A stretch of 64,000 nucleotides of DNA, taken from a virus. Position 1 is the first letter of the stretch, and every line of letters starts with the position of its first letter. The stretch is from positions 208,577-272,576 of IMG/VR virus record IMGVR_UViG_3300023174_000042, one strand, 5' to 3'. Under the pieces are notes generated by a model, which saw only the letters and a list, made by a program, of their open reading frames with translations, was not told where the DNA came from and searched no databases. A program made the translations under genes and the position numbers. Below are positions 1 through 64,000 of this stretch, piece after piece.

Positions 1-5
1 ATAAT

Positions 6-236
6 TTATGCATTTACTTTGTGTTTTGACATTAATTCAGTTGCTTTTTCTGTTGCGGTCACTTTATTTGAAAATCCGTGTTGAATTAATTTTTTTGAAT
101 GATAAATTAAATATTCGGTTTTAGCAACCTGTGGTTTTGATCCACGACCTGATTGGGGTTTCATTGTGTCTTTTGCGTAGATATCATAAAAACCAACTTT
201 ACAAATATAACGCCCTTTAGTTTGTCCTTTACTCAT
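6..236 (-). CDS. Small basic hypothetical protein
   Basis: A 76-residue lysine-rich protein of unknown function. No recognised domain, signal peptide or membrane segment is visible. The start codon is preceded by a run of A on the coding strand, as is usual in Bacteroidota and their phages, and no Shine-Dalgarno site is present. It is the last gene before the left edge and lies just downstream, in the same direction, of the tRNA-Asp gene. The reading frame is intact with typical AT-rich codon use. It is probably real, but its role cannot be stated. Confidence 0.55.
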   Translation of the reverse strand: MSKGQTKGRYICKVGFYDIYAKDTMKPQSGRGSKPQVAKTEYLIYHSKKLIQHGFSNKVTATEKATELMSKHKVNA

Positions 237-272
237 TTTTTTTCTTTTTTTTTAATTAAACAATATTTTTTG

Positions 273-359
273 CGGTCTCGAAGGGAGTCGAACCCTCTTT
301 TTCGTTTACCTACTTGCTACCGTGACAGGGTAGTGCACCAACCATTATGCGCCGAGACC
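273..359 (-). tRNA. tRNA-Asp (GTC) with long variable region
   Basis: The acceptor stem GGTCTCG/CGAGACC is perfect. The anticodon arm CTACC-CTGTCAC-GGTAG gives anticodon GTC. The T arm has the standard TTCGACT loop, and the discriminator is G as expected for Asp. The CCA end is not encoded. About 19 bases lie between the anticodon and T arms, far longer than the usual 4-5 for a class I tRNA, so the folded length is 87. Confidence 0.85.
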
Positions 360-364
360 AATTA

Positions 365-643
365 TTATATCAAAGCGTCCCATTCAGACACAATAAATTC
401 AAGTTTTAAAAGACCCTCAACTGAAATGTAGGTTACATGAAAACCTCCTGAAGCAACATCTGTTTCACTTTCTATTGCTTGAGTTAAAAGTTGTCTTGCT
501 TTTTCTCTAATTTCACCTTGACAAGGAATTTTTTCTTCACTACCTACCCATTCCCAACGAAGAGCTTTCATAGTTTTATGAACTTTTTCAAAGTCAAACC
601 AATCCATAATGTTGTCTATCGCTTTTCTTTGTTCTTCTGTCAT
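365..643 (-). CDS. Conserved phage hypothetical protein
   Basis: A 92-residue soluble protein. The layout is an N-terminal helix around W-F-D-F-E-K-V-H-K-T-M, a Trp-rich centre (L-R-W-E-W-V), a helix with A-R-Q-L-L, a GGF motif and a C-terminal F-I-V-S-E-W-D-A. I recognise this arrangement from small uncharacterised proteins of many tailed phages but know no function. It follows the gene at 667-1137 in the same direction with a 23-base gap and is probably co-transcribed with it. Confidence 0.7.
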   Translation of the reverse strand: MTEEQRKAIDNIMDWFDFEKVHKTMKALRWEWVGSEEKIPCQGEIREKARQLLTQAIESETDVASGGFHVTYISVEGLLKLEFIVSEWDALI

Positions 644-666
644 GTTTTAAACATAATAATATTTTT

Positions 667-1137
667 TTATAATGATTGCACTTGTTCCATAATTTCTGAT
701 ACTTCATGAGGTTCTAAATAACCAATCACATCGTTTGTCACAGAAGTTTCATAAGTTAGTTTTCCATCTTTATCTAAAACAGCAACTTCAAACAAACCAT
801 CTTTACCACCGTAAGAAAATGTGTGAGACACAACACTAACACCAAATCCATTATCAAACTGTAGTCTTGCTTGTTTTCCAACCATGTGTGGAGCATCATC
901 AAGCATTTCAAATTCCAGATCTTCAAATTTTTTCATAACTTTTATTTTTTTTGTTTCTTTTAATACTGTTTTTGCACAAGCTTTGCCAAATGAAAATCCA
1001 CCTTGACTTTCATGATTTGTAGGAAAACTATTTGAGTCATAATAATTTCCGTCAGTTAAAGATAATTCTAACCAAACGGCAGTTTTTGGATTTATCTTGT
1101 CTCCACATTTTTCACAATAAATTATTTTGTCATTCAT
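667..1137 (-). CDS. Zinc-ribbon-like phage protein
   Basis: A 156-residue protein in two parts. Residues 1-60 hold a CxxC pair (Y-C-E-K-C-G) and a later Cys in G-K-A-C, which suggests a small metal site. Residues 68-156 (K-K-F-E-D-L-E-F onward) form a domain I recognise from short stand-alone phage proteins, with G-V-S-V-V and D-V-I-G-Y-L motifs. An internal Met at residue 68 could therefore be a second start, or the gene could be a fusion. A TATCTTTG box lies 4 bases upstream of the start. Function unknown. Confidence 0.7.
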   Translation of the reverse strand: MNDKIIYCEKCGDKINPKTAVWLELSLTDGNYYDSNSFPTNHESQGGFSFGKACAKTVLKETKKIKVMKKFEDLEFEMLDDAPHMVGKQARLQFDNGFGVSVVSHTFSYGGKDGLFEVAVLDKDGKLTYETSVTNDVIGYLEPHEVSEIMEQVQSL

Positions 1138-1141
1138 TAAA

Positions 1142-1149
1142 CAAAGATA
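1142..1149 (-). promoter_or_regulatory. Bacteroidota-type -7 box TATCTTTG
   Basis: Matches TAnnTTTG, the -7 consensus of the Bacteroidota primary sigma factor, 4 bases before the ATG at 1137. The same spacing recurs at 4470, 46250 and 49488, which argues against chance and for a leaderless transcript. Confidence 0.6.
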
Positions 1150-1208
1150 AATAGAATATTTTATACTATCAAATTTTTTACAAAAAAAAATTTACAATTT
1201 AAGGTTTG

Positions 1209-1280
1209 TAGCCCATCCCGGTAACGCTCCGAGATTTGTTGGATGAAAACCAACTGTCCTTACTTTTAGACGAATGGGCC
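1209..1280 (-). tRNA. tRNA-Glu (TTC)
   Basis: The acceptor stem is GGCCCAT/ATGGGCT, with a G-T pair at position 1-72. The D region begins TCGTCTA as in bacterial tRNA-Glu. The anticodon arm GTTGG-TTTTCAT-CCAAC gives anticodon TTC. The T loop is AGCGTTA, not the usual TTCGANT. The discriminator is A and no CCA end is encoded. Length 72. Confidence 0.85.
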
Positions 1281-1281
1281 G

Positions 1282-1350
1282 TAAATTAGGGTAGACACGG
1301 GCTTAGCTAGCCGTCTTTCAGGAAAAGCCCTTTTTCATATTCTACCCTAC
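1282..1350 (-). ncRNA. Structured tRNA-like element, unassigned
   Basis: The ends form a perfect 9-base pair stem (TAGGGTAGA with TCTACCCTA). Inside lies a second stem GGGCTT/AAGCCC, or alternatively a GGCT/AGCC hairpin. It sits between tRNA-Glu and tRNA-fMet with the same spacing as the neighbouring tRNAs. No normal D arm or T arm can be drawn, so it is either a degenerate tRNA or another structured RNA. The strand is inferred from its neighbours. Confidence 0.35.
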
Positions 1351-1353
1351 TTG

Positions 1354-1426
<73 letters not shown>

Positions 1427-1431
1427 ATGTG

Positions 1432-1505
1432 TAGTTAATACTGGACTCGAACCAATGACCTATTCCGTATCAGGGAATCGCTCTAACCAACTGAGCTAAT
1501 TAACT
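1432..1505 (-). tRNA. tRNA-Ile (GAT)
   Basis: The acceptor stem AGTTAAT/ATTAACT is perfect. The D stem is GCTC/GAGC. The anticodon arm ATTCC-CTGATAC-GGAAT gives GAT. The T loop is TTCGAGT and the discriminator A. No CCA is encoded. Length 74; the gap to tRNA-fMet is 5 bases. Confidence 0.9.
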
Positions 1506-1518
1506 ATTAATATTTTCG

Positions 1519-1599
1519 TACTGACGGTTGGATTCGAACCAACGTTTTCAACTTACCACTACAGGTATAGATGATATAAGCATCCACTGGTACGCCAGC
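1519..1599 (-). tRNA. tRNA-like gene, possible Ile (TAT), D arm missing
   Basis: The acceptor stem GCTGGCG/CGTCAGT (two G-T pairs) and T arm GTTGG-TTCGAAT-CCAAC are convincing. The best anticodon arm is GGATG-CTTATAT-CATCT, giving TAT, but only five bases remain where the D arm should be. About 25 bases, including a hairpin TACC-TGTAGT-GGTA, lie between the anticodon and T arms. This could be a D-armless tRNA, a class II tRNA folded differently, or a decaying gene. Confidence 0.5.
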
Positions 1600-1606
1600 T
1601 TATTTG

Positions 1607-1678
1607 TGGTATGGGAGTGGATTCGAACCACCGGCACAAGTTTTTCACACTTTGCTCTACCTACTGAGCTACCACACC
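1607..1678 (-). tRNA. tRNA-Phe (GAA)
   Basis: The acceptor stem is GGTGTGG/CCATACC, the D arm GCTC...GAGC, and the T arm carries TTCGAAT. The best anticodon loop is GTGAAAA between AAGT and ACTT, giving GAA. One extra C sits between the T stem and the acceptor 3' strand, and the anticodon stem has only four pairs. It is an imperfect but probably functional tRNA. Length 72, no CCA encoded. Confidence 0.7.
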
Positions 1679-1696
1679 ATTTTTTTGTAATTAATA

Positions 1697-1733
1697 GTTG
1701 ATACACACTCTCGTTTCACCATCTTGTATCAAC
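1697..1733. other. Inverted repeat / hairpin
   Basis: GTTGATACA and TGTATCAAC form a perfect 9-base pair stem around a 19-base loop. It lies in the 300-base gap between tRNA-Phe and the gene at 1979, upstream of the tRNA cluster on the minus strand. No gene is visible in this gap. Confidence 0.5.
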
Positions 1734-1812
1734 AGGTTAATGTACTTTACGAGTTTCCCTTTTCTTACAATCACAATATTTTTAAATCAAAGAACTTTTT
1801 CCCTTTTGTGGT

Positions 1813-1846
1813 GGGGGTGAGACCACCATCACACTTTCTCACCCCC
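1813..1846. other. Strong GC-rich hairpin
   Basis: GGGGGTGAGA and TCTCACCCCC form a perfect 10-base pair stem. An alternative pairing GTGGT/ACCAC overlaps its left arm. On the plus strand it is followed by a T-rich stretch. It could be a terminator, or a processing or attenuation structure ahead of the tRNA cluster. Confidence 0.5.
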
Positions 1847-1926
1847 TTGTTTGTTATACAAATATATGTAGTTTATTTTAAACTGACAAATCTTTATTAA
1901 ACTTTTTTTTAATTTGTCTAAAAATA

Positions 1927-1958
1927 AAAAACCCCACCTCTTTTCGAAGATGGGGTCG
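1927..1958 (-). terminator. Rho-independent terminator
   Basis: On the minus strand, ACCCCATCTTCGAAAAGAGGTGGGGT folds through ACCCCA/TGGGGT and TCTT/AAGA around a short loop, then TTTTTTA. It lies 20 bases after the stop of the gene at 1979-2728 and probably ends that transcript before the tRNA region. Confidence 0.8.
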
Positions 1959-1978
1959 TAAAAGGTCATAAATAAAAT

Positions 1979-2728
1979 TTAAATAACTTCTCTTGTGTCA
2001 ATATGTGCCTCATACATTAATCTTCTTGTTGATAAAGATCTGTAATAATAATAGTCTTCCAAAATAGACTCAAACAAACCGCTCACAAATCCTGATGCCG
2101 CATCCCAAGCATTTGAAAGTCCTTTCCCAACTGCCTGTGCCCCGCTTTGAATAGCGCTTCCTACCGCTTGAGCTCCTTTTTTAATTCCTTGTCCTACAGC
2201 TTGAACACCACCTTTAACAAAGTTGTATGCTTTATTCAACATGTTTCCTGCAAATTGTTTTACGTAAGACCAAAGTTCAGCAATTTTTGAGGCGGCGATA
2301 ACTGCGGCCCCCCAAGCGGCTTGTCCTAATTTCCATATGGCATCAAACATAGATTTAAAAAATTGTAATATGTTTGTAGATGCTTTACTGATAAAACTAG
2401 AAATTTGATTTGCGGTATATTTAATGGTTTGAGCGGCACCAATTACTATACCTTTAACTTGTTTTGCAAGTGCGGTTAAAAAACTCAAAATAACATTTCC
2501 AATTGCCTGTGCCACTTTAAAAGTAGCCTGACCAAGTTTAATTCCAACAATTGCAGGAAGAAAAATGATTGTCAATGAAATTTGACCAATTTTAATTACC
2601 GTTTGTTTGACAGCTTTACCAGCCTGAAAGCCAGCTTTGAATGCCGCGCTTTGGACATTTTGTTCTGAAATAACTTGTTTGATAACTTTTATCAAATCAT
2701 TTTCAGTTAATTTTATTACCTTTTTCAT
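1979..2728 (-). CDS. Tagged virion protein, membrane-active type
   Basis: A 249-residue protein with an N-terminal tag (K-K-V-I-K-L-T-E-N-D-L, ending V-I-S-E-Q near residue 23), the pattern of a capsid-targeting sequence cut at (L/I)-x-E. The rest is a chain of Ala/Gly/Ile-rich amphipathic and hydrophobic helices with near-repeats such as K-K-G-A-Q-A-V-G and Q-S-G-A-Q-A-V-G around residues 180-205. This composition suggests insertion into membranes, perhaps during DNA ejection, which is inference. The coding strand has TATTTATAAA just upstream and a terminator just downstream, so it is a one-gene unit. No enzymatic motif is seen. Confidence 0.7.
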   Translation of the reverse strand: MKKVIKLTENDLIKVIKQVISEQNVQSAAFKAGFQAGKAVKQTVIKIGQISLTIIFLPAIVGIKLGQATFKVAQAIGNVILSFLTALAKQVKGIVIGAAQTIKYTANQISSFISKASTNILQFFKSMFDAIWKLGQAAWGAAVIAASKIAELWSYVKQFAGNMLNKAYNFVKGGVQAVGQGIKKGAQAVGSAIQSGAQAVGKGLSNAWDAASGFVSGLFESILEDYYYYRSLSTRRLMYEAHIDTREVI

Positions 2729-2784
2729 AACTTTTTTTATTTATAAATACATCGTAAGTTGAAAAAATTTTGCAAAAGAAAAAA

Positions 2785-3240
2785 TCATCGACAATGGTAA
2801 TCTGCAGCTCTTGTTGCGATTTGATTATCAGGTTTTATATTTGCCTTATAACCCAATGACGTAACCAATCCAACGGCAGGAGATACGAGTTTTGAACTAA
2901 AATGTTTTTCTTGTGAATTATAGTCCAAATCGATCTCAATTTTTACACTTATTTTACTTGACAACCAATTTGCGACCTCAACAGAATGTTCACATTCAGT
3001 CCAAAGACGTGTCCATTTATCTTTTATTTTTCTTACCTTTTGTTTATGATAAATGTAATGAACACCCCTGTTTCCAAATCTATATGCAATTGCTGTTACA
3101 TATACAGTATTTCTTCTGTGATTTTGTGAATCAGTTCCTATATGGATTTCTACATATGGACATTCTTTTAAAATATCAATTGTATGATTTACTATATCAA
3201 AAACAGCGTCTCCTTCTACTTTTTTAAATACCCTGTTCAT
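2785..3240 (-). CDS. RNase H-like DUF458 (YkuK) family protein
   Basis: A 151-residue protein matching the RNase H-like DUF458 family in my recognition. It has a first acidic strand H-I-G-T-D-S-Q (residues 33-39), then T-A-I-A-Y-R-F-G-N-R-G and a central acidic I-D-L-D-Y-N, the pattern of two-metal RNase H folds. The nucleic-acid target of the family is not known. It lacks the N-terminal tag of its neighbours, so it is probably a cytoplasmic early or middle protein. The nearest upstream sequence shows no clear promoter box. Confidence 0.65.
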   Translation of the reverse strand: MNRVFKKVEGDAVFDIVNHTIDILKECPYVEIHIGTDSQNHRRNTVYVTAIAYRFGNRGVHYIYHKQKVRKIKDKWTRLWTECEHSVEVANWLSSKISVKIEIDLDYNSQEKHFSSKLVSPAVGLVTSLGYKANIKPDNQIATRAADYHCR

Positions 3241-3341
3241 AAATTGATTTGGGTGAGAAAATTCAAAATTTTATTATAATTTCTGTTGTATGAAATATTT
3301 GACTATCGATCACTCCTTTTATAAATAGTATTAACAAAATA

Positions 3342-3950
3342 CTAATAAACAAAATCAACAAAAAAATAAAAAATTCCATTGTCATAAAAAACACAAGTTG
3401 CCGCAATTGTGTTTGATTTATATCCTTTATCTAAAAAGTAAGTGTTATGTAATAAAGATCTTTGTGTACATCGGTGCATATATGATTTTTCCCAACACAT
3501 AATCATGTGATCTGCCAATTGTTCATATGTATCCATTTTATATGTCGTATACCCACAATTTTCACTTAGAGTTAATTTAAATCCTTTGTTATTTGTTGGG
3601 TAAACTTCATCTAAAAATAAAAATTGATTATTTTTATCACTCCACCAAGATGATCTATCAACATGAAATAATTTTTTTTGTTTTACATTTTCAAGGGCAT
3701 TTGGTAAAACAATAGTATCATATAAAAGTTCTGACCAAATAAGTTTCATCAACTGATTGTTATTTTCCAACATAGGCCAAGCGGATAAAAGATTTTTACC
3801 ATAACCAGTTGTAGTTATGGTGTCTCTGAAAGCGTTTAACTTGTCGAATAAAACTTTCGATGCGTGTTTAGAATCAAAATTGTTGTAGTCAATATTTTGT
3901 GAAAAAGAAATGTGACCAATAAAAAGAAGGATTGTTAGGATATTTTTCAT
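3342..3950 (-). CDS. Secreted CAP-like (YkwD/SCP) protein
   Basis: A 202-residue protein with a clear signal peptide: M-K-N, a hydrophobic stretch, then S-F-S-Q at residue 18. The remainder resembles the CAP/SCP fold: L-N-A-F-R-D-T near residue 40, and C-G-Y-T-T followed by M-I-M-C-W-E-K-S-Y-M-H-R around residues 150-160, similar to the family's W-x-x-S-x-x-H-R. It would be exported to the host envelope. T-T-A-T-T-T-G just before the start is a weak TAnnTTTG-like box. A CAP assignment is moderate; a host-derived gene is possible. Confidence 0.6.
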   Translation of the reverse strand: MKNILTILLFIGHISFSQNIDYNNFDSKHASKVLFDKLNAFRDTITTTGYGKNLLSAWPMLENNNQLMKLIWSELLYDTIVLPNALENVKQKKLFHVDRSSWWSDKNNQFLFLDEVYPTNNKGFKLTLSENCGYTTYKMDTYEQLADHMIMCWEKSYMHRCTQRSLLHNTYFLDKGYKSNTIAATCVFYDNGIFYFFVDFVY

Positions 3951-3967
3951 ATTACAAATAAAAAAAA

Positions 3968-4465
3968 TTATTTTACTTCAAAAGCACATCTCATAATTTT
4001 TTTTGTTTTAACAGAATCCTCGAAGTTTCCTATAACAACACCATCTTTGATTGTAAATGCGTGTTGTCTAACTAAAACAAAAAATGTACCTTTTGGGTTT
4101 TGTTTAATAAAAGTCCCAACGGTCATTTGTCTTAATTTGGTTTCACCTTTGATTGTAACATTATAAGACAAAGAATTAATCAATGTAGAACTTTTCCTTA
4201 CTCCAACTGTGTGAATTTTTTTATTATTGATTAATGTATTATTATCAACCATTTTTAAAAGTTTTGTTATAGTCCCAAAAGTTCCTTTTTTTGGTTTTCT
4301 TTGAAATTCTTTTGCGACATATTTGTGAGCGTCATCATAAGGAATTTCAAATGAAGATGCAAATGCTCTAACAACACAATCGTTTGTTTCTGATTTTGCG
4401 ATTACAGATTCAGAATATCCTTGAATCGCTTTTGATGTGGCTTCGTATGGGAGTTTGTTTTTCAT
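3968..4465 (-). CDS. Papain-like cysteine protease-type phage protein
   Basis: A 165-residue protein with the look of small phage cysteine-peptidase-like proteins. The likely nucleophile is in T-N-D-C-V-V-R-A near residue 29, and a late His lies in V-R-Q-H-A-F-T-I followed by G-N-F-E-D. I chose the ATG at 4465 because the longer frame would read through a TATCTTTG promoter box ending 4 bases upstream. Whether it cuts proteins, or which, is unknown. It lies 17 bases upstream of the CAP-like gene in the same direction. Confidence 0.6.
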   Translation of the reverse strand: MKNKLPYEATSKAIQGYSESVIAKSETNDCVVRAFASSFEIPYDDAHKYVAKEFQRKPKKGTFGTITKLLKMVDNNTLINNKKIHTVGVRKSSTLINSLSYNVTIKGETKLRQMTVGTFIKQNPKGTFFVLVRQHAFTIKDGVVIGNFEDSVKTKKIMRCAFEVK

Positions 4466-4469
4466 ACTA

Positions 4470-4477
4470 CAAAGATA
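4470..4477 (-). promoter_or_regulatory. Bacteroidota-type -7 box TATCTTTG
   Basis: TAnnTTTG match 4 bases upstream of the ATG at 4465, and it decides that start. Confidence 0.6.
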
Positions 4478-4487
4478 CAAAAAATTT

Positions 4488-4583
4488 TTAAATCAAACCA
4501 TATTGGTGTAATTCATATAAAAATTTTTCATATTCCTCTGAGTTTATAAACTCTTCATGTAGTTGATAAAATATTTCTTCCAT
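4488..4583 (-). CDS. Possible 31-residue acidic peptide
   Basis: A short intact frame (M-E-E-I-F-Y-Q-L-H-E-E ... Q-Y-G-L-I) between the tRNA-Arg gene and the cysteine-protease-like gene. It is rich in Glu and Tyr and would form one helix. The A-rich leader resembles other starts here. No homolog is recognised and its size makes it uncertain. Confidence 0.35.
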   Translation of the reverse strand: MEEIFYQLHEEFINSEEYEKFLYELHQYGLI

Positions 4584-4597
4584 AATTTTAATATTTG

Positions 4598-4874
4598 TGA
4601 TCCCGAATGGATTCGAACCATTGACCTACTGCTTAGACATACCACTATAGTTTTCACTACCAACTTAATTGTTGTTTGTGGTCTGGACTTTCTCTTTACC
4701 TTATCTTTCGACTTAGGCACTCACCGTCAAGTCTCTACACCTTCTTCTTTTCAGAAGCTTGGCTCGGGATTACCATTTTACAGGCTTCCCCGAATTTGAT
4801 GAGTTCTATTTAATCGTTTCCAACTAAACGCCCCCTTTGAGGCAGTTGCTCTATTCCAGCTGAGCTACGGGACC
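4598..4874 (-). tRNA. tRNA-Arg (TCT) split by a group I intron
   Basis: The 5' exon is 4874-4840 and the 3' exon 4637-4598. Joined, they give a 75-base tRNA. The acceptor is GGTCCCG/CGGGATC, the D arm GCTC...GAGC, the anticodon arm ACTGC-CTTCTAA-GCAGT (anticodon TCT) and the T arm AATGG-TTCGAAT-CCATT, with discriminator A. The two halves pair only if the 202 bases between them are removed. The insertion point is between U33 and U34. Confidence 0.9.
4638..4839 (-). other. Group I self-splicing intron (202 nt)
   Basis: Core elements are visible in order. P1 pairs exon TGCCT with GGGCG and has the terminal U-G pair. P2 is CGTTT/AAACG. P3 is ACTCAT/GTGAGT. P4 is TCGGG/CCCGA, with the Q element GGTAATCCCGAGCC, almost as in cyanobacterial/chloroplast tRNA-Leu introns. 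P6a is CTTCTGAAAAGAAG. P7 is GACTT/AAGTC, within AGAGACTTGACGG and GAAAGTCC. The intron ends in G before exon TCTAA. There is no ORF inside. Subgroup IC3-like by resemblance. Confidence 0.9.
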
Positions 4875-4889
4875 ATATTTTACATTTAG

Positions 4890-4974
4890 CAGAGGAGGAG
4901 GGATTCGAACCCCCGGATCCGTAAAGATCAACGGTTTTCAAGACCGCCTCATTCGACCGCTCTGACACTCCTCT
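4890..4974 (-). tRNA. tRNA-Ser (TGA)
   Basis: A class II tRNA of 85 bases. The acceptor AGAGGAG/CTCCTCT is perfect, with discriminator G. The anticodon arm GCGGT-CTTGAAA-ACCGT gives TGA. The long variable arm (GATCTTTACGGATC) forms its own stem, and the T arm is GGGGG-TTCGAAT-CCCTC. It lies 15 bases from the split tRNA-Arg. Confidence 0.9.
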
Positions 4975-5012
4975 AACATTTTCAAAGAACACTAACCTAC
5001 TTGATAAGTATA

Positions 5013-5777
5013 CTAGTTATTATATAAAATATCAATCACTTCTCTATCAATAGGTGCATATTCTGTGTTACTATTTGAATTTTGATAGAAAATGCTTTCT
5101 GGATATTTTTCTGAATCATTAAAAAATCCTAATGATTGTGTAAGTTCTTCTCGTAAAATACTTTTTTGTGAAATTGTATCATCACCAGACCCAACCATTT
5201 CAACATACATTACAGATCCAGACGAAGGATATACTTCAAAATATCCCCAATTTCCTCTTAGATTTTCTTCTTGAATTTGTGGATATAAAGTTTTGAACCC
5301 TTCTTTTGAGCCTAAGAAAATAAATGTGTTTGCTTCACTACGATTTTTTACAATCTTGATTTCAATCGTATTAATAATTTCATTGAGGTCTTTCACAATT
5401 TTATCTAATTCATCCATCATGTATTGAGGACAAGATCCATGAACATAGATTTTAACGTCTCTTTTCCATTTGAACGCTTTATTTACACCACCGTATTCAT
5501 CACGAAGACATATTTCTTTATAGTAATCCAATGCTTCCGAGGAATACGAATGTTGGTTTTGATTTTTTTGATAATCAAATGAATCTAATGAACTTCCATT
5601 TGATTTTGATAATTCTTTTTCTGTTGTTTCTAAAACACGCCTAAGAGATCCTTCATTTAAATTGAATAAAACTTCGCCAGACTTGAGGACGCGATTTTTT
5701 ATTTCTTTTGTTGATAAACAGAAAGCAATTACCATAATTGCTATTAATCCTAAACTGTAGTTTACTAAATTTTTCAT
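5013..5777 (-). CDS. DUF2927-type membrane-anchored protein
   Basis: A 254-residue protein with an N-terminal membrane anchor or signal (residues 4-22). The main domain runs from about residue 100: K-R-D-V-K-I-Y-V-H-G, then A-N-T-F-I-F-L-G-S, then R-E-E-L-T-Q-S-L-G-F-F-N-D-S and a C-terminal D-R-E-V-I-D-I-L-Y. This matches DUF2927, a putative secreted metallopeptidase-like family, although no full HExxH is present. TATATTTG lies 21 bases upstream of the start. It belongs with the other envelope-directed proteins in this region (3342, 9614, 15893). Confidence 0.7.
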   Translation of the reverse strand: MKNLVNYSLGLIAIMVIAFCLSTKEIKNRVLKSGEVLFNLNEGSLRRVLETTEKELSKSNGSSLDSFDYQKNQNQHSYSSEALDYYKEICLRDEYGGVNKAFKWKRDVKIYVHGSCPQYMMDELDKIVKDLNEIINTIEIKIVKNRSEANTFIFLGSKEGFKTLYPQIQEENLRGNWGYFEVYPSSGSVMYVEMVGSGDDTISQKSILREELTQSLGFFNDSEKYPESIFYQNSNSNTEYAPIDREVIDILYNN

Positions 5778-5798
5778 ATTTGTTTGTTTTTATTTCTA

Positions 5799-5806
5799 CA
5801 AATATA
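5799..5806 (-). promoter_or_regulatory. Bacteroidota-type -7 box TATATTTG
   Basis: TAnnTTTG match 21 bases upstream of the start of the DUF2927 gene, leaving a short leader. Confidence 0.55.
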
Positions 5807-5829
5807 GGAAGTTTCTTGATACAAAAAAA

Positions 5830-6963
5830 TTAAAACCTGAATTTTTTTAGTTCTTCATTTAAAAAAATATTAATCTTTTTCTCAATTGAACTTTCTTTGA
5901 TATTTCCATATTTTGCTTTACCTACGACTCTTCGTAAATTAGCAATTCCATAAGGACCACCATTAAGTTTGATTCTATCAAATTCATCTTCTAAACCAAA
6001 AATACCACCAATTTTTGGGGATTCACATCTTAAAGCGATAAATTTATTTTTAAACAAATCAACACCACAGTCTCTTGCTGTGTCTGAAGTTATACAATTA
6101 TAAAGTTTTTTGATCGTTGTTCTACAGGTTTTTTTATCAGGATATAATATTTCATTCATAGGATAAATTACATCATTATCTCTTCCAACACCAGCTTGAG
6201 AGGTTAAAGCTGGCCAATCATTTTTAATGTCTTTGAAATAAAACGAATATTTATTTTCATCCGACTCCGGATTTTCAGGTTCAGTAGTTGTAAAGTTTTG
6301 TTTTGTTAACATGGATTCAATCTGATCCATTTTACCTTGTGTTGTTTGTTTTAAACCAACTTTTCTCCACAAATATCCAGGTCCAGTATAATTAGGTAAA
6401 ATAGGTTGTCCAGTACTTGTGTTTTTCAAATCTTTATATAATACTTCTTCGTATTGACTTGGATTTTTTGGATCAAACCTGACATAAACTCCGCCAGAAT
6501 TATCAACAAATTCTTGTAATGTTGCCTCATCTTTTGGACCTAATGATGCAATTCCTAAATTCTCAAGTGCCTTTAATTGTTCACATTGACTTCCTAACCC
6601 ATTAGGAACCCTACTTGCAGGCTTATCATATGTTATTCTATAGGATAGAAGTGCTGTTTGAGGTGCTTTATCATCTTTAACACCAAATACCATATAATAA
6701 TCACCTTGACCTCCTGTTGGTTGACTTGATATATAAAAGGCACTTTCTAAACCTTTACTTTGTAATTCTGGAAAATAACTCCAATATTTTTTTTCTAATT
6801 CTTTGATTGGTCTGTTTTTTAAAAAATCTAAAAAAGAACAATTGTCTCGAACACCTTCTAACATTCTTTTTTGATCGTTATAGTCTAGACCTTTAACGGT
6901 TTTGTTTTTTTGAAGTTCATCGTCTTCTAATAAAACTTTTCGAATAATTTTTGAAATTTCCAT
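5830..6963 (-). CDS. Tagged virion protein, unknown function
   Basis: A 377-residue protein opening with a short amphipathic tag (E-I-S-K-I-I-R-K-V-L-L-E-D), ending in V-L-L-E as expected for an (L/I)-x-E cut. The rest is soluble and mixed alpha/beta with no motif I recognise. The C-terminus is again basic and helical (S-I-E-K-K-I-N-I-F-L-N-E-E-L-K-K-F). It is the last of a run of three large tagged genes on the minus strand (8093-9289, 6967-8085, 5830-6963) with 3-7 base gaps, so they probably form one late operon. Confidence 0.65.
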   Translation of the reverse strand: MEISKIIRKVLLEDDELQKNKTVKGLDYNDQKRMLEGVRDNCSFLDFLKNRPIKELEKKYWSYFPELQSKGLESAFYISSQPTGGQGDYYMVFGVKDDKAPQTALLSYRITYDKPASRVPNGLGSQCEQLKALENLGIASLGPKDEATLQEFVDNSGGVYVRFDPKNPSQYEEVLYKDLKNTSTGQPILPNYTGPGYLWRKVGLKQTTQGKMDQIESMLTKQNFTTTEPENPESDENKYSFYFKDIKNDWPALTSQAGVGRDNDVIYPMNEILYPDKKTCRTTIKKLYNCITSDTARDCGVDLFKNKFIALRCESPKIGGIFGLEDEFDRIKLNGGPYGIANLRRVVGKAKYGNIKESSIEKKINIFLNEELKKFRF

Positions 6964-6966
6964 TTT

Positions 6967-8085
6967 TTATAATTCTGCTAATGTTGACCCCAAACCTGAC
7001 CTACAAATATATTTTATGTCGTCTTTGGTAAAAGATATTTGATTTATTTTTTTTGATAATGCGGTTTCCGTTTCTTTATTGAATAACCCTGTTACTTTAA
7101 CACCCAAACAAGATTGTGCTTTAGATATTAAATCTTCAGACCCTTTTGGTGTTTTACACCCAATATAATATTCTTTTGTGCAATCTCTATAAACATTACC
7201 GTCTTCATCGGTTATTTGTGTTGGATCATCATCACTTGATCCTTTTTTTACACAATCATTTTTTTCAACACTAAACTCATAACCTTCTTGTTCACATTCT
7301 ATTTTGGTATTTCCTTTTTTCTTGAAAAAAAGATACCAAACCCCAACACCAATACCTGTTAAAAGTGCTAATTTGATAAGTGCTTTGGCTTTAATAACTC
7401 TTTTAACAGGATCCCAAATGCCTCGTCTTTCTAACCAATCTAAAACTTTATTTGGTTTTTTATCTATTTCTTTTTTCAAGTCAATAATCTCTTCTTTAGT
7501 TGGTGGAACTTCTTCTATGGGTTTTGGTTCAGGTTTTGGTTCAGGTTTTGGTAAATCACGTTCACCTTTCCAAGTATCCAAGTCTTTTAGTCGTCTTTCA
7601 TTTGCATCAAAAATGGCCTTTAATTGTTCATCGGGAAGCTTTGGATTTTTTTGTTTTAATTTTAAAAACCTATCACCACTAGTCCCAAAAGAATAATTAT
7701 CTTTAAATGTTTTTGTATCAACAATGTCTTCAGCAATTGCCGAAATTAATTTTTTATTTTTTGTATTGGTGTATACACTCCACTTTACTTTCATTCGTTC
7801 GGCGTTGGATAATTTACCATCTTTAAGTGCTCCTATAATTTCATCAATACTTTTGAGACTTTTTCCGTCTTTAGTCATTACACCACCAAATTTTAGAAGT
7901 TGTTTCTCAACTGATTGTAGTTCGGTTCTAAATTCTCTTGCTAATTCGGCATCTCCACGTAAAGCATCAATCAATCCTCTTACTTGTTCGGATATAATTG
8001 TAAAATTTTCTTTGGATGTTTTTGATAAATCATATCCACTTAAAAATTTAATCCTGTTAATTTCCTCTATTATAATATTTTTCAT
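6967..8085 (-). CDS. Tagged virion protein with TM and PG-binding-like C-terminus
   Basis: A 372-residue protein. Residues 1-35 are tag-like (N-E-I-N-R-I-K-F-L-S-G near 8, with I-I-S-E-Q at about 30). A Pro/Lys/Glu repeat (K-P-E-P-K-P-E-P-K-P) at about 180 acts as a stiff linker. One membrane helix follows (A-L-I-K-L-A-L-L-T-G-I-G-V-G-V) at about 235-255. The C-terminal 60 residues resemble a peptidoglycan-binding fold (A-Q-S-C-L-G-V, T-G-L-F-N-K-E-T-E-T-A-L). The layout suggests a protein that crosses the host membrane and touches the cell wall during entry; that is inference. Confidence 0.65.
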   Translation of the reverse strand: MKNIIIEEINRIKFLSGYDLSKTSKENFTIISEQVRGLIDALRGDAELAREFRTELQSVEKQLLKFGGVMTKDGKSLKSIDEIIGALKDGKLSNAERMKVKWSVYTNTKNKKLISAIAEDIVDTKTFKDNYSFGTSGDRFLKLKQKNPKLPDEQLKAIFDANERRLKDLDTWKGERDLPKPEPKPEPKPIEEVPPTKEEIIDLKKEIDKKPNKVLDWLERRGIWDPVKRVIKAKALIKLALLTGIGVGVWYLFFKKKGNTKIECEQEGYEFSVEKNDCVKKGSSDDDPTQITDEDGNVYRDCTKEYYIGCKTPKGSEDLISKAQSCLGVKVTGLFNKETETALSKKINQISFTKDDIKYICRSGLGSTLAEL

Positions 8086-8092
8086 AATTTTT

Positions 8093-9289
8093 TTATTTTA
8101 TATACGCACTGAAATCATCTTCTCCTTTATTTTTTTCTAATGCTGCGATTAATTCTTTTTCATCAGATTTATTTGATGCAACTTGTTTTTCTTTTTGATA
8201 TTCCCCATATGTTCCTATAGCAGACAACAAACCTAAATTAATTAAAACGGGTTTAAGTGCTGGACTTTTGAACAAACTTTTAATACCATTTATAATTGTT
8301 TTAATAAAACTTGAAATACCAGAAAGTGCCTTTGAAAATAATTTTGAAAAGAAGGTTCCCTCCTTGAAGTATTTAGCAGCACTTGTAAACTTTGATGGTA
8401 AAGATTTTAGAGCATCAATTCCTGTTTTTAACATTTCCATAAATCCTCTGTTTTTTGCTAAAGATTTCCCAACTTCCCCACTTGCTTTAGCGGCACTAAT
8501 CGCACCTTTTGCGGATATTTTGGCCGCTTTTGCGGCACTTCCAGCAAAAACTAAACCAATTACATCTATAATAAAAAATACAATTCTCATCCACATTGGT
8601 TCGGTTGGATCTTCATAGTCTCCTGTAACTAGTTCATATATATCTAAACCTACGACTATTGCCCAAACAACTAACTGAGGCACTTTACCTATACCAGTCG
8701 CAACTAAAATAGTATCTATAATAATACCAACAGGACTATAAACTGCTTGTCTAATTTTTCTAGCCAACCATTTAGCACCTTTTTTTGCCAACATTAAAAT
8801 TTCGTTCCAATCCCCTTTAGATATGGCCAATCCTAATTTTTTTATACCATCCCAAGAATCAACAACAAAATCAGAAACGCCTTTTACTGTTGATTTTGCG
8901 GTATCAGAAACCCAACTTGTAAAGTTATCCCACAAATTTTCTTGTAGATAACTTTTTACTAATGGTTTTATTGAAGATAGATCAACATCATTTTCGACCA
9001 ATAAAAGGTTGTCAAAAACATTTCTTGCCTCTTCTTTTATTGATTTTTTTAAACTTGAAACTCTAAAGGTGTGTTCTAAAAAAAGAATTAAATTGTCAGG
9101 TCTTTCCCAAATATTTCCTAAACTTTTTCCTTCTTTAAGATCAATAAGATCATCTAAAAAAATTACATATCTTTCATCAGGAGACAACCAATCCGTAAAA
9201 ACCAAATTTTCCAACATAATATCTTTAGTATTTACATACTTAGATAAAATTCGTTGTTTTTCAGATTCTTGAATTATTATTTTTTTCAT
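8093..9289 (-). CDS. Tagged virion protein, hydrophobic and membrane-active
   Basis: A 398-residue protein. The N-terminus (K-K-I-I-I-Q-E-S-E-K-Q-R-I-L-S-K-Y) is a tag variant with a possible cut at I-M-L-E near residue 27. Several hydrophobic helices occupy about residues 190-255, followed by Ala/Lys amphipathic stretches (A-A-K-A-A-K-I-S-A-K-G) and Phe-Ile-Lys helices to the end. It resembles the 1979-2728 protein in composition and could be a pore-forming ejection protein. It is the first gene of a three-gene late cluster. ATATTTAT lies 8 bases upstream of the ATG. Confidence 0.65.
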   Translation of the reverse strand: MKKIIIQESEKQRILSKYVNTKDIMLENLVFTDWLSPDERYVIFLDDLIDLKEGKSLGNIWERPDNLILFLEHTFRVSSLKKSIKEEARNVFDNLLLVENDVDLSSIKPLVKSYLQENLWDNFTSWVSDTAKSTVKGVSDFVVDSWDGIKKLGLAISKGDWNEILMLAKKGAKWLARKIRQAVYSPVGIIIDTILVATGIGKVPQLVVWAIVVGLDIYELVTGDYEDPTEPMWMRIVFFIIDVIGLVFAGSAAKAAKISAKGAISAAKASGEVGKSLAKNRGFMEMLKTGIDALKSLPSKFTSAAKYFKEGTFFSKLFSKALSGISSFIKTIINGIKSLFKSPALKPVLINLGLLSAIGTYGEYQKEKQVASNKSDEKELIAALEKNKGEDDFSAYIK

Positions 9290-9318
9290 TTTCTTTTATA
9301 AATATCAATATTAATGGA

Positions 9319-9552
9319 TTATAATAAAGTATTTGCTTTACCTCTTGTAATTTTATTTAAGTCTTTCCACTTAGCCTTATAATCTATTTGGTTTGCAACA
9401 CCCCTTGTCAAACCCGTTTCCCATTTTGTTACAGTAGGATAAGTTGTTCCTCCTGCTCCACCAGCATCACCTTGTTCATCTATTTCAGAATTTTTTTGTT
9501 TTTCTGAACGAGTATATGTTTTCAATAAATAAATAATTTCGTCTAAATCCAT
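9319..9552 (-). CDS. Small Gly/Thr-rich protein, possibly tagged
   Basis: A 77-residue protein. The N-terminal helix (D-L-D-E-I-I-Y-L-L-K-T-Y-T-R) resembles the tags weakly and is followed by a Gly-rich stretch (D-A-G-G-A-G-G-T-T) and a basic C-terminus. TATTTATAAA precedes the start by a few bases. It lies 29 bases upstream of the 8093 gene. Function unknown. Confidence 0.5.
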   Translation of the reverse strand: MDLDEIIYLLKTYTRSEKQKNSEIDEQGDAGGAGGTTYPTVTKWETGLTRGVANQIDYKAKWKDLNKITRGKANTLL

Positions 9553-9590
9553 TTTTTTTATAAATATTATAATTAGAATAAAAAAATATT

Positions 9591-9598
9591 TATATTTG
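9591..9598 (+). promoter_or_regulatory. Bacteroidota-type -7 box TATATTTG
   Basis: TAnnTTTG match 15 bases upstream of the lipoprotein start at 9614. It partly overlaps an ATATTTAT box (9587-9594), so both promoter types may fire here. Confidence 0.5.
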
Positions 9599-9613
9599 TA
9601 GAAAGAAACAATT

Positions 9614-10117
9614 ATGAAAAATTTATTTTATTTATCGGTATTGGTTTTGGTTTTTTCATCTTGTATGAAATACGCAGAACCACAATTATTAAGTCTAAGT
9701 GGTGAGTATCGAATTGACAAAATTACTTATGAAAATAGAGATAACTCTGGTTTGAATCAGGTGTTTTATCCTGGTGATTTATATGTTAATCAAAGTGAAA
9801 CCAAACCTTTAGACTCAATTTCAGTCGGGTTTACTCGTATGGCGTTAGACTATTCTGTGATTTATTTTAATCCGATTGATGATCCAAGCACCGGATCAAC
9901 AACATGGACCAAAAAGTTCACATATACAATTCAAGGACACCATAGCGTTTATGATTTAGGATATATTGTATTTAATTACGACGGCACAAGACGTGTATGG
10001 AAAATTATCGATGATGGAACTGAAAGTCTTGTAATTAGAACTTCGGGAAGTTATGATTATGGAAACAGCACCAGTGGAGAAACAACCACAATGTATTTAA
10101 CTCGAGTTGGTCCTTAA
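9614..10117 (+). CDS. Lipoprotein, lipocalin-like
   Basis: A 167-residue protein with a lipoprotein signal: hydrophobic residues 4-14, then F-S-S-C with Cys at 17. The mature part is beta-rich and begins L-S-L-S-G-E-Y-R-I-D-K-I, much like small lipocalin-like lipoproteins of Bacteroidota. It would sit in the host outer membrane. It is one of few plus-strand genes and stands alone against a minus-strand background, which fits a later acquisition. Superinfection exclusion is one possible role, not shown by sequence. Confidence 0.65.
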   Translation: MKNLFYLSVLVLVFSSCMKYAEPQLLSLSGEYRIDKITYENRDNSGLNQVFYPGDLYVNQSETKPLDSISVGFTRMALDYSVIYFNPIDDPSTGSTTWTKKFTYTIQGHHSVYDLGYIVFNYDGTRRVWKIIDDGTESLVIRTSGSYDYGNSTSGETTTMYLTRVGP

Positions 10118-10413
10118 ATCAAGTCAATTTTTGGTAATTTGTCAGGATAAACAATATAGTATTCATTTAGAAATGATATTAAATTGTCTTCGTCGATTGA
10201 TGTTGATTCGCCCCAAAAAAATTCATCATCTTCTTCTTCGTCACCCATATCATGATCTTCCAAAATCAAGTCAAAACCAAAATCATTAACATCTGATAAA
10301 TTAATTATGTCCAATCTAATTTCTTCTTCTGAGTCCGTGATTAAACGAAACTGAACTTCTATTGTATTATCAATTTCATGTAAATAATAAAATATTAGTT
10401 CAGAAACTTCCAT
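10114..10413 (-). CDS. Acidic hypothetical protein
   Basis: A 99-residue, strongly acidic protein (E-D-H-D-M-G-D-E-E-E-D-D-E-F-F-W near residue 60). No tag, signal or membrane segment. It overlaps the end of the plus-strand lipoprotein gene by 4 bases and follows the 10418 gene by 4 bases, so it is probably translated with it. Function unknown. Confidence 0.6.
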   Translation of the reverse strand: MEVSELIFYYLHEIDNTIEVQFRLITDSEEEIRLDIINLSDVNDFGFDLILEDHDMGDEEEDDEFFWGESTSIDEDNLISFLNEYYIVYPDKLPKIDLI

Positions 10414-10417
10414 CTTT

Positions 10418-11011
10418 TTAATTGTATTTTTTAAATCTTTTAAACATGTCTAAAGATTCGTTTAATTTTGAAATAAAGTCAGGTAATATTTCTTCATCAA
10501 TATTTGAATACATTTCTGAATCATCAAATTCTTCTTCTTCGGTCTCTTCAAGTTCTTTTGACATGTCTTCCGAAGAATAATCTTCTAACTGGTCAATATC
10601 GTATTCGTATTGATCTTCGTTGTTGTCTAATTCATCTGTCATATTACCAAAAGAAATGTATTCTTCTTCATTCTCATTTGGTGACGGATAGATATCGTGC
10701 ATAAATTGAGTATTTCTGTTGTCAGTATCTTCATAACTATCAATATCTACCGTTCCATTTTTTAAATCCATAGGGCCATCACCAATACGATCTAATGGTT
10801 GTTCGTTAATTCTAAAATTTGTGTAGTTTCCAATAGTTCCATCATTTTTTAATGAAATTCCATTTTTATCATTTGCCAAATCCTGAACATATAAAGGATA
10901 TTGATTACTTTGTTGGTTATATTTTGTAACATACCCATCATAAACATGTTTATGTTGGTCTAAAATATTTTCTTTTTCTTGTTTATTCATTTTGAAAAAA
11001 TATGCATTCAT
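10418..11011 (-). CDS. Acidic virion-type protein with conserved phage N-terminus
   Basis: A 197-residue protein from the ATG at 11011, chosen because TATTTATAAA lies upstream and translation from there gives a sensible N-terminus. Residues about 15-60 (H-V-Y-D-G-Y-V-T, Y-P-L-Y-V-Q-D-L-A-N-D-K-N-G-I-S) match a conserved segment I recognise from other large phages of unknown function. The C-terminal half is Asp/Glu-rich (E-E-T-E-E-E-E-F-D-D) and ends in a basic helix. Acidic tails of this type occur in scaffold or head-core proteins, but this is a guess. Confidence 0.6.
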   Translation of the reverse strand: MNAYFFKMNKQEKENILDQHKHVYDGYVTKYNQQSNQYPLYVQDLANDKNGISLKNDGTIGNYTNFRINEQPLDRIGDGPMDLKNGTVDIDSYEDTDNRNTQFMHDIYPSPNENEEEYISFGNMTDELDNNEDQYEYDIDQLEDYSSEDMSKELEETEEEEFDDSEMYSNIDEEILPDFISKLNESLDMFKRFKKYN

Positions 11012-11124
11012 AAGTTCTTTTTTTTTTATAAATATCATTTGGTTCAACAAATATTTGAAATATTAATAATTGTTCTATTTTTAATTGAAATAAACTTTGT
11101 TTTGTTTAGATATTTATTATTGAT

Positions 11125-11745
11125 ATGAAAATAATTTTAACTGAGGATCAATATATTTCATTACTTAAAGAAGAAAAAGAAAATGAAATTGAACAAACTT
11201 TTACAAACTCAAAAAAATTTACAAAAAGATTATTAAGGGATGTTAAAAATCAATATGGGATTGATTTTAATTTTGCTTTAACTTGGGGTTCTGTAATCGG
11301 TGGTTTTGTTGGTCCAATATCAAAATACTTAGAAGGAAAATATACAAATCTTTCAAAAACTGATATTACATTAATTTGTTTTGGAATAGTTCTAACTTTT
11401 TTTTCTGAAAACAAAGAAAAATTACACAAAGTATTAGAATTAATAAAGGAAAACAAATTAATTACTTTTTTTGATCATGCTTTAATGAAAGCTTACGATT
11501 TAAAAGATGCGTTTTTTAATTTTTTGGAGTCTTTAAATATGACATTTTCAAAAGTTTCAAATATGGTCGCTTATACTTTTTTGGTCCCTCTGATTCCCTT
11601 ATTAAAAAATTTGGCAGATATGGATTTATCTTCAGATCAAATTCATTTATTGTCGATGGGCGTGTCCCACTATACAGGAACAATAATTTCTTCAAAAATA
11701 ATTACCGAATTAATCAAAAAAATAATTAAAAGATTTAGATCTTAG
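11125..11745 (+). CDS. Tagged membrane protein
   Basis: A 206-residue plus-strand protein with an ITEDQ-type tag (M-K-I-I-L-T-E-D-Q-Y-I-S-L-L-K-E-E), cut expected after L-L-K-E. Hydrophobic segments lie around residues 50-65 (W-G-S-V-I-G-G-F-V-G-P-I), 80-95 (L-I-C-F-G-I-V-L-T-F-F) and 145-160. The G-S-V-I-G-G-F-V-G-P motif is familiar from phage membrane proteins of unknown role; holin-like activity is possible. ATATTTAT lies 7 bases upstream of the ATG. Confidence 0.65.
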   Translation: MKIILTEDQYISLLKEEKENEIEQTFTNSKKFTKRLLRDVKNQYGIDFNFALTWGSVIGGFVGPISKYLEGKYTNLSKTDITLICFGIVLTFFSENKEKLHKVLELIKENKLITFFDHALMKAYDLKDAFFNFLESLNMTFSKVSNMVAYTFLVPLIPLLKNLADMDLSSDQIHLLSMGVSHYTGTIISSKIITELIKKIIKRFRS

Positions 11746-12340
11746 AATTGTAATCTAAAATCATTTTAATAATATTTTGTTCTTCTTCGTTTGACAGGTG
11801 GTGAATGTCTTTGTGAGTTCTAAACCAATTTCTTACCAACTCTTCAAATGGTCTCTTGGTTATTTTTTTCATTCTTCTAAATCCATAAACTTGAGCATCA
11901 ATTTCTTCAGGACTAGAATAATATTCAAAAGGTGTTCTATCATCATTATTATTCAAATCAAACATTTCGGTATCTCTTTGATGTAAATGTCTTAATTCGT
12001 GTGAAACTAATTCATTTAATTCACCAATTAAATCATAAAGCAATTGATTTTTGTTTTTAGGGTTATATACGATTTTAATAGCGATAATATCATCATTTTT
12101 GTAAAATTCGGCATTTACCATAAATCCATCTATGTCATAATCTTGTTCAATAATTAATTCAATTGAAATGGATATGTCTGAAAAGTTGTATTCAATTTCA
12201 TCTTCTTTGATTTCTTCAGGAAGATAATATTCACCTTCAGATTCTTTTTTGAAAACACTTATAATGTCTCTAACAATTTCTCTAATTAATGAATCGTTTT
12301 TTGAAGTTTCTAATATTAAACTTTTTTTAATTTCAATCAT
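11735..12340 (-). CDS. Tagged HExxH zinc metalloprotease-like protein
   Basis: A 201-residue protein. The short tag I-E-I-K-K-S-L-I-L-E-T ends in L-I-L-E at residue 10. The catalytic-type motif H-E-L-R-H lies near residue 120 (V-S-H-E-L-R-H-L-H-Q), and a likely third ligand lies in S-S-P-E-E-I-D-A-Q-V about 25 residues later. This is the layout of gluzincin-like proteases. With its tag it would be carried in the head and could act on host or virion proteins after entry. ATATTTAT lies 4 bases before the ATG. It overlaps the plus-strand gene at 11125 by 11 bases at their ends. Confidence 0.65.
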   Translation of the reverse strand: MIEIKKSLILETSKNDSLIREIVRDIISVFKKESEGEYYLPEEIKEDEIEYNFSDISISIELIIEQDYDIDGFMVNAEFYKNDDIIAIKIVYNPKNKNQLLYDLIGELNELVSHELRHLHQRDTEMFDLNNNDDRTPFEYYSSPEEIDAQVYGFRRMKKITKRPFEELVRNWFRTHKDIHHLSNEEEQNIIKMILDYNSKI

Positions 12341-12344
12341 ATTG

Positions 12345-12352
12345 ATAAATAT
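12345..12352 (-). promoter_or_regulatory. ATATTTAT start-proximal box
   Basis: Exactly 4 bases upstream of the ATG at 12340; one of the clearest members of the recurring box that precedes tagged genes. Confidence 0.5.
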
Positions 12353-12398
12353 TGGTTTATAGTTTATTATTAGTATAAATAAAATGTAATTTAATTGT

Positions 12399-13367
12399 AT
12401 GAAAAAAAAATTTGATTTTGAAAATATAACCTTGATTCCAAATTATAGTTATGTAGAAAGTAGAAGTGAGTGCAAAACAACTATTAAATTTGGTCATTTA
12501 GAGTTTAAATTACCAATAGTTCCTTCAAATATGGAAAGTATTATAGATTCTAATTTGGCTATCAAATTGGCGAAAAACAATTATTTTTATATAATGCACA
12601 GATTTAACATAAACCCTGTTGAATTTACAAGTCAAATGCATCGTCTTGGTTTATATTCTTCAGTGTCTATTGGTGTTAATGAAGACTCTTACGAATATAT
12701 TAATCAATTTGTAGAGTTAGGTCTTTGTCCTGAATACATTACAATTGATATTGCTCATGGTCATTGTGTTAAGATGAAAAAAATGGTGAAATACATTAAA
12801 GAAAATTTACCAAATACATTTTTAATTGGTGGGAATGTTTCTACACCAGATGCGGTGGAAGATTTACAAAAGTGGGGTTGTGATGCGATCAAATGTGGTA
12901 TTGGTGGTGGATCGGCATGCACAACATACCATTCGACAGGTTTCGGAAATAGGGGATGGCAAGCAAATATGATTTTGGATTGTTCTAAAGTTTCAAAAGT
13001 TCCGATCATCGCCGATGGGTCAATTAAAGAACATTCCGACATTGTAAAAAGTTTGGTTTTAGGAGCAACTATGGTAATGGTTGGGGGAATGTTATCCGGT
13101 TATGTTGATTCACCTGGAGAGAAGGTTAAAAACTTGGTGGATGGTCTATGGTATAAAGAATTTTGGGGGAGTGCTTCATCATCACAATCAGGAAAAACAA
13201 ATAGAATCGAGGGTATTAGAAAATTAGTTCCATTCAAGGATTACTCAATATTCACCAAACTAACTCAAATTGAAGAATCTTTACAAAGTGCTATATCATA
13301 CGCAGGAGGGAATCACTCTAATTTAGAGTCTTTTAATAAGGTCGAATATTGTATTAAAATGAATTAA
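12399..13367 (+). CDS. guaC: GMP reductase / IMPDH-family enzyme
   Basis: A 322-residue TIM-barrel enzyme of the IMPDH/GMP reductase family, which converts GMP to IMP with NADPH if it is a reductase. The active-site loop is G-I-G-G-G-S-A-C-T-T (Cys near residue 173). Phosphate-binding motifs I-A-D-G-S-I and M-V-G-G-M-L-S-G follow, and an N-terminal P-S-N-M-E-S matches the family. No CBS domains are present and the length fits GMP reductase better than IMPDH. It probably adjusts purine nucleotide pools during infection. Plus-strand, alone, no tag. Confidence 0.75.
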   Translation: MKKKFDFENITLIPNYSYVESRSECKTTIKFGHLEFKLPIVPSNMESIIDSNLAIKLAKNNYFYIMHRFNINPVEFTSQMHRLGLYSSVSIGVNEDSYEYINQFVELGLCPEYITIDIAHGHCVKMKKMVKYIKENLPNTFLIGGNVSTPDAVEDLQKWGCDAIKCGIGGGSACTTYHSTGFGNRGWQANMILDCSKVSKVPIIADGSIKEHSDIVKSLVLGATMVMVGGMLSGYVDSPGEKVKNLVDGLWYKEFWGSASSSQSGKTNRIEGIRKLVPFKDYSIFTKLTQIEESLQSAISYAGGNHSNLESFNKVEYCIKMN

Positions 13368-13369
13368 AA

Positions 13370-13957
13370 TTACCACGCTTTGCAGCTCCAATATCTTGCT
13401 TTCCATCTTGGTCCAGGATTATCACAATTCATTCTTGCTCTAAAAGATTTTCTTCTTGCCGGATTATTTTTTTTGATAACCATTCGTTTTCCGTGTGCAG
13501 ATTTACCACCAAAACCAAAATTTACTTTAACAACATTTCCTTTGTCGTTTTTTACATATACTTTGAATTTTTTTATGTCTCCTTGCATTATCTTTCCAAG
13601 TTTTACTTCTCGACCTTTATATTTTGCTTCAGATAAATAAATTGGATCCTCCATAGGGATTTCTAAATAAACAACTTGACCATTTTCTAAAATAACTTTT
13701 TTACCTAAGTCAGACTCAACAATAAATCTGTCTTCATCATTTAAATCAATAAAATCAAAATTGTATAATCTTCTTACTTCGTTAATTAAGTTTATAAAGG
13801 ATTTTGAATAATCTTTAAGCGGTGTTTCGCATAAAGGTATTTTTTTATCCAAGTGATATTTTAATTGATCTGAAACTTTAACATTTTCTTTAAGTTTCAT
13901 AGGGTGATAAAAGATTTTTTCTAAAGATCTCCTAACAATATTTTCAACTATTTTCAT
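13370..13957 (-). CDS. Virion-type protein with basic Cys motif at C-terminus
   Basis: A 195-residue protein. The N-terminus (K-I-V-E-N-I-V-R-R-S-L-E-K-I) is a weak tag. The last 45 residues hold a motif shared by many T4-like phage proteins: A-R-R-K-S-F-R-A-R-M-N-C-D-N-P-G-P, then A-R-Y-W-S-C-K-A-W. Two Cys and many Arg/Lys suggest a metal or nucleic-acid-binding knot; its function is not established. It converges with the GMP reductase gene with a 2-base gap. Confidence 0.65.
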   Translation of the reverse strand: MKIVENIVRRSLEKIFYHPMKLKENVKVSDQLKYHLDKKIPLCETPLKDYSKSFINLINEVRRLYNFDFIDLNDEDRFIVESDLGKKVILENGQVVYLEIPMEDPIYLSEAKYKGREVKLGKIMQGDIKKFKVYVKNDKGNVVKVNFGFGGKSAHGKRMVIKKNNPARRKSFRARMNCDNPGPRWKARYWSCKAW

Positions 13958-14011
13958 ACTTAATGATATTTATTTATATAAATATTAAAAGTATTTAAAA
14001 TTTGATGAATT

Positions 14012-14542
14012 ATGAAAATAAAACAAATAACAGAAAGAGATATTAATAAAATTGTTAGATCTGTTCTTAAAGAAGATGATATGTCTTTTAAATCAAAAAA
14101 GAAAGATAAAAAACCAAGTTGTCTACCTGAGAATGTGATTCCTCTTGACGAAATTGTCGGAAGATCTGATGAATACTCAAGATATACTCCAGGAATTACT
14201 AAAAGAATATCAGGAGTAAATTCTATGGTAGACACATTAGGTATATTAAACAACTTACGATTGTTTAAAGATGTTAAAGATGGGGGATCTCATTTGGCTT
14301 ACGAAATGATGAATCATTTAAATAGATTCAGAAATAAAAATTATTACGACGAAACAACCGGAAATTGTCACAAAGCAATGGATAAGATAATTGAATTGTA
14401 TAAAGAAAATGAACACGGGACAGAATTAGTAAAAGATATTGAGAGAGTTTTGAACCTTCAAACAAGAGAAGACGAATATACTCCGTCACCAAGAGCAAAA
14501 GAATATTTAAAGCAATCTATAAACTTAGTAAAAGGAATGTAA
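14012..14542 (+). CDS. Tagged virion protein, unknown function
   Basis: A 176-residue plus-strand protein with a tag of the L-T-E-x-D type (Q-I-T-E-R-D-I-N-K-I-V-R-S-V-L-K-E-D), cut expected after V-L-K-E at about residue 22. The rest is helical and basic with no known motif; a conserved-looking C-H pair lies in T-G-N-C-H-K-A-M. It is followed after one base by the holin-like gene at 14544, so the two form a pair. ATATTTAT lies in the divergent spacer but about 40 bases upstream. Confidence 0.65.
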   Translation: MKIKQITERDINKIVRSVLKEDDMSFKSKKKDKKPSCLPENVIPLDEIVGRSDEYSRYTPGITKRISGVNSMVDTLGILNNLRLFKDVKDGGSHLAYEMMNHLNRFRNKNYYDETTGNCHKAMDKIIELYKENEHGTELVKDIERVLNLQTREDEYTPSPRAKEYLKQSINLVKGM

Positions 14543-14543
14543 A

Positions 14544-14795
14544 ATGAAAAGATTAAAAAGAATTGCAAGTTCTTATTGGGCACCTACACCAAAAAAGTGG
14601 AGAAAATTCGGAGATTCTTTATTAGCGGTAGCATCAGTTTTAGCGGTTGGTGGATTATGGCAATTTGACAATCTAAAAGATATATTTTCGCCATTTGAAA
14701 TCAAAGCGATGATCGTTTCATCTATTATTTTAGGGGTTTGTGGTAAATTTATTACCAACTTTTTTAAAGAAGACACTACAGAAAACTCTAATTAA
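14544..14795 (+). CDS. Holin-like small membrane protein
   Basis: An 83-residue protein with a basic N-terminus (P-T-P-K-K-W-R-K-F-G) and two membrane segments (about residues 24-40 and 50-66). The P-K-K-W-R-K-F-G-D-S-L-L start resembles small phage holin-type proteins I have seen. It starts 1 base after the stop of the tagged gene at 14012 and ends before a bidirectional terminator. A role in lysis or in membrane passage is plausible but unproven. Confidence 0.55.
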   Translation: MKRLKRIASSYWAPTPKKWRKFGDSLLAVASVLAVGGLWQFDNLKDIFSPFEIKAMIVSSIILGVCGKFITNFFKEDTTENSN

Positions 14796-14798
14796 ATC

Positions 14799-14829
14799 AA
14801 AAAACCCCTTAAAATAAAGGGGTTTTTTT
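14799..14829. terminator. Bidirectional terminator
   Basis: AAAAAACCCCTT and AAGGGGTTTTTTT form a perfect hairpin flanked by A and T runs, after the 14544 gene and 54 bases before the end of the convergent gene at 14883. Confidence 0.85.
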
Positions 14830-14882
14830 GTATATATGAAGACAAAAAAGACATTTTTTTGATCTTTTTTGAGGAGTTTTAC

Positions 14883-15176
14883 TTATTTTTTACCCATTTT
14901 TTTAGCAAATTCATTCATTCTTTGACTAAAATCAGTTAATTTATTGTCAAAATTACCCATTTGACCCCCAAAATTACCCATATTTTTGTAAAAATCCTCT
15001 AAATTACCTAAATTTTCCATGTTTTCCATGAAATTTTGTGGATTTTGCATGTTTTTTAGGTCTTTTAGTGTTGAAAATAATGTTTTTCCATATTTTTTCC
15101 ACCAAAATATAAATAAAATGATAAAAATTAGTATAATTATACTAAAAACGAGTAAAGAAATAGATAAAAGTGTCAT
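14883..15176 (-). CDS. Single-TM protein with Asn/Met-rich tail
   Basis: A 97-residue protein with one strong N-terminal membrane helix (about residues 3-26) ending in W-W-K-K. The tail is composed of N-M-E-N, N-L-G-N and N-M-G-N-F-G-type near-repeats and ends basic (F-A-K-K-M-G-K-K). It would sit in the host inner membrane with a cytoplasmic tail. No family recognised and no tag. Confidence 0.6.
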   Translation of the reverse strand: MTLLSISLLVFSIIILIFIILFIFWWKKYGKTLFSTLKDLKNMQNPQNFMENMENLGNLEDFYKNMGNFGGQMGNFDNKLTDFSQRMNEFAKKMGKK

Positions 15177-15220
15177 AATTTATGTGATTTTACTTAAAAA
15201 TAGGTGTTTTTTTTATAAAA

Positions 15221-15877
15221 TCAATAAAAAGACTTAATATACCACTGTAATATCTCTTTTGTGAGTCTATTTATCCTATTTGTTGCTGATTGCGGTGTAA
15301 TTTCTTTATTTTGTCGTTCTAAATCAGTAATTGACGCTGAAATCATAATATTTCTGACATTTTCACCCATATCTATGATTTTTTCGATCAATTCTTCGTC
15401 ATTATCGTCTAAATCTCGTTGCATTCGGTATAAATCGAAGTATTTTGTTAGATATTCTTTAGTTTGACCTAAAATTTGACCTGATTGTAGCATATTTACT
15501 ACTCCTAACTCTCTAATTGCCATTAAAAAGTCTAAAACATATTGTAAATCAGCCTTTTTAAACAATTTTGACCACTCATGGTGTCTAATTAGATCATCTA
15601 AGTCAGTAAAACGGGCTTCTTGGAGGTTTTTTTGATTAAATTCAGGATCTAACATCCAAATATCACCTTGTGGGAGTAAAGATAAAGAAGAAATGACATT
15701 TCCATTGTCATCATACCACTCTACATCATACTTATAATTAAATTCTGACCCAAAACCAGGTTGTTCACCAATTTTTTTTACCTTTCCTTTGGTTCCTGTA
15801 TCAAGATCTTCACCTGGCATGTATATTAATACAATACGATCACCTTCTTTTAACTTAGGATTTTGTTTTTTATTCAT
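15221..15877 (-). CDS. Protein with SH3/KOW-like N-terminal domain
   Basis: A 218-residue protein. Residues 8-75 resemble a small beta-barrel (K-E-G-D-R-I-V-L-I-Y-M-P-G-E, T-G-T-K-G-K-V-K-K-I-G, Y-D-V-E-W-Y-D-D-N-G) of SH3/KOW type, as in DUF4314-like phage proteins. The rest is helical. There is no tag, but ATATTTAT lies exactly 4 bases before the ATG, so it may be expressed with the virion genes. It starts 15 bases after the end of the T9SS-type gene. Confidence 0.6.
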   Translation of the reverse strand: MNKKQNPKLKEGDRIVLIYMPGEDLDTGTKGKVKKIGEQPGFGSEFNYKYDVEWYDDNGNVISSLSLLPQGDIWMLDPEFNQKNLQEARFTDLDDLIRHHEWSKLFKKADLQYVLDFLMAIRELGVVNMLQSGQILGQTKEYLTKYFDLYRMQRDLDDNDEELIEKIIDMGENVRNIMISASITDLERQNKEITPQSATNRINRLTKEILQWYIKSFY

Positions 15878-15881
15878 ATAA

Positions 15882-15889
15882 ATAAATAT
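15882..15889 (-). promoter_or_regulatory. ATATTTAT start-proximal box
   Basis: Exactly 4 bases upstream of the ATG at 15877. Confidence 0.5.
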
Positions 15890-15892
15890 CTT

Positions 15893-18340
15893 TTATCTGA
15901 TAAGTGTGAAATTTCCTAAAAACTCTTTAACTTCATCAGTTTTAGGAGATTTAAACCTTAATTTCCAAGTATATATCCCATCTTGACACATAAAATTGTT
16001 ATAAGTCCCATCCCAACCTTCATAGGGATTAAAAGATTCCCAAATAATTTGACCCCAACGATTATAAATAACAAAAGTATAGTTAAAAATGTCCACACCA
16101 CTAGTAATTACTGGTTTAAGTATATTATTTCTTTCATCACCGTCAGGAGTAAAGGCATTTGGTATGTAAAATATTTCATTTGGACACAATTCTAAAGTAA
16201 TTGTAAAGTTTTCTGGGTTAGAAACACAACCATTATTCCATCTAACCCCTTGAAAAGTAAAAATTCCATCTGTATTCCATGTATGTGTTAATATATTTGA
16301 AGTAATTGTGTCTCCAAACACATACCATTGGTTAAAACCTCCCCCAACTGACGATAAATTAAAGAAATCTGTTAGAGTGTCTCCTTCACAAATTTGATGA
16401 TAAGTAAAATTTTGATCAGAAATACCGTTTGTAATTGGTAAAACACTTGGTCTTGGGTAAACTTGAACATGAATGGAATCAAAAAACCAACATCCCGATT
16501 GATTATACATGTAATAAACGGTATCAATACCAATAAATCCGTTATCAGGACAATATTGACTATTCCAAACATTCAAACCATTAAAAATTCCACCTTGAGG
16601 AGTTGCATTTAGGTTAATACAGTTATTGTATTCGCAAAACGGACCCATAGGTGTTATATTTGGTATAACATTTAAGTCGTAAATTGTAAAAGTTTGTGGT
16701 TGAGATTGACAACCCAACTGATTAACACCAATAACTGATAAAGTATTTGCGTAAAGTCCGCTATTTACACCTGAAACATTTAAGTTTATTGAATTTGGAG
16801 ATTGACCTAAAGTTATAACCCCAATTTGTGAAGTCCAATTATATGTTAAATTTAAAAAATTACTTGTAACGTTGTATAAATTACTTGTAGAATTGAAACA
16901 CACTGTATCAAATCCAGTTATTGGGTTGATTGTAACTTGTGGTGGGTTATTTAATGTTGTTGTTTGATTAGAAACACACCCATTTAGGTCAGTAACAACA
17001 ACAGAATAGTTTCCAAAACATAAATTAGTCGCTGTTTGTGTTGTTTGACCATTACTCCATAAATAAGTATAAGGAGCAAGACCACTTATAGGGTTAACTG
17101 TTGCAGATCCATTACAATCATTAAAACAAACAGGATCTGTTGGCGTAATTGTTGGTTGTTGTAATGGTGGTGGATTATTTAAAGTTGTTGCTCCATTATA
17201 AACACAGCCGGATCCATCAGTTAATGTAAATGTATAGTTTCCCGAACAAAGGTTATTTAAAGTTAATGTGTTTCCACCCATATTCCAAATAATATTAAAT
17301 GGTTGAGTCCCCCCAATAGGAGTAACAACAACAGATCCGTTGCAACCATTATTACACAAAGGATCAATTGGTGTAATTGTAGGGGGTGGTAAATTAGGGG
17401 TTAAAGTGACATGAATTGTGTCAGGACCTAACCCTACACCAACATTACAAACGGACCACCCAGCATTACAAGTTGGATATACAGGAATACAAGTATAATA
17501 CGCTCCTTGTGGTGGAGGATTTACAACTATTGATAAACCCGTTCCAATTGAATTAACATTTCCAACCTGAAACCACGTATAAGTCGGAGTTACAGTTGGT
17601 CCTTGTGGTGTATAACGATAAGAGTTATTAATTGTCGACCATTGTGTTGAATTTCTTCCTGGAACTGTAACTGCTGACGTTCCTAATAAATCGTGAATAC
17701 CTTGAACTGCGGTTCCTCCTGCCCACTGCGGACAATTTGGTTTATTTGCAATATGATTTTCAATAATGTTTGTTGATTCATATATTACAATATGAAATGT
17801 TCCTTGTAGATTAGTGCATGAAAACATTGGGACTCCGACCCAACTAACAACTAATTTTCTACAAGGAGCTGTTCCTGAAACTTGATATTTAATTTGACCT
17901 CCAAGACCAGGATTCCAATCTTGCCAAGGTCCCATAATACAATTTTTTGGTATTGTAATTCCAGCATTCGGAATAGACGCTGATGTAAAAGTTGTTGGCT
18001 GATTTGAACTAAATGAAATCCACCCATTAGACCCGATATAAAATTGATTATAAGTCTGACCATAAAAACAAAAATTAAAACCAATGTTAAATGGACCTGT
18101 TTGCGAATCATCGGTTAAAAAAACGTTTGTTCCTGTATTATTTTGAGCAACATAAGGGATATTTGTTACTCCGTAAGATGTGGTTTGTTTTGGTTGAGAT
18201 CCAGGTCCACACTGAGATAAGTCGGCCGTTAATGTTGTTTGATTTACACCACAAGGTAAAGTTAAATCAGGCCCTAAATACGGACAATACTGTGAGTATA
18301 TAAAAAGGGGAAACAAAAATAGAATTAATAATTTTTTCAT
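15893..18340 (-). CDS. Exported SprB-repeat protein with T9SS type B C-terminus
   Basis: An 815-residue secreted protein. Residues 1-17 are a signal peptide ending Y-S-Q. A beta-rich domain (D-S-Q-T-G-P-F-N-I-G-F-N-F-C-F-Y-G) follows. At about 320-480 lie two SprB-like repeats, each with P-x-C-x-x-x-C-N-G-S and a late G-N-Y. The last 90 residues are the gliding-motility CHU_C domain: I-P-N-A-F-T-P-D-G-D, Y-N-R-W-G, D-G-I-Y-T-W-K. That domain directs type IX secretion and surface attachment in Bacteroidota. On a phage genome this suggests a surface protein displayed by the infected host. No ATATTTAT box is seen. Confidence 0.85.
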   Translation of the reverse strand: MKKLLILFLFPLFIYSQYCPYLGPDLTLPCGVNQTTLTADLSQCGPGSQPKQTTSYGVTNIPYVAQNNTGTNVFLTDDSQTGPFNIGFNFCFYGQTYNQFYIGSNGWISFSSNQPTTFTSASIPNAGITIPKNCIMGPWQDWNPGLGGQIKYQVSGTAPCRKLVVSWVGVPMFSCTNLQGTFHIVIYESTNIIENHIANKPNCPQWAGGTAVQGIHDLLGTSAVTVPGRNSTQWSTINNSYRYTPQGPTVTPTYTWFQVGNVNSIGTGLSIVVNPPPQGAYYTCIPVYPTCNAGWSVCNVGVGLGPDTIHVTLTPNLPPPTITPIDPLCNNGCNGSVVVTPIGGTQPFNIIWNMGGNTLTLNNLCSGNYTFTLTDGSGCVYNGATTLNNPPPLQQPTITPTDPVCFNDCNGSATVNPISGLAPYTYLWSNGQTTQTATNLCFGNYSVVVTDLNGCVSNQTTTLNNPPQVTINPITGFDTVCFNSTSNLYNVTSNFLNLTYNWTSQIGVITLGQSPNSINLNVSGVNSGLYANTLSVIGVNQLGCQSQPQTFTIYDLNVIPNITPMGPFCEYNNCINLNATPQGGIFNGLNVWNSQYCPDNGFIGIDTVYYMYNQSGCWFFDSIHVQVYPRPSVLPITNGISDQNFTYHQICEGDTLTDFFNLSSVGGGFNQWYVFGDTITSNILTHTWNTDGIFTFQGVRWNNGCVSNPENFTITLELCPNEIFYIPNAFTPDGDERNNILKPVITSGVDIFNYTFVIYNRWGQIIWESFNPYEGWDGTYNNFMCQDGIYTWKLRFKSPKTDEVKEFLGNFTLIR

Positions 18341-18407
18341 ATACGATTTACGATATTAAGTTTAGTAAGTTGTTTTTATATGTTAAATGAAAATCTATAA
18401 ATATTAA

Positions 18408-18590
18408 TTACTTTGACTTCCATTCAAGATAAATAGTATGAATAACCATTAAATTAATCAATAAACAAAGAGAAGTTTCTAAAGCCCAATGCCAATTAAC
18501 TTGTGTCATTCCTAAATGAACCCCAAACCACATAAATGATCCGTATTTGTTCATTACTGTAATATAAAAGTATCTTAAAAAATTTTTCAT
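18408..18590 (-). CDS. Small two-helix membrane protein
   Basis: A 60-residue protein rich in Trp, Phe and Leu, with hydrophobic stretches at about residues 17-28 and 37-53 and a basic tail E-W-K-S-K. ATATTTAT lies 6 bases before the ATG, which supports it as a real gene. It lies between the T9SS-type gene and the plus-strand FKBP gene. Function unknown. Confidence 0.55.
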   Translation of the reverse strand: MKNFLRYFYITVMNKYGSFMWFGVHLGMTQVNWHWALETSLCLLINLMVIHTIYLEWKSK

Positions 18591-18650
18591 TTAATTATAA
18601 ATATCATTTTACAAAAACATTTTTTAATAGTATGTTTATTAAAAAAAACT

Positions 18651-19076
18651 ATGAAAATTGTAGACGTAAACAGTTCCGTGACTGTTAATTACACGGGTAA
18701 ATTAGAAGATGGTTCAATTTTTGATTCTTCATTAAACGAAGGTCGTGAACCATTATCAGCAACTTTGGGTCAAGGTTCTTTAATTCCTGGGTTTGAAAAA
18801 GGATTACTTGGCATGACCGAAGGAGAAACCAAGACAATTACAATTCCTTTTTCTGAAGGTTATGGCGATATTAATCCTGATTTGATTGCTGAAGTCCCAA
18901 AAGACAGAGCACCTGAAGGCGTTACAGAAGGACAGATGCTTCAAACTATGACTAATCAAGGACCATTAAATGTTATTGTAAAAGAAATCAAAGAAGAAAG
19001 TTTGGTAATTGATGGTAACCACCCATTAGCAGGTAAAGATTTAATTTTTGATTTGGAGTTAATTTCCGTAGAGTAA
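18651..19076 (+). CDS. FKBP-type peptidyl-prolyl isomerase, SlyD-like
   Basis: A 141-residue enzyme that would speed proline isomerisation and help folding in the cytoplasm. Family motifs are clear: V-N-Y-T-G-K-L-E-D-G-S-I-F-D-S-S, then F-E-K-G-L-L-G-M-T-E-G-E, then G-Y-G-D, and the SlyD-type end D-G-N-H-P-L-A-G-K-D-L-I-F-D-L. The insert between the FKBP halves fits SlyD. The His-rich metal tail of E. coli SlyD is missing. It is plus-strand, without a tag, and could aid folding of phage proteins. Confidence 0.85.
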   Translation: MKIVDVNSSVTVNYTGKLEDGSIFDSSLNEGREPLSATLGQGSLIPGFEKGLLGMTEGETKTITIPFSEGYGDINPDLIAEVPKDRAPEGVTEGQMLQTMTNQGPLNVIVKEIKEESLVIDGNHPLAGKDLIFDLELISVE

Positions 19077-19127
19077 TTTTTTTATTTCAATTTATTTTTA
19101 TATATTTGTTTTATAACAACTATAAAA

Positions 19128-19135
19128 ATATTTAT
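19128..19135 (+). promoter_or_regulatory. ATATTTAT start-proximal box
   Basis: Exactly 4 bases upstream of the ATG at 19140. It is a plus-strand example, which shows that the box is orientation-specific (ATATTTAT on the coding strand). Confidence 0.5.
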
Positions 19136-19139
19136 TGAT

Positions 19140-19466
19140 ATGAATAATTTAAATAAAGAAATTGATTTATATAAAGACTTAAAAAAGAATGAACTAAAAA
19201 AAGTAATTCGACAATATAAATTTTTGTCTTTTACGAATAGTGAACTTTTTTATTTTTTATACACATTTCTTATATGTGGATTGGTTTTTTTCTTTTTTGT
19301 TGAGATATCTTTAAAGAATGTTTTTGTGTTAGTGTTATTTCACTATATTTTTATGTGGGAACTAATTTACAATTTAACAAAATTTAGATCTACAGATAAA
19401 AAAGAGAAAAAAGAGATAGATCAAATAATCCATACTCTTGAAAAATATCTTAAAGATAAAAATTAA
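19140..19466 (+). CDS. Two-TM membrane protein
   Basis: A 108-residue protein. A basic N-terminal helix (residues 1-28, Lys-rich) is followed by two adjacent membrane helices rich in Phe and Val (about 38-55 and 60-78), then a basic C-terminal helix. No tag or family is recognised. A bidirectional terminator follows the stop at once. Confidence 0.6.
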   Translation: MNNLNKEIDLYKDLKKNELKKVIRQYKFLSFTNSELFYFLYTFLICGLVFFFFVEISLKNVFVLVLFHYIFMWELIYNLTKFRSTDKKEKKEIDQIIHTLEKYLKDKN

Positions 19467-19490
19467 AACCCCTTTTTAAGAGGGGTTTTT
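19464..19490. terminator. Bidirectional terminator
   Basis: AAAACCCCTT and AAGAGGGGTTTTTT form a hairpin between two convergent genes (19140-19466 and 19493-20020). Confidence 0.85.
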
Positions 19491-19492
19491 TA

Positions 19493-20020
19493 TTATCTAC
19501 CTAATCTTGTGTCTCTATCTACTCGTCCTTTAAGCGCTAATAGTAATCCTGCAAATACCATTGCTGCGGATACTGGACCACCACCCATTTTGTCAACATA
19601 ATCATGAACTTGGATCATAAGTTCACCAGCGTCAGTATATCCCATTGCTTGACTAATCATACCCAAAGCACCGGCTCCCATCATACCTAATCCACCTCTC
19701 ATCATTGCTTTTTCTTTGAATGATTTCATTCTGTCTGAAATATCCTCTCTTAGAAACATTTCAGTTAAACCTTCAACTTCTTGATTGCTAACAATATCTT
19801 CCAAATCTTCAATTTCTTCGTCATCCAATCTTCTTAATTTCTTTTCGAAAAAGTCAGCAATTGTGTTTACTACTTCAGATTTATCCATTTTACTGTAATC
19901 ACTTTCATTATCCATTTCGTGATCATCAGATTCCATGCCCATTTCATTTTGAGTTTCGATAATAATTCTTTTGATTAAAGAATGAAACTCTGATTCTGTA
20001 AGTCTAATTTTTCTTCCCAT
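19493..20020 (-). CDS. Tagged virion protein with hydrophobic C-terminus
   Basis: A 175-residue protein with a clear tag (K-I-R-L-T-E-S-E-F-H-S-L-I-K-R-I-I-I-E-T), cut expected after I-I-I-E. An acidic middle (D-D-E-E-I-E-D-L-E-D) precedes a Gly/Met/Ala-rich hydrophobic segment (G-G-L-G-M-M-G-A-G-A-L-G) and a possible membrane helix near residues 150-165. It could act on membranes after delivery. TATTTATAAA precedes the start. It stands alone with a terminator downstream. Confidence 0.65.
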   Translation of the reverse strand: MGRKIRLTESEFHSLIKRIIIETQNEMGMESDDHEMDNESDYSKMDKSEVVNTIADFFEKKLRRLDDEEIEDLEDIVSNQEVEGLTEMFLREDISDRMKSFKEKAMMRGGLGMMGAGALGMISQAMGYTDAGELMIQVHDYVDKMGGGPVSAAMVFAGLLLALKGRVDRDTRLGR

Positions 20021-20073
20021 TTTTTTATTTTATTTATAAATATATTGTTATTTGAAATAAATTGGTATTTAAT

Positions 20074-20925
20074 TTATTTTTTTTGAATTGAGATTTTATA
20101 TTTGTATTCGTTTGCTACACCCAAATTCAAATTTTTCGATTTTCCCCATTTTTTAATTATTTGTTCAAGTTCTGAAACATAAATTTCAGGAACTTTGGTG
20201 GCAACTCTAATTTGTTTTACATTAGTTGGATTTGGTGTTGGATTTGGAATTATATCATTTTTTTTAGGAGCATTTTTTTGATATAAATAACCAGGAGTTC
20301 TTGTATTGTCACCAATGTCACCTTTAGGGTCAATATCTATCATTTTAGTTCCTGAAATAACCATATTAACATTTTGTGCAGTTTCTGGATTATCAAAATT
20401 TGAAACTTTAGCGGTGCCTTTTACAATCTTTACGTTTGGTAAATTCAAACTATTTAAATATGCGACCATGTTGTCTCTTCTTTTTGCGGCTAACTCTTCA
20501 TTTTTTTTCTTAGCCTCAGGAGATCCTGCTTTGAAATTACCCCATTGTGTATCGGAACTTGATCCGTTCACTGTCACAGTTCCACCTCCTTGTTGATTTA
20601 TATTTCGGATTTGAAAAACCGCATCTTTAACTTTTTGTGAATTCGGGTCGATTTGATCTTGTCCCGATTTAAAATTGTTACTACCTTCAACTTTTATAAC
20701 TTGTGGAATACTTCCTTTTTTTCCTAAAGCTCTCATTCTATCCACACTACTCATAGAACTATTTGGATAATTTGCGTAATCTGTTGTAGTCATCAGAGGC
20801 CCTTTGTAATTTTTGTCGAACATATTTGTTTTATCATCTTCTGTTATTGATTTGCCAGACTTTTTAAACTCATGTAGGAGTAAAATTCTTTTTTTTTCGT
20901 AATTATCAACTTTTAAACTTTTCAT
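20074..20925 (-). CDS. Tagged virion protein with OmpA-like domain
   Basis: A 283-residue protein. The N-terminus (K-S-L-K-V-D-N-Y-E-K-K-R-I-L-L-L-H-E-F) is a tag variant, with S-I-T-E at about 27 as a possible cut. Residues about 90-195 resemble an OmpA/MotB peptidoglycan-associating fold: V-T-V-N-G-S-S-S-D-T-Q-W-G, then N-E-E-L-A-A-K-R-R-D-N-M-V-A-Y-L. A Pro/Asn linker follows. It may bind the host cell wall or be a structural head protein; the assignment is moderate. Confidence 0.6.
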   Translation of the reverse strand: MKSLKVDNYEKKRILLLHEFKKSGKSITEDDKTNMFDKNYKGPLMTTTDYANYPNSSMSSVDRMRALGKKGSIPQVIKVEGSNNFKSGQDQIDPNSQKVKDAVFQIRNINQQGGGTVTVNGSSSDTQWGNFKAGSPEAKKKNEELAAKRRDNMVAYLNSLNLPNVKIVKGTAKVSNFDNPETAQNVNMVISGTKMIDIDPKGDIGDNTRTPGYLYQKNAPKKNDIIPNPTPNPTNVKQIRVATKVPEIYVSELEQIIKKWGKSKNLNLGVANEYKYKISIQKK

Positions 20926-20972
20926 ACTTTTGTTTTATAATAAATATTCAGAAATTTTTATTTATTTATTGT

Positions 20973-21464
20973 TTATAATAAATCATTAAGATTTTTCCAT
21001 TTTTTACATTTACTTTTTTTGGGAATCATGGCCACAATGATAATGATTAAAATAAAAATTCCAATCGCAATTAAAATTCCAGGAGAGACCGCAATTGTTC
21101 CTATCATAATTGCCTCAGTTAGTTGTTCTTTTACTTCTTCCTTTTTCTGAGATTTTTTTAATGATAAAAAGGCATCCTTAACTTTTTTGAATGTTTCTTT
21201 CAATTTTGTTTTATTTTGTGGGTCATGAGCCCAATCCCAAATTTTGGATAAAATTGTGTCATGTTCTTGATTTCCGGTTTTTGGAGGAGAGCAAATAGGA
21301 TTGGATTTATCCAAAACATTTTTAACTTCAACATTCAAACCTTCCAAATTTGACAAATTTTGTATTTTACTTAAATCCGATGCTTGATCTATTTTTGTTT
21401 CCTCTTCATTTAACAAACCCATCATTTGTCTAATTGTATTTATTTCATTTAATAAATTATTCAT
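20973..21464 (-). CDS. Tagged virion protein with C-terminal TM
   Basis: A 163-residue protein. The tag is of the N-E-I-x-x-I-R-x-M-M-G-L-L type (L-L-N-E-I-N-T-I-R-Q-M-M-G-L-L-N-E-E), cut expected after L-L-N-E at residue 19. The middle is helical and charged. A long hydrophobic segment (residues about 122-148, G-I-L-I-A-I-G-I-F-I-L-I) would span a membrane and is followed by a basic Cys-containing tail. No known family. Confidence 0.65.
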   Translation of the reverse strand: MNNLLNEINTIRQMMGLLNEEETKIDQASDLSKIQNLSNLEGLNVEVKNVLDKSNPICSPPKTGNQEHDTILSKIWDWAHDPQNKTKLKETFKKVKDAFLSLKKSQKKEEVKEQLTEAIMIGTIAVSPGILIAIGIFILIIIIVAMIPKKSKCKKWKNLNDLL

Positions 21465-21486
21465 TTTGATTTTTTTTTAATAAATA

Positions 21487-21825
21487 TTACTTTTTTACAA
21501 AACAGAAAGGTTTTCCGTCTTTCATTATTGTAATACCAAGTTCGTCTGAAGGTGCTTTAGGATCAAATGTTAAATCAACATTATTAACTCTCTTACTTTC
21601 TTCATCTTTTAGAGAGTGTGTGTTGAAAGAAACCATGGTTGTATCTGACTTCATCATCATAGAAAAACAATCAGGAAGTATGTTAAAATCAGGAATAGGT
21701 CGTCTGTAATCCATTTTATCGGGCTGAACACCTGGTAGGTTAGAAAATTCCATTTCATTTATTAATTGTCCTCTTTTGTAGTCAAGAAGATATTTGATTT
21801 GAGACAGTTGTTCTTGGATATTCAT
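21487..21825 (-). CDS. Tagged virion protein, unknown function
   Basis: A 112-residue protein from the ATG at 21825, chosen because ATATTTAT lies exactly 4 bases upstream and translation gives a tag (N-I-Q-E-Q-L-S-Q-I-K-Y-L-L ... L-I-N-E), cut expected after L-I-N-E at about residue 24. The rest is beta-rich with P-D-F-N-I-L-P-D-C-F-S and no known motif. Confidence 0.6.
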   Translation of the reverse strand: MNIQEQLSQIKYLLDYKRGQLINEMEFSNLPGVQPDKMDYRRPIPDFNILPDCFSMMMKSDTTMVSFNTHSLKDEESKRVNNVDLTFDPKAPSDELGITIMKDGKPFCFVKK

Positions 21826-21829
21826 ATAA

Positions 21830-21837
21830 ATAAATAT
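21830..21837 (-). promoter_or_regulatory. ATATTTAT start-proximal box
   Basis: Exactly 4 bases upstream of the ATG at 21825; it overlaps the stop codon of the gene ahead. Confidence 0.5.
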
Positions 21838-22151
21838 CACAAAGGTAGTTCTTCAAAAAAGTCAATATATTCAACTCCTTTAAAAATCATTTGTTCTGAA
21901 TATCTTTCTTTAATCCAAATTGAAAATTGTTTAATAAATTCGTCTCGGTGAAGCGGAATAAAAGATGAAAAATCAAGTTCTATGTCCCTTAAAGTTTTAA
22001 TTTCTTTAGTAGAAGGGTAATAAACAATTAGAGGTGAATTTTTATTGTCTATTGTATAAAATATGAAAACCATTTTACCAAAAAATTTTGATTCTACGGG
22101 AAATAACTCACCGTAAACCAAATCAAATAATTTCATACTTGCCTTTTTCAT
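21837..22151 (-). CDS. Hypothetical protein
   Basis: A 104-residue soluble protein with an aromatic, beta-rich sequence (F-F-G-K-M-V-F-I-F-Y-T-I) and no tag. I take the ATG at 22151 as start because a TATATTTG box ends 6 bases upstream and a longer frame would begin inside that box. Function unknown. Confidence 0.55.
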   Translation of the reverse strand: MKKASMKLFDLVYGELFPVESKFFGKMVFIFYTIDNKNSPLIVYYPSTKEIKTLRDIELDFSSFIPLHRDEFIKQFSIWIKERYSEQMIFKGVEYIDFFEELPL

Positions 22152-22157
22152 TCTAAA

Positions 22158-22165
22158 CAAATATA
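22158..22165 (-). promoter_or_regulatory. Bacteroidota-type -7 box TATATTTG
   Basis: TAnnTTTG match 6 bases upstream of the ATG at 22151. Confidence 0.5.
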
Positions 22166-22183
22166 AAATAAAAAAATCAAAAA

Positions 22184-22660
22184 TTAAACTTCTCTAATGT
22201 CGTCAATCCAATCATCAACCCAATCAGAATCGATTACTTCTGAATCAATTTCTTCACCATTATACGGTTCATAAAAACCATCAGATTGCATTTCTTGTAA
22301 CATACCTTTTGTTATTGGAATATAACTATCATATGTGTTTAAATATGTGTCTTGAATTCTTGCGTTTCTTTCGTAAACATGAGTAATTTCATAACTTTTC
22401 AACTTAGGTCTTTTGATTGGTTCAGTTGCGAACTCAGGATTTTCAAGTAAAATGTAAATAATGTAAGTAACATCTTCGAACTCAGATTCTAAACCAAAAG
22501 TTTCTAATTCTGATTCAATTGGTCCGTAAGCCTCAATAAACCTATCTTCATAATCTTCAAGTAGATCATCTAAAGACACACCTTTATTTTCTAATGTTTC
22601 AACTATACTAATTAAAATTGGTCTAAGCGCTTTATCGGGATATTGTTCTATTTTTCTCAT
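22184..22660 (-). CDS. Acidic hypothetical protein
   Basis: A 158-residue acidic protein ending in D-W-V-D-D-W-I-D-D. No tag, signal or membrane helix. It overlaps the gene at 22657 by 4 bases (ATGA type), so the two are translationally coupled. Function unknown. Confidence 0.6.
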   Translation of the reverse strand: MRKIEQYPDKALRPILISIVETLENKGVSLDDLLEDYEDRFIEAYGPIESELETFGLESEFEDVTYIIYILLENPEFATEPIKRPKLKSYEITHVYERNARIQDTYLNTYDSYIPITKGMLQEMQSDGFYEPYNGEEIDSEVIDSDWVDDWIDDIREV

Positions 22661-23058
22661 AAATTGTCATTAATATTTTTAATTTTTTCATCGTATTCTT
22701 CACTAAATTGTATTTTAACAATTTTAATTCCAATGTATTCATCACCAAAAAAATACGACATTTCTTCTCTAATTAAATTAGTCAAATAATTATTTAATCT
22801 ATAATCTTTATCTAAATTATTTTTTAATGCTTTAAACACATGAAAAATTTTTGTAGCTCTTTCATCACCATCAATAATTTCAACTAGCACATCTAAATAA
22901 TCTTGATATTCTCCAACAGAAATCATTCTTCTTTGACCTGTTATTATAAATTGAAATTGAAAATTTATTTTAAGATCAGTAACAATATCTCCGTCATAAT
23001 CAAAAACCATGTCTTTGATTACATTATTTATTTTTTTTATGTGTTTTTCTGAAATCAT
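22657..23058 (-). CDS. Hypothetical protein, coupled pair
   Basis: A 133-residue protein with alternating charged helices and strands (F-Q-F-I-I-T-G-Q-R-R-M-I-S-V). The opening I-S-E-K-H-I-K-K-I resembles the tags loosely but lacks a clear (L/I)-x-E end. It follows the 23064 gene by 5 bases and overlaps the next by 4. This two-strand 'small alpha/beta domain' style recurs in several tagged genes further on. Confidence 0.6.
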   Translation of the reverse strand: MISEKHIKKINNVIKDMVFDYDGDIVTDLKINFQFQFIITGQRRMISVGEYQDYLDVLVEIIDGDERATKIFHVFKALKNNLDKDYRLNNYLTNLIREEMSYFFGDEYIGIKIVKIQFSEEYDEKIKNINDNL

Positions 23059-23063
23059 ATAAT

Positions 23064-23924
23064 TTACATAAACTTACTTATATAGTAATCAATCAATTCC
23101 TTAATTGGCTCGATTAACAATTTAGGATATTCATTATTTAAAAAATTAATTAGTTCTGAAATAGACTCAAAACTTTTTGGGGTATAACTTGTTTGAAAAC
23201 CTTGATTGTCATACATATCATAATAATCACCAGATTCCCTATCTTCAAAATATCCTCCTTCAACAGGAGTTCTACACTCACCATTCCAATAAGGTGTTGC
23301 AAACCCACTTAACATGTAGTCTGGATTGTAATATTCAAAAGTAATAGCACCACCAAAAGTGTCCCAATTTAGAACTAAATCTACAGTTCCGTCATCAAAA
23401 CTATGTTTTTTATTTACTAAATCAGTATAATTAAAAAGTATTCTAACTAATTTTTCAGCAAAATCACAATTAATATGCATTTTTTTATCTTTTAATAAAA
23501 AAATTATTTGTTCTAAAGATAATCCTGTCAATTCTGAAATTTCTTTAAAATCCATACCATCATTATACATTTTATAAATGAGTTTTGAATTTTTATCAAA
23601 AGTTGATTCATTAATATTTTTTTCTAAACGAGACATAAAGTAATCTTTAATTTTCGTGTAATATTCATTTGTAATATATCGTTGGGTTTGGTTTCTTAAT
23701 GTCACTTTTTCATCTCCTGTAAGTTTTGTTTGATTTGCAATTTCATTTGCTAATTTCATTACAACAGTGGATTCAAATGAACGGTAAAGTCTTTTGTCTA
23801 AAGGAGTGTTATAATTACCTTGTAAGTAACTGTAGACTAAATCCATAGTAGGATCAATTAATCTTTCAATTTCACCGATTCGTCTAATAAGACCAAGTTG
23901 ATTTTCTGAAATTAATATTTTCAT
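23064..23924 (-). CDS. Tagged virion protein, unknown function
   Basis: A 286-residue protein with an ISENQ-type tag (M-K-I-L-I-S-E-N-Q-L-G-L-I-R-R-I-G-E-I-E), cut possible after I-G-E. Residues about 120-140 (M-D-F-K-E-I-S-E-L-T-G-L) look like a small helix-turn-helix. The second half is rich in Tyr, Gly and Asp (E-Y-Y-N-P-D-Y, G-D-Y-Y-D-M-Y-D). GTATTTAT lies 5 bases before the ATG. It heads a short operon with the two genes downstream. Confidence 0.6.
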   Translation of the reverse strand: MKILISENQLGLIRRIGEIERLIDPTMDLVYSYLQGNYNTPLDKRLYRSFESTVVMKLANEIANQTKLTGDEKVTLRNQTQRYITNEYYTKIKDYFMSRLEKNINESTFDKNSKLIYKMYNDGMDFKEISELTGLSLEQIIFLLKDKKMHINCDFAEKLVRILFNYTDLVNKKHSFDDGTVDLVLNWDTFGGAITFEYYNPDYMLSGFATPYWNGECRTPVEGGYFEDRESGDYYDMYDNQGFQTSYTPKSFESISELINFLNNEYPKLLIEPIKELIDYYISKFM

Positions 23925-23980
23925 ATATTATAAATACAGTAGAAAACAAAAAACCCCACTTGTTATAAATGGTGCCAAAC

Positions 23981-24151
23981 TTAAAAAAAAATACTAAACA
24001 GAATATTTTTTAAATCAACCAAAATAAATGGAAAGTATCTATAAACTAAGTAAATTCCTAGTATGATTAAAATTACACGATAAAATTTTTTGATTAGGTA
24101 TCTAACTAAAAGAATTGCTAAAATTAAAAAAATGATAAGAGAAATTGACAT
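23981..24151 (-). CDS. Small two-helix membrane protein (56 aa)
   Basis: A 56-residue frame beginning M-S-I-S-L-I-I-F-L-I-L-A-I-L. Two membrane helices (residues 3-18 and 25-37) are separated by a basic turn R-Y-L-I-K-K-F-Y-R. A TATATTTG box lies 18 bases upstream of the ATG, which supports the call. A weak hairpin with TTTTTT lies just downstream near 23947. Function unknown. Confidence 0.5.
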   Translation of the reverse strand: MSISLIIFLILAILLVRYLIKKFYRVILIILGIYLVYRYFPFILVDLKNILFSIFF

Positions 24152-24169
24152 TGTATGATTATATTTTTA

Positions 24170-24177
24170 CAAATATA
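24170..24177 (-). promoter_or_regulatory. Bacteroidota-type -7 box TATATTTG
   Basis: TAnnTTTG match 18 bases upstream of the small membrane protein start at 24151. Confidence 0.45.
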
Positions 24178-24204
24178 AATATTTTTTTTTATTCACAAAA
24201 AAAA

Positions 24205-24330
24205 TCATTCATTTTTTTCATCATTATCGTTTCTGACATTTTTTTTCACGATTTTTTTAAATTTTTTAAACTTAAGTGTGTCTTTTGATATTCCTGATGA
24301 AGAGTGTTCTCTAATTTTTGGTTTTTTCAT
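24205..24330 (-). CDS. Small basic peptide (41 aa)
   Basis: A 41-residue, Lys-rich frame (K-K-P-K-I-R-E-H-S-S-S-G-I-S ... K-F-K-K-F-K-K-I-V-K-K) ending acidic (N-D-N-D-E-K-N-E). The leader is A-rich. It could bind nucleic acid, but only composition supports this. Upstream, 24331-24390 shows no gene. Confidence 0.4.
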   Translation of the reverse strand: MKKPKIREHSSSGISKDTLKFKKFKKIVKKNVRNDNDEKNE

Positions 24331-24394
24331 TTCATTAGATAATTTAACATTAAATATTTAAGATCATCAAATGTTTTATTTTTTAAAAAGACCA

Positions 24395-24485
24395 AAAAAA
24401 AACCCGAAGGGTTCAGGTCAAAAAATTTCCGACGTAGTCGGGAAGTGGTTTCCGGCACCCCACACAAAGGAAGAAAAATAAAAAA
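24395..24485 (-). terminator. Triple-hairpin terminator element, copy 1
   Basis: On the minus strand the order is AACCCTTCGGGTT with a T run, preceded by CCGAC-TAC-GTCGG and a GGGG/CC-rich hairpin containing CCGGAAACC. It lies 20 bases after the stop of the small membrane gene at 24507. A second copy lies at 25459-25546. Confidence 0.7.
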
Positions 24486-24506
24486 CCCCCAATAATAATT
24501 AAAAAT

Positions 24507-24665
24507 TTATGAATTATTTGATTTATCATATATAATCCAAAAAACCCAATATAAAATTTGATAACAACCAATTAAATTAATTATTTGTTTTGGCAAATAT
24601 ATAAAAGAAACAATTGTTAAAACAATTACAAAAAATATATATAAAAACTTTTTTAAAATCACCAT
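24507..24665 (-). CDS. Small membrane protein (52 aa), overlapping start
   Basis: A 52-residue frame starting inside the stop of the tagged gene at 24659 (ATGGTGA overlap), typical of translational coupling. Two hydrophobic helices: F-L-Y-I-F-F-V-I-V-L-T-I-V and I-I-N-L-I-G ... I-L-Y-W-V-F-W-I-I-Y. It ends D-K-S-N-N-S just before the triple-hairpin terminator. Function unknown. Confidence 0.5.
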   Translation of the reverse strand: MVILKKFLYIFFVIVLTIVSFIYLPKQIINLIGCYQILYWVFWIIYDKSNNS

Positions 24666-25069
24666 TTAATTCTTTTATTTTTTTTGACATTAAAATTGTA
24701 TTTGACTAACACAGGATTTCCTATAAGATCGGATTTTTTCTCATAAAAAAATTCAACACAATCAATATTAAGTTTTGTTTTTTCATTAACATAAGATAAA
24801 ATGGTTCTTGAAAACATTTTTTTTCTTGTGATAGCTTTTGATATAAAACTTTCAATTTCATCTAAGATGTCTGTAGAAACATACATATCTTTTTTGCAAC
24901 CTGGCATTCTTCCCGCTTTAGTATAAACTGTAAAAATATCCTCACCATCCTTTGATATTATATGAATTATACTATCCTTTTTTTTATATGAAATGTTTGG
25001 TCCATAAAAATTATCTAATAATTTAAAAACCACTTTTTTATATTGATCTTCTGTAACAATAATTTTCAT
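24659..25069 (-). CDS. Tagged virion protein, unknown function
   Basis: A 136-residue protein from the ATG at 25069, chosen because it gives a perfect ITEDQ tag (M-K-I-I-V-T-E-D-Q-Y-K-K-V-V-F-K-L-L) and lies 1 base after the upstream gene. The body is a small alpha/beta domain (I-I-H-I-I-S-K-D-G-E-D-I-F-T-V-Y) ending in a basic strand with N-V-K-K-N-K-R. No clear (L/I)-x-E follows the tag here. Function unknown. Confidence 0.6.
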   Translation of the reverse strand: MKIIVTEDQYKKVVFKLLDNFYGPNISYKKKDSIIHIISKDGEDIFTVYTKAGRMPGCKKDMYVSTDILDEIESFISKAITRKKMFSRTILSYVNEKTKLNIDCVEFFYEKKSDLIGNPVLVKYNFNVKKNKRIKW

Positions 25070-25070
25070 A

Positions 25071-25394
25071 TTAATCTTTTGACATTTGTTTAACAAAATA
25101 AACATCTCGAATCGGATACCAAAACTTATTTTGAATCCAAATTTTAATAACTTCTTTTGCTTTTTCTTCATCCAAGTCTGAGGTCATATCTATTAATTCA
25201 TCAACATACTTTTTAAAAAAATAAACATCTTCACTTCTTTCACTATAAGTAAAAATTCTAATATCCCCAATATAATATAGTTTATAACCTCTTTCAGATT
25301 TTTCTTTATTTAATTCAATACCTTTAAGTATTAAATCCAAACTCTTCAAGTAGAATAACAGATTTAGTTGCGATTCTGAAATAATAATTTTCAT
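25071..25394 (-). CDS. Tagged virion protein, unknown function
   Basis: A 107-residue protein with the ITEDQ-type start M-K-I-I-I-S-E-S-Q-L-N-L-L. The body is charged and helical (L-D-E-E-K-A-K-E-V-I-K-I-W) with a short beta hairpin (I-R-I-F-T-Y). ATATTTAT lies exactly 4 bases before the ATG. It heads a three-gene unit with 24659 and 24507. Confidence 0.6.
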   Translation of the reverse strand: MKIIISESQLNLLFYLKSLDLILKGIELNKEKSERGYKLYYIGDIRIFTYSERSEDVYFFKKYVDELIDMTSDLDEEKAKEVIKIWIQNKFWYPIRDVYFVKQMSKD

Positions 25395-25398
25395 ATAA

Positions 25399-25406
25399 AT
25401 AAATAT
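25399..25406 (-). promoter_or_regulatory. ATATTTAT start-proximal box
   Basis: Exactly 4 bases upstream of the ATG at 25394, just downstream of a terminator element, so it probably starts a new transcript. Confidence 0.5.
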
Positions 25407-25458
25407 AGTGTTCGACCTCTTTTTTTAATGAACCATTTTAATAAGTTATAATATAAAA

Positions 25459-25546
25459 CAAAAAAACCCCGAAGGGTTTAAGTCAAAAATTTTCGACGAA
25501 GTCGTAGGGGGTTTCCGGCCCCCCACACAAAGGAAGAAAATAAAAA
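25459..25546 (-). terminator. Triple-hairpin terminator element, copy 2
   Basis: On the minus strand: GGGG-CCGGAAA-CCCC hairpin, CGAC-TTC-GTCG hairpin, then AAACCCTTCGGGGTTT and a T run. About 85 bases align with 24395-24485, but several stem bases differ with pairing kept. It lies 30 bases after the stop of the 25576 gene. Confidence 0.75.
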
Positions 25547-25575
25547 AAAGTATTTTATTTTTTTATAAAATAAAA

Positions 25576-25881
25576 TTAATAATCTTCACCCATTTCATCA
25601 CCCATAGGGTTTCTCAAACTTTCTGATCCCCAATTTGGATTTCTATGTTTGGAAGCAACTTCCATATTATTCATTTCTAGTTTGATTGCATGTTGTAAAG
25701 CCTTCAAATCATCCATAATTTCTTCAGGAGTTCTTGCCCCCAACATTCCACCTCTTTCTCTTAAAAAAGAATCTACCGCCTTCATAGCACTTGGTAAATT
25801 ACTCATTTCGCCACTTTCTTTAATTACACGTCTAACAATTCTTGTTAAATCTCTTTCGTTTAATCTTACAGTTCTTTTCAT
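25576..25881 (-). CDS. Tagged virion protein, small
   Basis: A 101-residue protein with the R-L-x-E-x-D-L tag (V-R-L-N-E-R-D-L-T-R-I-V-R-R-V-I-K-E-S), cut expected after V-I-K-E at about residue 22. The body is short and helical (E-E-I-M-D-D-L-K-A-L-Q-H-A-I-K-L) with a polar C-terminus (N-P-N-W-G-S-E-S). TATTTATAAATA precedes the start. Function unknown. Confidence 0.6.
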   Translation of the reverse strand: MKRTVRLNERDLTRIVRRVIKESGEMSNLPSAMKAVDSFLRERGGMLGARTPEEIMDDLKALQHAIKLEMNNMEVASKHRNPNWGSESLRNPMGDEMGEDY

Positions 25882-25927
25882 AACTTTATTTTTTTTTATT
25901 ATTTATTTATTTATAAATATATCATAA

Positions 25928-25958
25928 AATAAAAAACCCCCACTTTAAGGGAGAGGAT
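25928..25958 (-). terminator. Probable terminator
   Basis: On the minus strand, CTCCCTTAAAGTGGGGG followed by TTTTTT, about 100 bases after the stop at 26060. The stem includes one T-G pair. Confidence 0.55.
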
Positions 25959-26059
25959 TTAATTTTCAATTATCCGATATACGGTGTTTTTTTTAAAAAT
26001 TAGTAGAAATTTAAAATTGGTCTTTATATTTATCGATATCTGAAATAATTTGTTTTTTA

Positions 26060-26488
26060 CTAAAAATCTTGATCATCATCATTATACATATGATCTCCCC
26101 ACTGATAAGGTTTTTCACTTTCAACCCACATACGATTTTTACCGTGGGACCCCTTTCTAATTCCTATCTTTATACTTTTAATTCCATTTTTTGAAATACC
26201 TTTAACGATTTCAAAAAAAGTTTTTTTAACATCAGAAAAATCCATAGAAACCTTGTCTCTTTGATACATAATGTCAGCATCAGATTTATTCATATATGCG
26301 CCATATAAATCTTTAATAACATTTTTTAATTGTTGATCATTTGAATTTTCTACTTCATCCATGACATCTTCAATATCATCTTTTGAAGGTTCTCCCAAGA
26401 AGGTTCTTCTTAAAAAATTTGTTTCAGAAATAACACGTTTAACAATACGAGTTAAATCTCTTTCTGTTAGTCTTACAATTCTTTTCAT
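26060..26488 (-). CDS. Tagged virion protein, small
   Basis: A 142-residue protein from the ATG at 26488, where the R-L-T-E-R-D-L-T-R-I-V-K-R-V-I-S-E-T tag starts; the cut is expected after V-I-S-E. The rest is a charged helical segment (K-D-D-I-E-D-V-M-D-E-V) and a C-terminal stretch with K-G-S-H-G-K-N-R-M-W-V-E-S. TATTTATAAATA lies upstream of the start. Function unknown. Confidence 0.6.
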   Translation of the reverse strand: MKRIVRLTERDLTRIVKRVISETNFLRRTFLGEPSKDDIEDVMDEVENSNDQQLKNVIKDLYGAYMNKSDADIMYQRDKVSMDFSDVKKTFFEIVKGISKNGIKSIKIGIRKGSHGKNRMWVESEKPYQWGDHMYNDDDQDF

Positions 26489-26517
26489 AATATTTTTATT
26501 TATAAATATATTATAAA

Positions 26518-26554
26518 ACAAAAAACCCCACTTTAAGGGAGGGGGGGTTTTTTT
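26518..26554 (-). terminator. Rho-independent terminator
   Basis: On the minus strand, AAAACCCC...GGGGTTTTTT flanks a TCCCTTAAAGT loop directly after the stop of the gene at 26556. Confidence 0.7.
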
Positions 26555-26555
26555 A

Positions 26556-26954
26556 TTATCCTTTATTAGCTGTTTTTTTAAATTTATAAGTTTTGTAATC
26601 TCCTAAATCTTTTAAAATTTTGTTGTGGTCTACAAGGTAATCAGGTGGTGATAAAGGGTATGTTTTATTTATTATGGTTTTTCCATTAACAGATACAATC
26701 AACTGTATCTTTTTAGAACTTGAGCTATAGTAGATATAAGCACCATTACTATCATCACCTTTACTTAAACCATTAAATACACCATCAGGACCAAGGACAC
26801 TACTAGCATTATTTAGTTTTTCAAACCCGTATGGGGTAAGTGCTTGAGCAAGATGATACATAGGACTATGTGTTCCACCTTCCATTTCTTCATTAATAAC
26901 TCGTCTTACAATTCGAGCCAAGTCTGATTCTGTTAATCTTACAATTCTTTTCAT
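26556..26954 (-). CDS. Tagged virion protein, small (duplicated 5' end)
   Basis: A 132-residue protein with the R-L-T-E-S-D-L-A-R-I-V-R-R-V-I-N-E-E tag. The body (residues 25-132) is beta-rich with a repeat-like start (G-G-T-H-S-P-M-Y-H-L-A-Q-A-L) and a Ser/Tyr-rich strand (Y-I-Y-Y-S-S-S-S-K-K). Its tag and upstream region are almost identical at DNA level to those of the 27130 gene, while the bodies differ completely. Function unknown. Confidence 0.65.
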   Translation of the reverse strand: MKRIVRLTESDLARIVRRVINEEMEGGTHSPMYHLAQALTPYGFEKLNNASSVLGPDGVFNGLSKGDDSNGAYIYYSSSSKKIQLIVSVNGKTIINKTYPLSPPDYLVDHNKILKDLGDYKTYKFKKTANKG

Positions 26955-27020
26955 AATATTTTTATTTATAAATATATCAATCAAAAAAAAAAAACGATTT
27001 TTTTATAAAAATTTTTTTTC
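26883..27020. repeat. Promoter-plus-tag cassette, copy 1
   Basis: About 138 bases covering the tag codons, start codon, TATTTATAAATA box and a poly-A/T tract. They match 27400-27538 almost base for base, with a few changes. The gene bodies that follow share no similarity. Confidence 0.85.
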
Positions 27021-27078
27021 AGTATTTGACCATATTTGAAATGGGGGGGTTAATTTATTTATAAATATATCATAAAAT

Positions 27079-27110
27079 AAAAAACCCCACTGATGAGGTG
27101 GGGGATTTAA
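27079..27110 (-). terminator. Rho-independent terminator
   Basis: On the minus strand, CCCCAC-CTCATCA-GTGGGG followed by TTTTTT, 20 bases after the stop of the 27130 gene. Confidence 0.85.
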
Positions 27111-27129
27111 TATGTTGTATGTTTAATTA

Positions 27130-27471
27130 TTATATTTTTGATGTTATTGTCGAATAAACTTTATCAACCACTCTATGATCTCCACTCACTGTACCATTTA
27201 CTCCAGGTTTACCGTATCTGAACACTCCTCTTAGATTCGATGGATTTTTAATATCAAAATGATAATATTGTACATAACTAGCATTTGGGTCTTTACCTTT
27301 TTGTAGCATTTCGTTTCCATCGGGATCTGTAGAATATTTAAACCCTTTAGGTTCATAATGGTTTCTTAATTTTTTCCAAACGCAATCAGCGTCGCATCCC
27401 ATTTCTTCATTAATAACTCGTCTTACAATTCGAGCCAAGTCTGATTCTGTTAATCTTATAATTCTTTTCAT
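27130..27471 (-). CDS. Tagged virion protein, small (duplicated 5' end)
   Basis: A 113-residue protein with the R-L-T-E-S-D-L-A-R-I-V-R-R-V-I-N-E-E tag, cut expected after V-I-N-E. The body begins with a C-D-A-D-C pair (residues 27-31) that could bind a metal or form a disulfide, and is rich in Tyr, Lys and Gly. No family recognised. The start is set by the tag and by TATTTATAAATA upstream. Confidence 0.6.
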   Translation of the reverse strand: MKRIIRLTESDLARIVRRVINEEMGCDADCVWKKLRNHYEPKGFKYSTDPDGNEMLQKGKDPNASYVQYYHFDIKNPSNLRGVFRYGKPGVNGTVSGDHRVVDKVYSTITSKI

Positions 27472-27538
27472 AATATTTTTATTTATAAATATATCAGTCA
27501 AAAAAAAAAAACGATTTTTTTTATAAAAATTTTTTTTG
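27400..27538. repeat. Promoter-plus-tag cassette, copy 2
   Basis: Second copy of the 138-base segment at 26883-27020. A more diverged third version covers 29695-29850 upstream of the tagged gene at 29334. Confidence 0.85.
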
Positions 27539-27575
27539 TATTTGGTGTTTATTTGAAAAGGTGGGGTTAATTTAT

Positions 27576-28034
27576 TTATAAATATCTTTCTCTTAGAGTT
27601 TCTCTAACAATTCTTTTAATTAAAGATTCATCAATCACACTTTCACCTTTTCTTTTTTCATCATAACCATAGACAGTTGTATAAACACTGAATGGTAGAT
27701 CCTCCAAATACTCAAGATAAAAATCATCTCTAAGTTCTTGAATATACCAAATGTCGTTATCATAACCACTATCGGCCCAAACAGGATAATAGTCCTCACC
27801 ATTTTTTGTTATAGAATCAATAATAGTATCTATATCACCAACGGCATCTATTCCTTCACCAATAACACTTCTAACGACAATATGAAATTTAAATTCATAG
27901 ATGATATCACCAAGAACATAGTTATATCCATCATAAACATCTTCAGTATCTGTGAGCGTCATTTCAAACTCCTTGTTTTCAAAGAGTTTCTTTAATAAAT
28001 TTTTTAGTTTTTTATTTCCAATATTTATTTTCAT
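27576..28034 (-). CDS. Virion-type protein with tag-like C-terminus
   Basis: A 152-residue acidic protein. The N-terminus (K-I-N-I-G-N-K-K-L-K-N-L-L-K-K-L-F-E-N) is a weak tag. The last 16 residues (S-L-I-K-R-I-V-R-E-T-L-R-E-R-Y-L) look like the N-terminal tags of its neighbours, but placed at the C-terminus. The stop codon lies inside an ATATTTAT box that points to the next gene. It overlaps the 28031 gene by 4 bases. Confidence 0.6.
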   Translation of the reverse strand: MKINIGNKKLKNLLKKLFENKEFEMTLTDTEDVYDGYNYVLGDIIYEFKFHIVVRSVIGEGIDAVGDIDTIIDSITKNGEDYYPVWADSGYDNDIWYIQELRDDFYLEYLEDLPFSVYTTVYGYDEKRKGESVIDESLIKRIVRETLRERYL

Positions 28035-28363
28035 GGATCAACAAAATTAAACACCCAAACTGCGGTCCATTTACCATCTTTCTTTGGGAATAATGACTCA
28101 AACATCTCATCAATATCATTTGTTATGGGTGAGTTATCTGATTCTCCATCATGAAATGATTGTTCATGATCATTTGTTTTAATATTAAACCTATACAACG
28201 GAACCTTATATGATTTCGGATGTCTAAACATAAATGGTTCAACTTTAACACCATCGATTCCTTCATACCAAGGATATTCAGATAGAATATAATCAATATA
28301 TTTTTCAAATACTTTGATCTTTCTAAGAGACTCCGCTTGATCTTCAGTTATAATGATTTTCAT
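28031..28363 (-). CDS. Tagged virion protein, unknown function
   Basis: A 110-residue protein with the ITEDQ tag (M-K-I-I-I-T-E-D-Q-A-E-S-L-R-K-I-K-V-F-E). The body is a small alpha/beta domain with aromatic strands (P-L-Y-R-F-N-I-K-T) and a C-terminal W-T-A-V-W-V-F-N-F. It overlaps both neighbours by 4 bases, so three genes (28755 to 27576) are translationally coupled. Confidence 0.6.
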   Translation of the reverse strand: MKIIITEDQAESLRKIKVFEKYIDYILSEYPWYEGIDGVKVEPFMFRHPKSYKVPLYRFNIKTNDHEQSFHDGESDNSPITNDIDEMFESLFPKKDGKWTAVWVFNFVDP

Positions 28364-28755
28364 AAAAATAAATGAAATCCTCCGTTTAGTATTTGTTCAA
28401 CATTTTGATCATATCTTTTATTGAACCAATCAACTACCATTTGTTTATTAGGGATATAATCCATAATTGTGTTATATATATCTTCTCTAATATACAAACT
28501 TTTTGGATTTTCAATCGGCATAATTCTACTTTGTGGGTCATCTGAATCCCAATAGGAACTTTTAAATGGTTCTACAACTCTAAAGAGCATTTTTTTTAGA
28601 TGAGGATTATAATACCCAACACTAGTTTTATGAAAACTCCAAGGGTCTTTAATAACGTGAGATTCCAAATTATCTAAGTCCAAGTCAGAAAACATGGAGT
28701 CAAAGAATTTCTCAATAAGTGTTTCGTTAATAATTCTTTTAATTATATGATCCAT
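28360..28755 (-). CDS. Tagged virion protein, unknown function
   Basis: A 131-residue protein with a short tag (D-H-I-I-K-R-I-I-N-E-T), cut expected after I-I-N-E at residue 10. The second half (S-L-Y-I-R-E-D-I-Y-N-T-I-M-D-Y-I-P then V-V-D-W-F-N-K-R-Y) resembles a segment of the 37679 protein (S-I-Y-I-P-N-D-I-F-K-E-L-M-S-D-I-P then L-F-E-E-W-F), which suggests paralogs. CTATTTAT lies exactly 4 bases before the ATG. Confidence 0.65.
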   Translation of the reverse strand: MDHIIKRIINETLIEKFFDSMFSDLDLDNLESHVIKDPWSFHKTSVGYYNPHLKKMLFRVVEPFKSSYWDSDDPQSRIMPIENPKSLYIREDIYNTIMDYIPNKQMVVDWFNKRYDQNVEQILNGGFHLFL

Positions 28756-28840
28756 AATGATAAATAGTTAGGATTTTCTAAAATTTTTTCTGGAAATTTT
28801 TTTTCAGTATTTGACCATAATTGAAATGGGGGGTCATGTT

Positions 28841-29260
28841 TTAGAAATCCTCTTCTTTAAAATACATATCAATAATATCTGAGAATCTTAAACCCATTAT
28901 TGCGATTCCAAGTTGTTCGGGTATTTCATTTTCAATATATATATTTCCATTCTCATCAATAAACTTCTCATGATCCCCCACATCTAAATAAAGATATTTT
29001 TTCCCGTCAAGTTCAAAAAGATACATAGGTCCATATTTGTTTAAATAACGATTAATCAATCCAGGTGAAATATATCCAGCAAATTCCATTGGAATATCAT
29101 AAGTTGAGGTTATTTGTTGAATGCCATTTGTAAAATCAATACCCAACTTGTTTTTTAAAAACTTTTTGTTTTTTTCTAACATAGAGTCATTTTCACTAAT
29201 CACTCGTTTAACGAGGTTAGTTAATTGTCCGTATTGATCTTCAGTTATAATGATTTTCAT
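28841..29260 (-). CDS. Tagged virion protein, SMI1-like size, paralog of polyprotein module
   Basis: A 139-residue protein from the ATG at 29260, where an ITEDQ tag begins (I-T-E-D-Q-Y-G-Q-L-T-N-L-V-K-R-V-I-S-E). Directly after V-I-S-E comes E-K-N-K-K-F-L-K-N-K-L-G-I-D-F, then I-N-R-Y-L-N-K-Y-G-P-M-Y-L. This is clearly homologous to residues 296-415 of the 1018-residue protein at 34623. ATATTTAT lies 5 bases upstream. Function unknown. Confidence 0.7.
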   Translation of the reverse strand: MKIIITEDQYGQLTNLVKRVISENDSMLEKNKKFLKNKLGIDFTNGIQQITSTYDIPMEFAGYISPGLINRYLNKYGPMYLFELDGKKYLYLDVGDHEKFIDENGNIYIENEIPEQLGIAIMGLRFSDIIDMYFKEEDF

Positions 29261-29286
29261 ATTAGATAAATATAATGGAAAATAAA

Positions 29287-29314
29287 AAACCCCACTCTTA
29301 TGAAGATGGGGGTT
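29287..29314 (-). terminator. Rho-independent terminator
   Basis: On the minus strand, CCCC-A-TCTTCATAAGA-GTGGGG with TTTTTT, just after the stop of the 29334 gene and overlapping the region upstream of the 28841 gene. Confidence 0.8.
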
Positions 29315-29333
29315 TAGTAATAACAATATGTTT

Positions 29334-29765
29334 TTAATTTAGTCCTTTAATTATTTTTTTTACTGTTGAGATAACATTTTGTGGGTTTGAGTAGTCTAAT
29401 GTAAGGTCGTCTGTATAATATTTACCGTCAAAACTAGGAGATTTACCGGTTAATGTTTCGTATGCATCGGCTGTGTCCTCGTCTTGAGTTCCAAACTTTA
29501 ATCTTTGGTCATCTGAGGATACGCTAATACCCCATGGTTTTTTTTTCCCTGCATCACTATGGTTTCCCCAATTTAATGATGTGATTTTTTTTCCTTCATA
29601 CGTAAAAGGAATTATTTTTGGGCTATTTCCTGATACATCGGTAAATGATTTTAAACCCGAATAAATAATTGGCCAATTATCAGTAGCACCTTTCATTTCT
29701 TCTTTAATAACTCTTTTAACAATTCTTGCTAAATCCGATTCTGTTAATCTTATAATTCTTTTCAT
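29334..29765 (-). CDS. Tagged virion protein, unknown function
   Basis: A 143-residue protein with the R-L-T-E-S-D-L-A-R-I-V-K-R-V-I-K-E-E tag, cut expected after V-I-K-E. The body is polar and beta-rich (S-L-N-W-G-N-H-S-D-A-G-K-K-K-P-W-G) and ends in a basic helix. The TATTTATAAATA box and poly-A tract upstream are a diverged copy of the promoter-plus-tag cassette. It is the first gene after the gene-poor zone. Confidence 0.6.
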   Translation of the reverse strand: MKRIIRLTESDLARIVKRVIKEEMKGATDNWPIIYSGLKSFTDVSGNSPKIIPFTYEGKKITSLNWGNHSDAGKKKPWGISVSSDDQRLKFGTQDEDTADAYETLTGKSPSFDGKYYTDDLTLDYSNPQNVISTVKKIIKGLN

Positions 29766-30396
29766 AACTTTATTTTTTTTTATTATTTATTTATAAATAT
29801 ATCAATCAAAAAAAAAAAAAAAGATTTTTTTATAAAAATTTTTCCATAAATTTTTTTGTGAATACTTTATAGAGGGGATTGAACCCCCCTTTGCCCCTGA
29901 CAGAAAGTCACTTATGGGGGGGATACGGTAGGGGGGAGGGGGGTATATAATAAGGTAGGGGCCTATGCCAAACAAGAAGGGAGGGGATATGTAGGAAGGG
30001 GTTTTTATTAAAAGTTATAAACAATAAAGCATAAAAAAATTCCCCATCTATTAGAAAGAGATTAGATTTAAAGATCCCCTCGTTTGAGAATCATATGTAA
30101 TGTTGTTTTAAAAACCTCATCTTATTTTTTACGTATCACTTGGATGACTAAATAACTAATTCCCAACTCCACTGGCGTGTCGGTCTTCGACACCGTGGGG
30201 AAAATAAGATTTCTATTAATAAATATATTATTGTTTTAAAAAAGATCAATGGTTTATTTGTTTATGTCAATTTTTTTATCTACCTTTATAATGACACTAA
30301 AAATAAAGGTTAAGTCGGGCTTGAGAGAACAACAAGATGGAGCTTCCATCAGAGGCAGCCTCTCTTATAATGTTTATTGTTAATCCCCAATGTTTT
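29766..30396. other. Gene-poor structured zone, part 1
   Basis: No credible gene in 630 bases. It holds G tracts on the plus strand (29915-30001), a 92-base inverted-repeat element (30119-30210) and two tandem hairpins GATGGAGCTTCCATC and AGAGGCAGCCTCT at 30336-30363. The base composition is less AT-rich than its surroundings. Confidence 0.6.
30119..30210. ncRNA. Candidate structured RNA
   Basis: The outer stem ATCTTATTTT/AAAATAAGAT is perfect (10 pairs). Inside, CCAC/GTGG encloses a GTGTCG-GTCTT-CGACAC hairpin. The nested perfect stems suggest a folded RNA, but the strand is unknown and I match no named riboswitch or ribozyme. Confidence 0.45.
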
Positions 30397-30705
30397 TTAC
30401 TGATTGTAGTTTTGAACTTGAGATAGTGAGTGATCACGTATTAGTTTATTAACTTCTTGAAGATTCTCACTTGACAGTGGGGAATTTAAGTGAATGAATT
30501 CTATAACATCCCCCATGTCTGTATTAGTAAGTAACAATGCTTTTTGTTTAAATCTTTTAACAGTCCCAAACAATTTTGGAGAATTATTTACATCAATTAG
30601 TTTATATTCACAATAACCTGTCAGTGTGTCATGTTTATAATTGACAAATATGGAACCATTATTTTCACTAACCTCTGTATCGAACTTTTCTATCAGGTGT
30701 ATCAT
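30397..30705 (-). CDS. Hypothetical protein inside the gene-poor zone
   Basis: A 102-residue soluble protein (I-H-L-I-E-K-F-D-T-E-V ... S-Q-V-Q-N-Y-N-Q) without tag, signal or membrane helix. It is isolated: about 630 bases without genes lie downstream and 750 upstream. Strong hairpins at 30336-30363 lie 35-60 bases after its stop and could end its transcript. Function unknown. Confidence 0.5.
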   Translation of the reverse strand: MIHLIEKFDTEVSENNGSIFVNYKHDTLTGYCEYKLIDVNNSPKLFGTVKRFKQKALLLTNTDMGDVIEFIHLNSPLSSENLQEVNKLIRDHSLSQVQNYNQ

Positions 30706-31453
30706 TAAAGTTGGTTTTTAATATTATTTTTTTATTAAATACTTGAATATGTCAAAATGTCAGTCGGAGGGTTGAACACGACACAATCCCCTTCCCCACT
30801 TTTTTACCACAAACTCCCACAATAATCTACCACTATTTCCCACCATAATTGGTCCTGTTGCTATACTGAGAACAAAAAAATCCCTTTTCTTGCTATCTAC
30901 AGGACCACTTTTTTTACTACTCATGTTTTCCAGCTAAAAAAGTATAGTTATAGAACAAAGTGCGTGTATAGTCCTTTAGGACGTTAGAATACAACTTCAA
31001 CGACCACTTTAGTGATTTATTAAACCCCAACTTAGTGTCTTACTTAGATCCAACTTAACCTTCGACCCACAAATTATAGACACTTAATTAGACTTGTAAA
31101 CCACTTAATTATTCATATTCATCTTATGTCTATTGACATATAAATAATATAAAACATAAGTTACTAATTGATCTACTAAAACAAAGTGGTAGTAAGTGGG
31201 AACCACAATATATAAAACTTTATAAATAGATCACAAATTAGTCTTCTTTATTTCTGTCACTCTTTAATGGGGGTCTTTAATTTTGGTGGGGGGATTACAT
31301 TACTGTTTAATATATGTGGTAATTAGTGGGACATATCTTTTATAGAAATGTAAGAGTATAAGATAAATTTATGAGGTGAATTCTGAAACGGAGTGTAACG
31401 TAGTGAAAGACTATGAACCGAATGAATTGATCATATACTCTTACAATTACTTG
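30706..31453. other. Gene-poor structured zone, part 2
   Basis: No credible gene in 748 bases. Long-range inverted repeats include GGTCCTGT (30851-30858) with ACAGGACC (30899-30906), ACCACTTT near 31002 with AAAGTGGT near 31184, and a 12-base pair stem at 31349-31445. C-rich CCCAC/CCACT words recur on the plus strand between 30795 and 30845. Confidence 0.55.
31349..31445 (-). ncRNA. 97-base stem-enclosed element after the 31454 gene
   Basis: TGTAAGAGTATA and TATACTCTTACA form a perfect 12-base pair outer stem. Inside lies CGTAGT-GAAAG-ACTATG. It starts 9 bases after the stop of the 31454 gene, so it may be a 3' stabilising or terminating RNA of that operon. The strand is inferred from that gene. 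Confidence 0.4.
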
Positions 31454-32329
31454 TCATACAAAATATAACCTTAAATATTCTGATCTTATTGTATCTATGA
31501 TTGGGTAACCGCCAATTGAAGAAATTATAAGTTCTAATTCATTGTTTAAATCATTAAGTTCTCCTTTTTTTACGATTTCTCCTAGTAAAACTGGATTTTC
31601 GTCTTCCCATCCGCTGTTTGAAGGAAAAGGTTTATATTCATGATACTCTCTCCACCGTTTTTCTCCCCACTTTTCATCTACTTTTAATTTGCCGTGAATT
31701 GTTATTTTATGAAAGAATTCATCATAACTAATATGATTTATTTCTATTTTTTTAAACCACTTAAATTTTTTTGGTATTATTTTATTTATTACCGTTTCTA
31801 CATTAAAATCTTCTTCTGAATTTTTGGCTTCTTTTAATGTTTTATTTTTTTTTTTAACACAATTAGGGTATCTTTTACCAAACATAGTTTTCATTCCTTT
31901 TTGAGTATATCCTTTCCAACATTTTTCTGTAAGTTCGCCTTCTTTCATTTCTTGTTGGTTATCAGACATACTTCCCACTATTTGATTATATCTTTCTTTT
32001 ATTCTACTACCATAATGTCTAAGAAGTGGTTTTCTAATTTTATCATAATAGAAATCGTCGTCCTCAAAATATATACGGTTATCATTGGTGAAATAATCTT
32101 GTTCTAAATATGTTACCATCTCGTCAATAACAAATTTCGCAAATAACCATAGAGTGGTTCCTTTTTCTTTATATATAACAGAATTTGGGTTTTCCATTGA
32201 TTCACTCATTCTATCTAATGCGGATTCAAATGCCTCTTCTATAATTTCAGTTGATATTCTTCTTATAATAACAGGAGGTATATGTGTTTCTTCTCTTAAT
32301 ACTTTTCTGATATGTTCTTGTAGGTTCAT
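31454..32329 (-). CDS. Tagged virion protein with Cys-basic motif and second module
   Basis: A 291-residue protein. The tag is N-L-Q-E-H-I-R-K-V-L-R-E-E (cut after V-L-R-E, residue 13). A compact motif at about 135-160, E-K-C-W-K-G-Y-T-Q-K-G-M then G-K-R-Y-P-N-C-V-K-K, is one I know from many T4-like phage proteins of unknown role. Right after it, T-L-K-E-A (164-168) resembles another cleavage site, and a separate 120-residue module follows. It is the last gene of a coupled run (33366 to 31454) with gaps of 1 base. Confidence 0.7.
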   Translation of the reverse strand: MNLQEHIRKVLREETHIPPVIIRRISTEIIEEAFESALDRMSESMENPNSVIYKEKGTTLWLFAKFVIDEMVTYLEQDYFTNDNRIYFEDDDFYYDKIRKPLLRHYGSRIKERYNQIVGSMSDNQQEMKEGELTEKCWKGYTQKGMKTMFGKRYPNCVKKKNKTLKEAKNSEEDFNVETVINKIIPKKFKWFKKIEINHISYDEFFHKITIHGKLKVDEKWGEKRWREYHEYKPFPSNSGWEDENPVLLGEIVKKGELNDLNNELELIISSIGGYPIIDTIRSEYLRLYFV

Positions 32330-32330
32330 A

Positions 32331-32768
32331 TTAACAATCTCCTATACCATAAAAAATGCAGTCAATAAGTTCTGCATCATTTTTATCCCATATATAAACC
32401 ATAGAATCATTATCATTCATTCTATCCCTACATAATCTATGGTGTCCATCTACTACAATTAGTTTTCCCTTGTGTTTGTATAAATGAATATCTTTTTTAT
32501 CATATGTTTCATCGGACATATCATTTACGTAGTCCATATTAATATCTTTTTGAAGACTATAAACTTTTTTTGTTGGTGACAATCTTTGTTTTTTTGGGTT
32601 AAGTGTGTGTATTAATTCATCACTATCATTTACCACCATATCAAAAATGTTTGTGGATTCTAAATCTTTTTTTAATTCAGGTTCGTATATAATTCCACAG
32701 TCTTTATGACTTTCGGTTATCATCCACATCATTGATTTCATTCTTGATATTTGTTCTTGTAGATTCAT
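32331..32768 (-). CDS. Tagged ParB-like nuclease-domain protein
   Basis: A 145-residue protein with a tag (N-L-Q-E-Q-I-S-R-M-K-S-M-M-W-M-I-T-E-S), cut expected after M-I-T-E. The C-terminal half holds G-K-L-I-V-V-D-G-H-H-R-L-C-R-D-R, the hallmark D-G-x-H-R of the ParB/sulfiredoxin-like fold, which binds nucleotide and in some members cuts DNA. With the tag it may be injected with the genome. The start at 32768 is set by the tag; the upstream gene ends 1 base away. Confidence 0.65.
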   Translation of the reverse strand: MNLQEQISRMKSMMWMITESHKDCGIIYEPELKKDLESTNIFDMVVNDSDELIHTLNPKKQRLSPTKKVYSLQKDINMDYVNDMSDETYDKKDIHLYKHKGKLIVVDGHHRLCRDRMNDNDSMVYIWDKNDAELIDCIFYGIGDC

Positions 32769-32769
32769 A

Positions 32770-33366
32770 TTATAAATCACTTTTAACCATATTATAGAAA
32801 TACTCACTAACCTTTTCAGGTGAGTTTATATTCATTCTTCTCATTTGATTTTTATGTTGTTGAACCATCATAGATACTTGTTGTATTGGAAGGTTCTTAT
32901 ACATTTGTGGTGATCTAAAATTTTTACTTATCAGATCTTTTTTTTGTAGTTGTCTTATTTTTCTTCCTGCGAACTCATCGGCAACTTCTTCTGTATGTTT
33001 CATAAAGTCGGCAGCTTCCTCATTGGATAGTTCCCCAATATAACAATCATACATTATATTTTCACCATACTTTTTAAATTGATATTGGTGAGAAATCTCG
33101 TGGAAGATAACAAATAACGCATCTTCCAATCTACGACTAAGAATTTGTTTGTTGATCAAAACAACATCGTGTAATGCCAAACCTAAAACAGGTATTTTGA
33201 AATTGGAAAACTCAATTTTTTTACAATCTGAATTCTCAATAAATTTAACAACCTCATCTTTTAACTCATCTGAAATATTAAAAGCATCGGACAACTCATT
33301 TATAAAACTTGATATTCCTTCAGTTTCTTCCTTTAATATTCTTCTTATTTGTTCTTGTAGGTTCAT
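32770..33366 (-). CDS. Tagged HExxH zinc metalloprotease-like protein
   Basis: A 198-residue protein with the tag N-L-Q-E-Q-I-R-R-I-L-K-E-E (cut after I-L-K-E). The zinc motif H-E-I-S-H lies near residue 101 (F-V-I-F-H-E-I-S-H-Q-Y-Q-F), and E-E-V-A-D-E-F-A-G-R about 40 residues later probably supplies the third ligand. The layout is that of ImmA/IrrE- or SprT-like proteases. ATATTTAT lies 5 bases before the ATG. With 11735 it makes two head-targeted proteases. Confidence 0.7.
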   Translation of the reverse strand: MNLQEQIRRILKEETEGISSFINELSDAFNISDELKDEVVKFIENSDCKKIEFSNFKIPVLGLALHDVVLINKQILSRRLEDALFVIFHEISHQYQFKKYGENIMYDCYIGELSNEEAADFMKHTEEVADEFAGRKIRQLQKKDLISKNFRSPQMYKNLPIQQVSMMVQQHKNQMRRMNINSPEKVSEYFYNMVKSDL

Positions 33367-33379
33367 ATCAAATAAATAT

Positions 33380-33637
33380 CTAAAAAACTTTAAATTGACA
33401 GGTGATATAAAAATCAAATGGAAACATATTTGACATATCTTCTTCTAATTGTTTTAGTATATTCAACTCTCTTCCTTTTGTTCCAAAAAACTTATGAGCT
33501 TTTTGTGCTGTATTGCAGTGCAAAGTAATAAAAACAATTTTTTGATTGTCGTTATATCTAAATTTTAAATCATCATAATCATGTGGAACAATTAACTTAA
33601 AATAATCTAATATGACTTTATCTAATTTATTTTCCAT
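33380..33637 (-). CDS. Small hypothetical protein
   Basis: An 85-residue alpha/beta protein (K-I-V-F-I-T-L-H-C-N-T ... F-D-F-Y-I-T-C-Q-F). No tag. It overlaps the gene at 33622 by 16 bases, as in other coupled pairs here. Function unknown. Confidence 0.55.
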   Translation of the reverse strand: MENKLDKVILDYFKLIVPHDYDDLKFRYNDNQKIVFITLHCNTAQKAHKFFGTKGRELNILKQLEEDMSNMFPFDFYITCQFKVF

Positions 33638-33924
33638 GATCCATATTTGTATTCTTTAATTATTGGTTTTATATCAATCTTTGGATAATTTATATATTCA
33701 ACCAATAATTTAACTTTAAAATTAGGTAAGTATTTTTTTATTTGAACTCTGACATATCTAATGTCATCTTCGCTATTGTATTTTGCGTTATCGTATTTTA
33801 TATTACTAAATTTAAGATCGTTAGTTAACACAATTTTATATGATCCATCTTCTTGTAAAGAAATTTGCATAGGTATATCAACGTCATCAAACAAGGATTC
33901 TATATATTTGGTTAAGTCTTTCAT
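33622..33924 (-). CDS. Small hypothetical protein
   Basis: A 100-residue protein (K-D-L-T-K-Y-I-E-S-L-F-D-D-V-D-I) with a two-strand beta pattern (Y-K-I-V-L-T-N-D, K-V-K-L-L-V-E-Y). The N-terminus is helical but lacks the tag motifs. The domain style (helix, strand, strand, helix) resembles segments of the polyprotein at 34623, e.g. its residues 565-670. Function unknown. Confidence 0.55.
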   Translation of the reverse strand: MKDLTKYIESLFDDVDIPMQISLQEDGSYKIVLTNDLKFSNIKYDNAKYNSEDDIRYVRVQIKKYLPNFKVKLLVEYINYPKIDIKPIIKEYKYGSWKIN

Positions 33925-33936
33925 TATTGCTAAAAT

Positions 33937-33966
33937 AAAAAAAATCCCCCAATTTTACAAGTGGAG
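33937..33966 (-). terminator. Rho-independent terminator
   Basis: On the minus strand, TCCTCCA...TTGGGGGA followed by TTTTTTTT, 65 bases after the stop of the 34031 gene and just upstream of the 33622 gene. Confidence 0.7.
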
Positions 33967-34030
33967 GAATATAGTTATTTATCTTTTATTTTTTTGAAAC
34001 AAAAAAAATATTTCTTTACTGAAATTTATT

Positions 34031-34594
34031 TTAACTATCACGATCAAAATGATTTTTTATTTTTTGATAAGTTTTAGGAGAAAGAACCCATGAAATATTT
34101 TCCACCACATCTTCGGGTAACTCTTCTTCCATTTTATTATTTATTTCAGTATTTAAATAAGCCTTTATTCCATCAATAGAAAACCATTTAATATCGTCTT
34201 CATTAAAGTTTGATGTCATTCCGTATAAAACATCTATTTTTTGATTTTTAGGTAAGTTTTCCACATTCGGTAAATCGATATATTCTGATGTTAAATTTTC
34301 AATTAATTTATTAACTTCATCACATCTAACTTTTTTTACGTTACAATATTTTAGAATTTTTGATACTTCATCTTCATCAAGATCAAATGGATACTTATAT
34401 TTTTTTGATACATTTGTTCCATACTTTTGATCAAATTCTAATGCTGGTTTGCTATTAACATCAATCCAAGTTTCTTCATCCCAACTTGGTAAATCATCTT
34501 TTTTTGTTTTAAATAGATTTGAAACAAAATCAAAAATTCCTTCATTTAATCCCATTAACTCTCGGGTCCTTTTTAATTCTTCATTTAAATTCAT
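34031..34594 (-). CDS. Tagged virion protein, unknown function
   Basis: A 187-residue protein with a tag of the M-G-L-N-E type (N-L-N-E-E-L-K-R-T-R-E-L-M-G-L-N-E-G), cut expected after G-L-N-E at about residue 18. The rest is charged and helical with V-S-K-K-Y-K-Y-P-F-D-L and V-E-N-I-S-W-V-L-S-P. The start at 34594 is set by the tag and by ATATTTAT exactly 4 bases upstream. Confidence 0.6.
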   Translation of the reverse strand: MNLNEELKRTRELMGLNEGIFDFVSNLFKTKKDDLPSWDEETWIDVNSKPALEFDQKYGTNVSKKYKYPFDLDEDEVSKILKYCNVKKVRCDEVNKLIENLTSEYIDLPNVENLPKNQKIDVLYGMTSNFNEDDIKWFSIDGIKAYLNTEINNKMEEELPEDVVENISWVLSPKTYQKIKNHFDRDS

Positions 34595-34598
34595 AACA

Positions 34599-34606
34599 AT
34601 AAATAT
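34599..34606 (-). promoter_or_regulatory. ATATTTAT start-proximal box
   Basis: Exactly 4 bases upstream of the ATG at 34594, downstream of the stop of the polyprotein gene. Confidence 0.5.
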
Positions 34607-34622
34607 CTTTAAAATTATTAAA

Positions 34623-37600
34623 CTAATCCCAATAACCAATTTGAATTGTTTCCATCATCCAAGAAAGAATTGATAATAACTCTTCATTAGTTAAGCTGTT
34701 AATTGTTGTTAGGTATTGGTCTTTTGTTATCCTCTGACCATAATTATCTTCATAATATTCCCATATTTCAACAGCAATTTGGTCGCTATCTTGAACCATA
34801 ATATCATAAATTAATTTGGTATTACTTAGTCGTATTTTTAGACCAAAAAGAGAACCACTATTTTTACTACTCATCCCATCATGTTCTAAAACATATTCTC
34901 TAATATATTGTTTAATTATTTTTTTTGGATTGTCTATTTTATTTAAAATTGATTTGACTTGATTGAAGTCTAATCCTGACATTTCAATAAAGTTGTATAA
35001 TCCGTCTTTTTCTATAATTTTTTGTAATGATTGTTTTTTATTATCCGATTCATTTATATTTTTATCAAAATGTATGTGATATTTGAAATTAAGTGGAAAT
35101 ATATCAAGATCCTCCATAACTTGTTTTCCTACTTTTTTAATAACTGAGTTAATTCCACCACCCAATTTGACGGACTCAACTGGATCAAAAAATATATTTA
35201 CAATAACATCATCAAATTGTTCATCGTAATATAACATGAATTTTTTTACACTCAGATATTCGTTGGAGTTTAAATAATCTTCTACATTTTGAATCAATTT
35301 ATTAAACTTTCTTTCTTGTTTAGATTCGTCAGATTCGTTTATAACATTACCTTCATCATCATATTTTATTTTTTGAACATCAATATAAAGGTCTGCATTT
35401 TTATATTTCCAATCCCAACCGTAACCCCACCATGGAGATAAAATAACACCATCTCCTGTCAGTTCCATAATTTCATCTATTATTTTATGTGTAAACCAAT
35501 TATCGTAGTTTGCTGCGGTATCTTCCACATCATGAAAGACTTTGATAAGTGGTTTTCCTTGATAATTTGTATCGACTTCAATAAATTCAACCTCATCAAA
35601 AAGATTATAAATCATTTCTTTTACTAACTTAAGTTTTTTATCTTCTGATTTATTTTCTGATTCCATCAAATCATCTATTTTTTGACATTTTGTTGTGTCA
35701 TACGCTAAATAAAGATTATCAACAATTGGAAAAAAATCTTTTATCATTTTTTTTATCTCGGTTCTTGTTTCGTGAAATGTAAAAGGTCTAAATTTGTTTT
35801 TTTTGTATTTTAGAATCAATCTTAAAGAAGGTTTTTCAGAATATTTTGAATCAAAAAAACTATCTATTTCAATCCCACATAACAATTCTTTATCAACGAC
35901 ACTGTATACCATGTCATTTAAAAGTTTTTCATATTTTGAAAAGTCATTATGTTCAAATTTACTTTCTGATTCCACAAGTTCTGAATCTTCCCTTAATGTT
36001 CTTCTATTAGGTGAATCTTCAGGCCAAGAATTTAAAATATCTTCACTACTTCCTGTCCCTTCATATTTTAAAGTTATCGCCTCTTTTGGGATATCTTGAA
36101 ATGTTACAATATGTTTTGACCTTGACTCAAAATGTCTATCTTTAAACCATTTAACATCTGGAATCTTTGTTGTGTCAATAAACCAAATGTCGTCATCATA
36201 TGTTGAATCAAACCAAGCTCTTTTGTTTGTTGAGTTGGTTGCAAAAATTGCTGGTTTACATTTAACCCCATAACCCACATATATTTTATAACATTCTCCG
36301 GCTCTTACTTTAAGACCGTTTTCCATTATCTTATCTCTGAACTTTGGATTGGATTTATGGACAACAATCTGATTGGGTTTTACTTCTTTACCCGCCGGAC
36401 TATAATCTTCGTTTTCGTTTAATACTTCATCAGAATTTTCTTCATTAAAAAATAAATCCACAATAGTTTTAAGTGAAATTCCTGTGTGGTCAATTTTAAT
36501 TTTTTCTGTATATTCTCGGTCTGTATAATTTAAACCGTCTTCACTATCTATAACTAAACCTTCATCACCATTACCCGTAATATATAAAGGATTGTATAAG
36601 ATATATTCTTTATTAATTTTCATTAGATAACAAGGACCATGATTGTTCATAAATCGGTTTAACCAATCATTTGAAATAAAATTAAAAGTTTGCCACGGTA
36701 AATCCCAAGCACTTTGAACTAATTCTATTTTACCATCGAAATCAATTCCTAATTTGTTTTTTATAAAATTCTTATTTTTTTCTTCTAACTTATTTTCATT
36801 TAAAAAACTATTTTCTTCTTCATTACAGTTCGAAGTTTGTTCTCCACGAACACCAATTACTACTCCTGTATAAGTTGCAATTTCTTTTGAAATGTCATCT
36901 AAAACTTCAATATACATGTTTCTTATACCTTGTGTCATGGGCCAAAGTTTTGTTCCGTAACCTCCAATAAATAAAACTGTAACTTCAGGTATATTAAAAA
37001 CTTCGTTTAATGTGATTTCATAAGAACAAATGATATGATTATATTCAGGAAGTATTAGGTCTTCCATAATCATTTTTGTTATTTTTAAAAGTTTTTTTAA
37101 ATCCTTTTCACTTTTGTTTGAACTTTCATTTAAACTTTCAGATTCACCATAAAGTTTGTTGTGTATTCTTATCACATCTTTTTTTGAAAAAGAATATTCA
37201 TCCTCATGTATATCGACATCTTTTCCGTTTATTTGTTTAATATCAAAATAATTGGAGTCTTTAAAATTAAGTGTTTTTGTTTTTATTTTTCCTGTGGTAT
37301 TATCGTTTTGAATTACGGCGATTATGGATTTTAAAGTTTCATTTTCACTTGGACTTAATTTATCTTCGTCATAAATAAGATTTAATTCAGGCCAAGAATT
37401 TGTTTCCGATATATTTTTTCTAATGTTTATTATTTCATACTGAAGTGGAAATACGATAGGTTTTGGGTCTCTGAAATAATCATATACTGAAAAATCAACA
37501 ACACCTGTTAAATCATCTAATATTTCAGAAAATTCAGGATCATTCTTGAATGCTTTTTTGAGGTTTTTTAATCCTCCAACCATGTCAATAGCATCAAAGA

Positions 37601-37679
37601 TACCATTATCTTCAATAACTTGTTTCAACTCTTGTTGGAGTCTATTTTCTTTTAAGATATGTCTAATCAGTTCTCTCAT
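34623..37679 (-). CDS. Tagged 1018-residue modular protein, polyprotein-like
   Basis: It begins with the tag M-R-E-L-I-R-H-I-L-K-E-N. (L/I)-x-E sites recur at residues 183-185 (L-N-E-S), 293-295 (L-N-E-N), 420-422 (L-N-E-N), 562-564 (L-R-E-D), 671-673 (L-M-E-S), 780-782 (I-N-E-S) and 875-877 (I-N-E-S), and split it into eight modules of about 95-175 residues. Module 3 is homologous to the stand-alone 28841 protein. Modules 1 and 8 start alike (L-K-Q-V-I-E-D-N-G-I and L-Q-K-I-I-E-K-D-G-L). Module 4 (I-V-V-H-K-S-N-P-K-F-R, N-G-L-K-V, A-I-F-A-T) resembles ADP-ribosyltransferase-like folds weakly. It probably delivers several payloads in one chain. Confidence 0.75.
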   Translation of the reverse strand: MRELIRHILKENRLQQELKQVIEDNGIFDAIDMVGGLKNLKKAFKNDPEFSEILDDLTGVVDFSVYDYFRDPKPIVFPLQYEIINIRKNISETNSWPELNLIYDEDKLSPSENETLKSIIAVIQNDNTTGKIKTKTLNFKDSNYFDIKQINGKDVDIHEDEYSFSKKDVIRIHNKLYGESESLNESSNKSEKDLKKLLKITKMIMEDLILPEYNHIICSYEITLNEVFNIPEVTVLFIGGYGTKLWPMTQGIRNMYIEVLDDISKEIATYTGVVIGVRGEQTSNCNEEENSFLNENKLEEKNKNFIKNKLGIDFDGKIELVQSAWDLPWQTFNFISNDWLNRFMNNHGPCYLMKINKEYILYNPLYITGNGDEGLVIDSEDGLNYTDREYTEKIKIDHTGISLKTIVDLFFNEENSDEVLNENEDYSPAGKEVKPNQIVVHKSNPKFRDKIMENGLKVRAGECYKIYVGYGVKCKPAIFATNSTNKRAWFDSTYDDDIWFIDTTKIPDVKWFKDRHFESRSKHIVTFQDIPKEAITLKYEGTGSSEDILNSWPEDSPNRRTLREDSELVESESKFEHNDFSKYEKLLNDMVYSVVDKELLCGIEIDSFFDSKYSEKPSLRLILKYKKNKFRPFTFHETRTEIKKMIKDFFPIVDNLYLAYDTTKCQKIDDLMESENKSEDKKLKLVKEMIYNLFDEVEFIEVDTNYQGKPLIKVFHDVEDTAANYDNWFTHKIIDEIMELTGDGVILSPWWGYGWDWKYKNADLYIDVQKIKYDDEGNVINESDESKQERKFNKLIQNVEDYLNSNEYLSVKKFMLYYDEQFDDVIVNIFFDPVESVKLGGGINSVIKKVGKQVMEDLDIFPLNFKYHIHFDKNINESDNKKQSLQKIIEKDGLYNFIEMSGLDFNQVKSILNKIDNPKKIIKQYIREYVLEHDGMSSKNSGSLFGLKIRLSNTKLIYDIMVQDSDQIAVEIWEYYEDNYGQRITKDQYLTTINSLTNEELLSILSWMMETIQIGYWD

Positions 37680-38323
37680 TAATATAATCCTCTTAATCTA
37701 TCATACTCAACGTTACGAAGTTTTTCTAAATATGTTTTTTCAATCCATCCTGGACTTTCTTCTTCTTGTTTCATTATGGCATCTCTTCTAAAAAGTGTGG
37801 TTTTAAGAATAAGTTCTATCATATCCTCCTCAGTCACGCCTTCAGGTTTTGTCATTGGTGGAACACAAGTTTGAGCATCTCTATCATCTATATTAAATTC
37901 AGAAATATGAATGTCATTTCTACCCATCTTACTTTGAATTTCACCTAAATAGGTGTCGTCAAACCATTCTTCAAAAAGGTATTTTAAGTAACTTGCTCTA
38001 ACAGGAATATCAGACATCAACTCTTTAAATATATCATTTGGAATATAAATTGAACCTGATTCAAAATCTCTTTCTTCAGTTTTTCTTCTATCGTCAAAAA
38101 CATCACTATTATCTTCAAAAAATAATATAAATTTCATTATTTCTTTTCCATGATTACACCATTCAAAATCATGTCTTGTTTCCCACGATTTGTCATGATA
38201 CATTTTTGCACCATCAAAATAGTTGTTTAACCACCTATAAACAAGTTGTTCTACCTTTGGTGTAGGTTTAGAATATTTTCTAGTAACCTCATCTTCTAAT
38301 ATTAATTTAATTAAATTTCTCAT
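37679..38323 (-). CDS. Tagged virion protein, unknown function
   Basis: A 214-residue protein with the tag R-N-L-I-K-L-I-L-E-D-E (cut after L-I-L-E). It is rich in Trp, Asp and Glu. The middle (S-I-Y-I-P-N-D-I-F-K-E-L-M-S-D-I-P) matches part of the 28360 protein, so the two are probable paralogs. The last base of its stop is the first base of the polyprotein's start codon. Function unknown. Confidence 0.65.
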   Translation of the reverse strand: MRNLIKLILEDEVTRKYSKPTPKVEQLVYRWLNNYFDGAKMYHDKSWETRHDFEWCNHGKEIMKFILFFEDNSDVFDDRRKTEERDFESGSIYIPNDIFKELMSDIPVRASYLKYLFEEWFDDTYLGEIQSKMGRNDIHISEFNIDDRDAQTCVPPMTKPEGVTEEDMIELILKTTLFRRDAIMKQEEESPGWIEKTYLEKLRNVEYDRLRGLY

Positions 38324-38757
38324 CTAAATTTAAATCTATCTGGTTCTAATTTTTTTATATCGTTAAATTGATCTTTAACCGTTAAATGCTCAGGAAGCAT
38401 TTCATAAATGTCATTTAATTCTTGTTTTATTTTTTTATAATCTTCAAACATTTCATCACTTGTCATTTCATTTTTAATATTTAATATTGAAACGGCATAT
38501 GGATAATCTTCGTTGGATAATTCATTTTGGTATCTTTTGTGATAGGGGTTTAAGTCACTATTATAAAATTCTTTTAGTTTTTTTATATCACAAATAATAT
38601 TAATATCAATTGAAAAATTACCATCATTACCTAATTCCCACCCAATGATAAATGGATAAGTTTTTTTTATTATTTTAATTACAAGGTCAATTCCTTTTTC
38701 AAGAGTTTTTGAATCATCCGTTTCTTCTTTTAATATATGTCTAATCAGTTCTTTCAT
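38320..38757 (-). CDS. Tagged virion protein, unknown function
   Basis: A 145-residue protein with the tag K-E-L-I-R-H-I-L-K-E-E (cut after I-L-K-E), almost the same as that of the 38741 gene. The body is helical and charged (I-D-L-V-I-K-I-I-K-K-T-Y-P-F-I-I-G-W). It overlaps the next gene by 4 bases and the previous one by 17. Function unknown. Confidence 0.65.
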   Translation of the reverse strand: MKELIRHILKEETDDSKTLEKGIDLVIKIIKKTYPFIIGWELGNDGNFSIDINIICDIKKLKEFYNSDLNPYHKRYQNELSNEDYPYAVSILNIKNEMTSDEMFEDYKKIKQELNDIYEMLPEHLTVKDQFNDIKKLEPDRFKFR

Positions 38758-39079
38758 TACACATTACTTGTTCTAAAAACTTTTTAATTGTTCTAACTAT
38801 TTTTTGTCTGTCAGGATCATTCTCATTTGAGAAATTATCAACAGGTTCAATAACATTATTTTCTTGTAACATATTCAAAATTTTTTGTATTTGTCTTTTT
38901 TTATTATCAAAATTAGAAATTGAGTAATATTTATCATCTATATTAAAGTAAATTGTTTCGAATTTGAATGTTTCGAGATCAATTTCTTTTTTTTGATATC
39001 TTCGAAGCAAAAAATTCATAACTATCTGATCAATCTCTTCAGTTTCTTCTTTTAATATATGTCTAATTAACTCTTTCAT
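38741..39079 (-). CDS. Tagged virion protein, unknown function
   Basis: A 112-residue protein with the tag K-E-L-I-R-H-I-L-K-E-E-T-E-E-I, identical through eleven residues to its downstream neighbour, while the bodies differ. The body is a charged helix bundle with Y-Y-S-I-S-N-F-D. It shares one base with the stop of the 39079 gene. Tag sharing with body difference repeats the cassette pattern seen at 26556/27130. Confidence 0.65.
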   Translation of the reverse strand: MKELIRHILKEETEEIDQIVMNFLLRRYQKKEIDLETFKFETIYFNIDDKYYSISNFDNKKRQIQKILNMLQENNVIEPVDNFSNENDPDRQKIVRTIKKFLEQVMCNERTD

Positions 39080-39513
39080 TATGCGTCGTATTCGTCTTGA
39101 AATAATATAAACTCTAAAGTTATCATAAATGGTTCATCGCCGTAACTATTCCATTTCATAGCAATTGGCATGCAACTCATAAACCAATCATTGTCAGGTC
39201 CTCTTTTTATTAAACCACCACTTTCAGTGAATGTATATTGTCCTTGTATTTTATAAACTTCGTCTTCCAATTTATCAATATGTTTTGCAATACCTCCAAA
39301 ATCATGGTCTTCATAGTATGATTTTACAATAAGTTTTCCTTCAATATAAGGATGTTTTAAAATAAAACTAATATCTTTTATTTCTATAGAATCAATTTTA
39401 GAAGAAACATTACTTTCAAATATGTATTGAAGTTTTTGCATAGAGTTTTTGAACCTTTCTTCAAGATTGTTATCCTCATCTTCTTTTAATATATTTTTAA
39501 TTAATTTTTTCAT
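39079..39513 (-). CDS. Tagged virion protein, unknown function
   Basis: A 144-residue protein with the tag K-K-L-I-K-N-I-L-K-E-D (cut after I-L-K-E). The body has a beta-rich domain (G-K-L-I-V-K-S-Y-Y-E-D-H-D-F-G-G) and a C-terminal strand (P-F-M-I-T-L-E-F-I-L-F). GTATTTAT lies 5 bases before the ATG, so it starts the coupled run 39079, 38741, 38320, 37679, 34623. Confidence 0.65.
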   Translation of the reverse strand: MKKLIKNILKEDEDNNLEERFKNSMQKLQYIFESNVSSKIDSIEIKDISFILKHPYIEGKLIVKSYYEDHDFGGIAKHIDKLEDEVYKIQGQYTFTESGGLIKRGPDNDWFMSCMPIAMKWNSYGDEPFMITLEFILFQDEYDA

Positions 39514-39564
39514 ATTTTATAAATACTTGAAATTATATAAAAACAAAAAAATCAATTTATGATT

Positions 39565-41061
39565 CTAACTGATTTGTCTAATAGCACTTTCTACTTTATC
39601 TTGATTTTTTAACTTGGTATTTTTTCTATCTTTGATTGCCAATTCAATTAATTGTTGATCCGATAGTCCGTTTTTGATTCCATTTTCCAAACTTTCAGCA
39701 AATTTTTTGAAAAACCCCGGTCCATTCCAACAAGCATATGACATATGAAGAGTTAAACCTGGTATTGATTGAATTTTTTCTTTAGTTTTTGGATCTTTTA
39801 CAAAATTTGACATATTTTTGTCAAAAGATCTTTTCATTATTTTAACTGCCAAATTTTTCAAAGATTGTTCTTTGTCTCCACCTCGATATAACCATTTCCA
39901 TTCTTTACAAAAGTCATCCATGTTTGACCAAGTGGTATTTGGTCCAACACCATTTGATTTAGCCCCAGCACCATATTTTTCTCCATCTATAATTTGAAAA
40001 AATTCTTTACCTTCAGGTGATGACTCAATATTTCCGTTATATCTGTCCAATCCAAACATTGTTTCTGTAGATTTTCCCATATTACCACCTGGATGCTTAC
40101 AAAACGGATTCCAATATCCGCCTTCAAACTTATCAATCACAATTTTTGTAACATTTTCAAAATTTGACAAATCAACAGCAGATAAATTGTTTTCATCAGA
40201 TTGACTTTCCTTACATATCTTTTGAACATCAGATACGTTAAATTCTTTTTTTCCTGTTTTTTCTTCCATAGCACTTTGAGTTTTAGGTCCAAAATATCCA
40301 TCTTGATTTATACCCAAGCAACCTTGCACTTGATATATAATTCCATTAGTATTTGGAGATTTATATTTAGTTCCGACATCTTTACAACCTTTTTTAAAAT
40401 TTGGTCCATCACAATCGGAGTATTTTTTTAATTTATCTGATATATCACTAACACTAGAACCACCACCTATAAGTGATATATCGTCACTTGTTTCGATTTC
40501 AGTTGGTTTGTCTGTCCTATTATATTCACCTTTACCTTCATGTGGAGGATAGTTTTTTGGTAAAGAATATTTGTAAAAAAATTGTCTAATATAAACACCA
40601 TCAGGGTTTTTGAAGTCTAATACTAATTTGATGTTTTCTGCGTCTTTTTTTTCTAATTTTCTAGTCAAATCATTTATTTGTCTTTCTGCTCTTATGTCTG
40701 CTCTGTTTCCTGCGGATCCTCGTGTAGAGATTCCCATATAAGCAATTCCATCTTTACTTTCATCAATAGTTGCTTCCCAATTTACAGTATAATTTGTAGA
40801 ATCAACTTTTATATTCAAATTTGTAATGTCGGGATTAATTCCAGCATCGTAAACTTCTTTTAATTTTTCATTTATTTTTGTTGACATTTTTCCTCCAAAA
40901 CCATCTGATTTTCTACTTTCAAATGAATGTAATGCGTCCGCATCTCCTTTTGGTGCTGTATAACCACCTTTAACAACAATAGGTAATGAAATTGTTTGTT
41001 CTTTTAACAGTCCCATTATTGATTTAATTCTAAAAATTTCTTCGTTAATATAAGGTTTCAT
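39565..41061 (-). CDS. Tagged virion muramidase-like protein with PG-binding domain
   Basis: A 498-residue protein. The tag is N-E-E-I-F-R-I-K-S-I-M-G-L-L-K-E-Q (cut after L-L-K-E). A beta-rich domain follows to about 200. A peptidoglycan-binding segment lies near 240-285 (Q-V-Q-G-C-L-G-I, D-G-Y-F-G-P-K-T-Q-S-A-M). A C-terminal domain starts K-F-E-G-G-Y-W-N-P, then G-K-S-T-E-T-M-F-G-L-D-R, which resembles GH108-type muramidases (catalytic Glu in E-G-G-Y). It would cut peptidoglycan, probably from inside the virion during entry. ATATTTAT lies 7 bases before the start. Confidence 0.65.
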   Translation of the reverse strand: MKPYINEEIFRIKSIMGLLKEQTISLPIVVKGGYTAPKGDADALHSFESRKSDGFGGKMSTKINEKLKEVYDAGINPDITNLNIKVDSTNYTVNWEATIDESKDGIAYMGISTRGSAGNRADIRAERQINDLTRKLEKKDAENIKLVLDFKNPDGVYIRQFFYKYSLPKNYPPHEGKGEYNRTDKPTEIETSDDISLIGGGSSVSDISDKLKKYSDCDGPNFKKGCKDVGTKYKSPNTNGIIYQVQGCLGINQDGYFGPKTQSAMEEKTGKKEFNVSDVQKICKESQSDENNLSAVDLSNFENVTKIVIDKFEGGYWNPFCKHPGGNMGKSTETMFGLDRYNGNIESSPEGKEFFQIIDGEKYGAGAKSNGVGPNTTWSNMDDFCKEWKWLYRGGDKEQSLKNLAVKIMKRSFDKNMSNFVKDPKTKEKIQSIPGLTLHMSYACWNGPGFFKKFAESLENGIKNGLSDQQLIELAIKDRKNTKLKNQDKVESAIRQIS

Positions 41062-41093
41062 TTACATAATAAATATAATTATTTTTCAAGTTT

Positions 41094-42548
41094 TTATACA
41101 GAATAAACAAACCTTTCATTTCCACAATTAAAAATTCTATAATATCCCAAAGTATTCATAATTTCCCGTTCAGTAAGTTTAGAATCATATCCCATTTTAA
41201 CTAATTTATGTTTTTGATAATTAATTCTATTTTTACGAACTTTATTTATGACATAACTATAGTTTGGTGGAGTAAAACCATGGGTTTCAAACCCTAACTT
41301 TTTATATAACTCCCCTGTTGCCCAAGAAATATCACAATAAGATAGGATTTTTTTTGGTTGATGATTGTTTAAAAAACATTTAAATAGTTTTGAAGCACCA
41401 CCAACAACAGAAATTCCAAGTTTATTACAAAATCTCACCAATTCATATTCACCTTCCTTTTGATTTTTATCTAATACTTTTCTAGTTTTCATAAATGTCA
41501 TCAAAGACACTAATTCACCTTCATAAAACAACCCATAATTAATATTAGTATTCACAAATCCTTGTAAATGGTTTTTATTTAGAAAATCCTTAATAACATG
41601 TTTTTCATCTATCTTCCTTATTGTTGTTTTTCTAGCAAAGATTTTTTTTGATTTTTTTATAACATTTGATATTATTGATTTTATAATGTCTAATTTGAAA
41701 TCAAAATCGTCTTCGTAAATGTGTATCAATTTGATGCCATATTTTTCACATAACTTTGTTTTTTCCAAATGATAATTTTTATTTACGTATAATTCTGAAT
41801 GCCATCTCATTCCATTGAATTCAAATCCCAATTTAAATTCTGGTAAATAGATATCAATTTCTTTTCTTTCGATTTTGAATGAATTAATTATTTCTCCATC
41901 ATAAATCTCTCCAATAATTTTATTTAATAAGACTTCTTTACCTGAAATGTTTTTTTCAACAGGTTTACACTTTGAACATAGTTCAGTTTTTATAATTTTT
42001 CTATTTGAAAATACAGATTTTTTAATTTTGGTTGGTCCGTGGATTTTACAATTAACGACAAAATTTTCTTCATCTTGATCAACAACATCAGGATTATTTT
42101 TTAAAAAAAGTTTAAAAATTGTTTCAACACGTTTTTGTTTTTCACTATTTAGGTTTTCAACTTTCCACTTGTTACTTTGCCTAAAATGCTCTGAACCCCA
42201 CTTTTTTAAAAAGGTTTTTTTGGTTTTTTCTTTAAAATTATCTGTTTTGAATACACACTTATCTCCGTATTTAAGTTCAAATGTTTTTTCTTTTTTGTTT
42301 TTTGAACATTTTGAAGAGCAAGTATAGTAACCCCCTTTATTTACAGATTGATTGTATCGTCGATATTGAATTTTTACTTCTTTGTTACAAACATCACATT
42401 TTGCATCAACAAGCAAATGACTTTTGGGATTTACTAATTCTATAGGTATTATATTAACTTCATTTAAAACTATATCAATATTGTTTTTTTTATAATATTG
42501 AGCAACATTCCCAACAATTCTAATTTTTAATTTTTTTGTTAAAAGCAT
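41094..42548 (-). CDS. Vsr/EDxHD-like endonuclease (possible homing endonuclease)
   Basis: A 484-residue basic protein. The N-terminal third has paired C-x-x-C motifs (C-D-V-C-N, C-S-S-K-C-S) and N-x-x-K-x-K-x-T-x-L-K-K-x-G helices. The centre holds G-F-E-F-N-G-M-R-W-H-S-E and then C-E-K-Y-G-I-K-L-I-H-I-Y-E-D-D-F, the signature of very-short-patch-like phage nucleases. The C-terminal part (N-H-L-Q-G, L-V-S-L-M-T-F, C-D-I-S-W-A-T-G) is typical of the same phage group. It lies between tagged genes and has no tag, consistent with an invading homing endonuclease. ATATTTAT lies upstream. Confidence 0.7.
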   Translation of the reverse strand: MLLTKKLKIRIVGNVAQYYKKNNIDIVLNEVNIIPIELVNPKSHLLVDAKCDVCNKEVKIQYRRYNQSVNKGGYYTCSSKCSKNKKEKTFELKYGDKCVFKTDNFKEKTKKTFLKKWGSEHFRQSNKWKVENLNSEKQKRVETIFKLFLKNNPDVVDQDEENFVVNCKIHGPTKIKKSVFSNRKIIKTELCSKCKPVEKNISGKEVLLNKIIGEIYDGEIINSFKIERKEIDIYLPEFKLGFEFNGMRWHSELYVNKNYHLEKTKLCEKYGIKLIHIYEDDFDFKLDIIKSIISNVIKKSKKIFARKTTIRKIDEKHVIKDFLNKNHLQGFVNTNINYGLFYEGELVSLMTFMKTRKVLDKNQKEGEYELVRFCNKLGISVVGGASKLFKCFLNNHQPKKILSYCDISWATGELYKKLGFETHGFTPPNYSYVINKVRKNRINYQKHKLVKMGYDSKLTEREIMNTLGYYRIFNCGNERFVYSV

Positions 42549-42612
42549 GGTTAATATTTTTCTATAAATATAGTAAAATATTCATTTGTGTCCACCATTC
42601 AAGTTGATTTTT

Positions 42613-44202
42613 TTACCTATTTTCAGGTCTAAATCTATATGGATTGGCTTTGATTGCCGCTTTTGAAAAATAAGTCCCTTGTCCTTGTCGTCTGGCATTT
42701 TTTAATGATCTACCATATTCATTCATTTCGACTTCAAAATCAGGTTCGTAACGTTCATCATTTGATTGTTTAATTTTATCTCTTAAAGTTACAAAAAACT
42801 CCCTAGCCAATCTTTTCATGAATTTAACGTATTCAGCGTCTTCATCATCTTTTTTCTTATAGTATTTACTAACAGGAGGTCTTTTTGACCTATCTAAATA
42901 ACTTAAACCTGAAATATTAGTAATACATTTGTGTCCCCCACTGTTGGCTAAAATTAAATCCCAAGCAGATATTGTTATTTTGTCTAACACTTCACGTTGT
43001 TTATCTGTTAATGAATTAAATGGTTTTGACATAATAGAATCCAACATTTTGATATAAGAATCCGATCCTTCTTGTTTATCAAAAGAATTTGGATAAAGAG
43101 CCGTAAAGTCTTTTAATGTAAAACCAACAGATCCTTCACCAAAATCTTTGCTGTTTTCAGATATCCATTTAATTGTTGATAAAGGTATTTTTTTATTTTT
43201 TAATTCAGTTTCAAATTTCTTTAGAACTTCATCTTTAACTTCACCCAAATTAACACCTTTCAATGCTCTTTCTTTTTTAAATGGATTACAAGATGCTTGA
43301 ATCATTCCCATTGGCCAAACAAGAAGTAAAAAGTCTGCGTCAGGATTGTTTTTAAATGGTGTATAACGATCATAAGATCCTACGTCAAAAAGGTTACCTC
43401 CGCCATATTGAGTAATAATTCCATCAATTACCTTCACATTAGGAGAAGTTTTTTGTCTTTCAACATAAGATTCTTTATTTTTTTCTAATTGTTGTATATC
43501 CAAATAACCATTATTTTTCATCCAATCTTTAATATTTAAAAGAATATTCAAAAGTGAAGGTTTTGACTTCATTACAAGTTGTGTTAAAAAACCTTTCTTG
43601 TTTTTAAATGCCAATAGCAACTTGTTTGCCACAAGTCCCATCATTTTTTTATTTCCTTTAACATCTCTTTCTCGATCAATTTTGAATAAATAGTTCATGA
43701 CCTCACTTGGTGTTATATCATATTTAGCAAAATCTGCTGAGTCCACCATATTAATCAATTCAACATCTTCTTGAGTGAAAATATCTTTTGGTGATAATAC
43801 TTGAGAAATTGTTTCAACGTTAGATCTTGATGGTCTAAAACTTGTTGCGGTTCCACTTTCAACCCCTGCTTGTGTATCATGGTGATCGGTATGAATTACA
43901 TACATAGGTTTACCATGGGCAAAGTCAACCAAAACAGGCATAATTTCACCCTCACCTTCAGGTTTTTTTACAGCAAATTCTTTATCTCCATATTGTATTG
44001 TTTCAGCATCAACAACTTTAATTCCATTTTTTTCCAAATAGTCTTTCATAGCCAAGGCAGTTGTTACCCCATCTAAATCCATGTGAAAATAGATTTTAGC
44101 CATTTTATATCTTTTTGCTAGATCTTTGATACCTCTAATACCACTTTCATTCAATAATTTTGTGGTTTCTTCTTTTATTATTCGTCTTATTAAGTTTTTC
44201 AT
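42613..44202 (-). CDS. Tagged DHH-family phosphoesterase
   Basis: A 529-residue protein. The tag is K-N-L-I-R-R-I-I-K-E-E, followed at once by a second site L-L-N-E-S. The DHH motifs are clear: H-M-D-L-D-G-V-T-T-A-L (near 37-47), V-D-F-A-H-G and H-T-D-H-H-D-T (near 105-112). Members of this family hydrolyse oligonucleotides or cyclic dinucleotides and act as RecJ- or NrnA-like enzymes. With a capsid tag it could be injected and remove signalling nucleotides or DNA ends. ATATTTAT lies 5 bases before the ATG. Confidence 0.75.
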   Translation of the reverse strand: MKNLIRRIIKEETTKLLNESGIRGIKDLAKRYKMAKIYFHMDLDGVTTALAMKDYLEKNGIKVVDAETIQYGDKEFAVKKPEGEGEIMPVLVDFAHGKPMYVIHTDHHDTQAGVESGTATSFRPSRSNVETISQVLSPKDIFTQEDVELINMVDSADFAKYDITPSEVMNYLFKIDRERDVKGNKKMMGLVANKLLLAFKNKKGFLTQLVMKSKPSLLNILLNIKDWMKNNGYLDIQQLEKNKESYVERQKTSPNVKVIDGIITQYGGGNLFDVGSYDRYTPFKNNPDADFLLLVWPMGMIQASCNPFKKERALKGVNLGEVKDEVLKKFETELKNKKIPLSTIKWISENSKDFGEGSVGFTLKDFTALYPNSFDKQEGSDSYIKMLDSIMSKPFNSLTDKQREVLDKITISAWDLILANSGGHKCITNISGLSYLDRSKRPPVSKYYKKKDDEDAEYVKFMKRLAREFFVTLRDKIKQSNDERYEPDFEVEMNEYGRSLKNARRQGQGTYFSKAAIKANPYRFRPENR

Positions 44203-44220
44203 TTATAATAAATATCTTAC

Positions 44221-45438
44221 TTAAACAAAAACTTGAGGAATATCATCCCAAGACGTTGTATATTTTTGTGTAATGTAATCTTGTTTCATTTCCCAATCAT
44301 GTGTTTGATTAACAGGAGACTTAATAATTTCAACCTGATCAAAAAATAATGACGTTTGAATAACGTTATCTGGTGTTAGTTCATTAAATACAATTCCACA
44401 TTTTTTATACTTTTCAGATTTATTACAAATTATTTTAAATTGTTCATATATCTGAGACCAAATTATATCAGCGTCTCTTGTTGGCGTTTGTAGTTTAATT
44501 ACTTTTGAATAATGATATTTATCTCCTTTATGATAATTACCTGACACAAATATTGTTGCTTTATTTGCCAACAATTTGTTTTGAGTTAATTTTTTTACAC
44601 CATTTTTAATATATGTATACATTGCTTCTCCAAGTTGATCAAACTCTGACACATCTTTTCCAAATGACCTTGTGGATGCAATATTTTTTTTAGGTTTTAG
44701 TGTTTTTAAAATTGGATAACAATATAACCCTTGAAGTTCTAATTGTGTTCTAATTCCATTTATATTCATTAATTTTTTTACAGTATATTCATGTGTGTTA
44801 ATAAATTGACCTACCGATTCTACTTCAATATTTTTTAGTTTTTTTGCCCATTTTCTTCCAATTCCCCAAACTTCATCAACGTCAATTTGATAACAAAGAC
44901 TTCTAAAGTTTTTAATATCCCAATAAGAACACACACCATTATAACTTGGTGATTTTTTTGCTAAATATGATGTGAGTTTTGCCAATGTTTTATTTGGTCC
45001 AACACCAATTGATACAGGAATACCTACTTTTCTTTTAACTTCTTCTTTAATTAACAAAAGTGTGTCATTTAGTTCTTCTTTTGGTATGTTTGAAAAATCA
45101 ACGAAAGCCTCATCAATCGAATATACTTCAATATCATTTCCAAACTCAGAGATTACTTTCATTACTCTATCAGACATATCACCATACAAATTGTAATTTG
45201 ATGAATACACACAAAATCTATGTTGATTCATAAATTCTCTACTTTGAAAAAATGGTTCTCCCATTTTAATTCCAAGGTCTTTTGCTTCTTGAGATCTAGC
45301 AATTACACACCCATCGTTGTTTGATAAAACAACCGTAGGTCTTCCAATCGATTCGGGATTAAATAATCTTTCACAACTAACATAAAAGTTGTTACAATCA
45401 ATAATTCCAATTTTTTTTAAGTTTTCTTTAATATCCAT
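44221..45438 (-). CDS. umuC: Y-family DNA polymerase V subunit UmuC
   Basis: A 405-residue translesion DNA polymerase. Motifs: I-I-D-C-N-N-F-Y-V-S-C-E-R, V-V-L-S-N-N-D-G-C-V-I-A-R, and the catalytic Y-S-I-D-E-A-F-V-D-F. The C-terminal little-finger region includes A-S-T-R-S-F-G. All catalytic acidic residues appear present. The start at 45438 gives M-D-I-K-E-N-L-K-K-I-G-I-I-D, directly before the first motif, and overlaps the UmuD-like gene by 22 bases. It lets replication pass lesions and is part of a small DNA-repair set with UvrC at 46262. Confidence 0.85.
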   Translation of the reverse strand: MDIKENLKKIGIIDCNNFYVSCERLFNPESIGRPTVVLSNNDGCVIARSQEAKDLGIKMGEPFFQSREFMNQHRFCVYSSNYNLYGDMSDRVMKVISEFGNDIEVYSIDEAFVDFSNIPKEELNDTLLLIKEEVKRKVGIPVSIGVGPNKTLAKLTSYLAKKSPSYNGVCSYWDIKNFRSLCYQIDVDEVWGIGRKWAKKLKNIEVESVGQFINTHEYTVKKLMNINGIRTQLELQGLYCYPILKTLKPKKNIASTRSFGKDVSEFDQLGEAMYTYIKNGVKKLTQNKLLANKATIFVSGNYHKGDKYHYSKVIKLQTPTRDADIIWSQIYEQFKIICNKSEKYKKCGIVFNELTPDNVIQTSLFFDQVEIIKSPVNQTHDWEMKQDYITQKYTTSWDDIPQVFV

Positions 45439-45734
45439 GTGACCTTGCCCCATAAGTTTTTTTGTTCTTTGTATTCTCTAAGTTTAAAAAATGTTTTTTC
45501 TGTTAAGACAACCAAATCCCCGATTTTGGGTTCTTCATTTTTATCTATTACAAGAGTATCTCCTTGTTTTACACCAAAAACTTCTGGACCTGAATATTTA
45601 AAATAAAAAGTTGTATAAAAGTCTTTAACAATAAGTTCATTAAGGTCCAATCTTTTATCAACATAAGTTTCTGCAGGTGAAGCAAATCCTGTTGTTGTAG
45701 AATTAATTTGAATAGGATTTTTGTGTCTTAACAT
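45417..45734 (-). CDS. UmuD-like protein lacking the catalytic Ser
   Basis: A 105-residue protein aligned with UmuD/LexA S24 peptidases. G-F-A-S-P-A-E-T-Y-V-D-K-R-L-D-L-N-E-L matches UmuD closely, and G-D-T-L-V-I-D and K-I-G-D-L-V-V follow. Where UmuD has S-G-D-S-M this protein has S-G-P-E-V, so the nucleophilic Ser is missing. Lys in F-F-K-L is kept. The N-terminus ahead of G-F is only 15 residues, and the Cys-Gly or Ala-Gly cut site is absent. The chain is also about 30 residues short in the C-terminal half. It may act as a pre-cut UmuD'-like partner for UmuC. Confidence 0.75.
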   Translation of the reverse strand: MLRHKNPIQINSTTTGFASPAETYVDKRLDLNELIVKDFYTTFYFKYSGPEVFGVKQGDTLVIDKNEEPKIGDLVVLTEKTFFKLREYKEQKNLWGKVTWILKKT

Positions 45735-45776
45735 ATACTAAAATATAGTAAATGTAAATGATAAAAAAAAGAATTT

Positions 45777-46127
45777 TTACTTATTTTTTACAACTTTAAA
45801 TAATGCTTTTTCTATTGAATAACCGTTATTAATAAAGTATTTTAGACTATCAACGTTGCAGTGCGCATACACAATTTTTTCAGTGTCATGAATTTTTGAA
45901 TCTCTATAATTCCATAACAATTTATATATTCCTCTGTTTCTATAATCGTCTAATACAAAAGCATGACACAGATATATTACAGAGTCGTGCTCAACATAAG
46001 AAACAATACCTACTAATTTATCTTTAATATAACACCCATAATAAGTTGCGTGTTCATCTAATAGATCTGGTTTTACTTCTTTGAAGTTTTTATAAACCTC
46101 ATCATAATTTACTTTTGTAATTTCCAT
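45777..46127 (-). CDS. GNAT-family acetyltransferase
   Basis: A 116-residue protein with the acetyl-CoA-binding motif D-D-Y-R-N-R-G-I-Y-K-L-L-W near residues 75-90, preceded by the beta strand V-I-Y-L-C-H-A-F-V. The C-terminal strand A-H-C-N-V-D-S-L-K-Y-F-I-N-N-G-Y is typical of GNAT enzymes. The substrate is unknown; it could modify host proteins or small molecules. No tag. It lies between the UmuD-like gene and the divergent uvrC-like gene. Confidence 0.75.
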   Translation of the reverse strand: MEITKVNYDEVYKNFKEVKPDLLDEHATYYGCYIKDKLVGIVSYVEHDSVIYLCHAFVLDDYRNRGIYKLLWNYRDSKIHDTEKIVYAHCNVDSLKYFINNGYSIEKALFKVVKNK

Positions 46128-46249
46128 TTTATTGATATTATGTTTAATTTAATTGAATTTAAATTAATTTTGTATAGTTACAAGTTATAATTTTTGGTCT
46201 TATAAAAATATAGCATCAATAAAAGTTATTGAATGAAAAAAAATTTGAT

Positions 46250-46257
46250 TATATTTG
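46250..46257 (+). promoter_or_regulatory. Bacteroidota-type -7 box TATATTTG
   Basis: TAnnTTTG match exactly 4 bases before the GTG at 46262. A TTG-containing -33-like element lies about 19 bases upstream of it. The box decides the start of the UvrC-like gene. Confidence 0.6.
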
Positions 46258-46261
46258 TATT

Positions 46262-47536
46262 GTGATTACAGAAAAACTTTCAAACATACCACAATCTAGC
46301 GGTTGTTACCTTTTTAAAAACAAGAAGGGTCAGATCATCTATGTTGGAAAATCAAAGTTTCTTCCTAAACGAGTAAAGTCTTATTTTCAAAAAAACCACA
46401 AAGATCAAAAGACTTTGTCTTTGGTAGGTGAGATTGTTGATGTTGAGTTTATGACTACTAATGATGAAAGTCAGGCTTTGTTATTAGAAGATGAACTTAT
46501 CAAATCACACAAACCAAAATACAATATCAAAGCAAAAGATGACAGATCTCGTCAATGGTTTATTACTTTGACTAACGAAGATTTTCCAAGACTTTTGGTT
46601 TGTAATCCTTCTAACTTTACTGGTGAAGTTCTTTTGAAATCCACAAGTTCCAATTCTTGTTATGAAATTTATGAAATGGTTCATGACATTTTTAATCTTA
46701 GATCTTGTTCTTACAACTTGACTGAAGAAAATATTTCAAACGAAAAGTTCAAAACCTGTTTGGAGTTTCATCTTGGTCGTTGTAATGCTCCTTGCGTTTC
46801 CTTGATTCAAAAATTTTCATATTTGAAGATTGTAAATGAGATGAAAGATATATTTTCTTTTAAGTTTGATACTGTTAGAAATCGTTTGAAAAAATTTATG
46901 AAACACCATTCTGATCAAATGGAATTTGAAATTGCTCAAAACTTCAAAAACAAAATTGATGTTGTTGATTTATTGGAAAAGAAACTTGAACCTTTTCGTG
47001 TTCGAAAATATAATGATGTTGCAAGATCATTTAAAGAACAATTTGGTTTACTTAATATCCCTACTTTAATTGAGGCGTTTGATAACTCTCATACATCTGG
47101 TGATTGTCAGGTGTCTGCTCTTGTTCGTTACAAAAATGGTAAAACTGATAAATCAAACTATCGTAAGTTTAATATCAAATCTGTTGAAGGTCCTGATGAT
47201 TATGCGTCCTTTGATGAGGTATTAAATCGTCGATTCAAGAGACTATTAAATGAGAAACAAGAGTTACCTTCACTTGTTATTATTGATGGTGGTAAAGGTC
47301 AGTTGGGTGTTGCCAAGAAAGTATTTGAGGGTCTTGGTTTATTAAATCGAATTGACTTGATCTCTATTTCAAAAGATGACAAACACAGATCATCCACAAT
47401 CCACAAGATTGATGGATCAAGTTTTGATATTCCAAGAACTGACTTTGGGTTTTTGTTGGCCGAGATTCAAAATGAGGTTCACCGATTTGTTATTACTTTT
47501 CACCGTCAAAAACGTAATAAATCTGTTATAGGATAA
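46262..47536 (+). CDS. uvrC: Short UvrC-like excision nuclease
   Basis: A 424-residue protein with the UvrC GIY-YIG domain (G-C-Y-L-F-K-N-K-K-G-Q-I-I-Y-V-G-K-S-K) and the C-terminal RNase H-like endonuclease domain (A-F-D-N-S-H, then V-I-I-D-G-G-K-G-Q-L). UvrC proteins are usually about 600 residues. The C-terminal HhH domain is missing and the middle UvrB-binding region is shortened. I chose GTG at 46262 because a TATATTTG box ends 4 bases upstream and the longer TTG frame begins upstream of that box. It would make the dual incision in nucleotide excision repair. Confidence 0.8.
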   Translation: MITEKLSNIPQSSGCYLFKNKKGQIIYVGKSKFLPKRVKSYFQKNHKDQKTLSLVGEIVDVEFMTTNDESQALLLEDELIKSHKPKYNIKAKDDRSRQWFITLTNEDFPRLLVCNPSNFTGEVLLKSTSSNSCYEIYEMVHDIFNLRSCSYNLTEENISNEKFKTCLEFHLGRCNAPCVSLIQKFSYLKIVNEMKDIFSFKFDTVRNRLKKFMKHHSDQMEFEIAQNFKNKIDVVDLLEKKLEPFRVRKYNDVARSFKEQFGLLNIPTLIEAFDNSHTSGDCQVSALVRYKNGKTDKSNYRKFNIKSVEGPDDYASFDEVLNRRFKRLLNEKQELPSLVIIDGGKGQLGVAKKVFEGLGLLNRIDLISISKDDKHRSSTIHKIDGSSFDIPRTDFGFLLAEIQNEVHRFVITFHRQKRNKSVIG

Positions 47537-48185
47537 ATTTATTATTATAATAAGTTGCAATCCAATCAGCCTTCAGTAAAGGTTCTTGATTTAATATTGT
47601 GTCAATACCGACATAATATTTTTCAGTTTCGTAATAAGTTTCTCTTCGATATAAATAATTGTCTATATATTCTTCAACAGCATCTCCAACATCGGTTTTT
47701 TCCCCATTTAAAGTTGCTGATATTGGTTCTACTTTGTTGTCGATATAGTAAGTTTCACTATCCTCAAAATATAATTTCATACCAACAGATTCTATATTAA
47801 TCACATACTTATTATAACCAATAAATGGAGTTCCTGTTGTAAATTCAATTTTTCTTACAGAGTCAAAAACTTTTTGTATTTTGTTTCTTGTTTTGTTGCT
47901 AAGATAAAATTTAGGTAAATCATTCCACATAACTTCAACAAAAAACTCATAACTAACAAATTGTCCATATTCAATAACAATATCATCTAATAGTTCTTCA
48001 ATGATTGAATAATAATAAGAAACTTTATTTGGGTTTTTAATTACGAATTGAATTGGATAAAAACTTTTATTATTTTTTTTTGTTTCTTCTCCAACTCTAA
48101 CAGGGATACATTTTAACCCGTAAAGATCTATTTCATCTCCAGCAAAGTTTTTAAATAATTTTAATATTTTTTCTTGATTCATCAC
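47526..48185 (-). CDS. Hypothetical protein
   Basis: A 219-residue protein rich in Tyr, Asp and Asn (Y-Y-Y-S-I-I-E-E-L-L-D-D-I). The N-terminus (N-Q-E-K-I-L-K-L-F-K-N-F) lacks a clear tag. The mixed alpha/beta pattern resembles other small domains of tagged proteins here. It overlaps the end of uvrC by 11 bases and the lysozyme gene by 4, which couples it to that gene. Function unknown. Confidence 0.6.
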   Translation of the reverse strand: MMNQEKILKLFKNFAGDEIDLYGLKCIPVRVGEETKKNNKSFYPIQFVIKNPNKVSYYYSIIEELLDDIVIEYGQFVSYEFFVEVMWNDLPKFYLSNKTRNKIQKVFDSVRKIEFTTGTPFIGYNKYVINIESVGMKLYFEDSETYYIDNKVEPISATLNGEKTDVGDAVEEYIDNYLYRRETYYETEKYYVGIDTILNQEPLLKADWIATYYNNKFIL

Positions 48186-49099
48186 GCAAACATTTTGTAT
48201 TCTCTTTCTCGTCTTGGTTTTAATCCAGGATAGTTATCAAATAAATTTTCACTAGTAACCAATATTTCTTTTTTTGCACCCTCAATGTCCCCTTTTTTTA
48301 GAAGTTGGATAAAATTTGATGTTCTTATTCCAGGACCCATATTAAATGTTATTGACACCATTGCGTCATACATACCTTGAGTTATCTGTGGTTTTATTCC
48401 TTTTTCTTCCCAATCATCAAGTATTTTATTAATTATATTTTCAGCTTTTTCAATATCATCTTTTAACAAAATCTCTGCCTGATCTTTTGTGATTTTTGTT
48501 TTACCTGAAATTATTTTGTTATAGTTTGGAAGAAAATCATATCCTTCTTTTTCTTTTTTGAATACAGCATGTCCATATCCGATTGTTTTTGCCTTATCCC
48601 CCAAATTATAAGCAACTAAAACTGGCTCACCTTTGTGTTTTAATGAACCTTCTTCCCATTTTAAATGATTATATAAGTCTTTTGAAGATTTTCTAATTTT
48701 TAGATCTTGTATTGGTTTTGTTAAAACTTCTTTTTCAAATTTTATTGCTTTTTCTACTGGAGGGTCAAGATAATTTTTTATTTGACCAACACTTAAAAGT
48801 CCGACCAGTGAAAATATGACATACTGAAATATTTTTCTTTTAACTTTGGATGGTAGATTTTTTATTTTATTAGATAGGGTATTTAAAAATTCTTTCGCAT
48901 CTTCTTTTGTTTTAACCCAATTTTTTGATTTGTCAATATCTTTTTTAACATCAGTAAAATCCCACTCCATATCAGGTTCAGTTTTACCATCATCTTCAGA
49001 AATTAAAGACAATTTGAAAACAAGATCATCAAGAACTTGTTCATAAATTAATTTAGATTGTATTGAGATATATTGATCTTCGGTTATTAAAACTTTCAT
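48182..49099 (-). CDS. Tagged GH24 (T4-type) lysozyme
   Basis: A 305-residue protein. The tag is of the ITEDQ type (V-L-I-T-E-D-Q-Y-I-S-I-Q-S-K-L-I-Y-E-Q), cut possible after L-I-Y-E. A membrane helix lies near 88-108 (F-Q-Y-V-I-F-S-L-V-G-L-L). The C-terminal domain is GH24 muramidase: H-L-K-W-E-E-G-S (catalytic Glu), Y-N-L-G-D-K-A-K-T-I-G-Y-G-H-A (Asp and Thr), then M-V-S-I-T-F-N-M-G-P-G. It cleaves the MurNAc-GlcNAc bond. The tag and membrane helix suggest action during entry instead of, or besides, lysis. ATATTTAT lies exactly 4 bases upstream. Confidence 0.8.
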   Translation of the reverse strand: MKVLITEDQYISIQSKLIYEQVLDDLVFKLSLISEDDGKTEPDMEWDFTDVKKDIDKSKNWVKTKEDAKEFLNTLSNKIKNLPSKVKRKIFQYVIFSLVGLLSVGQIKNYLDPPVEKAIKFEKEVLTKPIQDLKIRKSSKDLYNHLKWEEGSLKHKGEPVLVAYNLGDKAKTIGYGHAVFKKEKEGYDFLPNYNKIISGKTKITKDQAEILLKDDIEKAENIINKILDDWEEKGIKPQITQGMYDAMVSITFNMGPGIRTSNFIQLLKKGDIEGAKKEILVTSENLFDNYPGLKPRREREYKMFA

Positions 49100-49103
49100 A
49101 TTA

Positions 49104-49111
49104 ATAAATAT
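49104..49111 (-). promoter_or_regulatory. ATATTTAT start-proximal box
   Basis: Exactly 4 bases before the ATG of the lysozyme at 49099. Confidence 0.5.
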
Positions 49112-49120
49112 AAAAGAATT

Positions 49121-49483
49121 CTAAACATACTGAATCTTTGAAATACAGACTCCATTAATTCCGAAAAACTCTAATTCGTCTGATAACAATTTTTCATTTG
49201 CCCAGTTTCTGAGTCGATCATTTAATCTTCTTCTATTACTTCCAATATAAAAAGGAAATCTTGTGTTTTTCAAATCCACTTTGACATCAACTTCATAACA
49301 ATATTTTTGATTATTGAGGTAAGACCATCTGTTGAGATATTTTCTAATATTTACAACCTCACATTCAACTTCATCTTTCCAAATTTTAAAAGTAAGCTGA
49401 ATTGTTTTTTTCTTTAAAAGTTTTTTAACTCTTTTAATATGTTCATCTTTAATTATATAACCTTCTTTATGTCTGTGTTCCAT
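49121..49483 (-). CDS. Basic hypothetical protein
   Basis: A 120-residue basic protein (V-K-K-L-L-K-K-K-T-I-Q-L-T-F-K-I-W, S-N-R-R-R-L-N-D-R-L-R-N-W). No tag or known family. A TATCTTTG box lies exactly 4 bases before its ATG, the same arrangement as genes at 1137 and 4465. It is separated by 27 bases from the glycosyltransferase cluster. Confidence 0.6.
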   Translation of the reverse strand: MEHRHKEGYIIKDEHIKRVKKLLKKKTIQLTFKIWKDEVECEVVNIRKYLNRWSYLNNQKYCYEVDVKVDLKNTRFPFYIGSNRRRLNDRLRNWANEKLLSDELEFFGINGVCISKIQYV

Positions 49484-49487
49484 AGAA

Positions 49488-49495
49488 CAAAGATA
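49488..49495 (-). promoter_or_regulatory. Bacteroidota-type -7 box TATCTTTG
   Basis: TAnnTTTG match exactly 4 bases before the ATG at 49483. Confidence 0.6.
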
Positions 49496-49510
49496 AGAAA
49501 AAAAATTAAA

Positions 49511-50464
49511 TCAACGAATTTTTTTTTTCAAATTTTCAAGTTTTGCTTTTTTTAATGCGCTTTCCAAAACTGAAATTTGTTGAGTGGAAGTTAATTGATT
49601 GATTTTATTGTAATCAATGGTTTTTATTTCTTTTGGTTTTATTTCCTTTGGTCCATTTTGAAAAATAACATTTAGCATTTTATGTTTTTTTTCTTTAATG
49701 TCCTGTTCTAAACTAATTTTGTCAATCACATCTTCGACTATTGGATCTGACAATGTTTGAGTTTCTTTATTATAGATCTGATAACTTCCAGTTTTTAATT
49801 CATCAAGAATTGGTTGGTTTTTTTTGTTCTTACTTAAAGTAAAATATCTACCCCTAAGTTGTGAAGCATATCCAGTGTCAGGTCTCATTGTTAAACTTTG
49901 AGAATGTAATCTCCTATGAAATAAAATTTCAGAAGTCAAATGAACTTTTCTTTTAGCACCATATAATCTGGCCATAAAATCAGAATCAGCGGCAACTTTC
50001 CAACCTTCAAAGCCGTTCATTGCCAAAAATAAGTCTTTTTTTATCCCAAAAACTCCCTCACCATATAAATTATGTCCTTCTATGTATTCTCTTTTGTTTT
50101 CGTTATCTTTAAAATTCACAAATTTTGGTTTGACACATTCAAAATTATTTAACTTTTCACTAACAATTTTTAATAAGTTTGGCATCATAACATCATCTGA
50201 ATCAAAGAAAAAAATCTTATCGTATTTAGATAACTCACTCAAAGTGTTTTTTATAATATACGGACCATAATTTTCAATAAAATAAAAAAATTTAAAGTTG
50301 TCGGGGTAATTTCTTCCCTTTACATAAGTTAAAGTGCTAACACAACTATCAATACCAAATAAAACTTCATATTCACCATTAAAATTGTTTTTTAAAATTG
50401 AATTTATTAACTCATCTAAAAAATCAACAGAATTAAAGGTTGGTATTATAATACTTAAACTCAT
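49511..50464 (-). CDS. Glycosyltransferase family 2
   Basis: A 317-residue GT-A fold enzyme transferring a sugar from a nucleotide donor. The N-terminal S-L-S-I-I-I-P-T-F-N-S, the catalytic F-F-F-D-S-D-D (near residue 92) and a later A-A-D-S-D-F are typical of GT2. The C-terminal 70 residues are a Lys/Glu coiled region (E-Q-D-I-K-E-K-K-H-K) shared with the neighbour at 50461. It overlaps that gene by 4 bases and is the last of four minus-strand glycosyltransferases. The acceptor is unknown; phage DNA base, virion or host surface are all possible. Confidence 0.8.
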   Translation of the reverse strand: MSLSIIIPTFNSVDFLDELINSILKNNFNGEYEVLFGIDSCVSTLTYVKGRNYPDNFKFFYFIENYGPYIIKNTLSELSKYDKIFFFDSDDVMMPNLLKIVSEKLNNFECVKPKFVNFKDNENKREYIEGHNLYGEGVFGIKKDLFLAMNGFEGWKVAADSDFMARLYGAKRKVHLTSEILFHRRLHSQSLTMRPDTGYASQLRGRYFTLSKNKKNQPILDELKTGSYQIYNKETQTLSDPIVEDVIDKISLEQDIKEKKHKMLNVIFQNGPKEIKPKEIKTIDYNKINQLTSTQQISVLESALKKAKLENLKKKIR

Positions 50465-51378
50465 CTGTTTCTTTTTTTGTTTTTAGATAAAATTTTATTT
50501 AAAAATTCAGTATTTGTTTTTGAATTATTTGATCTGTTTTCCTGTGGTTTAGACACAATAGATACATGTCTTTGAGCATTGAATATTTGATTTACTTTAT
50601 CATAGTTTATTTCTTTTTTTGTCCTTTCTAAAGTTTTTTTGATTTGTATTTCTTCTCGTTCTTGTTTAATTGACCTGATAAGATCATCTTTATTTTCATT
50701 TTGCGGGTTAAAGATTTCATTGACAATTTTTGTTTGTATGCCATCAGATTTTGATTCAGTATCATAAATTGTTGATTTTTGAGGTTGATACTTTAAAAAA
50801 TCACCTGAATGCGTTATACAGATTATTTCAATATTATTTTCAATACAATATTTCCCAATCCAAATATCCGCCATATTTGGATACAAGAAAAAATTTATTG
50901 GTATTTTCATCAAATTGGTATGAAAACACATCACACCTGTCCCTCCAAACTGAACTAAAACATTTTTTCTTTGTGGTTTAAGACAATGATAATTTTCAGA
51001 ATAAGAATTATAATATGAGTTTATCGGAAATGATGGGAAGTTTCTACCATGTAGAGTTATAACTCTTTTATTCGAGTATTCTTTACATCTACTTACCATA
51101 TAATTCACATAATTAGGAGGATATATTAAATCATCATCAATTGTTAGATAATAACCATCCGACTCCATTAATTTACCAAATTTTAAAGCATCACCATAAC
51201 TATTGTCGGAAAAAAATAAATTTATCTTACTATCTAATAATTTTTCAGGTATTTCACCTATATGATCATTTAAAAAAATATTAATCTCGTCACATTGATC
51301 GTATATTGAATTTATTGTATTTACTAAACTACCGATTCTATTATATGATGCAACATTTACTATAGTTTTTTCACTCAT
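50461..51378 (-). CDS. Glycosyltransferase family 2-like
   Basis: A 305-residue GT-A fold enzyme. It has N-V-A-S-Y-N-R at the start, the metal-binding Y-L-T-I-D-D-D-L-I-Y-P-P-N-Y-V (near residue 95) and a late C-F-H-T-N. The charged C-terminal segment (residues 225-305) with Q-E-R-E-E-I-Q-I-K-K resembles that of the 49511 enzyme. It overlaps both neighbours by 4 bases. Substrate unknown. Confidence 0.75.
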   Translation of the reverse strand: MSEKTIVNVASYNRIGSLVNTINSIYDQCDEINIFLNDHIGEIPEKLLDSKINLFFSDNSYGDALKFGKLMESDGYYLTIDDDLIYPPNYVNYMVSRCKEYSNKRVITLHGRNFPSFPINSYYNSYSENYHCLKPQRKNVLVQFGGTGVMCFHTNLMKIPINFFLYPNMADIWIGKYCIENNIEIICITHSGDFLKYQPQKSTIYDTESKSDGIQTKIVNEIFNPQNENKDDLIRSIKQEREEIQIKKTLERTKKEINYDKVNQIFNAQRHVSIVSKPQENRSNNSKTNTEFLNKILSKNKKRNR

Positions 51379-52067
51379 GAAGTAATTAATTTATTTTTCT
51401 CTCTTTCGACTTTATTCATTTTAGACTCGTGATTTCCGTGATTAACTAATGAATTTTTAACGTGATATAAAAATTTACCACTACTATTTAATCTTTGGGT
51501 TATTTGATGTCCAACACCAGAACTTATATTTGGATTATTTAACCATCTACTTTCATTAATTTTATCAATCCTATAATTAAGTGTTTCAAAAAATTTTTTT
51601 TCACAAATAAAACATAAATCATTCCATTGTGTTTGTAAAAACTCACCAAAATCTTTAGGGTTACTATATCCCCAATGTGATCTTTTGATTCTATCATCTG
51701 TGAGTATACTTAAACATATTTTTTTTGTTGATGTTATTGAATCGTAGATACGTTTGGATTCATCAAAAAAATTATTAACTAAAGAAACATCATCAGGAAG
51801 ATAAATAAAATACTTAGAGTTTATGTTTTTAACAAAGCTAAATGTTGCGTTAAAAGTAACATAATATTTTCTTTTTCCCATATTTGGAAAAATTCCAATT
51901 TTGATAACATCTCTATTAGTAAAATCCAATTTTTCAGTGCTTCCATCATCAAAAACAACAACAAGAACTTTATAATTTTTTTTATTAGATTCAATATCAT
52001 CTAATAACCTATATAACATTTCAGGTCTATTGTAAGTTGTAATTAAAACACAAAAATCATATTCCAT
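51375..52067 (-). CDS. Glycosyltransferase family 2
   Basis: A 230-residue enzyme from the ATG at 52067, which directly gives E-Y-D-F-C-V-L-I-T-T-Y-N-R-P-E-M-L and lies 2 bases after the upstream stop. The motifs V-V-V-F-D-D-G-S-T (near 43) and I-Y-L-P-D-D (near 98) fit GT2. It is shorter than usual and lacks the coiled C-terminus of its neighbours. Part of the same coupled cluster. Confidence 0.75.
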   Translation of the reverse strand: MEYDFCVLITTYNRPEMLYRLLDDIESNKKNYKVLVVVFDDGSTEKLDFTNRDVIKIGIFPNMGKRKYYVTFNATFSFVKNINSKYFIYLPDDVSLVNNFFDESKRIYDSITSTKKICLSILTDDRIKRSHWGYSNPKDFGEFLQTQWNDLCFICEKKFFETLNYRIDKINESRWLNNPNISSGVGHQITQRLNSSGKFLYHVKNSLVNHGNHESKMNKVEREKNKLITS

Positions 52068-52069
52068 AA

Positions 52070-52690
52070 TCATCCATTTAATATTAAATTGCATTTATTA
52101 ATAAAATAAACATCTTTTTTACCAAATCTTGATTCAAAAGCGTGGTATGTGTTATTACTGTAAGTAGTTCCATAACCAAAACTATGATTCCCATCAAGAT
52201 CAAAATTAACTATCTCAGCGTGATTTGGTAATAATAAATTAACAGGTAAACCTTTTTCTTTTGCAATGTGTGACAGTTCTCCACCACAGTCAGATCTTTG
52301 GGTCGTATTAAATGATGGTCTACCCAATATATTATAAGTTCTAATACTAAAAACCAAAAATGATGGGGCAGCATAAATAAATTTATTATGTGGGAATTTA
52401 AGTTTTGGGGCAACTTGAGCGTTACCAAATAACCCATCGTTTTTTTTTGCCCAATCAACAGCAAGAGGTATTATTTTTTTATTTAATGGAATTGCATCAA
52501 TATCAAATAAAACAATAATTTTATCAGGATCATTTATATTTTTTAAATAATTGTCAACCGCATCACCATGTGTCGTCCAGTTATCAACCATCATTTGATT
52601 TATTGTAAAACCATATCTTTCAAAAACTCTTCTTTGTAAATCAACAATTAATGGTTTTATTTTTTTGTCGTAAAATGTTATAATTTCCAT
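52070..52690 (-). CDS. GT-A-type glycosyltransferase-like protein
   Basis: A 206-residue protein with an I-V-L-F-D-I-D-A-I-P-L motif (near residue 62) that resembles a D-x-D metal site. F-G-N-A-Q, A-A-P-S-F-L-V-F and S-D-C-G-G-E-L-S follow, as in sugar transferases acting on a bound donor. Family less certain than its neighbours. It starts directly after the GT9-like gene. Confidence 0.6.
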   Translation of the reverse strand: MEIITFYDKKIKPLIVDLQRRVFERYGFTINQMMVDNWTTHGDAVDNYLKNINDPDKIIVLFDIDAIPLNKKIIPLAVDWAKKNDGLFGNAQVAPKLKFPHNKFIYAAPSFLVFSIRTYNILGRPSFNTTQRSDCGGELSHIAKEKGLPVNLLLPNHAEIVNFDLDGNHSFGYGTTYSNNTYHAFESRFGKKDVYFINKCNLILNG

Positions 52691-53437
52691 CTATCTTAAA
52701 TATTCTTTTATTTTTTCTAACCAATTTTCTTTTTGAGAATATTTGGTGTTTTTACCAGGATTTTGATTTTTGATAAAAGGTGTGTCTTTCCAAAGAATTA
52801 AGATGTCTTTATTCATAGCACCCGCACAATGGGCTAATCCAGTATCATTTGATATGATTTTTTTAGCATCTCTAACAAGTGATAACGATTTTCTAATATT
52901 ACCTATTTCTATCTTATCACATATTTTTTCCATCCATGGATTTTGTTTCATATCCGATTCAGATCCTGTAAAATAAATTGGTAAATTGCTATTCTCTTTT
53001 ATTGTGTTGAATATTTCTTCAGGAATTTCTTTCTTACCATACCATTTTGGTTTAGGGTCATTGTCATCAAGCGATAAACCACCTAGACCATTTAATAATA
53101 ACAAATAATCTTCATCATTTTTTGGTATCTCTATTGCATTATCAACATATGTGTGATATTTTTCAGACCATTTTTCCCCAATCATTAATTCAAATGTATA
53201 TTGGTAGTCAGGGACATTTAAGTTAATCATTTTTGATGAGAATGTTGGCGGTCTATGCAATCTACCAATATGGTTCATAAAATTACAATCAATAAAACAT
53301 TCTTTAACGTAAGGTATGGTAAAATAAACATCAATTTTTTGACCAATTTTTTCAGATAACTTTTTTATCCCTGGAGTTAACATAATAAAATTACCTAAAG
53401 CGTATCCTGAATTTTGTTCGATTAATGGTCTTTTCAT
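52691..53437 (-). CDS. Glycosyltransferase family 9 (heptosyltransferase-like)
   Basis: A 248-residue GT-B fold enzyme. The N-terminal G-Y-A-L-G-N-F-I-M-L-T-P-G-I-K-K-L and the late I-S-N-D-T-G-L-A-H-C-A-G-A-M-N motif match GT9 enzymes that transfer heptose to lipopolysaccharide cores. I take the ATG at 53437 because upstream residues are unusual and a long A/T leader precedes this start. It heads the minus-strand glycosyltransferase cluster. Confidence 0.75.
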   Translation of the reverse strand: MKRPLIEQNSGYALGNFIMLTPGIKKLSEKIGQKIDVYFTIPYVKECFIDCNFMNHIGRLHRPPTFSSKMINLNVPDYQYTFELMIGEKWSEKYHTYVDNAIEIPKNDEDYLLLLNGLGGLSLDDNDPKPKWYGKKEIPEEIFNTIKENSNLPIYFTGSESDMKQNPWMEKICDKIEIGNIRKSLSLVRDAKKIISNDTGLAHCAGAMNKDILILWKDTPFIKNQNPGKNTKYSQKENWLEKIKEYLR

Positions 53438-53520
53438 ATTTTTATTATAATAAAATTCTTTTTTTAATATATACAAATAAATAATTTTTACATTCAAAAT
53501 AATTAAAGTAAAATTCATTT

Positions 53521-54102
53521 ATGTTAAATATTATTGCAGTAACTTATAACCATAAAGAATCCTTGAAGTGTTTTATCAATTCAATAAAAAATCAAACTAA
53601 TAATAATTGGACACTTTTTATTATTCACGACGGATTAAACCACACCCTTAAAGAAGAATTAACTAATGAAAATTATTTAAACGATAAAGTAATTTTTATT
53701 GAGCATCCAGTAAGAACTCAAAATTATGGTCATATACTTCGTAAGTGGTCTTTGGAAAATTTGAATCTAAATGGTAGAGTATTATTAACTAATGCAGATA
53801 ATTATTATACGCCAAATTTAGTTGATGAAGTTCTTAGCTATAGTGAAGATTTTATTTATTTCAATGTGATTCATTCTCATAAAAATAAAACCAATCATAA
53901 TAAATCAAACTATGGTTTTATGAACACAAAATTAGAACAAAGTAAAATAGATATGGGTTGTGTTGTGGTAAAATCTGAAATAGCAAAAAAAGTAGGTTTT
54001 AATTCGACTTCTTATGAAGCCGATTGGCATTATTTCGATGAAATATTAAAAACTAACCCGAGTATTTTAAAAATTGATAAAGTTTTATTTGTCCATAATT
54101 AA
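53521..54102 (+). CDS. Glycosyltransferase family 2-like (inverted)
   Basis: A 193-residue protein with L-N-I-I-A-V-T-Y-N-H-K-E-S, I-I-H-D-G and L-L-T-N-A-D-N-Y-Y-T-P (a D-N-Y variant of the metal motif), then D-M-G-C-V-V-V-K. It is the only glycosyltransferase on the plus strand, divergent from the cluster. Its end overlaps the 54099 gene by 4 bases. Its metal site is less canonical than those of its neighbours. Confidence 0.7.
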   Translation: MLNIIAVTYNHKESLKCFINSIKNQTNNNWTLFIIHDGLNHTLKEELTNENYLNDKVIFIEHPVRTQNYGHILRKWSLENLNLNGRVLLTNADNYYTPNLVDEVLSYSEDFIYFNVIHSHKNKTNHNKSNYGFMNTKLEQSKIDMGCVVVKSEIAKKVGFNSTSYEADWHYFDEILKTNPSILKIDKVLFVHN

Positions 54103-54416
54103 TTAGACTTATTTTTTTTCTTTCTCCCCTGACAATGCGCTCTCTGACTAAATCCTTTTGGGTTATTACAGTTGATTGATCTTTTATATTTTTCAGACCA
54201 CTTTTCTTCAATCGGTTCTTTAGATAATTTATTCTTCCAAAACTTGAATAGGTTTTCTTTATCATATTTACCCTTTTTTTGATCCCACCCACAATCATGG
54301 CAAAGAAAAGAATGTTTGTCATCATTCTCTTTTTTCCAAGAGTGTTCACACTTTTCACATTCAATCTTTTCGTTGAATATTCTATCTGCCTGTTTTTCTG
54401 AAATTAGTATTTTCAT
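54099..54416 (-). CDS. Tagged zinc-finger protein with C-terminal basic motif
   Basis: A 105-residue protein. The start M-K-I-L-I-S-E-K-Q-A-D-R-I-F-N-E-K is tag-like (cut after I-F-N-E). Two Cys pairs (E-K-C-E-H ... C-H-D-C-G-W-D) about 20 residues apart form a likely zinc finger. The end C-N-N-P-K-G-F-S-Q-R-A-H-C-Q-G-R-K-K is a motif I recognise from many T4-like phage proteins. The combination suggests nucleic-acid binding in the virion. It overlaps the 54413 gene by 4 bases. Confidence 0.7.
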   Translation of the reverse strand: MKILISEKQADRIFNEKIECEKCEHSWKKENDDKHSFLCHDCGWDQKKGKYDKENLFKFWKNKLSKEPIEEKWSEKYKRSINCNNPKGFSQRAHCQGRKKKNKSN

Positions 54417-54709
54417 CTTCTTTTTTTAACTTTATTAAAACCATTTCTAATTTTTTCATTAAATTGACCACTAGATAACAATAAAAAATCAAATTTATCA
54501 GGTATTATCTTTGAATTTCTATATTCAAACTCCCTTCTAACTCTACTAATAATCCAATTTTCATAAACCCCAAAATTATCAGGTTTATTACCTGGTCCTC
54601 CTTTTTTAATATCATTATTAAGTTCAATAATAACCTCATCAATGATTTGACCTATTTCGGTTAATCTTCGTAATAATTTTATTTGATCTTCTGTTAATAC
54701 TATTTTCAT
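54413..54709 (-). CDS. Tagged virion protein, small
   Basis: A 98-residue protein from the ATG at 54709, where an ITEDQ tag begins (K-I-V-L-T-E-D-Q-I-K-L-L-R-R-L-T-E-I-G), cut possible after L-T-E. The body is helical with G-G-P-G-N-K-P-D-N-F and a basic end (N-K-V-K-K-R-R). Its ATG overlaps the previous stop (TAATG). Function unknown. Confidence 0.6.
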   Translation of the reverse strand: MKIVLTEDQIKLLRRLTEIGQIIDEVIIELNNDIKKGGPGNKPDNFGVYENWIISRVRREFEYRNSKIIPDKFDFLLLSSGQFNEKIRNGFNKVKKRR

Positions 54710-55032
54710 TAGTAACAATTTTCAACTAAGTCATTATAAATACCAACTAAATAGTTATAGTATTTTTTGTCCATATAGTTTTCTACCTCATCACGAACTT
54801 CTACCATTGCTGGTGATGGTCCATCATAATCCTCATCTTCATCGTCTTCATCACAATATCCTTCATCACAGTAATAAAAATGAATTCCCTGCCCAATGCA
54901 AAAATCGGCGTAATCATCTTCATCTTCAAAATCACAAGGATCTTGTATTTCTGTTTGATATTCTATTATATCACCAATCTTTTCTAACTCAACACCTCGC
55001 CTAAGTAATCTAATAGGTATATCTAAATTCAT
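54709..55032 (-). CDS. Acidic protein with weak tag
   Basis: A 107-residue protein. The N-terminus N-L-D-I-P-I-R-L-L-R-R-G-V-E-L-E-K-I resembles a tag but lacks a clear (L/I)-x-E end. The middle is a long Asp/Glu run with Cys and Tyr (D-E-D-D-Y-A-D-F-C-I-G, E-D-D-E-D-E-D-Y-D). It overlaps both neighbours by 1-4 bases. Function unknown. Confidence 0.55.
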   Translation of the reverse strand: MNLDIPIRLLRRGVELEKIGDIIEYQTEIQDPCDFEDEDDYADFCIGQGIHFYYCDEGYCDEDDEDEDYDGPSPAMVEVRDEVENYMDKKYYNYLVGIYNDLVENCY

Positions 55033-55895
55033 AACTTAATTTTTTCTTTGGTTTTATTGTCATAAATAGTAAATGGATTAGCAATTACCACCCAATCAAC
55101 ATGAGGATATTCATCTTCAGGTCTCCAAGCATATTTGTTAGTTTTAACTTGTATAGTTTTTAACCCAAAGTCAGGATGAGACATAATCAAATCAGTTCCA
55201 AATACCATATCAATTAAATCACCATTTCCACCACTATATTCCTCCGTAAACCCTTTTTTCTCCAATTCCTCTCTTACTTTATTTTCAGCCTCTTCACCAC
55301 TCTTAGTTGTTCCAAGAGTATTTTTTGTGTAATCGTTGAAAACTCTGGGATCGTCAAAATATTTATTGATTAATCTTTTAATAAAAGGTTTTAATTTGCT
55401 TAGTTCTTCTTTTGGATTTTCTATGACTTTTTGAATTATTGGTTGAGCTCTATTTCCTCCCATAAAAAGTAAATCGGTTACCAATTCACCCAAATCATAA
55501 TAGTTTGTGTTTAGTTTATTAATTGGTTGCCATTCTCCGTTGAAATAAACCAATTTACCTCCCATAACTTTATTTTCAATAAAATTGTTTTTTTCTTCTT
55601 CAGTAATTTTTCCTGCCGATTGTAACAAATTAGCACCTTCAATAAACTTTTTTTTCAATTCATCAGGTATATCTGTTTTTAAGTCTTTGATCTTATCTTG
55701 AATTATATTATTTAGATCCAAACCATAATACTTGTGAAGCCAAGATTTTAAAGTTATAATACTTTGACATAAATTATGTTTTTGTGACTTTTCGGGATAT
55801 CTTTGACAAGCACGATATTCTGATTCTGTAATTAATGGTGGAAGACCCATCAACTCACCAATTCTTGTTATTTCTTCGTTAATTAATTTATTCAT
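55029..55895 (-). CDS. Tagged PD-(D/E)XK-like nuclease
   Basis: A 288-residue protein with a tag of the N-E-E-I-T-R-I-G-E-L-M-G-L type, later L-I-T-E-S at about 24. A helical middle follows. From about residue 200: G-E-E-A-E-N-K-V-R-E-E-L, S-G-G-N-G-D-L-I-D-M-V-F-G-T-D-L-I, then L-K-T-I-Q-V-K-T-N. This is the E ... D ... Q-x-K layout of PD-(D/E)XK enzymes such as restriction nucleases. A nuclease carried in the capsid would meet host DNA early in infection. It is the last payload gene of the 55895-54099 coupled set. Confidence 0.6.
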   Translation of the reverse strand: MNKLINEEITRIGELMGLPPLITESEYRACQRYPEKSQKHNLCQSIITLKSWLHKYYGLDLNNIIQDKIKDLKTDIPDELKKKFIEGANLLQSAGKITEEEKNNFIENKVMGGKLVYFNGEWQPINKLNTNYYDLGELVTDLLFMGGNRAQPIIQKVIENPKEELSKLKPFIKRLINKYFDDPRVFNDYTKNTLGTTKSGEEAENKVREELEKKGFTEEYSGGNGDLIDMVFGTDLIMSHPDFGLKTIQVKTNKYAWRPEDEYPHVDWVVIANPFTIYDNKTKEKIKL

Positions 55896-56633
55896 TTATT
55901 TGAATGAAAAAGATTTATAGAAGTCTTCAACTTCATCTTCAATGTTTTGATAATGAGTTATTGTTAAAGTTTGATCTTCAAAATTGAATTTAATGTTTCC
56001 ACTTGATCCTTCATTTATTTCCCACCCAGCATGAAACAATTCTAAGACTTCATATGCAATATTTTCAAGTTCATTATTCATACCTTTACTTCCTTCATCA
56101 CTATCCACTTGGTCTTGAATCCAACCACTATCACCACTTCCGTCATAACTCATTTCAACATAAGAACCATATAAGTTTTTCATCTCATTTAAAAAATTTT
56201 CATCAGCAAGTTTTTTTACTTCTTGTTCTCCTCTTCTCCAAGAATTACTCATTTCAGATAAATCTTTGAATGATTTTTCTATCCTACTATCTTCATTTAT
56301 CATTGTGTAATAATAGTATTTCACAATCAACAGTTTCTTTTCAGCATTCACATATATCTGAAGACCTCCATTATAGTTGTCGTAGTAATCATTATAAAAA
56401 AGATCTGTATCAAAATTGTCTTTTATTTCTTCAAACAAAGGCCCTATTGATCCTGGTATAAAATCTAATTCATCTTTTACATTTTTATTTCTGTAATAAG
56501 GTCCTTCAGGTTCATAACCCTCCCACTCATCATAGTGTCTATACACATATTCAACACCATCTTCCATGTTTAAGGAATTCAATATTAAAGAAAATCTTCT
56601 TAAATCATTTTTTTGTTTGTCCGTTAATTCCAT
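55896..56633 (-). CDS. Conserved phage hypothetical protein
   Basis: A 245-residue acidic protein (Y-V-Y-R-H-Y-D-E-W-E-G-Y-E-P-E). The C-terminal half has a Y-D-G-S-G-D-S-G-W-I motif. I recognise similar proteins in other large phages of aquatic Bacteroidota but no function. It lacks a tag and directly precedes the 55029 gene (stop and start adjacent). Confidence 0.6.
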   Translation of the reverse strand: MELTDKQKNDLRRFSLILNSLNMEDGVEYVYRHYDEWEGYEPEGPYYRNKNVKDELDFIPGSIGPLFEEIKDNFDTDLFYNDYYDNYNGGLQIYVNAEKKLLIVKYYYYTMINEDSRIEKSFKDLSEMSNSWRRGEQEVKKLADENFLNEMKNLYGSYVEMSYDGSGDSGWIQDQVDSDEGSKGMNNELENIAYEVLELFHAGWEINEGSSGNIKFNFEDQTLTITHYQNIEDEVEDFYKSFSFK

Positions 56634-56656
56634 CTAAACTTTTATTATAAATACTT

Positions 56657-57007
56657 TTAATCTTCAAACTTCAAATCGACCGTTCTTAACATCCACATTG
56701 GTTTTTCTTTAACATCCAAATTCATTACCCATTCTTTGGCTGATGGTATATAATTATAAAGATCTTCACGACAATGATCCTCACCGACATATCTAGTATA
56801 AACCGTTTTACCATCACTGTTTATGAATGACTCTCCAAATCTTTTTTCACATTCAAATATACCTTCCGAATGGTGTCTCCACATTCTGTGTAATGAATTT
56901 CCATACCAGCTCTTGGTCTCATCAAACCAATTATGTATATGAATGTAGTCTTCTATTTTTCCTCCGTATTTTTTAACGGAACTTTTTGCATGAATTAAAG
57001 GGTGCAT
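56657..57007 (-). CDS. DUF6915-type protein
   Basis: A 116-residue protein opening M-H-P-L-I-H-A-K-S-S-V-K-K-Y-G-G, then I-H-I-H-N-W-F-D-E-T-K and H-R-M-W-R-H-H-S-E-G-I-F. This matches DUF6915, small phage and bacterial proteins whose repeated His may bind metal. No tag or membrane segment. It lies between the HNH gene and the 55896 gene. Confidence 0.7.
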   Translation of the reverse strand: MHPLIHAKSSVKKYGGKIEDYIHIHNWFDETKSWYGNSLHRMWRHHSEGIFECEKRFGESFINSDGKTVYTRYVGEDHCREDLYNYIPSAKEWVMNLDVKEKPMWMLRTVDLKFED

Positions 57008-57011
57008 AGTT

Positions 57012-57779
57012 TTATATTTTTATTAGTTTATTTGATTTTTTCAAATTATCCTCTTTCCATAGTGGTTGTAAGTTTGTATAATGACACAATTTATATACCT
57101 CTTCTTCAGAATTGGCGGATGATAGTGGAATTATATGGTCAATGTGCCACTCATTTCTATTTTCCCAAGTCATACCATTTGAGAATTGTTTTTCTAAATG
57201 TTCTTTTAATTCTTTTGGGAAACAACCAATAATTTCAAAAGTTTTATTTTTTTTTGACATATTTTTTGTTTTCAAAAATTGGAGGAGTCTACCCCTACAT
57301 CTTCTTATTAAGTTTACTATCATGTCATTTTGATTTCTTTCGTAATTATACTTATTAATGTGTTCTCTATTATTTTTGTTCCATATTTTTTTGTAATTTT
57401 TTTTCCGTTCTTTATTTTTTTCAGACCATAATTTTACTCTTTTTTTATGATACTCTAAGTTATTGTAATAATATTTTTTTAATGTTTTTTTGACTTTTTC
57501 AGGGTTTTTTTTTCTATATTCAACACTTATTTTTATAAATTTATCAGGATTTTCGTTATAATATTTTTTTCTATAATTTTTTACTTTTTCTTGGTTTTCA
57601 TCCCTCCATTTTTTTTGTATTTCGTTCCGTATTTTTCTATTATTTTTGGAGTAATCTCTACTGTATTCATTTACACATAATTTACATTTTGATCTAAAAC
57701 CATTTTTAGTTTTAGAACATTTATGAAACTCACAAACTTCCTTAATAATACCACATTTACTACATTTTTTTGTTTCCAT
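57012..57779 (-). CDS. HNH endonuclease, homing-type
   Basis: A 255-residue basic protein. The N-terminal C-S-K-C-G-I with C-K-L-C-V forms a zinc ribbon, followed by long Lys/Asn/Arg-rich helices. The HNH domain lies at the C-terminus: W-H-I-D-H-I-I-P-L-S-S, then L-Q-P-L-W-K-E-D-N-L-K-K-S-N-K. Proteins of this layout cleave DNA and often move as homing endonucleases. It overlaps a 48-residue ribbon-helix-helix gene by 20 bases. Confidence 0.8.
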   Translation of the reverse strand: METKKCSKCGIIKEVCEFHKCSKTKNGFRSKCKLCVNEYSRDYSKNNRKIRNEIQKKWRDENQEKVKNYRKKYYNENPDKFIKISVEYRKKNPEKVKKTLKKYYYNNLEYHKKRVKLWSEKNKERKKNYKKIWNKNNREHINKYNYERNQNDMIVNLIRRCRGRLLQFLKTKNMSKKNKTFEIIGCFPKELKEHLEKQFSNGMTWENRNEWHIDHIIPLSSANSEEEVYKLCHYTNLQPLWKEDNLKKSNKLIKI

Positions 57780-57906
57780 AATGTTCTTGTAATAGTCTAT
57801 TTATTAATGCAGATTTATTGGTAAGATCTTTTTCTAATTTTTCATAAATCTCTATATTGAGAGTTATTGAGATTTTCTTTTTTGTAATTTTACCTTTTGT
57901 CTTCAT
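57760..57906 (-). CDS. Small ribbon-helix-helix-type protein (48 aa)
   Basis: A 48-residue basic protein: a Lys-rich start, one strand (K-I-S-I-T-L-N-I-E), then two helices (Y-E-K-L-E-K-D-L and S-A-L-I-N-R-L-L-Q-E-H-Y). This is the arrangement of ribbon-helix-helix (CopG/Arc-type) DNA-binding proteins. ATATTTAT lies 5 bases before the ATG. Its end overlaps the HNH gene start by 20 bases in another frame, so it may regulate or accompany that endonuclease. Confidence 0.65.
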   Translation of the reverse strand: MKTKGKITKKKISITLNIEIYEKLEKDLTNKSALINRLLQEHYGNKKM

Positions 57907-58032
57907 ATATTATAAATATCTACTAGTTATGTAAAAATCATACTTTACATACTTTTTTAATTAATAATTGATAATTTTTATTATTATATTATTATAAAAT
58001 ATAAACTATTTATTTCAAAAAAGAAATTAATA

Positions 58033-58863
58033 ATGGACCCTACAAAAATTCTTTTACTTGTAAAATATACTAAACAAATTCACAAATCTTTAAAGGATTT
58101 TTCAAATTCTGATATTTTTAATACTATTGCAGACATCAGAAATAAAATCTATAATGATGAGTTCTTGAGTTTATATCTTTCTAAATTAAATGGTTCTGAG
58201 GAATTATACTTGTTTTTTTCAATTTATCTTTATCATAAAAATGGTGACGCTGCAAAATCAGTAAAGTATGTTTTAGAAAATTTAAAAGGATATTTTTTTT
58301 CAGAATTTGAAAATGATGGATATAAATTAGAAGAGTGTGGAAATTGCTATGGTTACGGAAGAGAAGATTGTGACTATTGCGATGGATCAGGAACTGAAGA
58401 ATGTAGAGAATGTAGTGGTGAAGGAGTTGTTACTTGTGATGACTGTGGTGGTTCAGGTGAAGATGAAGATGGACAAAGATGCGAAACTTGTAATGGAGAT
58501 AGTCACGTAACTTGTGAAGATTGCCAAGGTCGTGGTTCTTCTACATGTAATAGTTGTGGTGGTGATGGTCATTTTGAATGTAATGATTGTAATGGTTCAG
58601 GCGAAGTAGAAACTGACGAACTATTAGTTAATGAAGTAAATTCTTCAGTTTACACACTAAATAATTTGGACTTAATTTTTGATGAAGGTGAATTGATAAA
58701 TGAAAAAGTCTATGAAACTAGAGTCTTAATACAGCCTTATTTTAGAATAGCAAAATGGTCAGGTGATTATACAGTTGATGAAATTGAATATGAATTTGAT
58801 TTAGAAAATTTGGACTTTTCAAATGGTTATCTTGTTTTATATAACGGAAGATTACCTGTTTAA
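58033..58863 (+). CDS. CXXCXGXG zinc-repeat protein (DnaJ central-domain-like)
   Basis: A 276-residue plus-strand protein. Residues about 96-195 hold seven or eight CXXCXGXG-type units (C-G-N-C-Y-G-Y-G, C-D-Y-C-D-G-S-G, C-R-E-C-S-G-E-G, C-D-D-C-G-G-S-G and so on), twice as many as in DnaJ. There is no J domain, and the flanking parts are helical and acidic. It may bind unfolded proteins or metals, or regulate redox. It stands alone between divergent and convergent minus-strand genes. Confidence 0.75.
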   Translation: MDPTKILLLVKYTKQIHKSLKDFSNSDIFNTIADIRNKIYNDEFLSLYLSKLNGSEELYLFFSIYLYHKNGDAAKSVKYVLENLKGYFFSEFENDGYKLEECGNCYGYGREDCDYCDGSGTEECRECSGEGVVTCDDCGGSGEDEDGQRCETCNGDSHVTCEDCQGRGSSTCNSCGGDGHFECNDCNGSGEVETDELLVNEVNSSVYTLNNLDLIFDEGELINEKVYETRVLIQPYFRIAKWSGDYTVDEIEYEFDLENLDFSNGYLVLYNGRLPV

Positions 58864-59361
58864 AAACTTCAACTTATACATTGTTGAATAGATCAATTCT
58901 TGAATTCCATCAATTTGATTTTGAATGTAAGTATCTTCACAACAATCTCTTTTTTCTTCTATTGTGTTTAATAAACTTGTAAAGTATTTTAAAACTTGAT
59001 TTTTGTTTTTATAAGTTTGATTTTTATATGACTTATAATTTTTTAAAAGTCCGTATTTTCCTTGAAAAGATTCAATTAAACTATCAACAAGCTCATCAAT
59101 TCCTTCATAGTATTTTTGAAGAGATTTGTGTTCTGCATATGAATTTGTTCCTAAATGGAAAATATGAACTTGTGTTTGTGAATGTAATAATTGACAAACC
59201 ATTTCACAAAAATCTTCGTTATGACTTGAAGAAGTTTGATCTTCATTTTCATCAGTATCATCGTTTTCTTTTTGGTCATCATCGTCATCTTCTTCTTGTT
59301 CCCAAAGATTTCTTCTTTTTAATTCTTCTTTTAGTTTTTCTGTCAAATCAAACTTATTCAT
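58852..59361 (-). CDS. DUF5856-type ferritin-like helical protein
   Basis: A 169-residue protein. A tag-like basic start (N-K-F-D-L-T-E-K-L-K-E-E-L-K-R-R) is followed by a long acidic linker (E-E-D-D-D-D-D-Q) and a helical domain: H-S-Q-T-Q-V-H-I-F-H-L-G-T-N-S-Y-A-E-H-K-S then Y-Y-E-G-I-D-E-L-V-D. This fits DUF5856, a phage family with ferritin-like helices; a metal role is possible. It overlaps the 58033 gene by 12 bases at their ends. ATATTTAT-like sequence precedes it. Confidence 0.7.
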   Translation of the reverse strand: MNKFDLTEKLKEELKRRNLWEQEEDDDDDQKENDDTDENEDQTSSSHNEDFCEMVCQLLHSQTQVHIFHLGTNSYAEHKSLQKYYEGIDELVDSLIESFQGKYGLLKNYKSYKNQTYKNKNQVLKYFTSLLNTIEEKRDCCEDTYIQNQIDGIQELIYSTMYKLKFLNR

Positions 59362-59400
59362 AATATATTTTTATTATAAATATATCTAAAATAAAATTAG

Positions 59401-60093
59401 TTATAAAAAACTAACCTCATTTGTTATTGGGTTCCAATCAATGTGCCATGGCAATTGAGAATATAGGTATCGTTCATTCAATACTGACGCATTAAAGAAA
59501 TGTGTATTTCCGTCATAATAATGTCCGTAACCACTATGAATGTGACCACAGATATGAATCTTTGGCTTAATTTGTTTGATTCGTTCAGCAAGTAACTCAC
59601 AACCCAAATGTTGTCCTCGACGACCTTCAACATCATCTAACATACCCCAAGCCGGACCGTGAGTAATTAAAATATCTATGTCATCAGGAATCATATCCCA
59701 AACCTTTTTCAATTCTTCACCGTTTCGTTCTAAGTTAAATGCCCAATTATAGAACTCAGGTTGCCAAGGACTACCCCAAATTTTAATTTCAGGTCCATCA
59801 CCATCTTGGATGATCATTAACTCATCTTCAAGATATTCAATAGTTTTGTAACCTGTAAGTAATCCTTTAATTTTTTCAACATTATTTTGAAACCCCCAGT
59901 CGTGGTTACCAGCAATAAAAACTTTAGTAGTGTAGTTGTTTAAACCGTCATACCATTTAGCAAATTCTTTGATCTCATGCTCATACCCCATAGAAGAAAT
60001 ATCTCCGGCATGTAAAAGCAAATCACCACCCTTCAAATCACCTGTAACGTGTTTGTGTTTGTTGTGAGTATCAGAAATTATTGAAATTCGCAT
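59401..60093 (-). CDS. Calcineurin-like metallophosphoesterase
   Basis: A 230-residue enzyme with all five metallophosphoesterase blocks: S-D-T-H-N-K-H, G-D-I-S-S, G-N-H-D-W, T-H-G-P and G-H-I-H-S-G-Y-G-H. It would hydrolyse phosphomono- or diesters with two metals; the substrate is unknown. Full family length. It has a TATATTTG box 20 bases upstream and no tag, so it is likely an early cytoplasmic enzyme. Confidence 0.85.
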   Translation of the reverse strand: MRISIISDTHNKHKHVTGDLKGGDLLLHAGDISSMGYEHEIKEFAKWYDGLNNYTTKVFIAGNHDWGFQNNVEKIKGLLTGYKTIEYLEDELMIIQDGDGPEIKIWGSPWQPEFYNWAFNLERNGEELKKVWDMIPDDIDILITHGPAWGMLDDVEGRRGQHLGCELLAERIKQIKPKIHICGHIHSGYGHYYDGNTHFFNASVLNERYLYSQLPWHIDWNPITNEVSFL

Positions 60094-60113
60094 TGTTTTT
60101 ATTTTTTATATTA

Positions 60114-60121
60114 CAAATATA
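60114..60121 (-). promoter_or_regulatory. Bacteroidota-type -7 box TATATTTG
   Basis: TAnnTTTG match 20 bases upstream of the metallophosphoesterase start at 60093. Confidence 0.5.
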
Positions 60122-60201
60122 ATAAAAATTAAATTTATAACAAATACTTTTTTATATTAAAAAAAAGTTTTATGTTTGTAAAAATTAACTAAATCTGTAA
60201 T

Positions 60202-60654
60202 ATGACAAAAGAAAAAATTAATCACAATCTAAGAAGACTTAGAAGAAAAACATCTCTAATTTTCAACAAACTTTTAAATCCTTCACATCACGAAAGAAAG
60301 GTAAAAAAACCTTTAAACATGACTGAAAGTGAGTCTCAAGCAGTTCGCATTTGGACCAAAGTAGTTCATCATAAAGATAGCGAACTAATGTATAACCCTA
60401 AAACTCATGACTCTTACGCTGTTTGGGAATCTCCAAACGGAATGATTTATCTTTTTTTAGAAAAAGAAAAAATGAGAATTATAAATACTGTTGTTGGTTA
60501 CGATGTAAAATTAAGTGACAAAGTTGATCATTGGTGTTCATCTATATTTGCAAGAGAAGTCGATAAAAGAAGAACCAAATTTAAAATGGATGCTGAGTCG
60601 AAAGTTACTCACTCTTTGGATTCTTTAGAAAGTAGATTAAATCTACCAAATTAA
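60202..60654 (+). CDS. Basic hypothetical protein
   Basis: A 150-residue protein with an Arg/Lys-rich N-terminus (N-H-N-L-R-R-L-R-R-K-T-S) and a mixed alpha/beta remainder (G-M-I-Y-L-F-L-E-K-E-K). A Trp-Cys pair (D-H-W-C-S-S-I) is the only striking motif. It is plus-strand, alone, and followed by a strong bidirectional terminator. Function unknown. Confidence 0.6.
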   Translation: MTKEKINHNLRRLRRKTSLIFNKLLNPSHHERKVKKPLNMTESESQAVRIWTKVVHHKDSELMYNPKTHDSYAVWESPNGMIYLFLEKEKMRIINTVVGYDVKLSDKVDHWCSSIFAREVDKRRTKFKMDAESKVTHSLDSLESRLNLPN

Positions 60655-60660
60655 AACAAA

Positions 60661-60690
60661 AAAAGGTAAGAATTAATCTTACCTTTTTTT
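60661..60690. terminator. Bidirectional terminator
   Basis: AAAAGGTAAGA-ATTAA-TCTTACCTTTT is a perfect 11-base pair hairpin with a T run, between the convergent genes 60202-60654 and 60706-61590. Confidence 0.9.
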
Positions 60691-60705
60691 TTTAATCTTT
60701 TTTTA

Positions 60706-61590
60706 TTATAGACTAAGTAACATGTCAATTAGTTCTTGTTGAGGGAACATATCGGTTTTGTCCTTTCTTGTGTTTGTATGTGTCCACATCCCTTTGACTT
60801 TTCCGTAATAAGCATTTTCGTTAAAATCAAATGCCTTTACACCATTCTTTTTAATTTCTGAAATTAAACCTGAATGAATATCAATATTATCTCTTTTTGC
60901 AACAAACAAAATAAGTTCTTTCAATGTTGAAAGTTGTTTATCTGAATATCTGTGCCAAGTTTTATGTCCTCTAAACACTTGGTTTAATTCAACAATTTGT
61001 TTTGGGTCTGCTTTTTGTCCTGAATAAGTTTTTCCTTCATTTATCGGTCCAAAATTACAAGTTTCAATACCAACAGAATGTGAATGCATGTATTCAGATC
61101 CATTATCACCTAAATGCCATGCGTAACCTCCTTCTGGAAATGCTTGAACAATTGTTCCGTCATAAGTTTCATCTCCATTAAAAACAGATTGACCTCCTAA
61201 TACAAACTCTGTTGCAATTCTTCCTCTTGTGTCGTTATTCCACATTGTAACCACTTGATAAGGATTATTACCTCCAGCGGTGTGATGTAAAAATAAATAT
61301 TCTTTTTTTGTTGGTCCTTTAAGATATTCGTCTTTATCTAAATACTTTTGATTGAAAATAAGTTTATTAGATGAATCAAATGATTCAGAAAGATCTGTTG
61401 TAATTTCAAATCCCATCACATTCCAAGTTTTTTCATCAACTTGACCTGTTTCTTTTAATTTATTTTCTTTTTGGAATTTTTTAACGGCCTCTTCTGTTTT
61501 TTTTCCAAAATCTCCATCAACTTTGATTTTTAAAAATCTTTGTAGTTGTTCTACTTTTTTTCCTTTTGATCCTAATTCCAATGTTTTCAT
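60706..61590 (-). CDS. N-acetylmuramoyl-L-alanine amidase with PG-binding domain
   Basis: A 294-residue endolysin-type enzyme. Residues 1-65 are a peptidoglycan-binding domain (L-G-S-K-G-K-K-V-E-Q-L-Q-R-F-L, V-D-G-D-F-G-K-K-T-E-E-A-V). Then an Amidase_2 domain follows: Y-L-F-L-H-H-T-A-G-G (first zinc ligands), A-W-H-L-G-D-N and V-G-I-E-T-C-N-F. A late H-S-G-L-I-S also fits. It cuts the MurNAc-L-Ala bond. The start at 61590 gives the natural PG-binding N-terminus. No tag, so it is probably the lysis enzyme. Confidence 0.85.
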   Translation of the reverse strand: MKTLELGSKGKKVEQLQRFLKIKVDGDFGKKTEEAVKKFQKENKLKETGQVDEKTWNVMGFEITTDLSESFDSSNKLIFNQKYLDKDEYLKGPTKKEYLFLHHTAGGNNPYQVVTMWNNDTRGRIATEFVLGGQSVFNGDETYDGTIVQAFPEGGYAWHLGDNGSEYMHSHSVGIETCNFGPINEGKTYSGQKADPKQIVELNQVFRGHKTWHRYSDKQLSTLKELILFVAKRDNIDIHSGLISEIKKNGVKAFDFNENAYYGKVKGMWTHTNTRKDKTDMFPQQELIDMLLSL

Positions 61591-61613
61591 TTTTTTATTT
61601 TTAAATTTATTTT

Positions 61614-61952
61614 TTAATTTTCTCTGTCGTAAGATTGAAATACACAAACAAAAATTAAGTCTTGTTTGCTTCCACTTTTATTAAATACTTTATGAAAAGC
61701 CCCGTCAGGAATCATAACAATATCTCCTGAACTAACTTCAAAAGTTTCTTCATCTAATTGCATGGTTCCACTTCCACTTTTAAAAAAGTAAATTTCTTCT
61801 AATCCTTCATGTAAATGTCCTGATGTTTGTTTGTTTGGATGTAAAATAGTTTTGGACAAAACCATGTTGTTTAATTTTCTGTTGTCTTCTACAACATAAA
61901 CGTCATTATCTCTAATAATGTTTCCTAATAAATTATCTGTTGTTACTTTCAT
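61614..61952 (-). CDS. Cupin-domain protein
   Basis: A 112-residue beta-barrel protein. The cupin motifs are present: H-P-N-K-Q-T-S-G-H-L-H-E-G-L-E-E-I-Y-F-F (metal ligands His, His, Glu) and D-G-A-F-H-K-V-F-N-K-S (last His). Such small cupins bind a metal and a sugar or small acid; the reaction is unknown. It lies 23 bases upstream of the amidase and overlaps the 61949 gene by 4 bases. Confidence 0.8.
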   Translation of the reverse strand: MKVTTDNLLGNIIRDNDVYVVEDNRKLNNMVLSKTILHPNKQTSGHLHEGLEEIYFFKSGSGTMQLDEETFEVSSGDIVMIPDGAFHKVFNKSGSKQDLIFVCVFQSYDREN

Positions 61953-62194
61953 TTTTTTGTTTCAATTTCTTCAATATTAATATCTGAAGAATTAAAGTTT
62001 AATTGTTTTTTCCAATCACCCAAATTAAGTGTTGTCCAAACTTGTTTTTCTTTGTTATATAAAGTAACCATAAGATAATTTAGTTCTGAAATAAATATTT
62101 TTTCTAAAATATATTTTTTATTTATATTTTTTTTAAATGAAGGAAAGTCTCCGTCTGATAATTGTGGGTCATCCCACGATGTGTCTCTATTCAT
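61949..62194 (-). CDS. Small hypothetical protein
   Basis: An 81-residue protein (N-R-D-T-S-W-D-D-P-Q-L-S-D-G-D-F-P-S), with charged and aromatic residues and no recognised domain. It overlaps the cupin gene by 4 bases, so the two are coupled. It lies just downstream of the 62199 peptide gene (4-base gap). Confidence 0.6.
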   Translation of the reverse strand: MNRDTSWDDPQLSDGDFPSFKKNINKKYILEKIFISELNYLMVTLYNKEKQVWTTLNLGDWKKQLNFNSSDINIEEIETKK

Positions 62195-62198
62195 AATT

Positions 62199-62324
62199 TT
62201 ATTTTTTTAATCTATAACCAATAAACCATAAATCAACTCTGAAAAACCAATTACCGTCGTGTTTTCCAAAACCAATTCTAATCATCCGATTATTGTGGTT
62301 AAGTTTTATTTTATCAATTTTCAT
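62199..62324 (-). CDS. Small conserved-looking phage peptide (41 aa)
   Basis: A 41-residue frame between thyA and the 61949 gene. It reads N-R-M-I-R-I-G-F-G-K-H-D-G-N-W-F-F-R-V-D and then L-W-F-I-G-Y-R-L-K-K. I recall similar R-I-G-F-G-K ... W-F-F-R-x-D-L-W peptides from other phages, role unknown. It starts 2 bases after the thyA stop, as expected in an operon. Confidence 0.6.
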   Translation of the reverse strand: MKIDKIKLNHNNRMIRIGFGKHDGNWFFRVDLWFIGYRLKK

Positions 62325-62326
62325 TT

Positions 62327-63358
62327 TTAATTTGAAAGCGGCATTTTGATAGTCGGGTGTGATTGGTAGTTCTCTAACGTAATATCATCCAAAGTATATT
62401 CTGAAATATCATTAACATCTCTATCGGATAATTTTACTGTTGGTAATTCATATGGTTTTCTTGTTAATTGTTCTTTAATTGGTTCAATGTGATTACGATA
62501 TAAATGAACGTCTCCTCCATTGTAAATCAATTCGTCAGGAACCATATTAACTTGTTTGGCAATAATCATCAATAATAATCCGTATGATGATAAATTAAAA
62601 CTCAACCCCAATCCTACGTCGGTACTTCTCATATTAAACATTAAAGATATTGCTCGTTTAGGGACTGGATATAATTCATTAATTTCCTCATGAGTGCATT
62701 TATTAAAATCAAACGGGTCAAATACTTTATATGTTTTAGAGGCCAAATCAAATCGTTCTTTAATAGATAACTCTCTTGTATAAACTTGAAATCCATAGTG
62801 ACATGGTGGTAACACTTGATGTGGCAAATCCGATGCGTTCCACGCTGACAAGAGTAGCCTGCGACTATCAGGATTTGTTTTAAGATCGTTGATTAGATTT
62901 TGGATTTGGTCTATACCTTTATTACCAAATTCATCATCAGACTTACCATTCCAGTTACGCCAGCCGTGACCATAGATTTTTCCTAATTCGCCCCATTGTT
63001 TAGCAAACTCATTATCTGTTTTGATTCTATCCACAAACATTTTTTCATCCAAATGTGGTTCCCAAGGTTGGACTTTGTTTGAATAATTTTTATAAGCATC
63101 ACCATTCCAAATATGACAATCATTATCAACAAGGAACTTAATGTTTGTATCACCACGAAGAAACCATAATAACTCGGTCACCATAGTCTTCCAAGCCATT
63201 TTCTTTGTTGTAAGAAGTGGAAATTTACCATCTTTAAATTTGTATCTAATAGACCGTCCAAATACACTTAAAACTTCACCATTACGTGTATTCTTTTTAA
63301 TACCATTATCCAAAATGTCTTGAAGTAATGCTAAGTATTGTTTATCTAGTTCGTTCAT
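62327..63358 (-). CDS. thyA: Thymidylate synthase
   Basis: A 343-residue enzyme converting dUMP to dTMP with methylene-tetrahydrofolate. Motifs: W-F-L-R-G-D-T-N-I-K-F-L, the nucleophilic Cys in L-P-P-C-H-Y-G-F-Q-V-Y, R-S-T-D-V-G-L-G-L-S-F-N-L-S-S-Y, and D-V-H-L-Y-R-N-H. It is longer than the E. coli enzyme (264), mainly from inserts around residues 85-140 and 200-235. It overlaps the 63342 gene by 17 bases. As in T4, it supplies thymidine nucleotides for phage DNA. Confidence 0.9.
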   Translation of the reverse strand: MNELDKQYLALLQDILDNGIKKNTRNGEVLSVFGRSIRYKFKDGKFPLLTTKKMAWKTMVTELLWFLRGDTNIKFLVDNDCHIWNGDAYKNYSNKVQPWEPHLDEKMFVDRIKTDNEFAKQWGELGKIYGHGWRNWNGKSDDEFGNKGIDQIQNLINDLKTNPDSRRLLLSAWNASDLPHQVLPPCHYGFQVYTRELSIKERFDLASKTYKVFDPFDFNKCTHEEINELYPVPKRAISLMFNMRSTDVGLGLSFNLSSYGLLLMIIAKQVNMVPDELIYNGGDVHLYRNHIEPIKEQLTRKPYELPTVKLSDRDVNDISEYTLDDITLENYQSHPTIKMPLSN

Positions 63359-63554
63359 ATTCTTTTTGTTTTAAATCTAATTCACTTTCATAAAAATAAG
63401 GACAACACCATTTTCTTTCATCACAATTAAGCTTAATCATTTTTCCATTATAACAACCCACTTGAGTTACTGTAGCCCAACCACTATATCTAGTTTTAAC
63501 TCTGTCACCTACTTTTAAGTCACTAAATGTCATTGTTCTCTTATTATTTCCCAT
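63342..63554 (-). CDS. Small hypothetical protein, KOW-like
   Basis: A 70-residue protein: T-F-S-D-L-K-V-G-D-R-V-K-T-R-Y-S-G-W-A-T-V-T-Q-V resembles a small SH3/KOW barrel with two Cys later (C-D-E-R-K-W-C-C). It overlaps thyA by 17 bases and the 63530 gene by 25. Nucleic-acid binding is possible but unproven. Confidence 0.6.
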   Translation of the reverse strand: MGNNKRTMTFSDLKVGDRVKTRYSGWATVTQVGCYNGKMIKLNCDERKWCCPYFYESELDLKQKEYERTR

Positions 63555-63733
63555 TTAAAATTATATGTCTGACCTATTGTATCACCAACATCATTAGAAT
63601 GCAGGATAAGCATAGTGTTTTCTTTATCATTTAATAGTGAAGTAAACCACTCTAATTCTTCTTCATCACTATGTGAATACCAGGTATCTTCATCAAACTC
63701 AATTTCTGCCTCAATTTTTATTTTTGCTTTCAT
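63530..63733 (-). CDS. Small acidic hypothetical protein
   Basis: A 67-residue protein (K-A-K-I-K-I-E-A-E-I-E-F-D-E-D-T-W-Y) of a two-strand, one-helix type. It heads the thyA operon on the minus strand. The promoter should lie in 63734-63800, where only ATTTAG-like AT-rich sequence is seen. Function unknown. Confidence 0.55.
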   Translation of the reverse strand: MKAKIKIEAEIEFDEDTWYSHSDEEELEWFTSLLNDKENTMLILHSNDVGDTIGQTYNFKWEIIREQ

Positions 63734-64000
63734 ATCATTTCTATTTAGTTAATGTGGCAAAATTTACCCCTTATCCTTTATTGATTTGTTCTTGTTGTTT
63801 AGTTAATAAATTACGCCATTAAAACGGCGGATAACAGTCGGTAAGCACCATTAAAACGGATGCATACCTTTATGTTATACACAATACTAATCCATATATT
63901 TTCGACCAATACCTAAAATTTCTTCTCGTGAAACAGCACTTAATGATGTTAATACCTCAAATAGAAATCTTTTGTTATGGATAGTCCCATTAAAACAATT
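63734..64000. other. Gene-free right end with three CCATTAAAAC repeats
   Basis: No credible gene. CCATTAAAAC occurs at 63816-63825, 63848-63857 and 63987-63996. The first two sit in small hairpins (GCC...GGC and GCACC...GGATGC) with the repeat as loop. The window ends just after the third copy. Confidence 0.5.

Follow-up and report, generated by a model that had tools for sequence, protein, structure and literature searches.

The stretch analysed here (the window, 64,000 nt, positions 208,577 to 272,576 of IMG/VR record IMGVR_UViG_3300023174_000042, whose length is 272,576 bp) belongs to a giant phage whose host group appears to be freshwater Bacteroidetes, and it raises the question of why so many genes with unrelated products open with one of a few short sequences. 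We argue that these tags are very probably T4-type capsid-targeting propeptides, predicted from sequence to be cleaved by a prohead protease and carried by a very large set of cargo proteins.

Tags were counted as 47 seed tags identified by similarity and 20 added by inspection and orthology, which places them on about 67 of the 317 genes in the record, a fifth of its genes (about 65 as a headline figure). The window holds 39 tagged gene calls (Table 1), 38 of them between 1979 and 55895, where a first-pass annotation had counted about 37, and every tag family that it named is present. About 28 further tagged genes lie outside the window, making this a genome-wide phenomenon; the sheath, portal, GMP reductase, thymidylate synthase, RNA ligase and other genes are untagged. 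Several tags require an ATG within a longer TTG ORF, and a start-codon artefact was rejected since upstream boxes and orthologs support the ATG. Comparison of N-terminal 26-mers yielded 83 within-genome pairs scoring at least 45, versus 0-1 in internal or shuffled controls, and with related bodies removed there were 82 N-terminal pairs in 50 genes versus one C-terminal pair. Across seven genomes, 4251 N-terminal links (a set that includes some secretion signals) were found among body-unrelated genes, versus 101 internal and 169 C-terminal links. As in a capsid-targeting sequence, a short N-terminal sequence is common to proteins with unrelated bodies; shuffles, internal windows, C-termini and spacing offsets rule out chance or composition as its origin.

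Table 1. Tagged gene calls in the window. Each is a tagged protein unless marked probable; ↓ marks the predicted cleavage site.
Position	Strand	Family or type	N-terminus	TATTTAT box	Remarks
1979..2728	-	A	MKKVIKLTENDLIKVIKQVISE↓Q	yes	
5830..6963	-		MEISKIIRKVLLE↓D		
6967..8085	-		MKNIIIEEINRIKFL...FTIISE↓Q		
8093..9289	-		MKKIIIQESEKQRILSKYVNTKDIMLE↓N type	yes	sole strict [LI]xE in first 40 residues at 6-8; later one is M-L-E
11125..11745	+		MKIILTEDQYISLLKE↓E	yes	orthologs LLE↓N, LTE↓Q, LLE↓S
11735..12340	-		MIEIKKSLILE↓T	yes	HELRH motif (by eye)
13370..13957	-	probable	MKIVENIVRRSLEKIF...MKLKE↓N	yes	
14012..14542	+		MKIKQITERDINKIVRSVLKE↓D	yes	47 unique orthologs, P1 Glu invariant
19493..20020	-		MGRKIRLTESEFHSLIKRIIIE↓T	yes	
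20074..20925	-		MKSLKVDNYEKKRILLLHEFKKSGKSITE↓D	yes	weak OmpA-like body
20973..21464	-	E	MNNLLNEINTIRQMMGLLNE↓E	yes	
21487..21825	-		MNIQEQLSQIKYLLDYKRGQLINE↓M	yes	
23064..23924	-		MKILISENQLGLIRRIGE↓I	yes	
24659..25069	-	ITEDQY-type start	MKIIVTEDQYKKVVFKLLDN		only one without any [LI]xE in first 40 residues
25071..25394	-	ITEDQY-type	MKIIISESQLNLL	yes	
25576..25881	-	A	MKRTVRLNERDLTRIVRRVIKE↓S	yes	
26060..26488	-	A	MKRIVRLTERDLTRIVKRVISE↓T	yes	
26556..26954	-	A	MKRIVRLTESDLARIVRRVINE↓E	yes	
27130..27471	-	A	MKRIIRLTESDLARIVRRVINE↓E	yes	
28031..28363	-		MKIIITEDQAESLRKIKVFE		
28360..28755	-	probable	MDHIIKRIINE↓T	yes	
28841..29260	-		MKIIITEDQYGQLTNLVKRVISE↓N	yes	body homologous to module 3 of the 1018-aa protein
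29334..29765	-	A	MKRIIRLTESDLARIVKRVIKE↓E	yes	
31454..32329	-	D	MNLQEHIRKVLRE↓E		
32331..32768	-		MNLQEQISRMKSMMWMITE↓S		
32770..33366	-		MNLQEQIRRILKE↓E	yes	HEISH motif (by eye)
34031..34594	-		MNLNEELKRTRELMGLNE↓G	yes	
34623..37679	-		MRELIRHILKE↓N		1018 aa
37679..38323	-		MRNLIKLILE↓D		
38320..38757	-	C	MKELIRHILKE↓E		
38741..39079	-	C	MKELIRHILKE↓E		
39079..39513	-	C	MKKLIKNILKE↓D	yes	
39565..41061	-		MKPYINEEIFRIKSIMGLLKE↓Q	yes	body has a different tag in a related phage
42613..44202	-		MKNLIRRIIKE↓ETTKLLNE↓SGIR	yes	DHH/RecJ-like
48182..49099	-		MKVLITEDQYISIQSKLIYE↓Q	yes	phage lysozyme (PF00959, E=1e-18)
54099..54416	-	ITEDQY-type	MKILISEKQADRIFNE↓K		
54413..54709	-		MKIVLTEDQIKLLRRLTE↓I	yes	
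55029..55895	-	E	MNKLINEEITRIGELMGLPPLITE↓S		
58852..59361	-	probable	MNKFDLTEKLKEELKRRNLWE↓Q	yes	orthologs MLE↓Q, LSE↓Q, ISE↓Q

The expectation that nearly all tags end in (L/I)-x-E was borne out for the seed tags, 45 of 47 having [LI]xE within residues 6-33 (24.4 ± 3.2 in shuffles), but less so for the MK(I/V)I(I/V)TEDQY family, in which some members have [LI]xE at residues 5-7 only and some tags lack a clear second LxE. Several tags contain two [LI]xE sites. With a motif as short as LxE, some sites arise by chance. The excess of hydrophobic residues two before Glu reaches z=+10.2 in tags versus 0.5 in the corresponding bodies, and [LI]xE spacing specific to the N-terminus is found over all genes in each of the seven genomes (z 4.2-7.3). 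Hydrophobic residues occupy P7 in 51% and P4 in 59% of cases, versus 17-35% at P9, P6 and P5, a tendency and not a strict rule.

Orthologs allow the site to be followed through divergence. Among the 47 orthologs of 14012..14542, P1 is Glu in 47/47, P3 is Leu in 33, Ile in 13 and Val in one, P2 takes six or more different residues, and the P1 and P3 codons vary synonymously. Differing tags on orthologs of the DHH-like protein meet the body at [LI]xE↓(S/T)GIR or SGLR, with ISE, IIE, IKE, LNE, ITE and LLE as the triplets before (S/T)G(I/L)R, and the first invariant residue of 42613..44202 is Glu19. In pooled ortholog pairs, where the signal is weaker than in the single-family test, Glu is kept at 0.69 versus 0.48 for other Glu in tagged genes, and at 0.61 versus 0.53 in untagged genes. 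The L/I-x-E site at the tag end appears to be conserved by selection, with exceptions among ITEDQY tags. Tags and bodies are swapped as modules, which argues that the tag is a general-purpose address label.

A gp21-like prohead protease, on which the capsid-targeting interpretation of the first-pass annotation depends, is encoded in the record (S77, E=9.9e-24; head maturation protease phrog_207), and its His and Ser motifs, ELNHP and GISSRGVGS, align with those of T4 gp21. The head genes follow the T4 order 20-(small)-21-22-23, with profile matches for the MCP (phrog_138, E=3e-66) and portal (phrog_213), a scaffold-like gene, gp22-like and acidic, assigned by position and acidity only, and a bS21 gene (PF01165) within the module on the opposite strand. 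The MCP site FLINE↓A aligns with FLTE↓A of T4 gp23 and, from other phages, with IVSE↓A, LISE↓A and LLKE↓A; all of 67 MCP relatives have LINE↓A. A TATTTAT box precedes 28 of the 28 tagged leader genes with upstream space in the record, versus 57 of 127 others, and across the seven genomes 147 of 162 tagged genes versus 370 of 1016 others (shuffle expectation 6-9%). The box, common to tagged, portal, scaffold-like, protease and sheath genes, is late-promoter-like and may be linked to a phage sigma factor; TAnnTTTG, the promoter type of Bacteroidetes hosts, shows no enrichment upstream of tagged genes.

Six related phages of 229-309 kb show the same tag pattern, as does a 484-kb phage whose tag family is its own. 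In LR756508 a different tag family comes with the same LxE excess. The S77 protease is found in 6/6 relatives above 200 kb and in 20 of the 27 related records taken together, a set in which many are fragmentary. The T4 positive control yields only the known IPII/IPIII tag pair, and the pattern was not found in phiKZ, P-SSM2, S-PM2 or a Microcystis phage. A search for cultured close relatives with tag A and one tagged body gave no match in 50,697 phage records. Among isolates, Flavobacterium phage immuto came nearest, with about ten N-termini of this kind.

We infer from these features a course of docking, cleavage, virion presence, ejection and cargo function. Synthesis of tagged proteins would begin late, from TATTTAT promoters that a phage sigma factor probably recognises, and the basic amphipathic tag helix would dock on the prohead scaffold core, a step proposed to bring about enclosure of the protein as the gp23-like shell assembles. 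The gp21-like S77 protease would cut after [LI]-x-E, releasing a mature protein that would remain beside the DNA and pass into the host on infection.

The sequence tests that were run agree with this T4-type interpretation and with a number of proteins far above that of T4, but two further claims of the first-pass annotation, enzymatic diversity and a role against host defences, found no such agreement. Among about 20 bodies searched, only the phage lysozyme passes the Pfam cut-off; the OmpA-like and DHH/RecJ-like assignments are weak, AlphaFold modelled the DHH-like protein with mediocre confidence (pLDDT 64), and tagged bodies are mostly without a match in Pfam, PHROGs, NCBIfam and PDB sequence searches. 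No evidence of an anti-defence purpose was found and no restriction inhibitor was identified; a role in genome entry suits the lysozyme- and peptidoglycan-type bodies no less well.

The 1018-aa tagged protein may be a polyprotein. It has seven internal LxE linkers (at residues 185, 295, 422, 564/570, 673, 782 and 877) and 12 [LI]xE[SND] sites versus 3.8 ± 1.9 in shuffles, and stand-alone tagged proteins match two of its modules, 3 and 4; a search of viral contigs for its relatives gave none. A general test of whether LxE marks the junctions of fused modules, confounded by repeat proteins and unconvincing, gave 18/43 for tagged cases versus 28% at random and 50/122 for untagged cases versus 24%, so that the polyprotein claim rests on one protein. 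A wider interpretation, which we advance tentatively as slightly less likely than not, is an open-ended protein-delivery system in these giant Bacteroidetes phages: a fifth of the genes would encode cargo with interchangeable tags of several families (perhaps for different core zones or times), some cargo would be polyprotein (1018 aa, about eight mini-modules) diced by the prohead protease at LxE in the capsid, and many accessory proteins would arrive with the DNA before phage gene expression.

Tags that target the prohead core and are removed could also belong to proteins that mostly serve assembly (scaffolding, head size, protease regulation) and not delivery. We regard this as rather unlikely: T4 does have core proteins, gp22, gp67 and gp68, whose cleavage occurs at this motif (PMC9026906), and the structural-region tagged proteins 98181, 115139, 154181 and 185529 are conserved in most relatives, but the majority of tagged genes look accessory: of 68 tested, only 33 have a reciprocal ortholog in any of the six relatives, and such turnover resembles cargo, not conserved scaffold. 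Some tagged proteins are, moreover, enzymes (lysozyme, DHH-like). Docking of the N-terminus elsewhere (tail or baseplate, phage replication compartment, host complex), with LxE incidental, is improbable. Docking peptides are commonly short amphipathic helices, and tail lysozymes exist, as does one tagged lysozyme; docking alone, however, predicts neither the constraint on P1 Glu and P3 Leu/Ile, which is among the strongest in the tag and leaves P2 free, nor a junction that survives a change of tag, and the MCP site bears the same motif.

Still less credible is a repeated DNA cassette of promoter and gene start, spread by recombination with no role at the protein level. Identity among family A genes is 59% in the 30 bp upstream, versus 29% in the 90 bp that directly follow the tag, so promoter and tag have spread together, but synonymous variation at P1 and P3, Leu/Ile interchange, a free P2, the convergence of different tag families on one amino-acid pattern and the LxE excess of LR756508 all stand against a purely DNA-level origin. 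That the tags are secretion or lipoprotein signals can practically be dismissed, for although a few genuine signal-peptide starts fall within the broad similarity set, the tags themselves form charged amphipathic helices that lack a hydrophobic core.

As capsid-targeting propeptides, the tags would make it possible to predict from sequence which proteins a large uncultured phage group injects, would assign to unknown genes a site and a time of action that can be tested, and would offer a rich source of natural packaging tags. That the 484-kb phage shows the same pattern with a different tag family suggests recurrence of large internal arsenals among huge T4-related phages. Shared 5′ tags, [LI]xE and an S77 protease together form a search rule. 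No report of such a tag set was found in the literature searched, which had preprints outside its scope and few subscription papers.

Several known systems resemble this one in part. In phage P1 a reporter is directed to the capsid by the first 30 residues of DarB (PMC9024508); the Dar set comprises six proteins, and the likeness considered here is the capsid-directing N-terminus. The bS21-encoding phages of freshwater Bacteroidetes (PMC9723584) share with this record a bS21 gene, and the passages of that account consulted here report late transcription of head genes and do not mention N-terminal tags. In phiKZ and SPN3US (PMC10052503, PMC5694885), also giant phages, head proteins are numerous and some bear N-terminal propeptides that a prohead protease cuts after Glu, as is predicted here; SPN3US has nine prohead protease substrates, mostly with 111-254-residue propeptides. 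In place of the mostly long propeptides of the phiKZ type and its protease beyond the range of S77 matches, the record has short tags, Leu/Ile at P3 and an S77 protease, and phiKZ showed no S77 match and, in the 200 kb tested, no shared short tags or LxE excess. The swapped ip loci of T-even phages, whose Ip1-3 inhibit GmrSD restriction enzymes, likewise place diverse bodies behind a conserved packaging leader (PMC12373910; PMC3012670), but here tagged genes are spread genome-wide in many operons and tag types swap on one body. The closest likeness is to the T4 capsid-targeting sequences of IPI, IPII, IPIII and Alt (PMC9026906, PMC3012670), in which residues 4 and 7 target and residues 8 and 10 process (PMC9026906): a short N-terminal propeptide on unrelated proteins, an L/I-x-E cut site, a gp21-family protease, hydrophobic P3, P4 and P7, and a gp23 site in the same place. 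T4 has three internal proteins and Alt with one main tag family, whereas this record has about 67 tagged genes and five or so families, tags that reach about 30 residues and often hold a pair of LxE sites, the late-type box TATTTAT and one possible polyprotein. Where T4 packs a handful of such proteins, this phage group, with most of them outside any recognised family, appears to pack dozens.

When genes of the 272,576-bp virus record were compared by their N-terminal 26 residues, 83 pairs scored at least 45, far above the zero or one pair seen in controls. With related-body pairs left out, 82 N-terminal pairs in 50 genes remained, against one C-terminal pair. Among the 317 genes called over the whole record, whose sequence outside the window (bases 208577-272576) was read in stretches, we count 67 tagged genes, comprising 47 seeds and 20 more from inspection and orthology that are less certain than the seeds. 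Thirty-nine lie in the window, in line with the first-pass annotation, which had put unrelated window proteins with common N-terminal tags at about 37. Tags fall into class A (MKR(I/V)(I/V)RLTESDLARIVRRVI.E), class B (MKII(I/V)TEDQY..., sharing its start with class A), class C (MKELIRHILKE), class D (MNLQEQIRRILKE), class E (MN.LINEEI.RI..MGLL.E) and a looser class (SE.EK.RIL.MH...L.E). Two tagged-gene clusters are separated by 1.7 kb (29766-31453) whose sole ORF (30397-30705) is short and unsupported.

Residues are numbered back from the predicted cut (↓), P1 being the Glu of [LI]xE. The (L/I)-x-E ending ascribed to the tags was recovered as an excess of L/I two residues before E in tag residues 6-32 (88 observed, 39 expected; z=10.2, inflated by kinship among tags), with L/I directly before E depleted and no offset-2 excess in the bodies of tagged proteins. 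Because of this kinship, three further tests were run, on all genes, an ortholog family and tag replacement. Unselected genes were enriched at offset 2 in each of seven genomes, the record and six relatives (z = 4.2-7.3). In the family of 47 unique orthologs, P1 is Glu in 47/47 (both Glu codons) and P3 is Leu (33), Ile (13) or Val (1), using at least seven different codons, while P2 varies (Ser, Lys, Leu, Asn, Thr, Met, others); the tags in addition conserve an earlier LxE, at residues 6-8 (Glu in 44/47). Orthologs of the DHH-like protein begin MKNLIRRIIKEETTKLLNE↓SGIR, MRKIISE↓SGIR, MKIKKNTQVIIE↓SGLR, MKIIITESQYRQIIKE↓SGIR, MSKLITE↓SGIR or MSNLSQKNILLE↓TGIR; in their alignment no position ahead of the invariant Glu19 is fully conserved. 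The same MFFSNL body (record gene 177477) carries a C/D-like tag in the record and relatives G001 and G003 and a family A tag in relative G004, and record gene 98181 keeps I-x-E↓Q in six genomes (P2 = L, F, S, M, L, T), the seventh having LSE↓Q.

A gp21-like prohead protease, which the first-pass annotation had proposed to seek elsewhere in the genome, is present: an S77 protease whose ELNHP and GISSRGVGS align with T4 gp21, encoded also in 6/6 relatives >200 kb. As in T4 (20-67-68-21-22-23), the head genes run portal, small genes, protease, acidic protein, major capsid protein. The capsid protein site, FLINE↓A at residue 60, is invariant among 67 such proteins and aligns with IVSE↓A, LISE↓A and LLKE↓A of three other phages and with FLTE↓A (Glu65), which we take to be the T4 gp23 cut position. 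A T4 propeptide of 65 residues agrees with that position, and T4 gp21 reportedly cleaves after L/I-X-E, removing propeptides of 7 to 65 residues (PMC9026906), a range that includes the predicted propeptide lengths here. With P1 as the anchor of the alignment, hydrophobic residues occupy P3, P4, P7 and P11 of the tags, and K/R occupy P5 and P6. In T4 IPIII, residues 4 and 7 (P7, P4) matter mainly for targeting and 8 and 10 (P3, P1) for processing (PMC9026906); the tags match this pattern, which does not itself prove docking.

In each of the seven genomes, head, tail and tagged genes have in common a TATTTAT box, mostly 10-30 nt ahead of gene starts. Among genes that have 25 nt or more of space upstream, it precedes 28/28 tagged and 57/127 other genes in this record, and 147/162 versus 370/1016 over the seven genomes (Fisher p 4e-41; shuffle expectation 6-9%). 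It is present ahead of the portal, scaffold-like, protease, terminase and sheath genes and absent from those that encode GMP reductase, UmuC/D-like proteins (read by eye) and thymidylate synthase in the window. Over the whole record, about 100 genes have this late-promoter-like box at a distance of 10-45 nt upstream. The phage's own sigma factor is a candidate reader, and a transcriptomic study of related phages describes head genes as late-expressed (PMC9723584).

Applied to T4, the same test recovered the known IPII/IPIII pair, plus homing-endonuclease-like genes; it found no such tags in phiKZ (200 kb), Microcystis phage Mel-JY01, P-SSM2 or S-PM2 (140 kb). A large set belonging to a tag family of its own (M+LSE+KLR+IVKEEI..VLxE, z=7.0) occurs in the 484-kb phage LR756508 (400 kb covered), so large sets arose or persist in no fewer than two lineages of huge T4-related phages. 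In Flavobacterium phage immuto, about ten N-termini are of this kind; being cultured, this phage offers a practical test model. At least four of its proteins carry another tag type, MENFDLKKFLVEN(R/K)LT.NS+L(I/L).E.

Tagged bodies include a phage lysozyme (PF00959), a weakly OmpA-like protein, two proteins with HExxH-like motifs (read by eye) and one whose predicted fold may, with low confidence, be DHH/RecJ-like; among the remaining bodies that were searched, none had a match above cut-off. Cargo with muralytic activity would suit passage through the cell wall, as with gp16, the internal transglycosylase of T7. Since Ip1-3 of T4 inhibit GmrSD enzymes (PMC12373910), an anti-defence role would be plausible. 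The 1018-aa protein has a single tag and [LI]xE linkers roughly every 100 residues (185, 295, 422, 564/570, 673, 782, 877), with 12 occurrences of [LI]xE[SND] where shuffles give 3.8+-1.9; stand-alone tagged proteins are homologous to module 3, and one of G004 to module 4. Since a general test for fusion at LxE was not convincing, the polyprotein reading is a lead.

We infer a Bacteroidetes host group from the 30% GC, the T4-type head genes among the record's hallmarks, the bS21 gene and the T9SS sorting domain. The placement of bS21 within the head module resembles that in freshwater Bacteroidetes phages (PMC9723584).

Features of the window and of the wider record (window coordinates unless marked)
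Feature	Coordinates	Strand	Support or remark
S77 (gp21) prohead protease	record 184046-184774		phrog_207
Phage sigma factor	record G000:C1:48930-49730, outside window	-	phrog_351, E=2.4e-54
bS21 ribosomal protein	record G000:C1:185344-185532, outside window	+	PF01165, E=1.9e-8; opposite strand, between protease and portal genes
Six tRNAs (Asp, Glu, Met, Ile, Phe, Ser)	272-1678 and 4889-4974	-	
GMP reductase	12399-13367	+	NF003966, above cut-off; unusual metabolic gene for a phage
Tagged gene, 47 unique orthologs	14012-14542		
815-aa protein	15893-18340	-	N-terminal signal, T9SS type B sorting domain (TIGR04131); a phage gene with a signal for a host secretion system
FKBP-type peptidyl-prolyl isomerase-like	18651-19076	+	no tag
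1018-aa tagged protein	34623-37679		candidate polyprotein

On the features that sequence can test, the tags belong to the T4 capsid-targeting class; that a tag suffices for packaging and is cleaved are predictions beyond that membership. From T4 capsid-targeting sequences they differ in scale, in the number of tag families and in their modular exchange.
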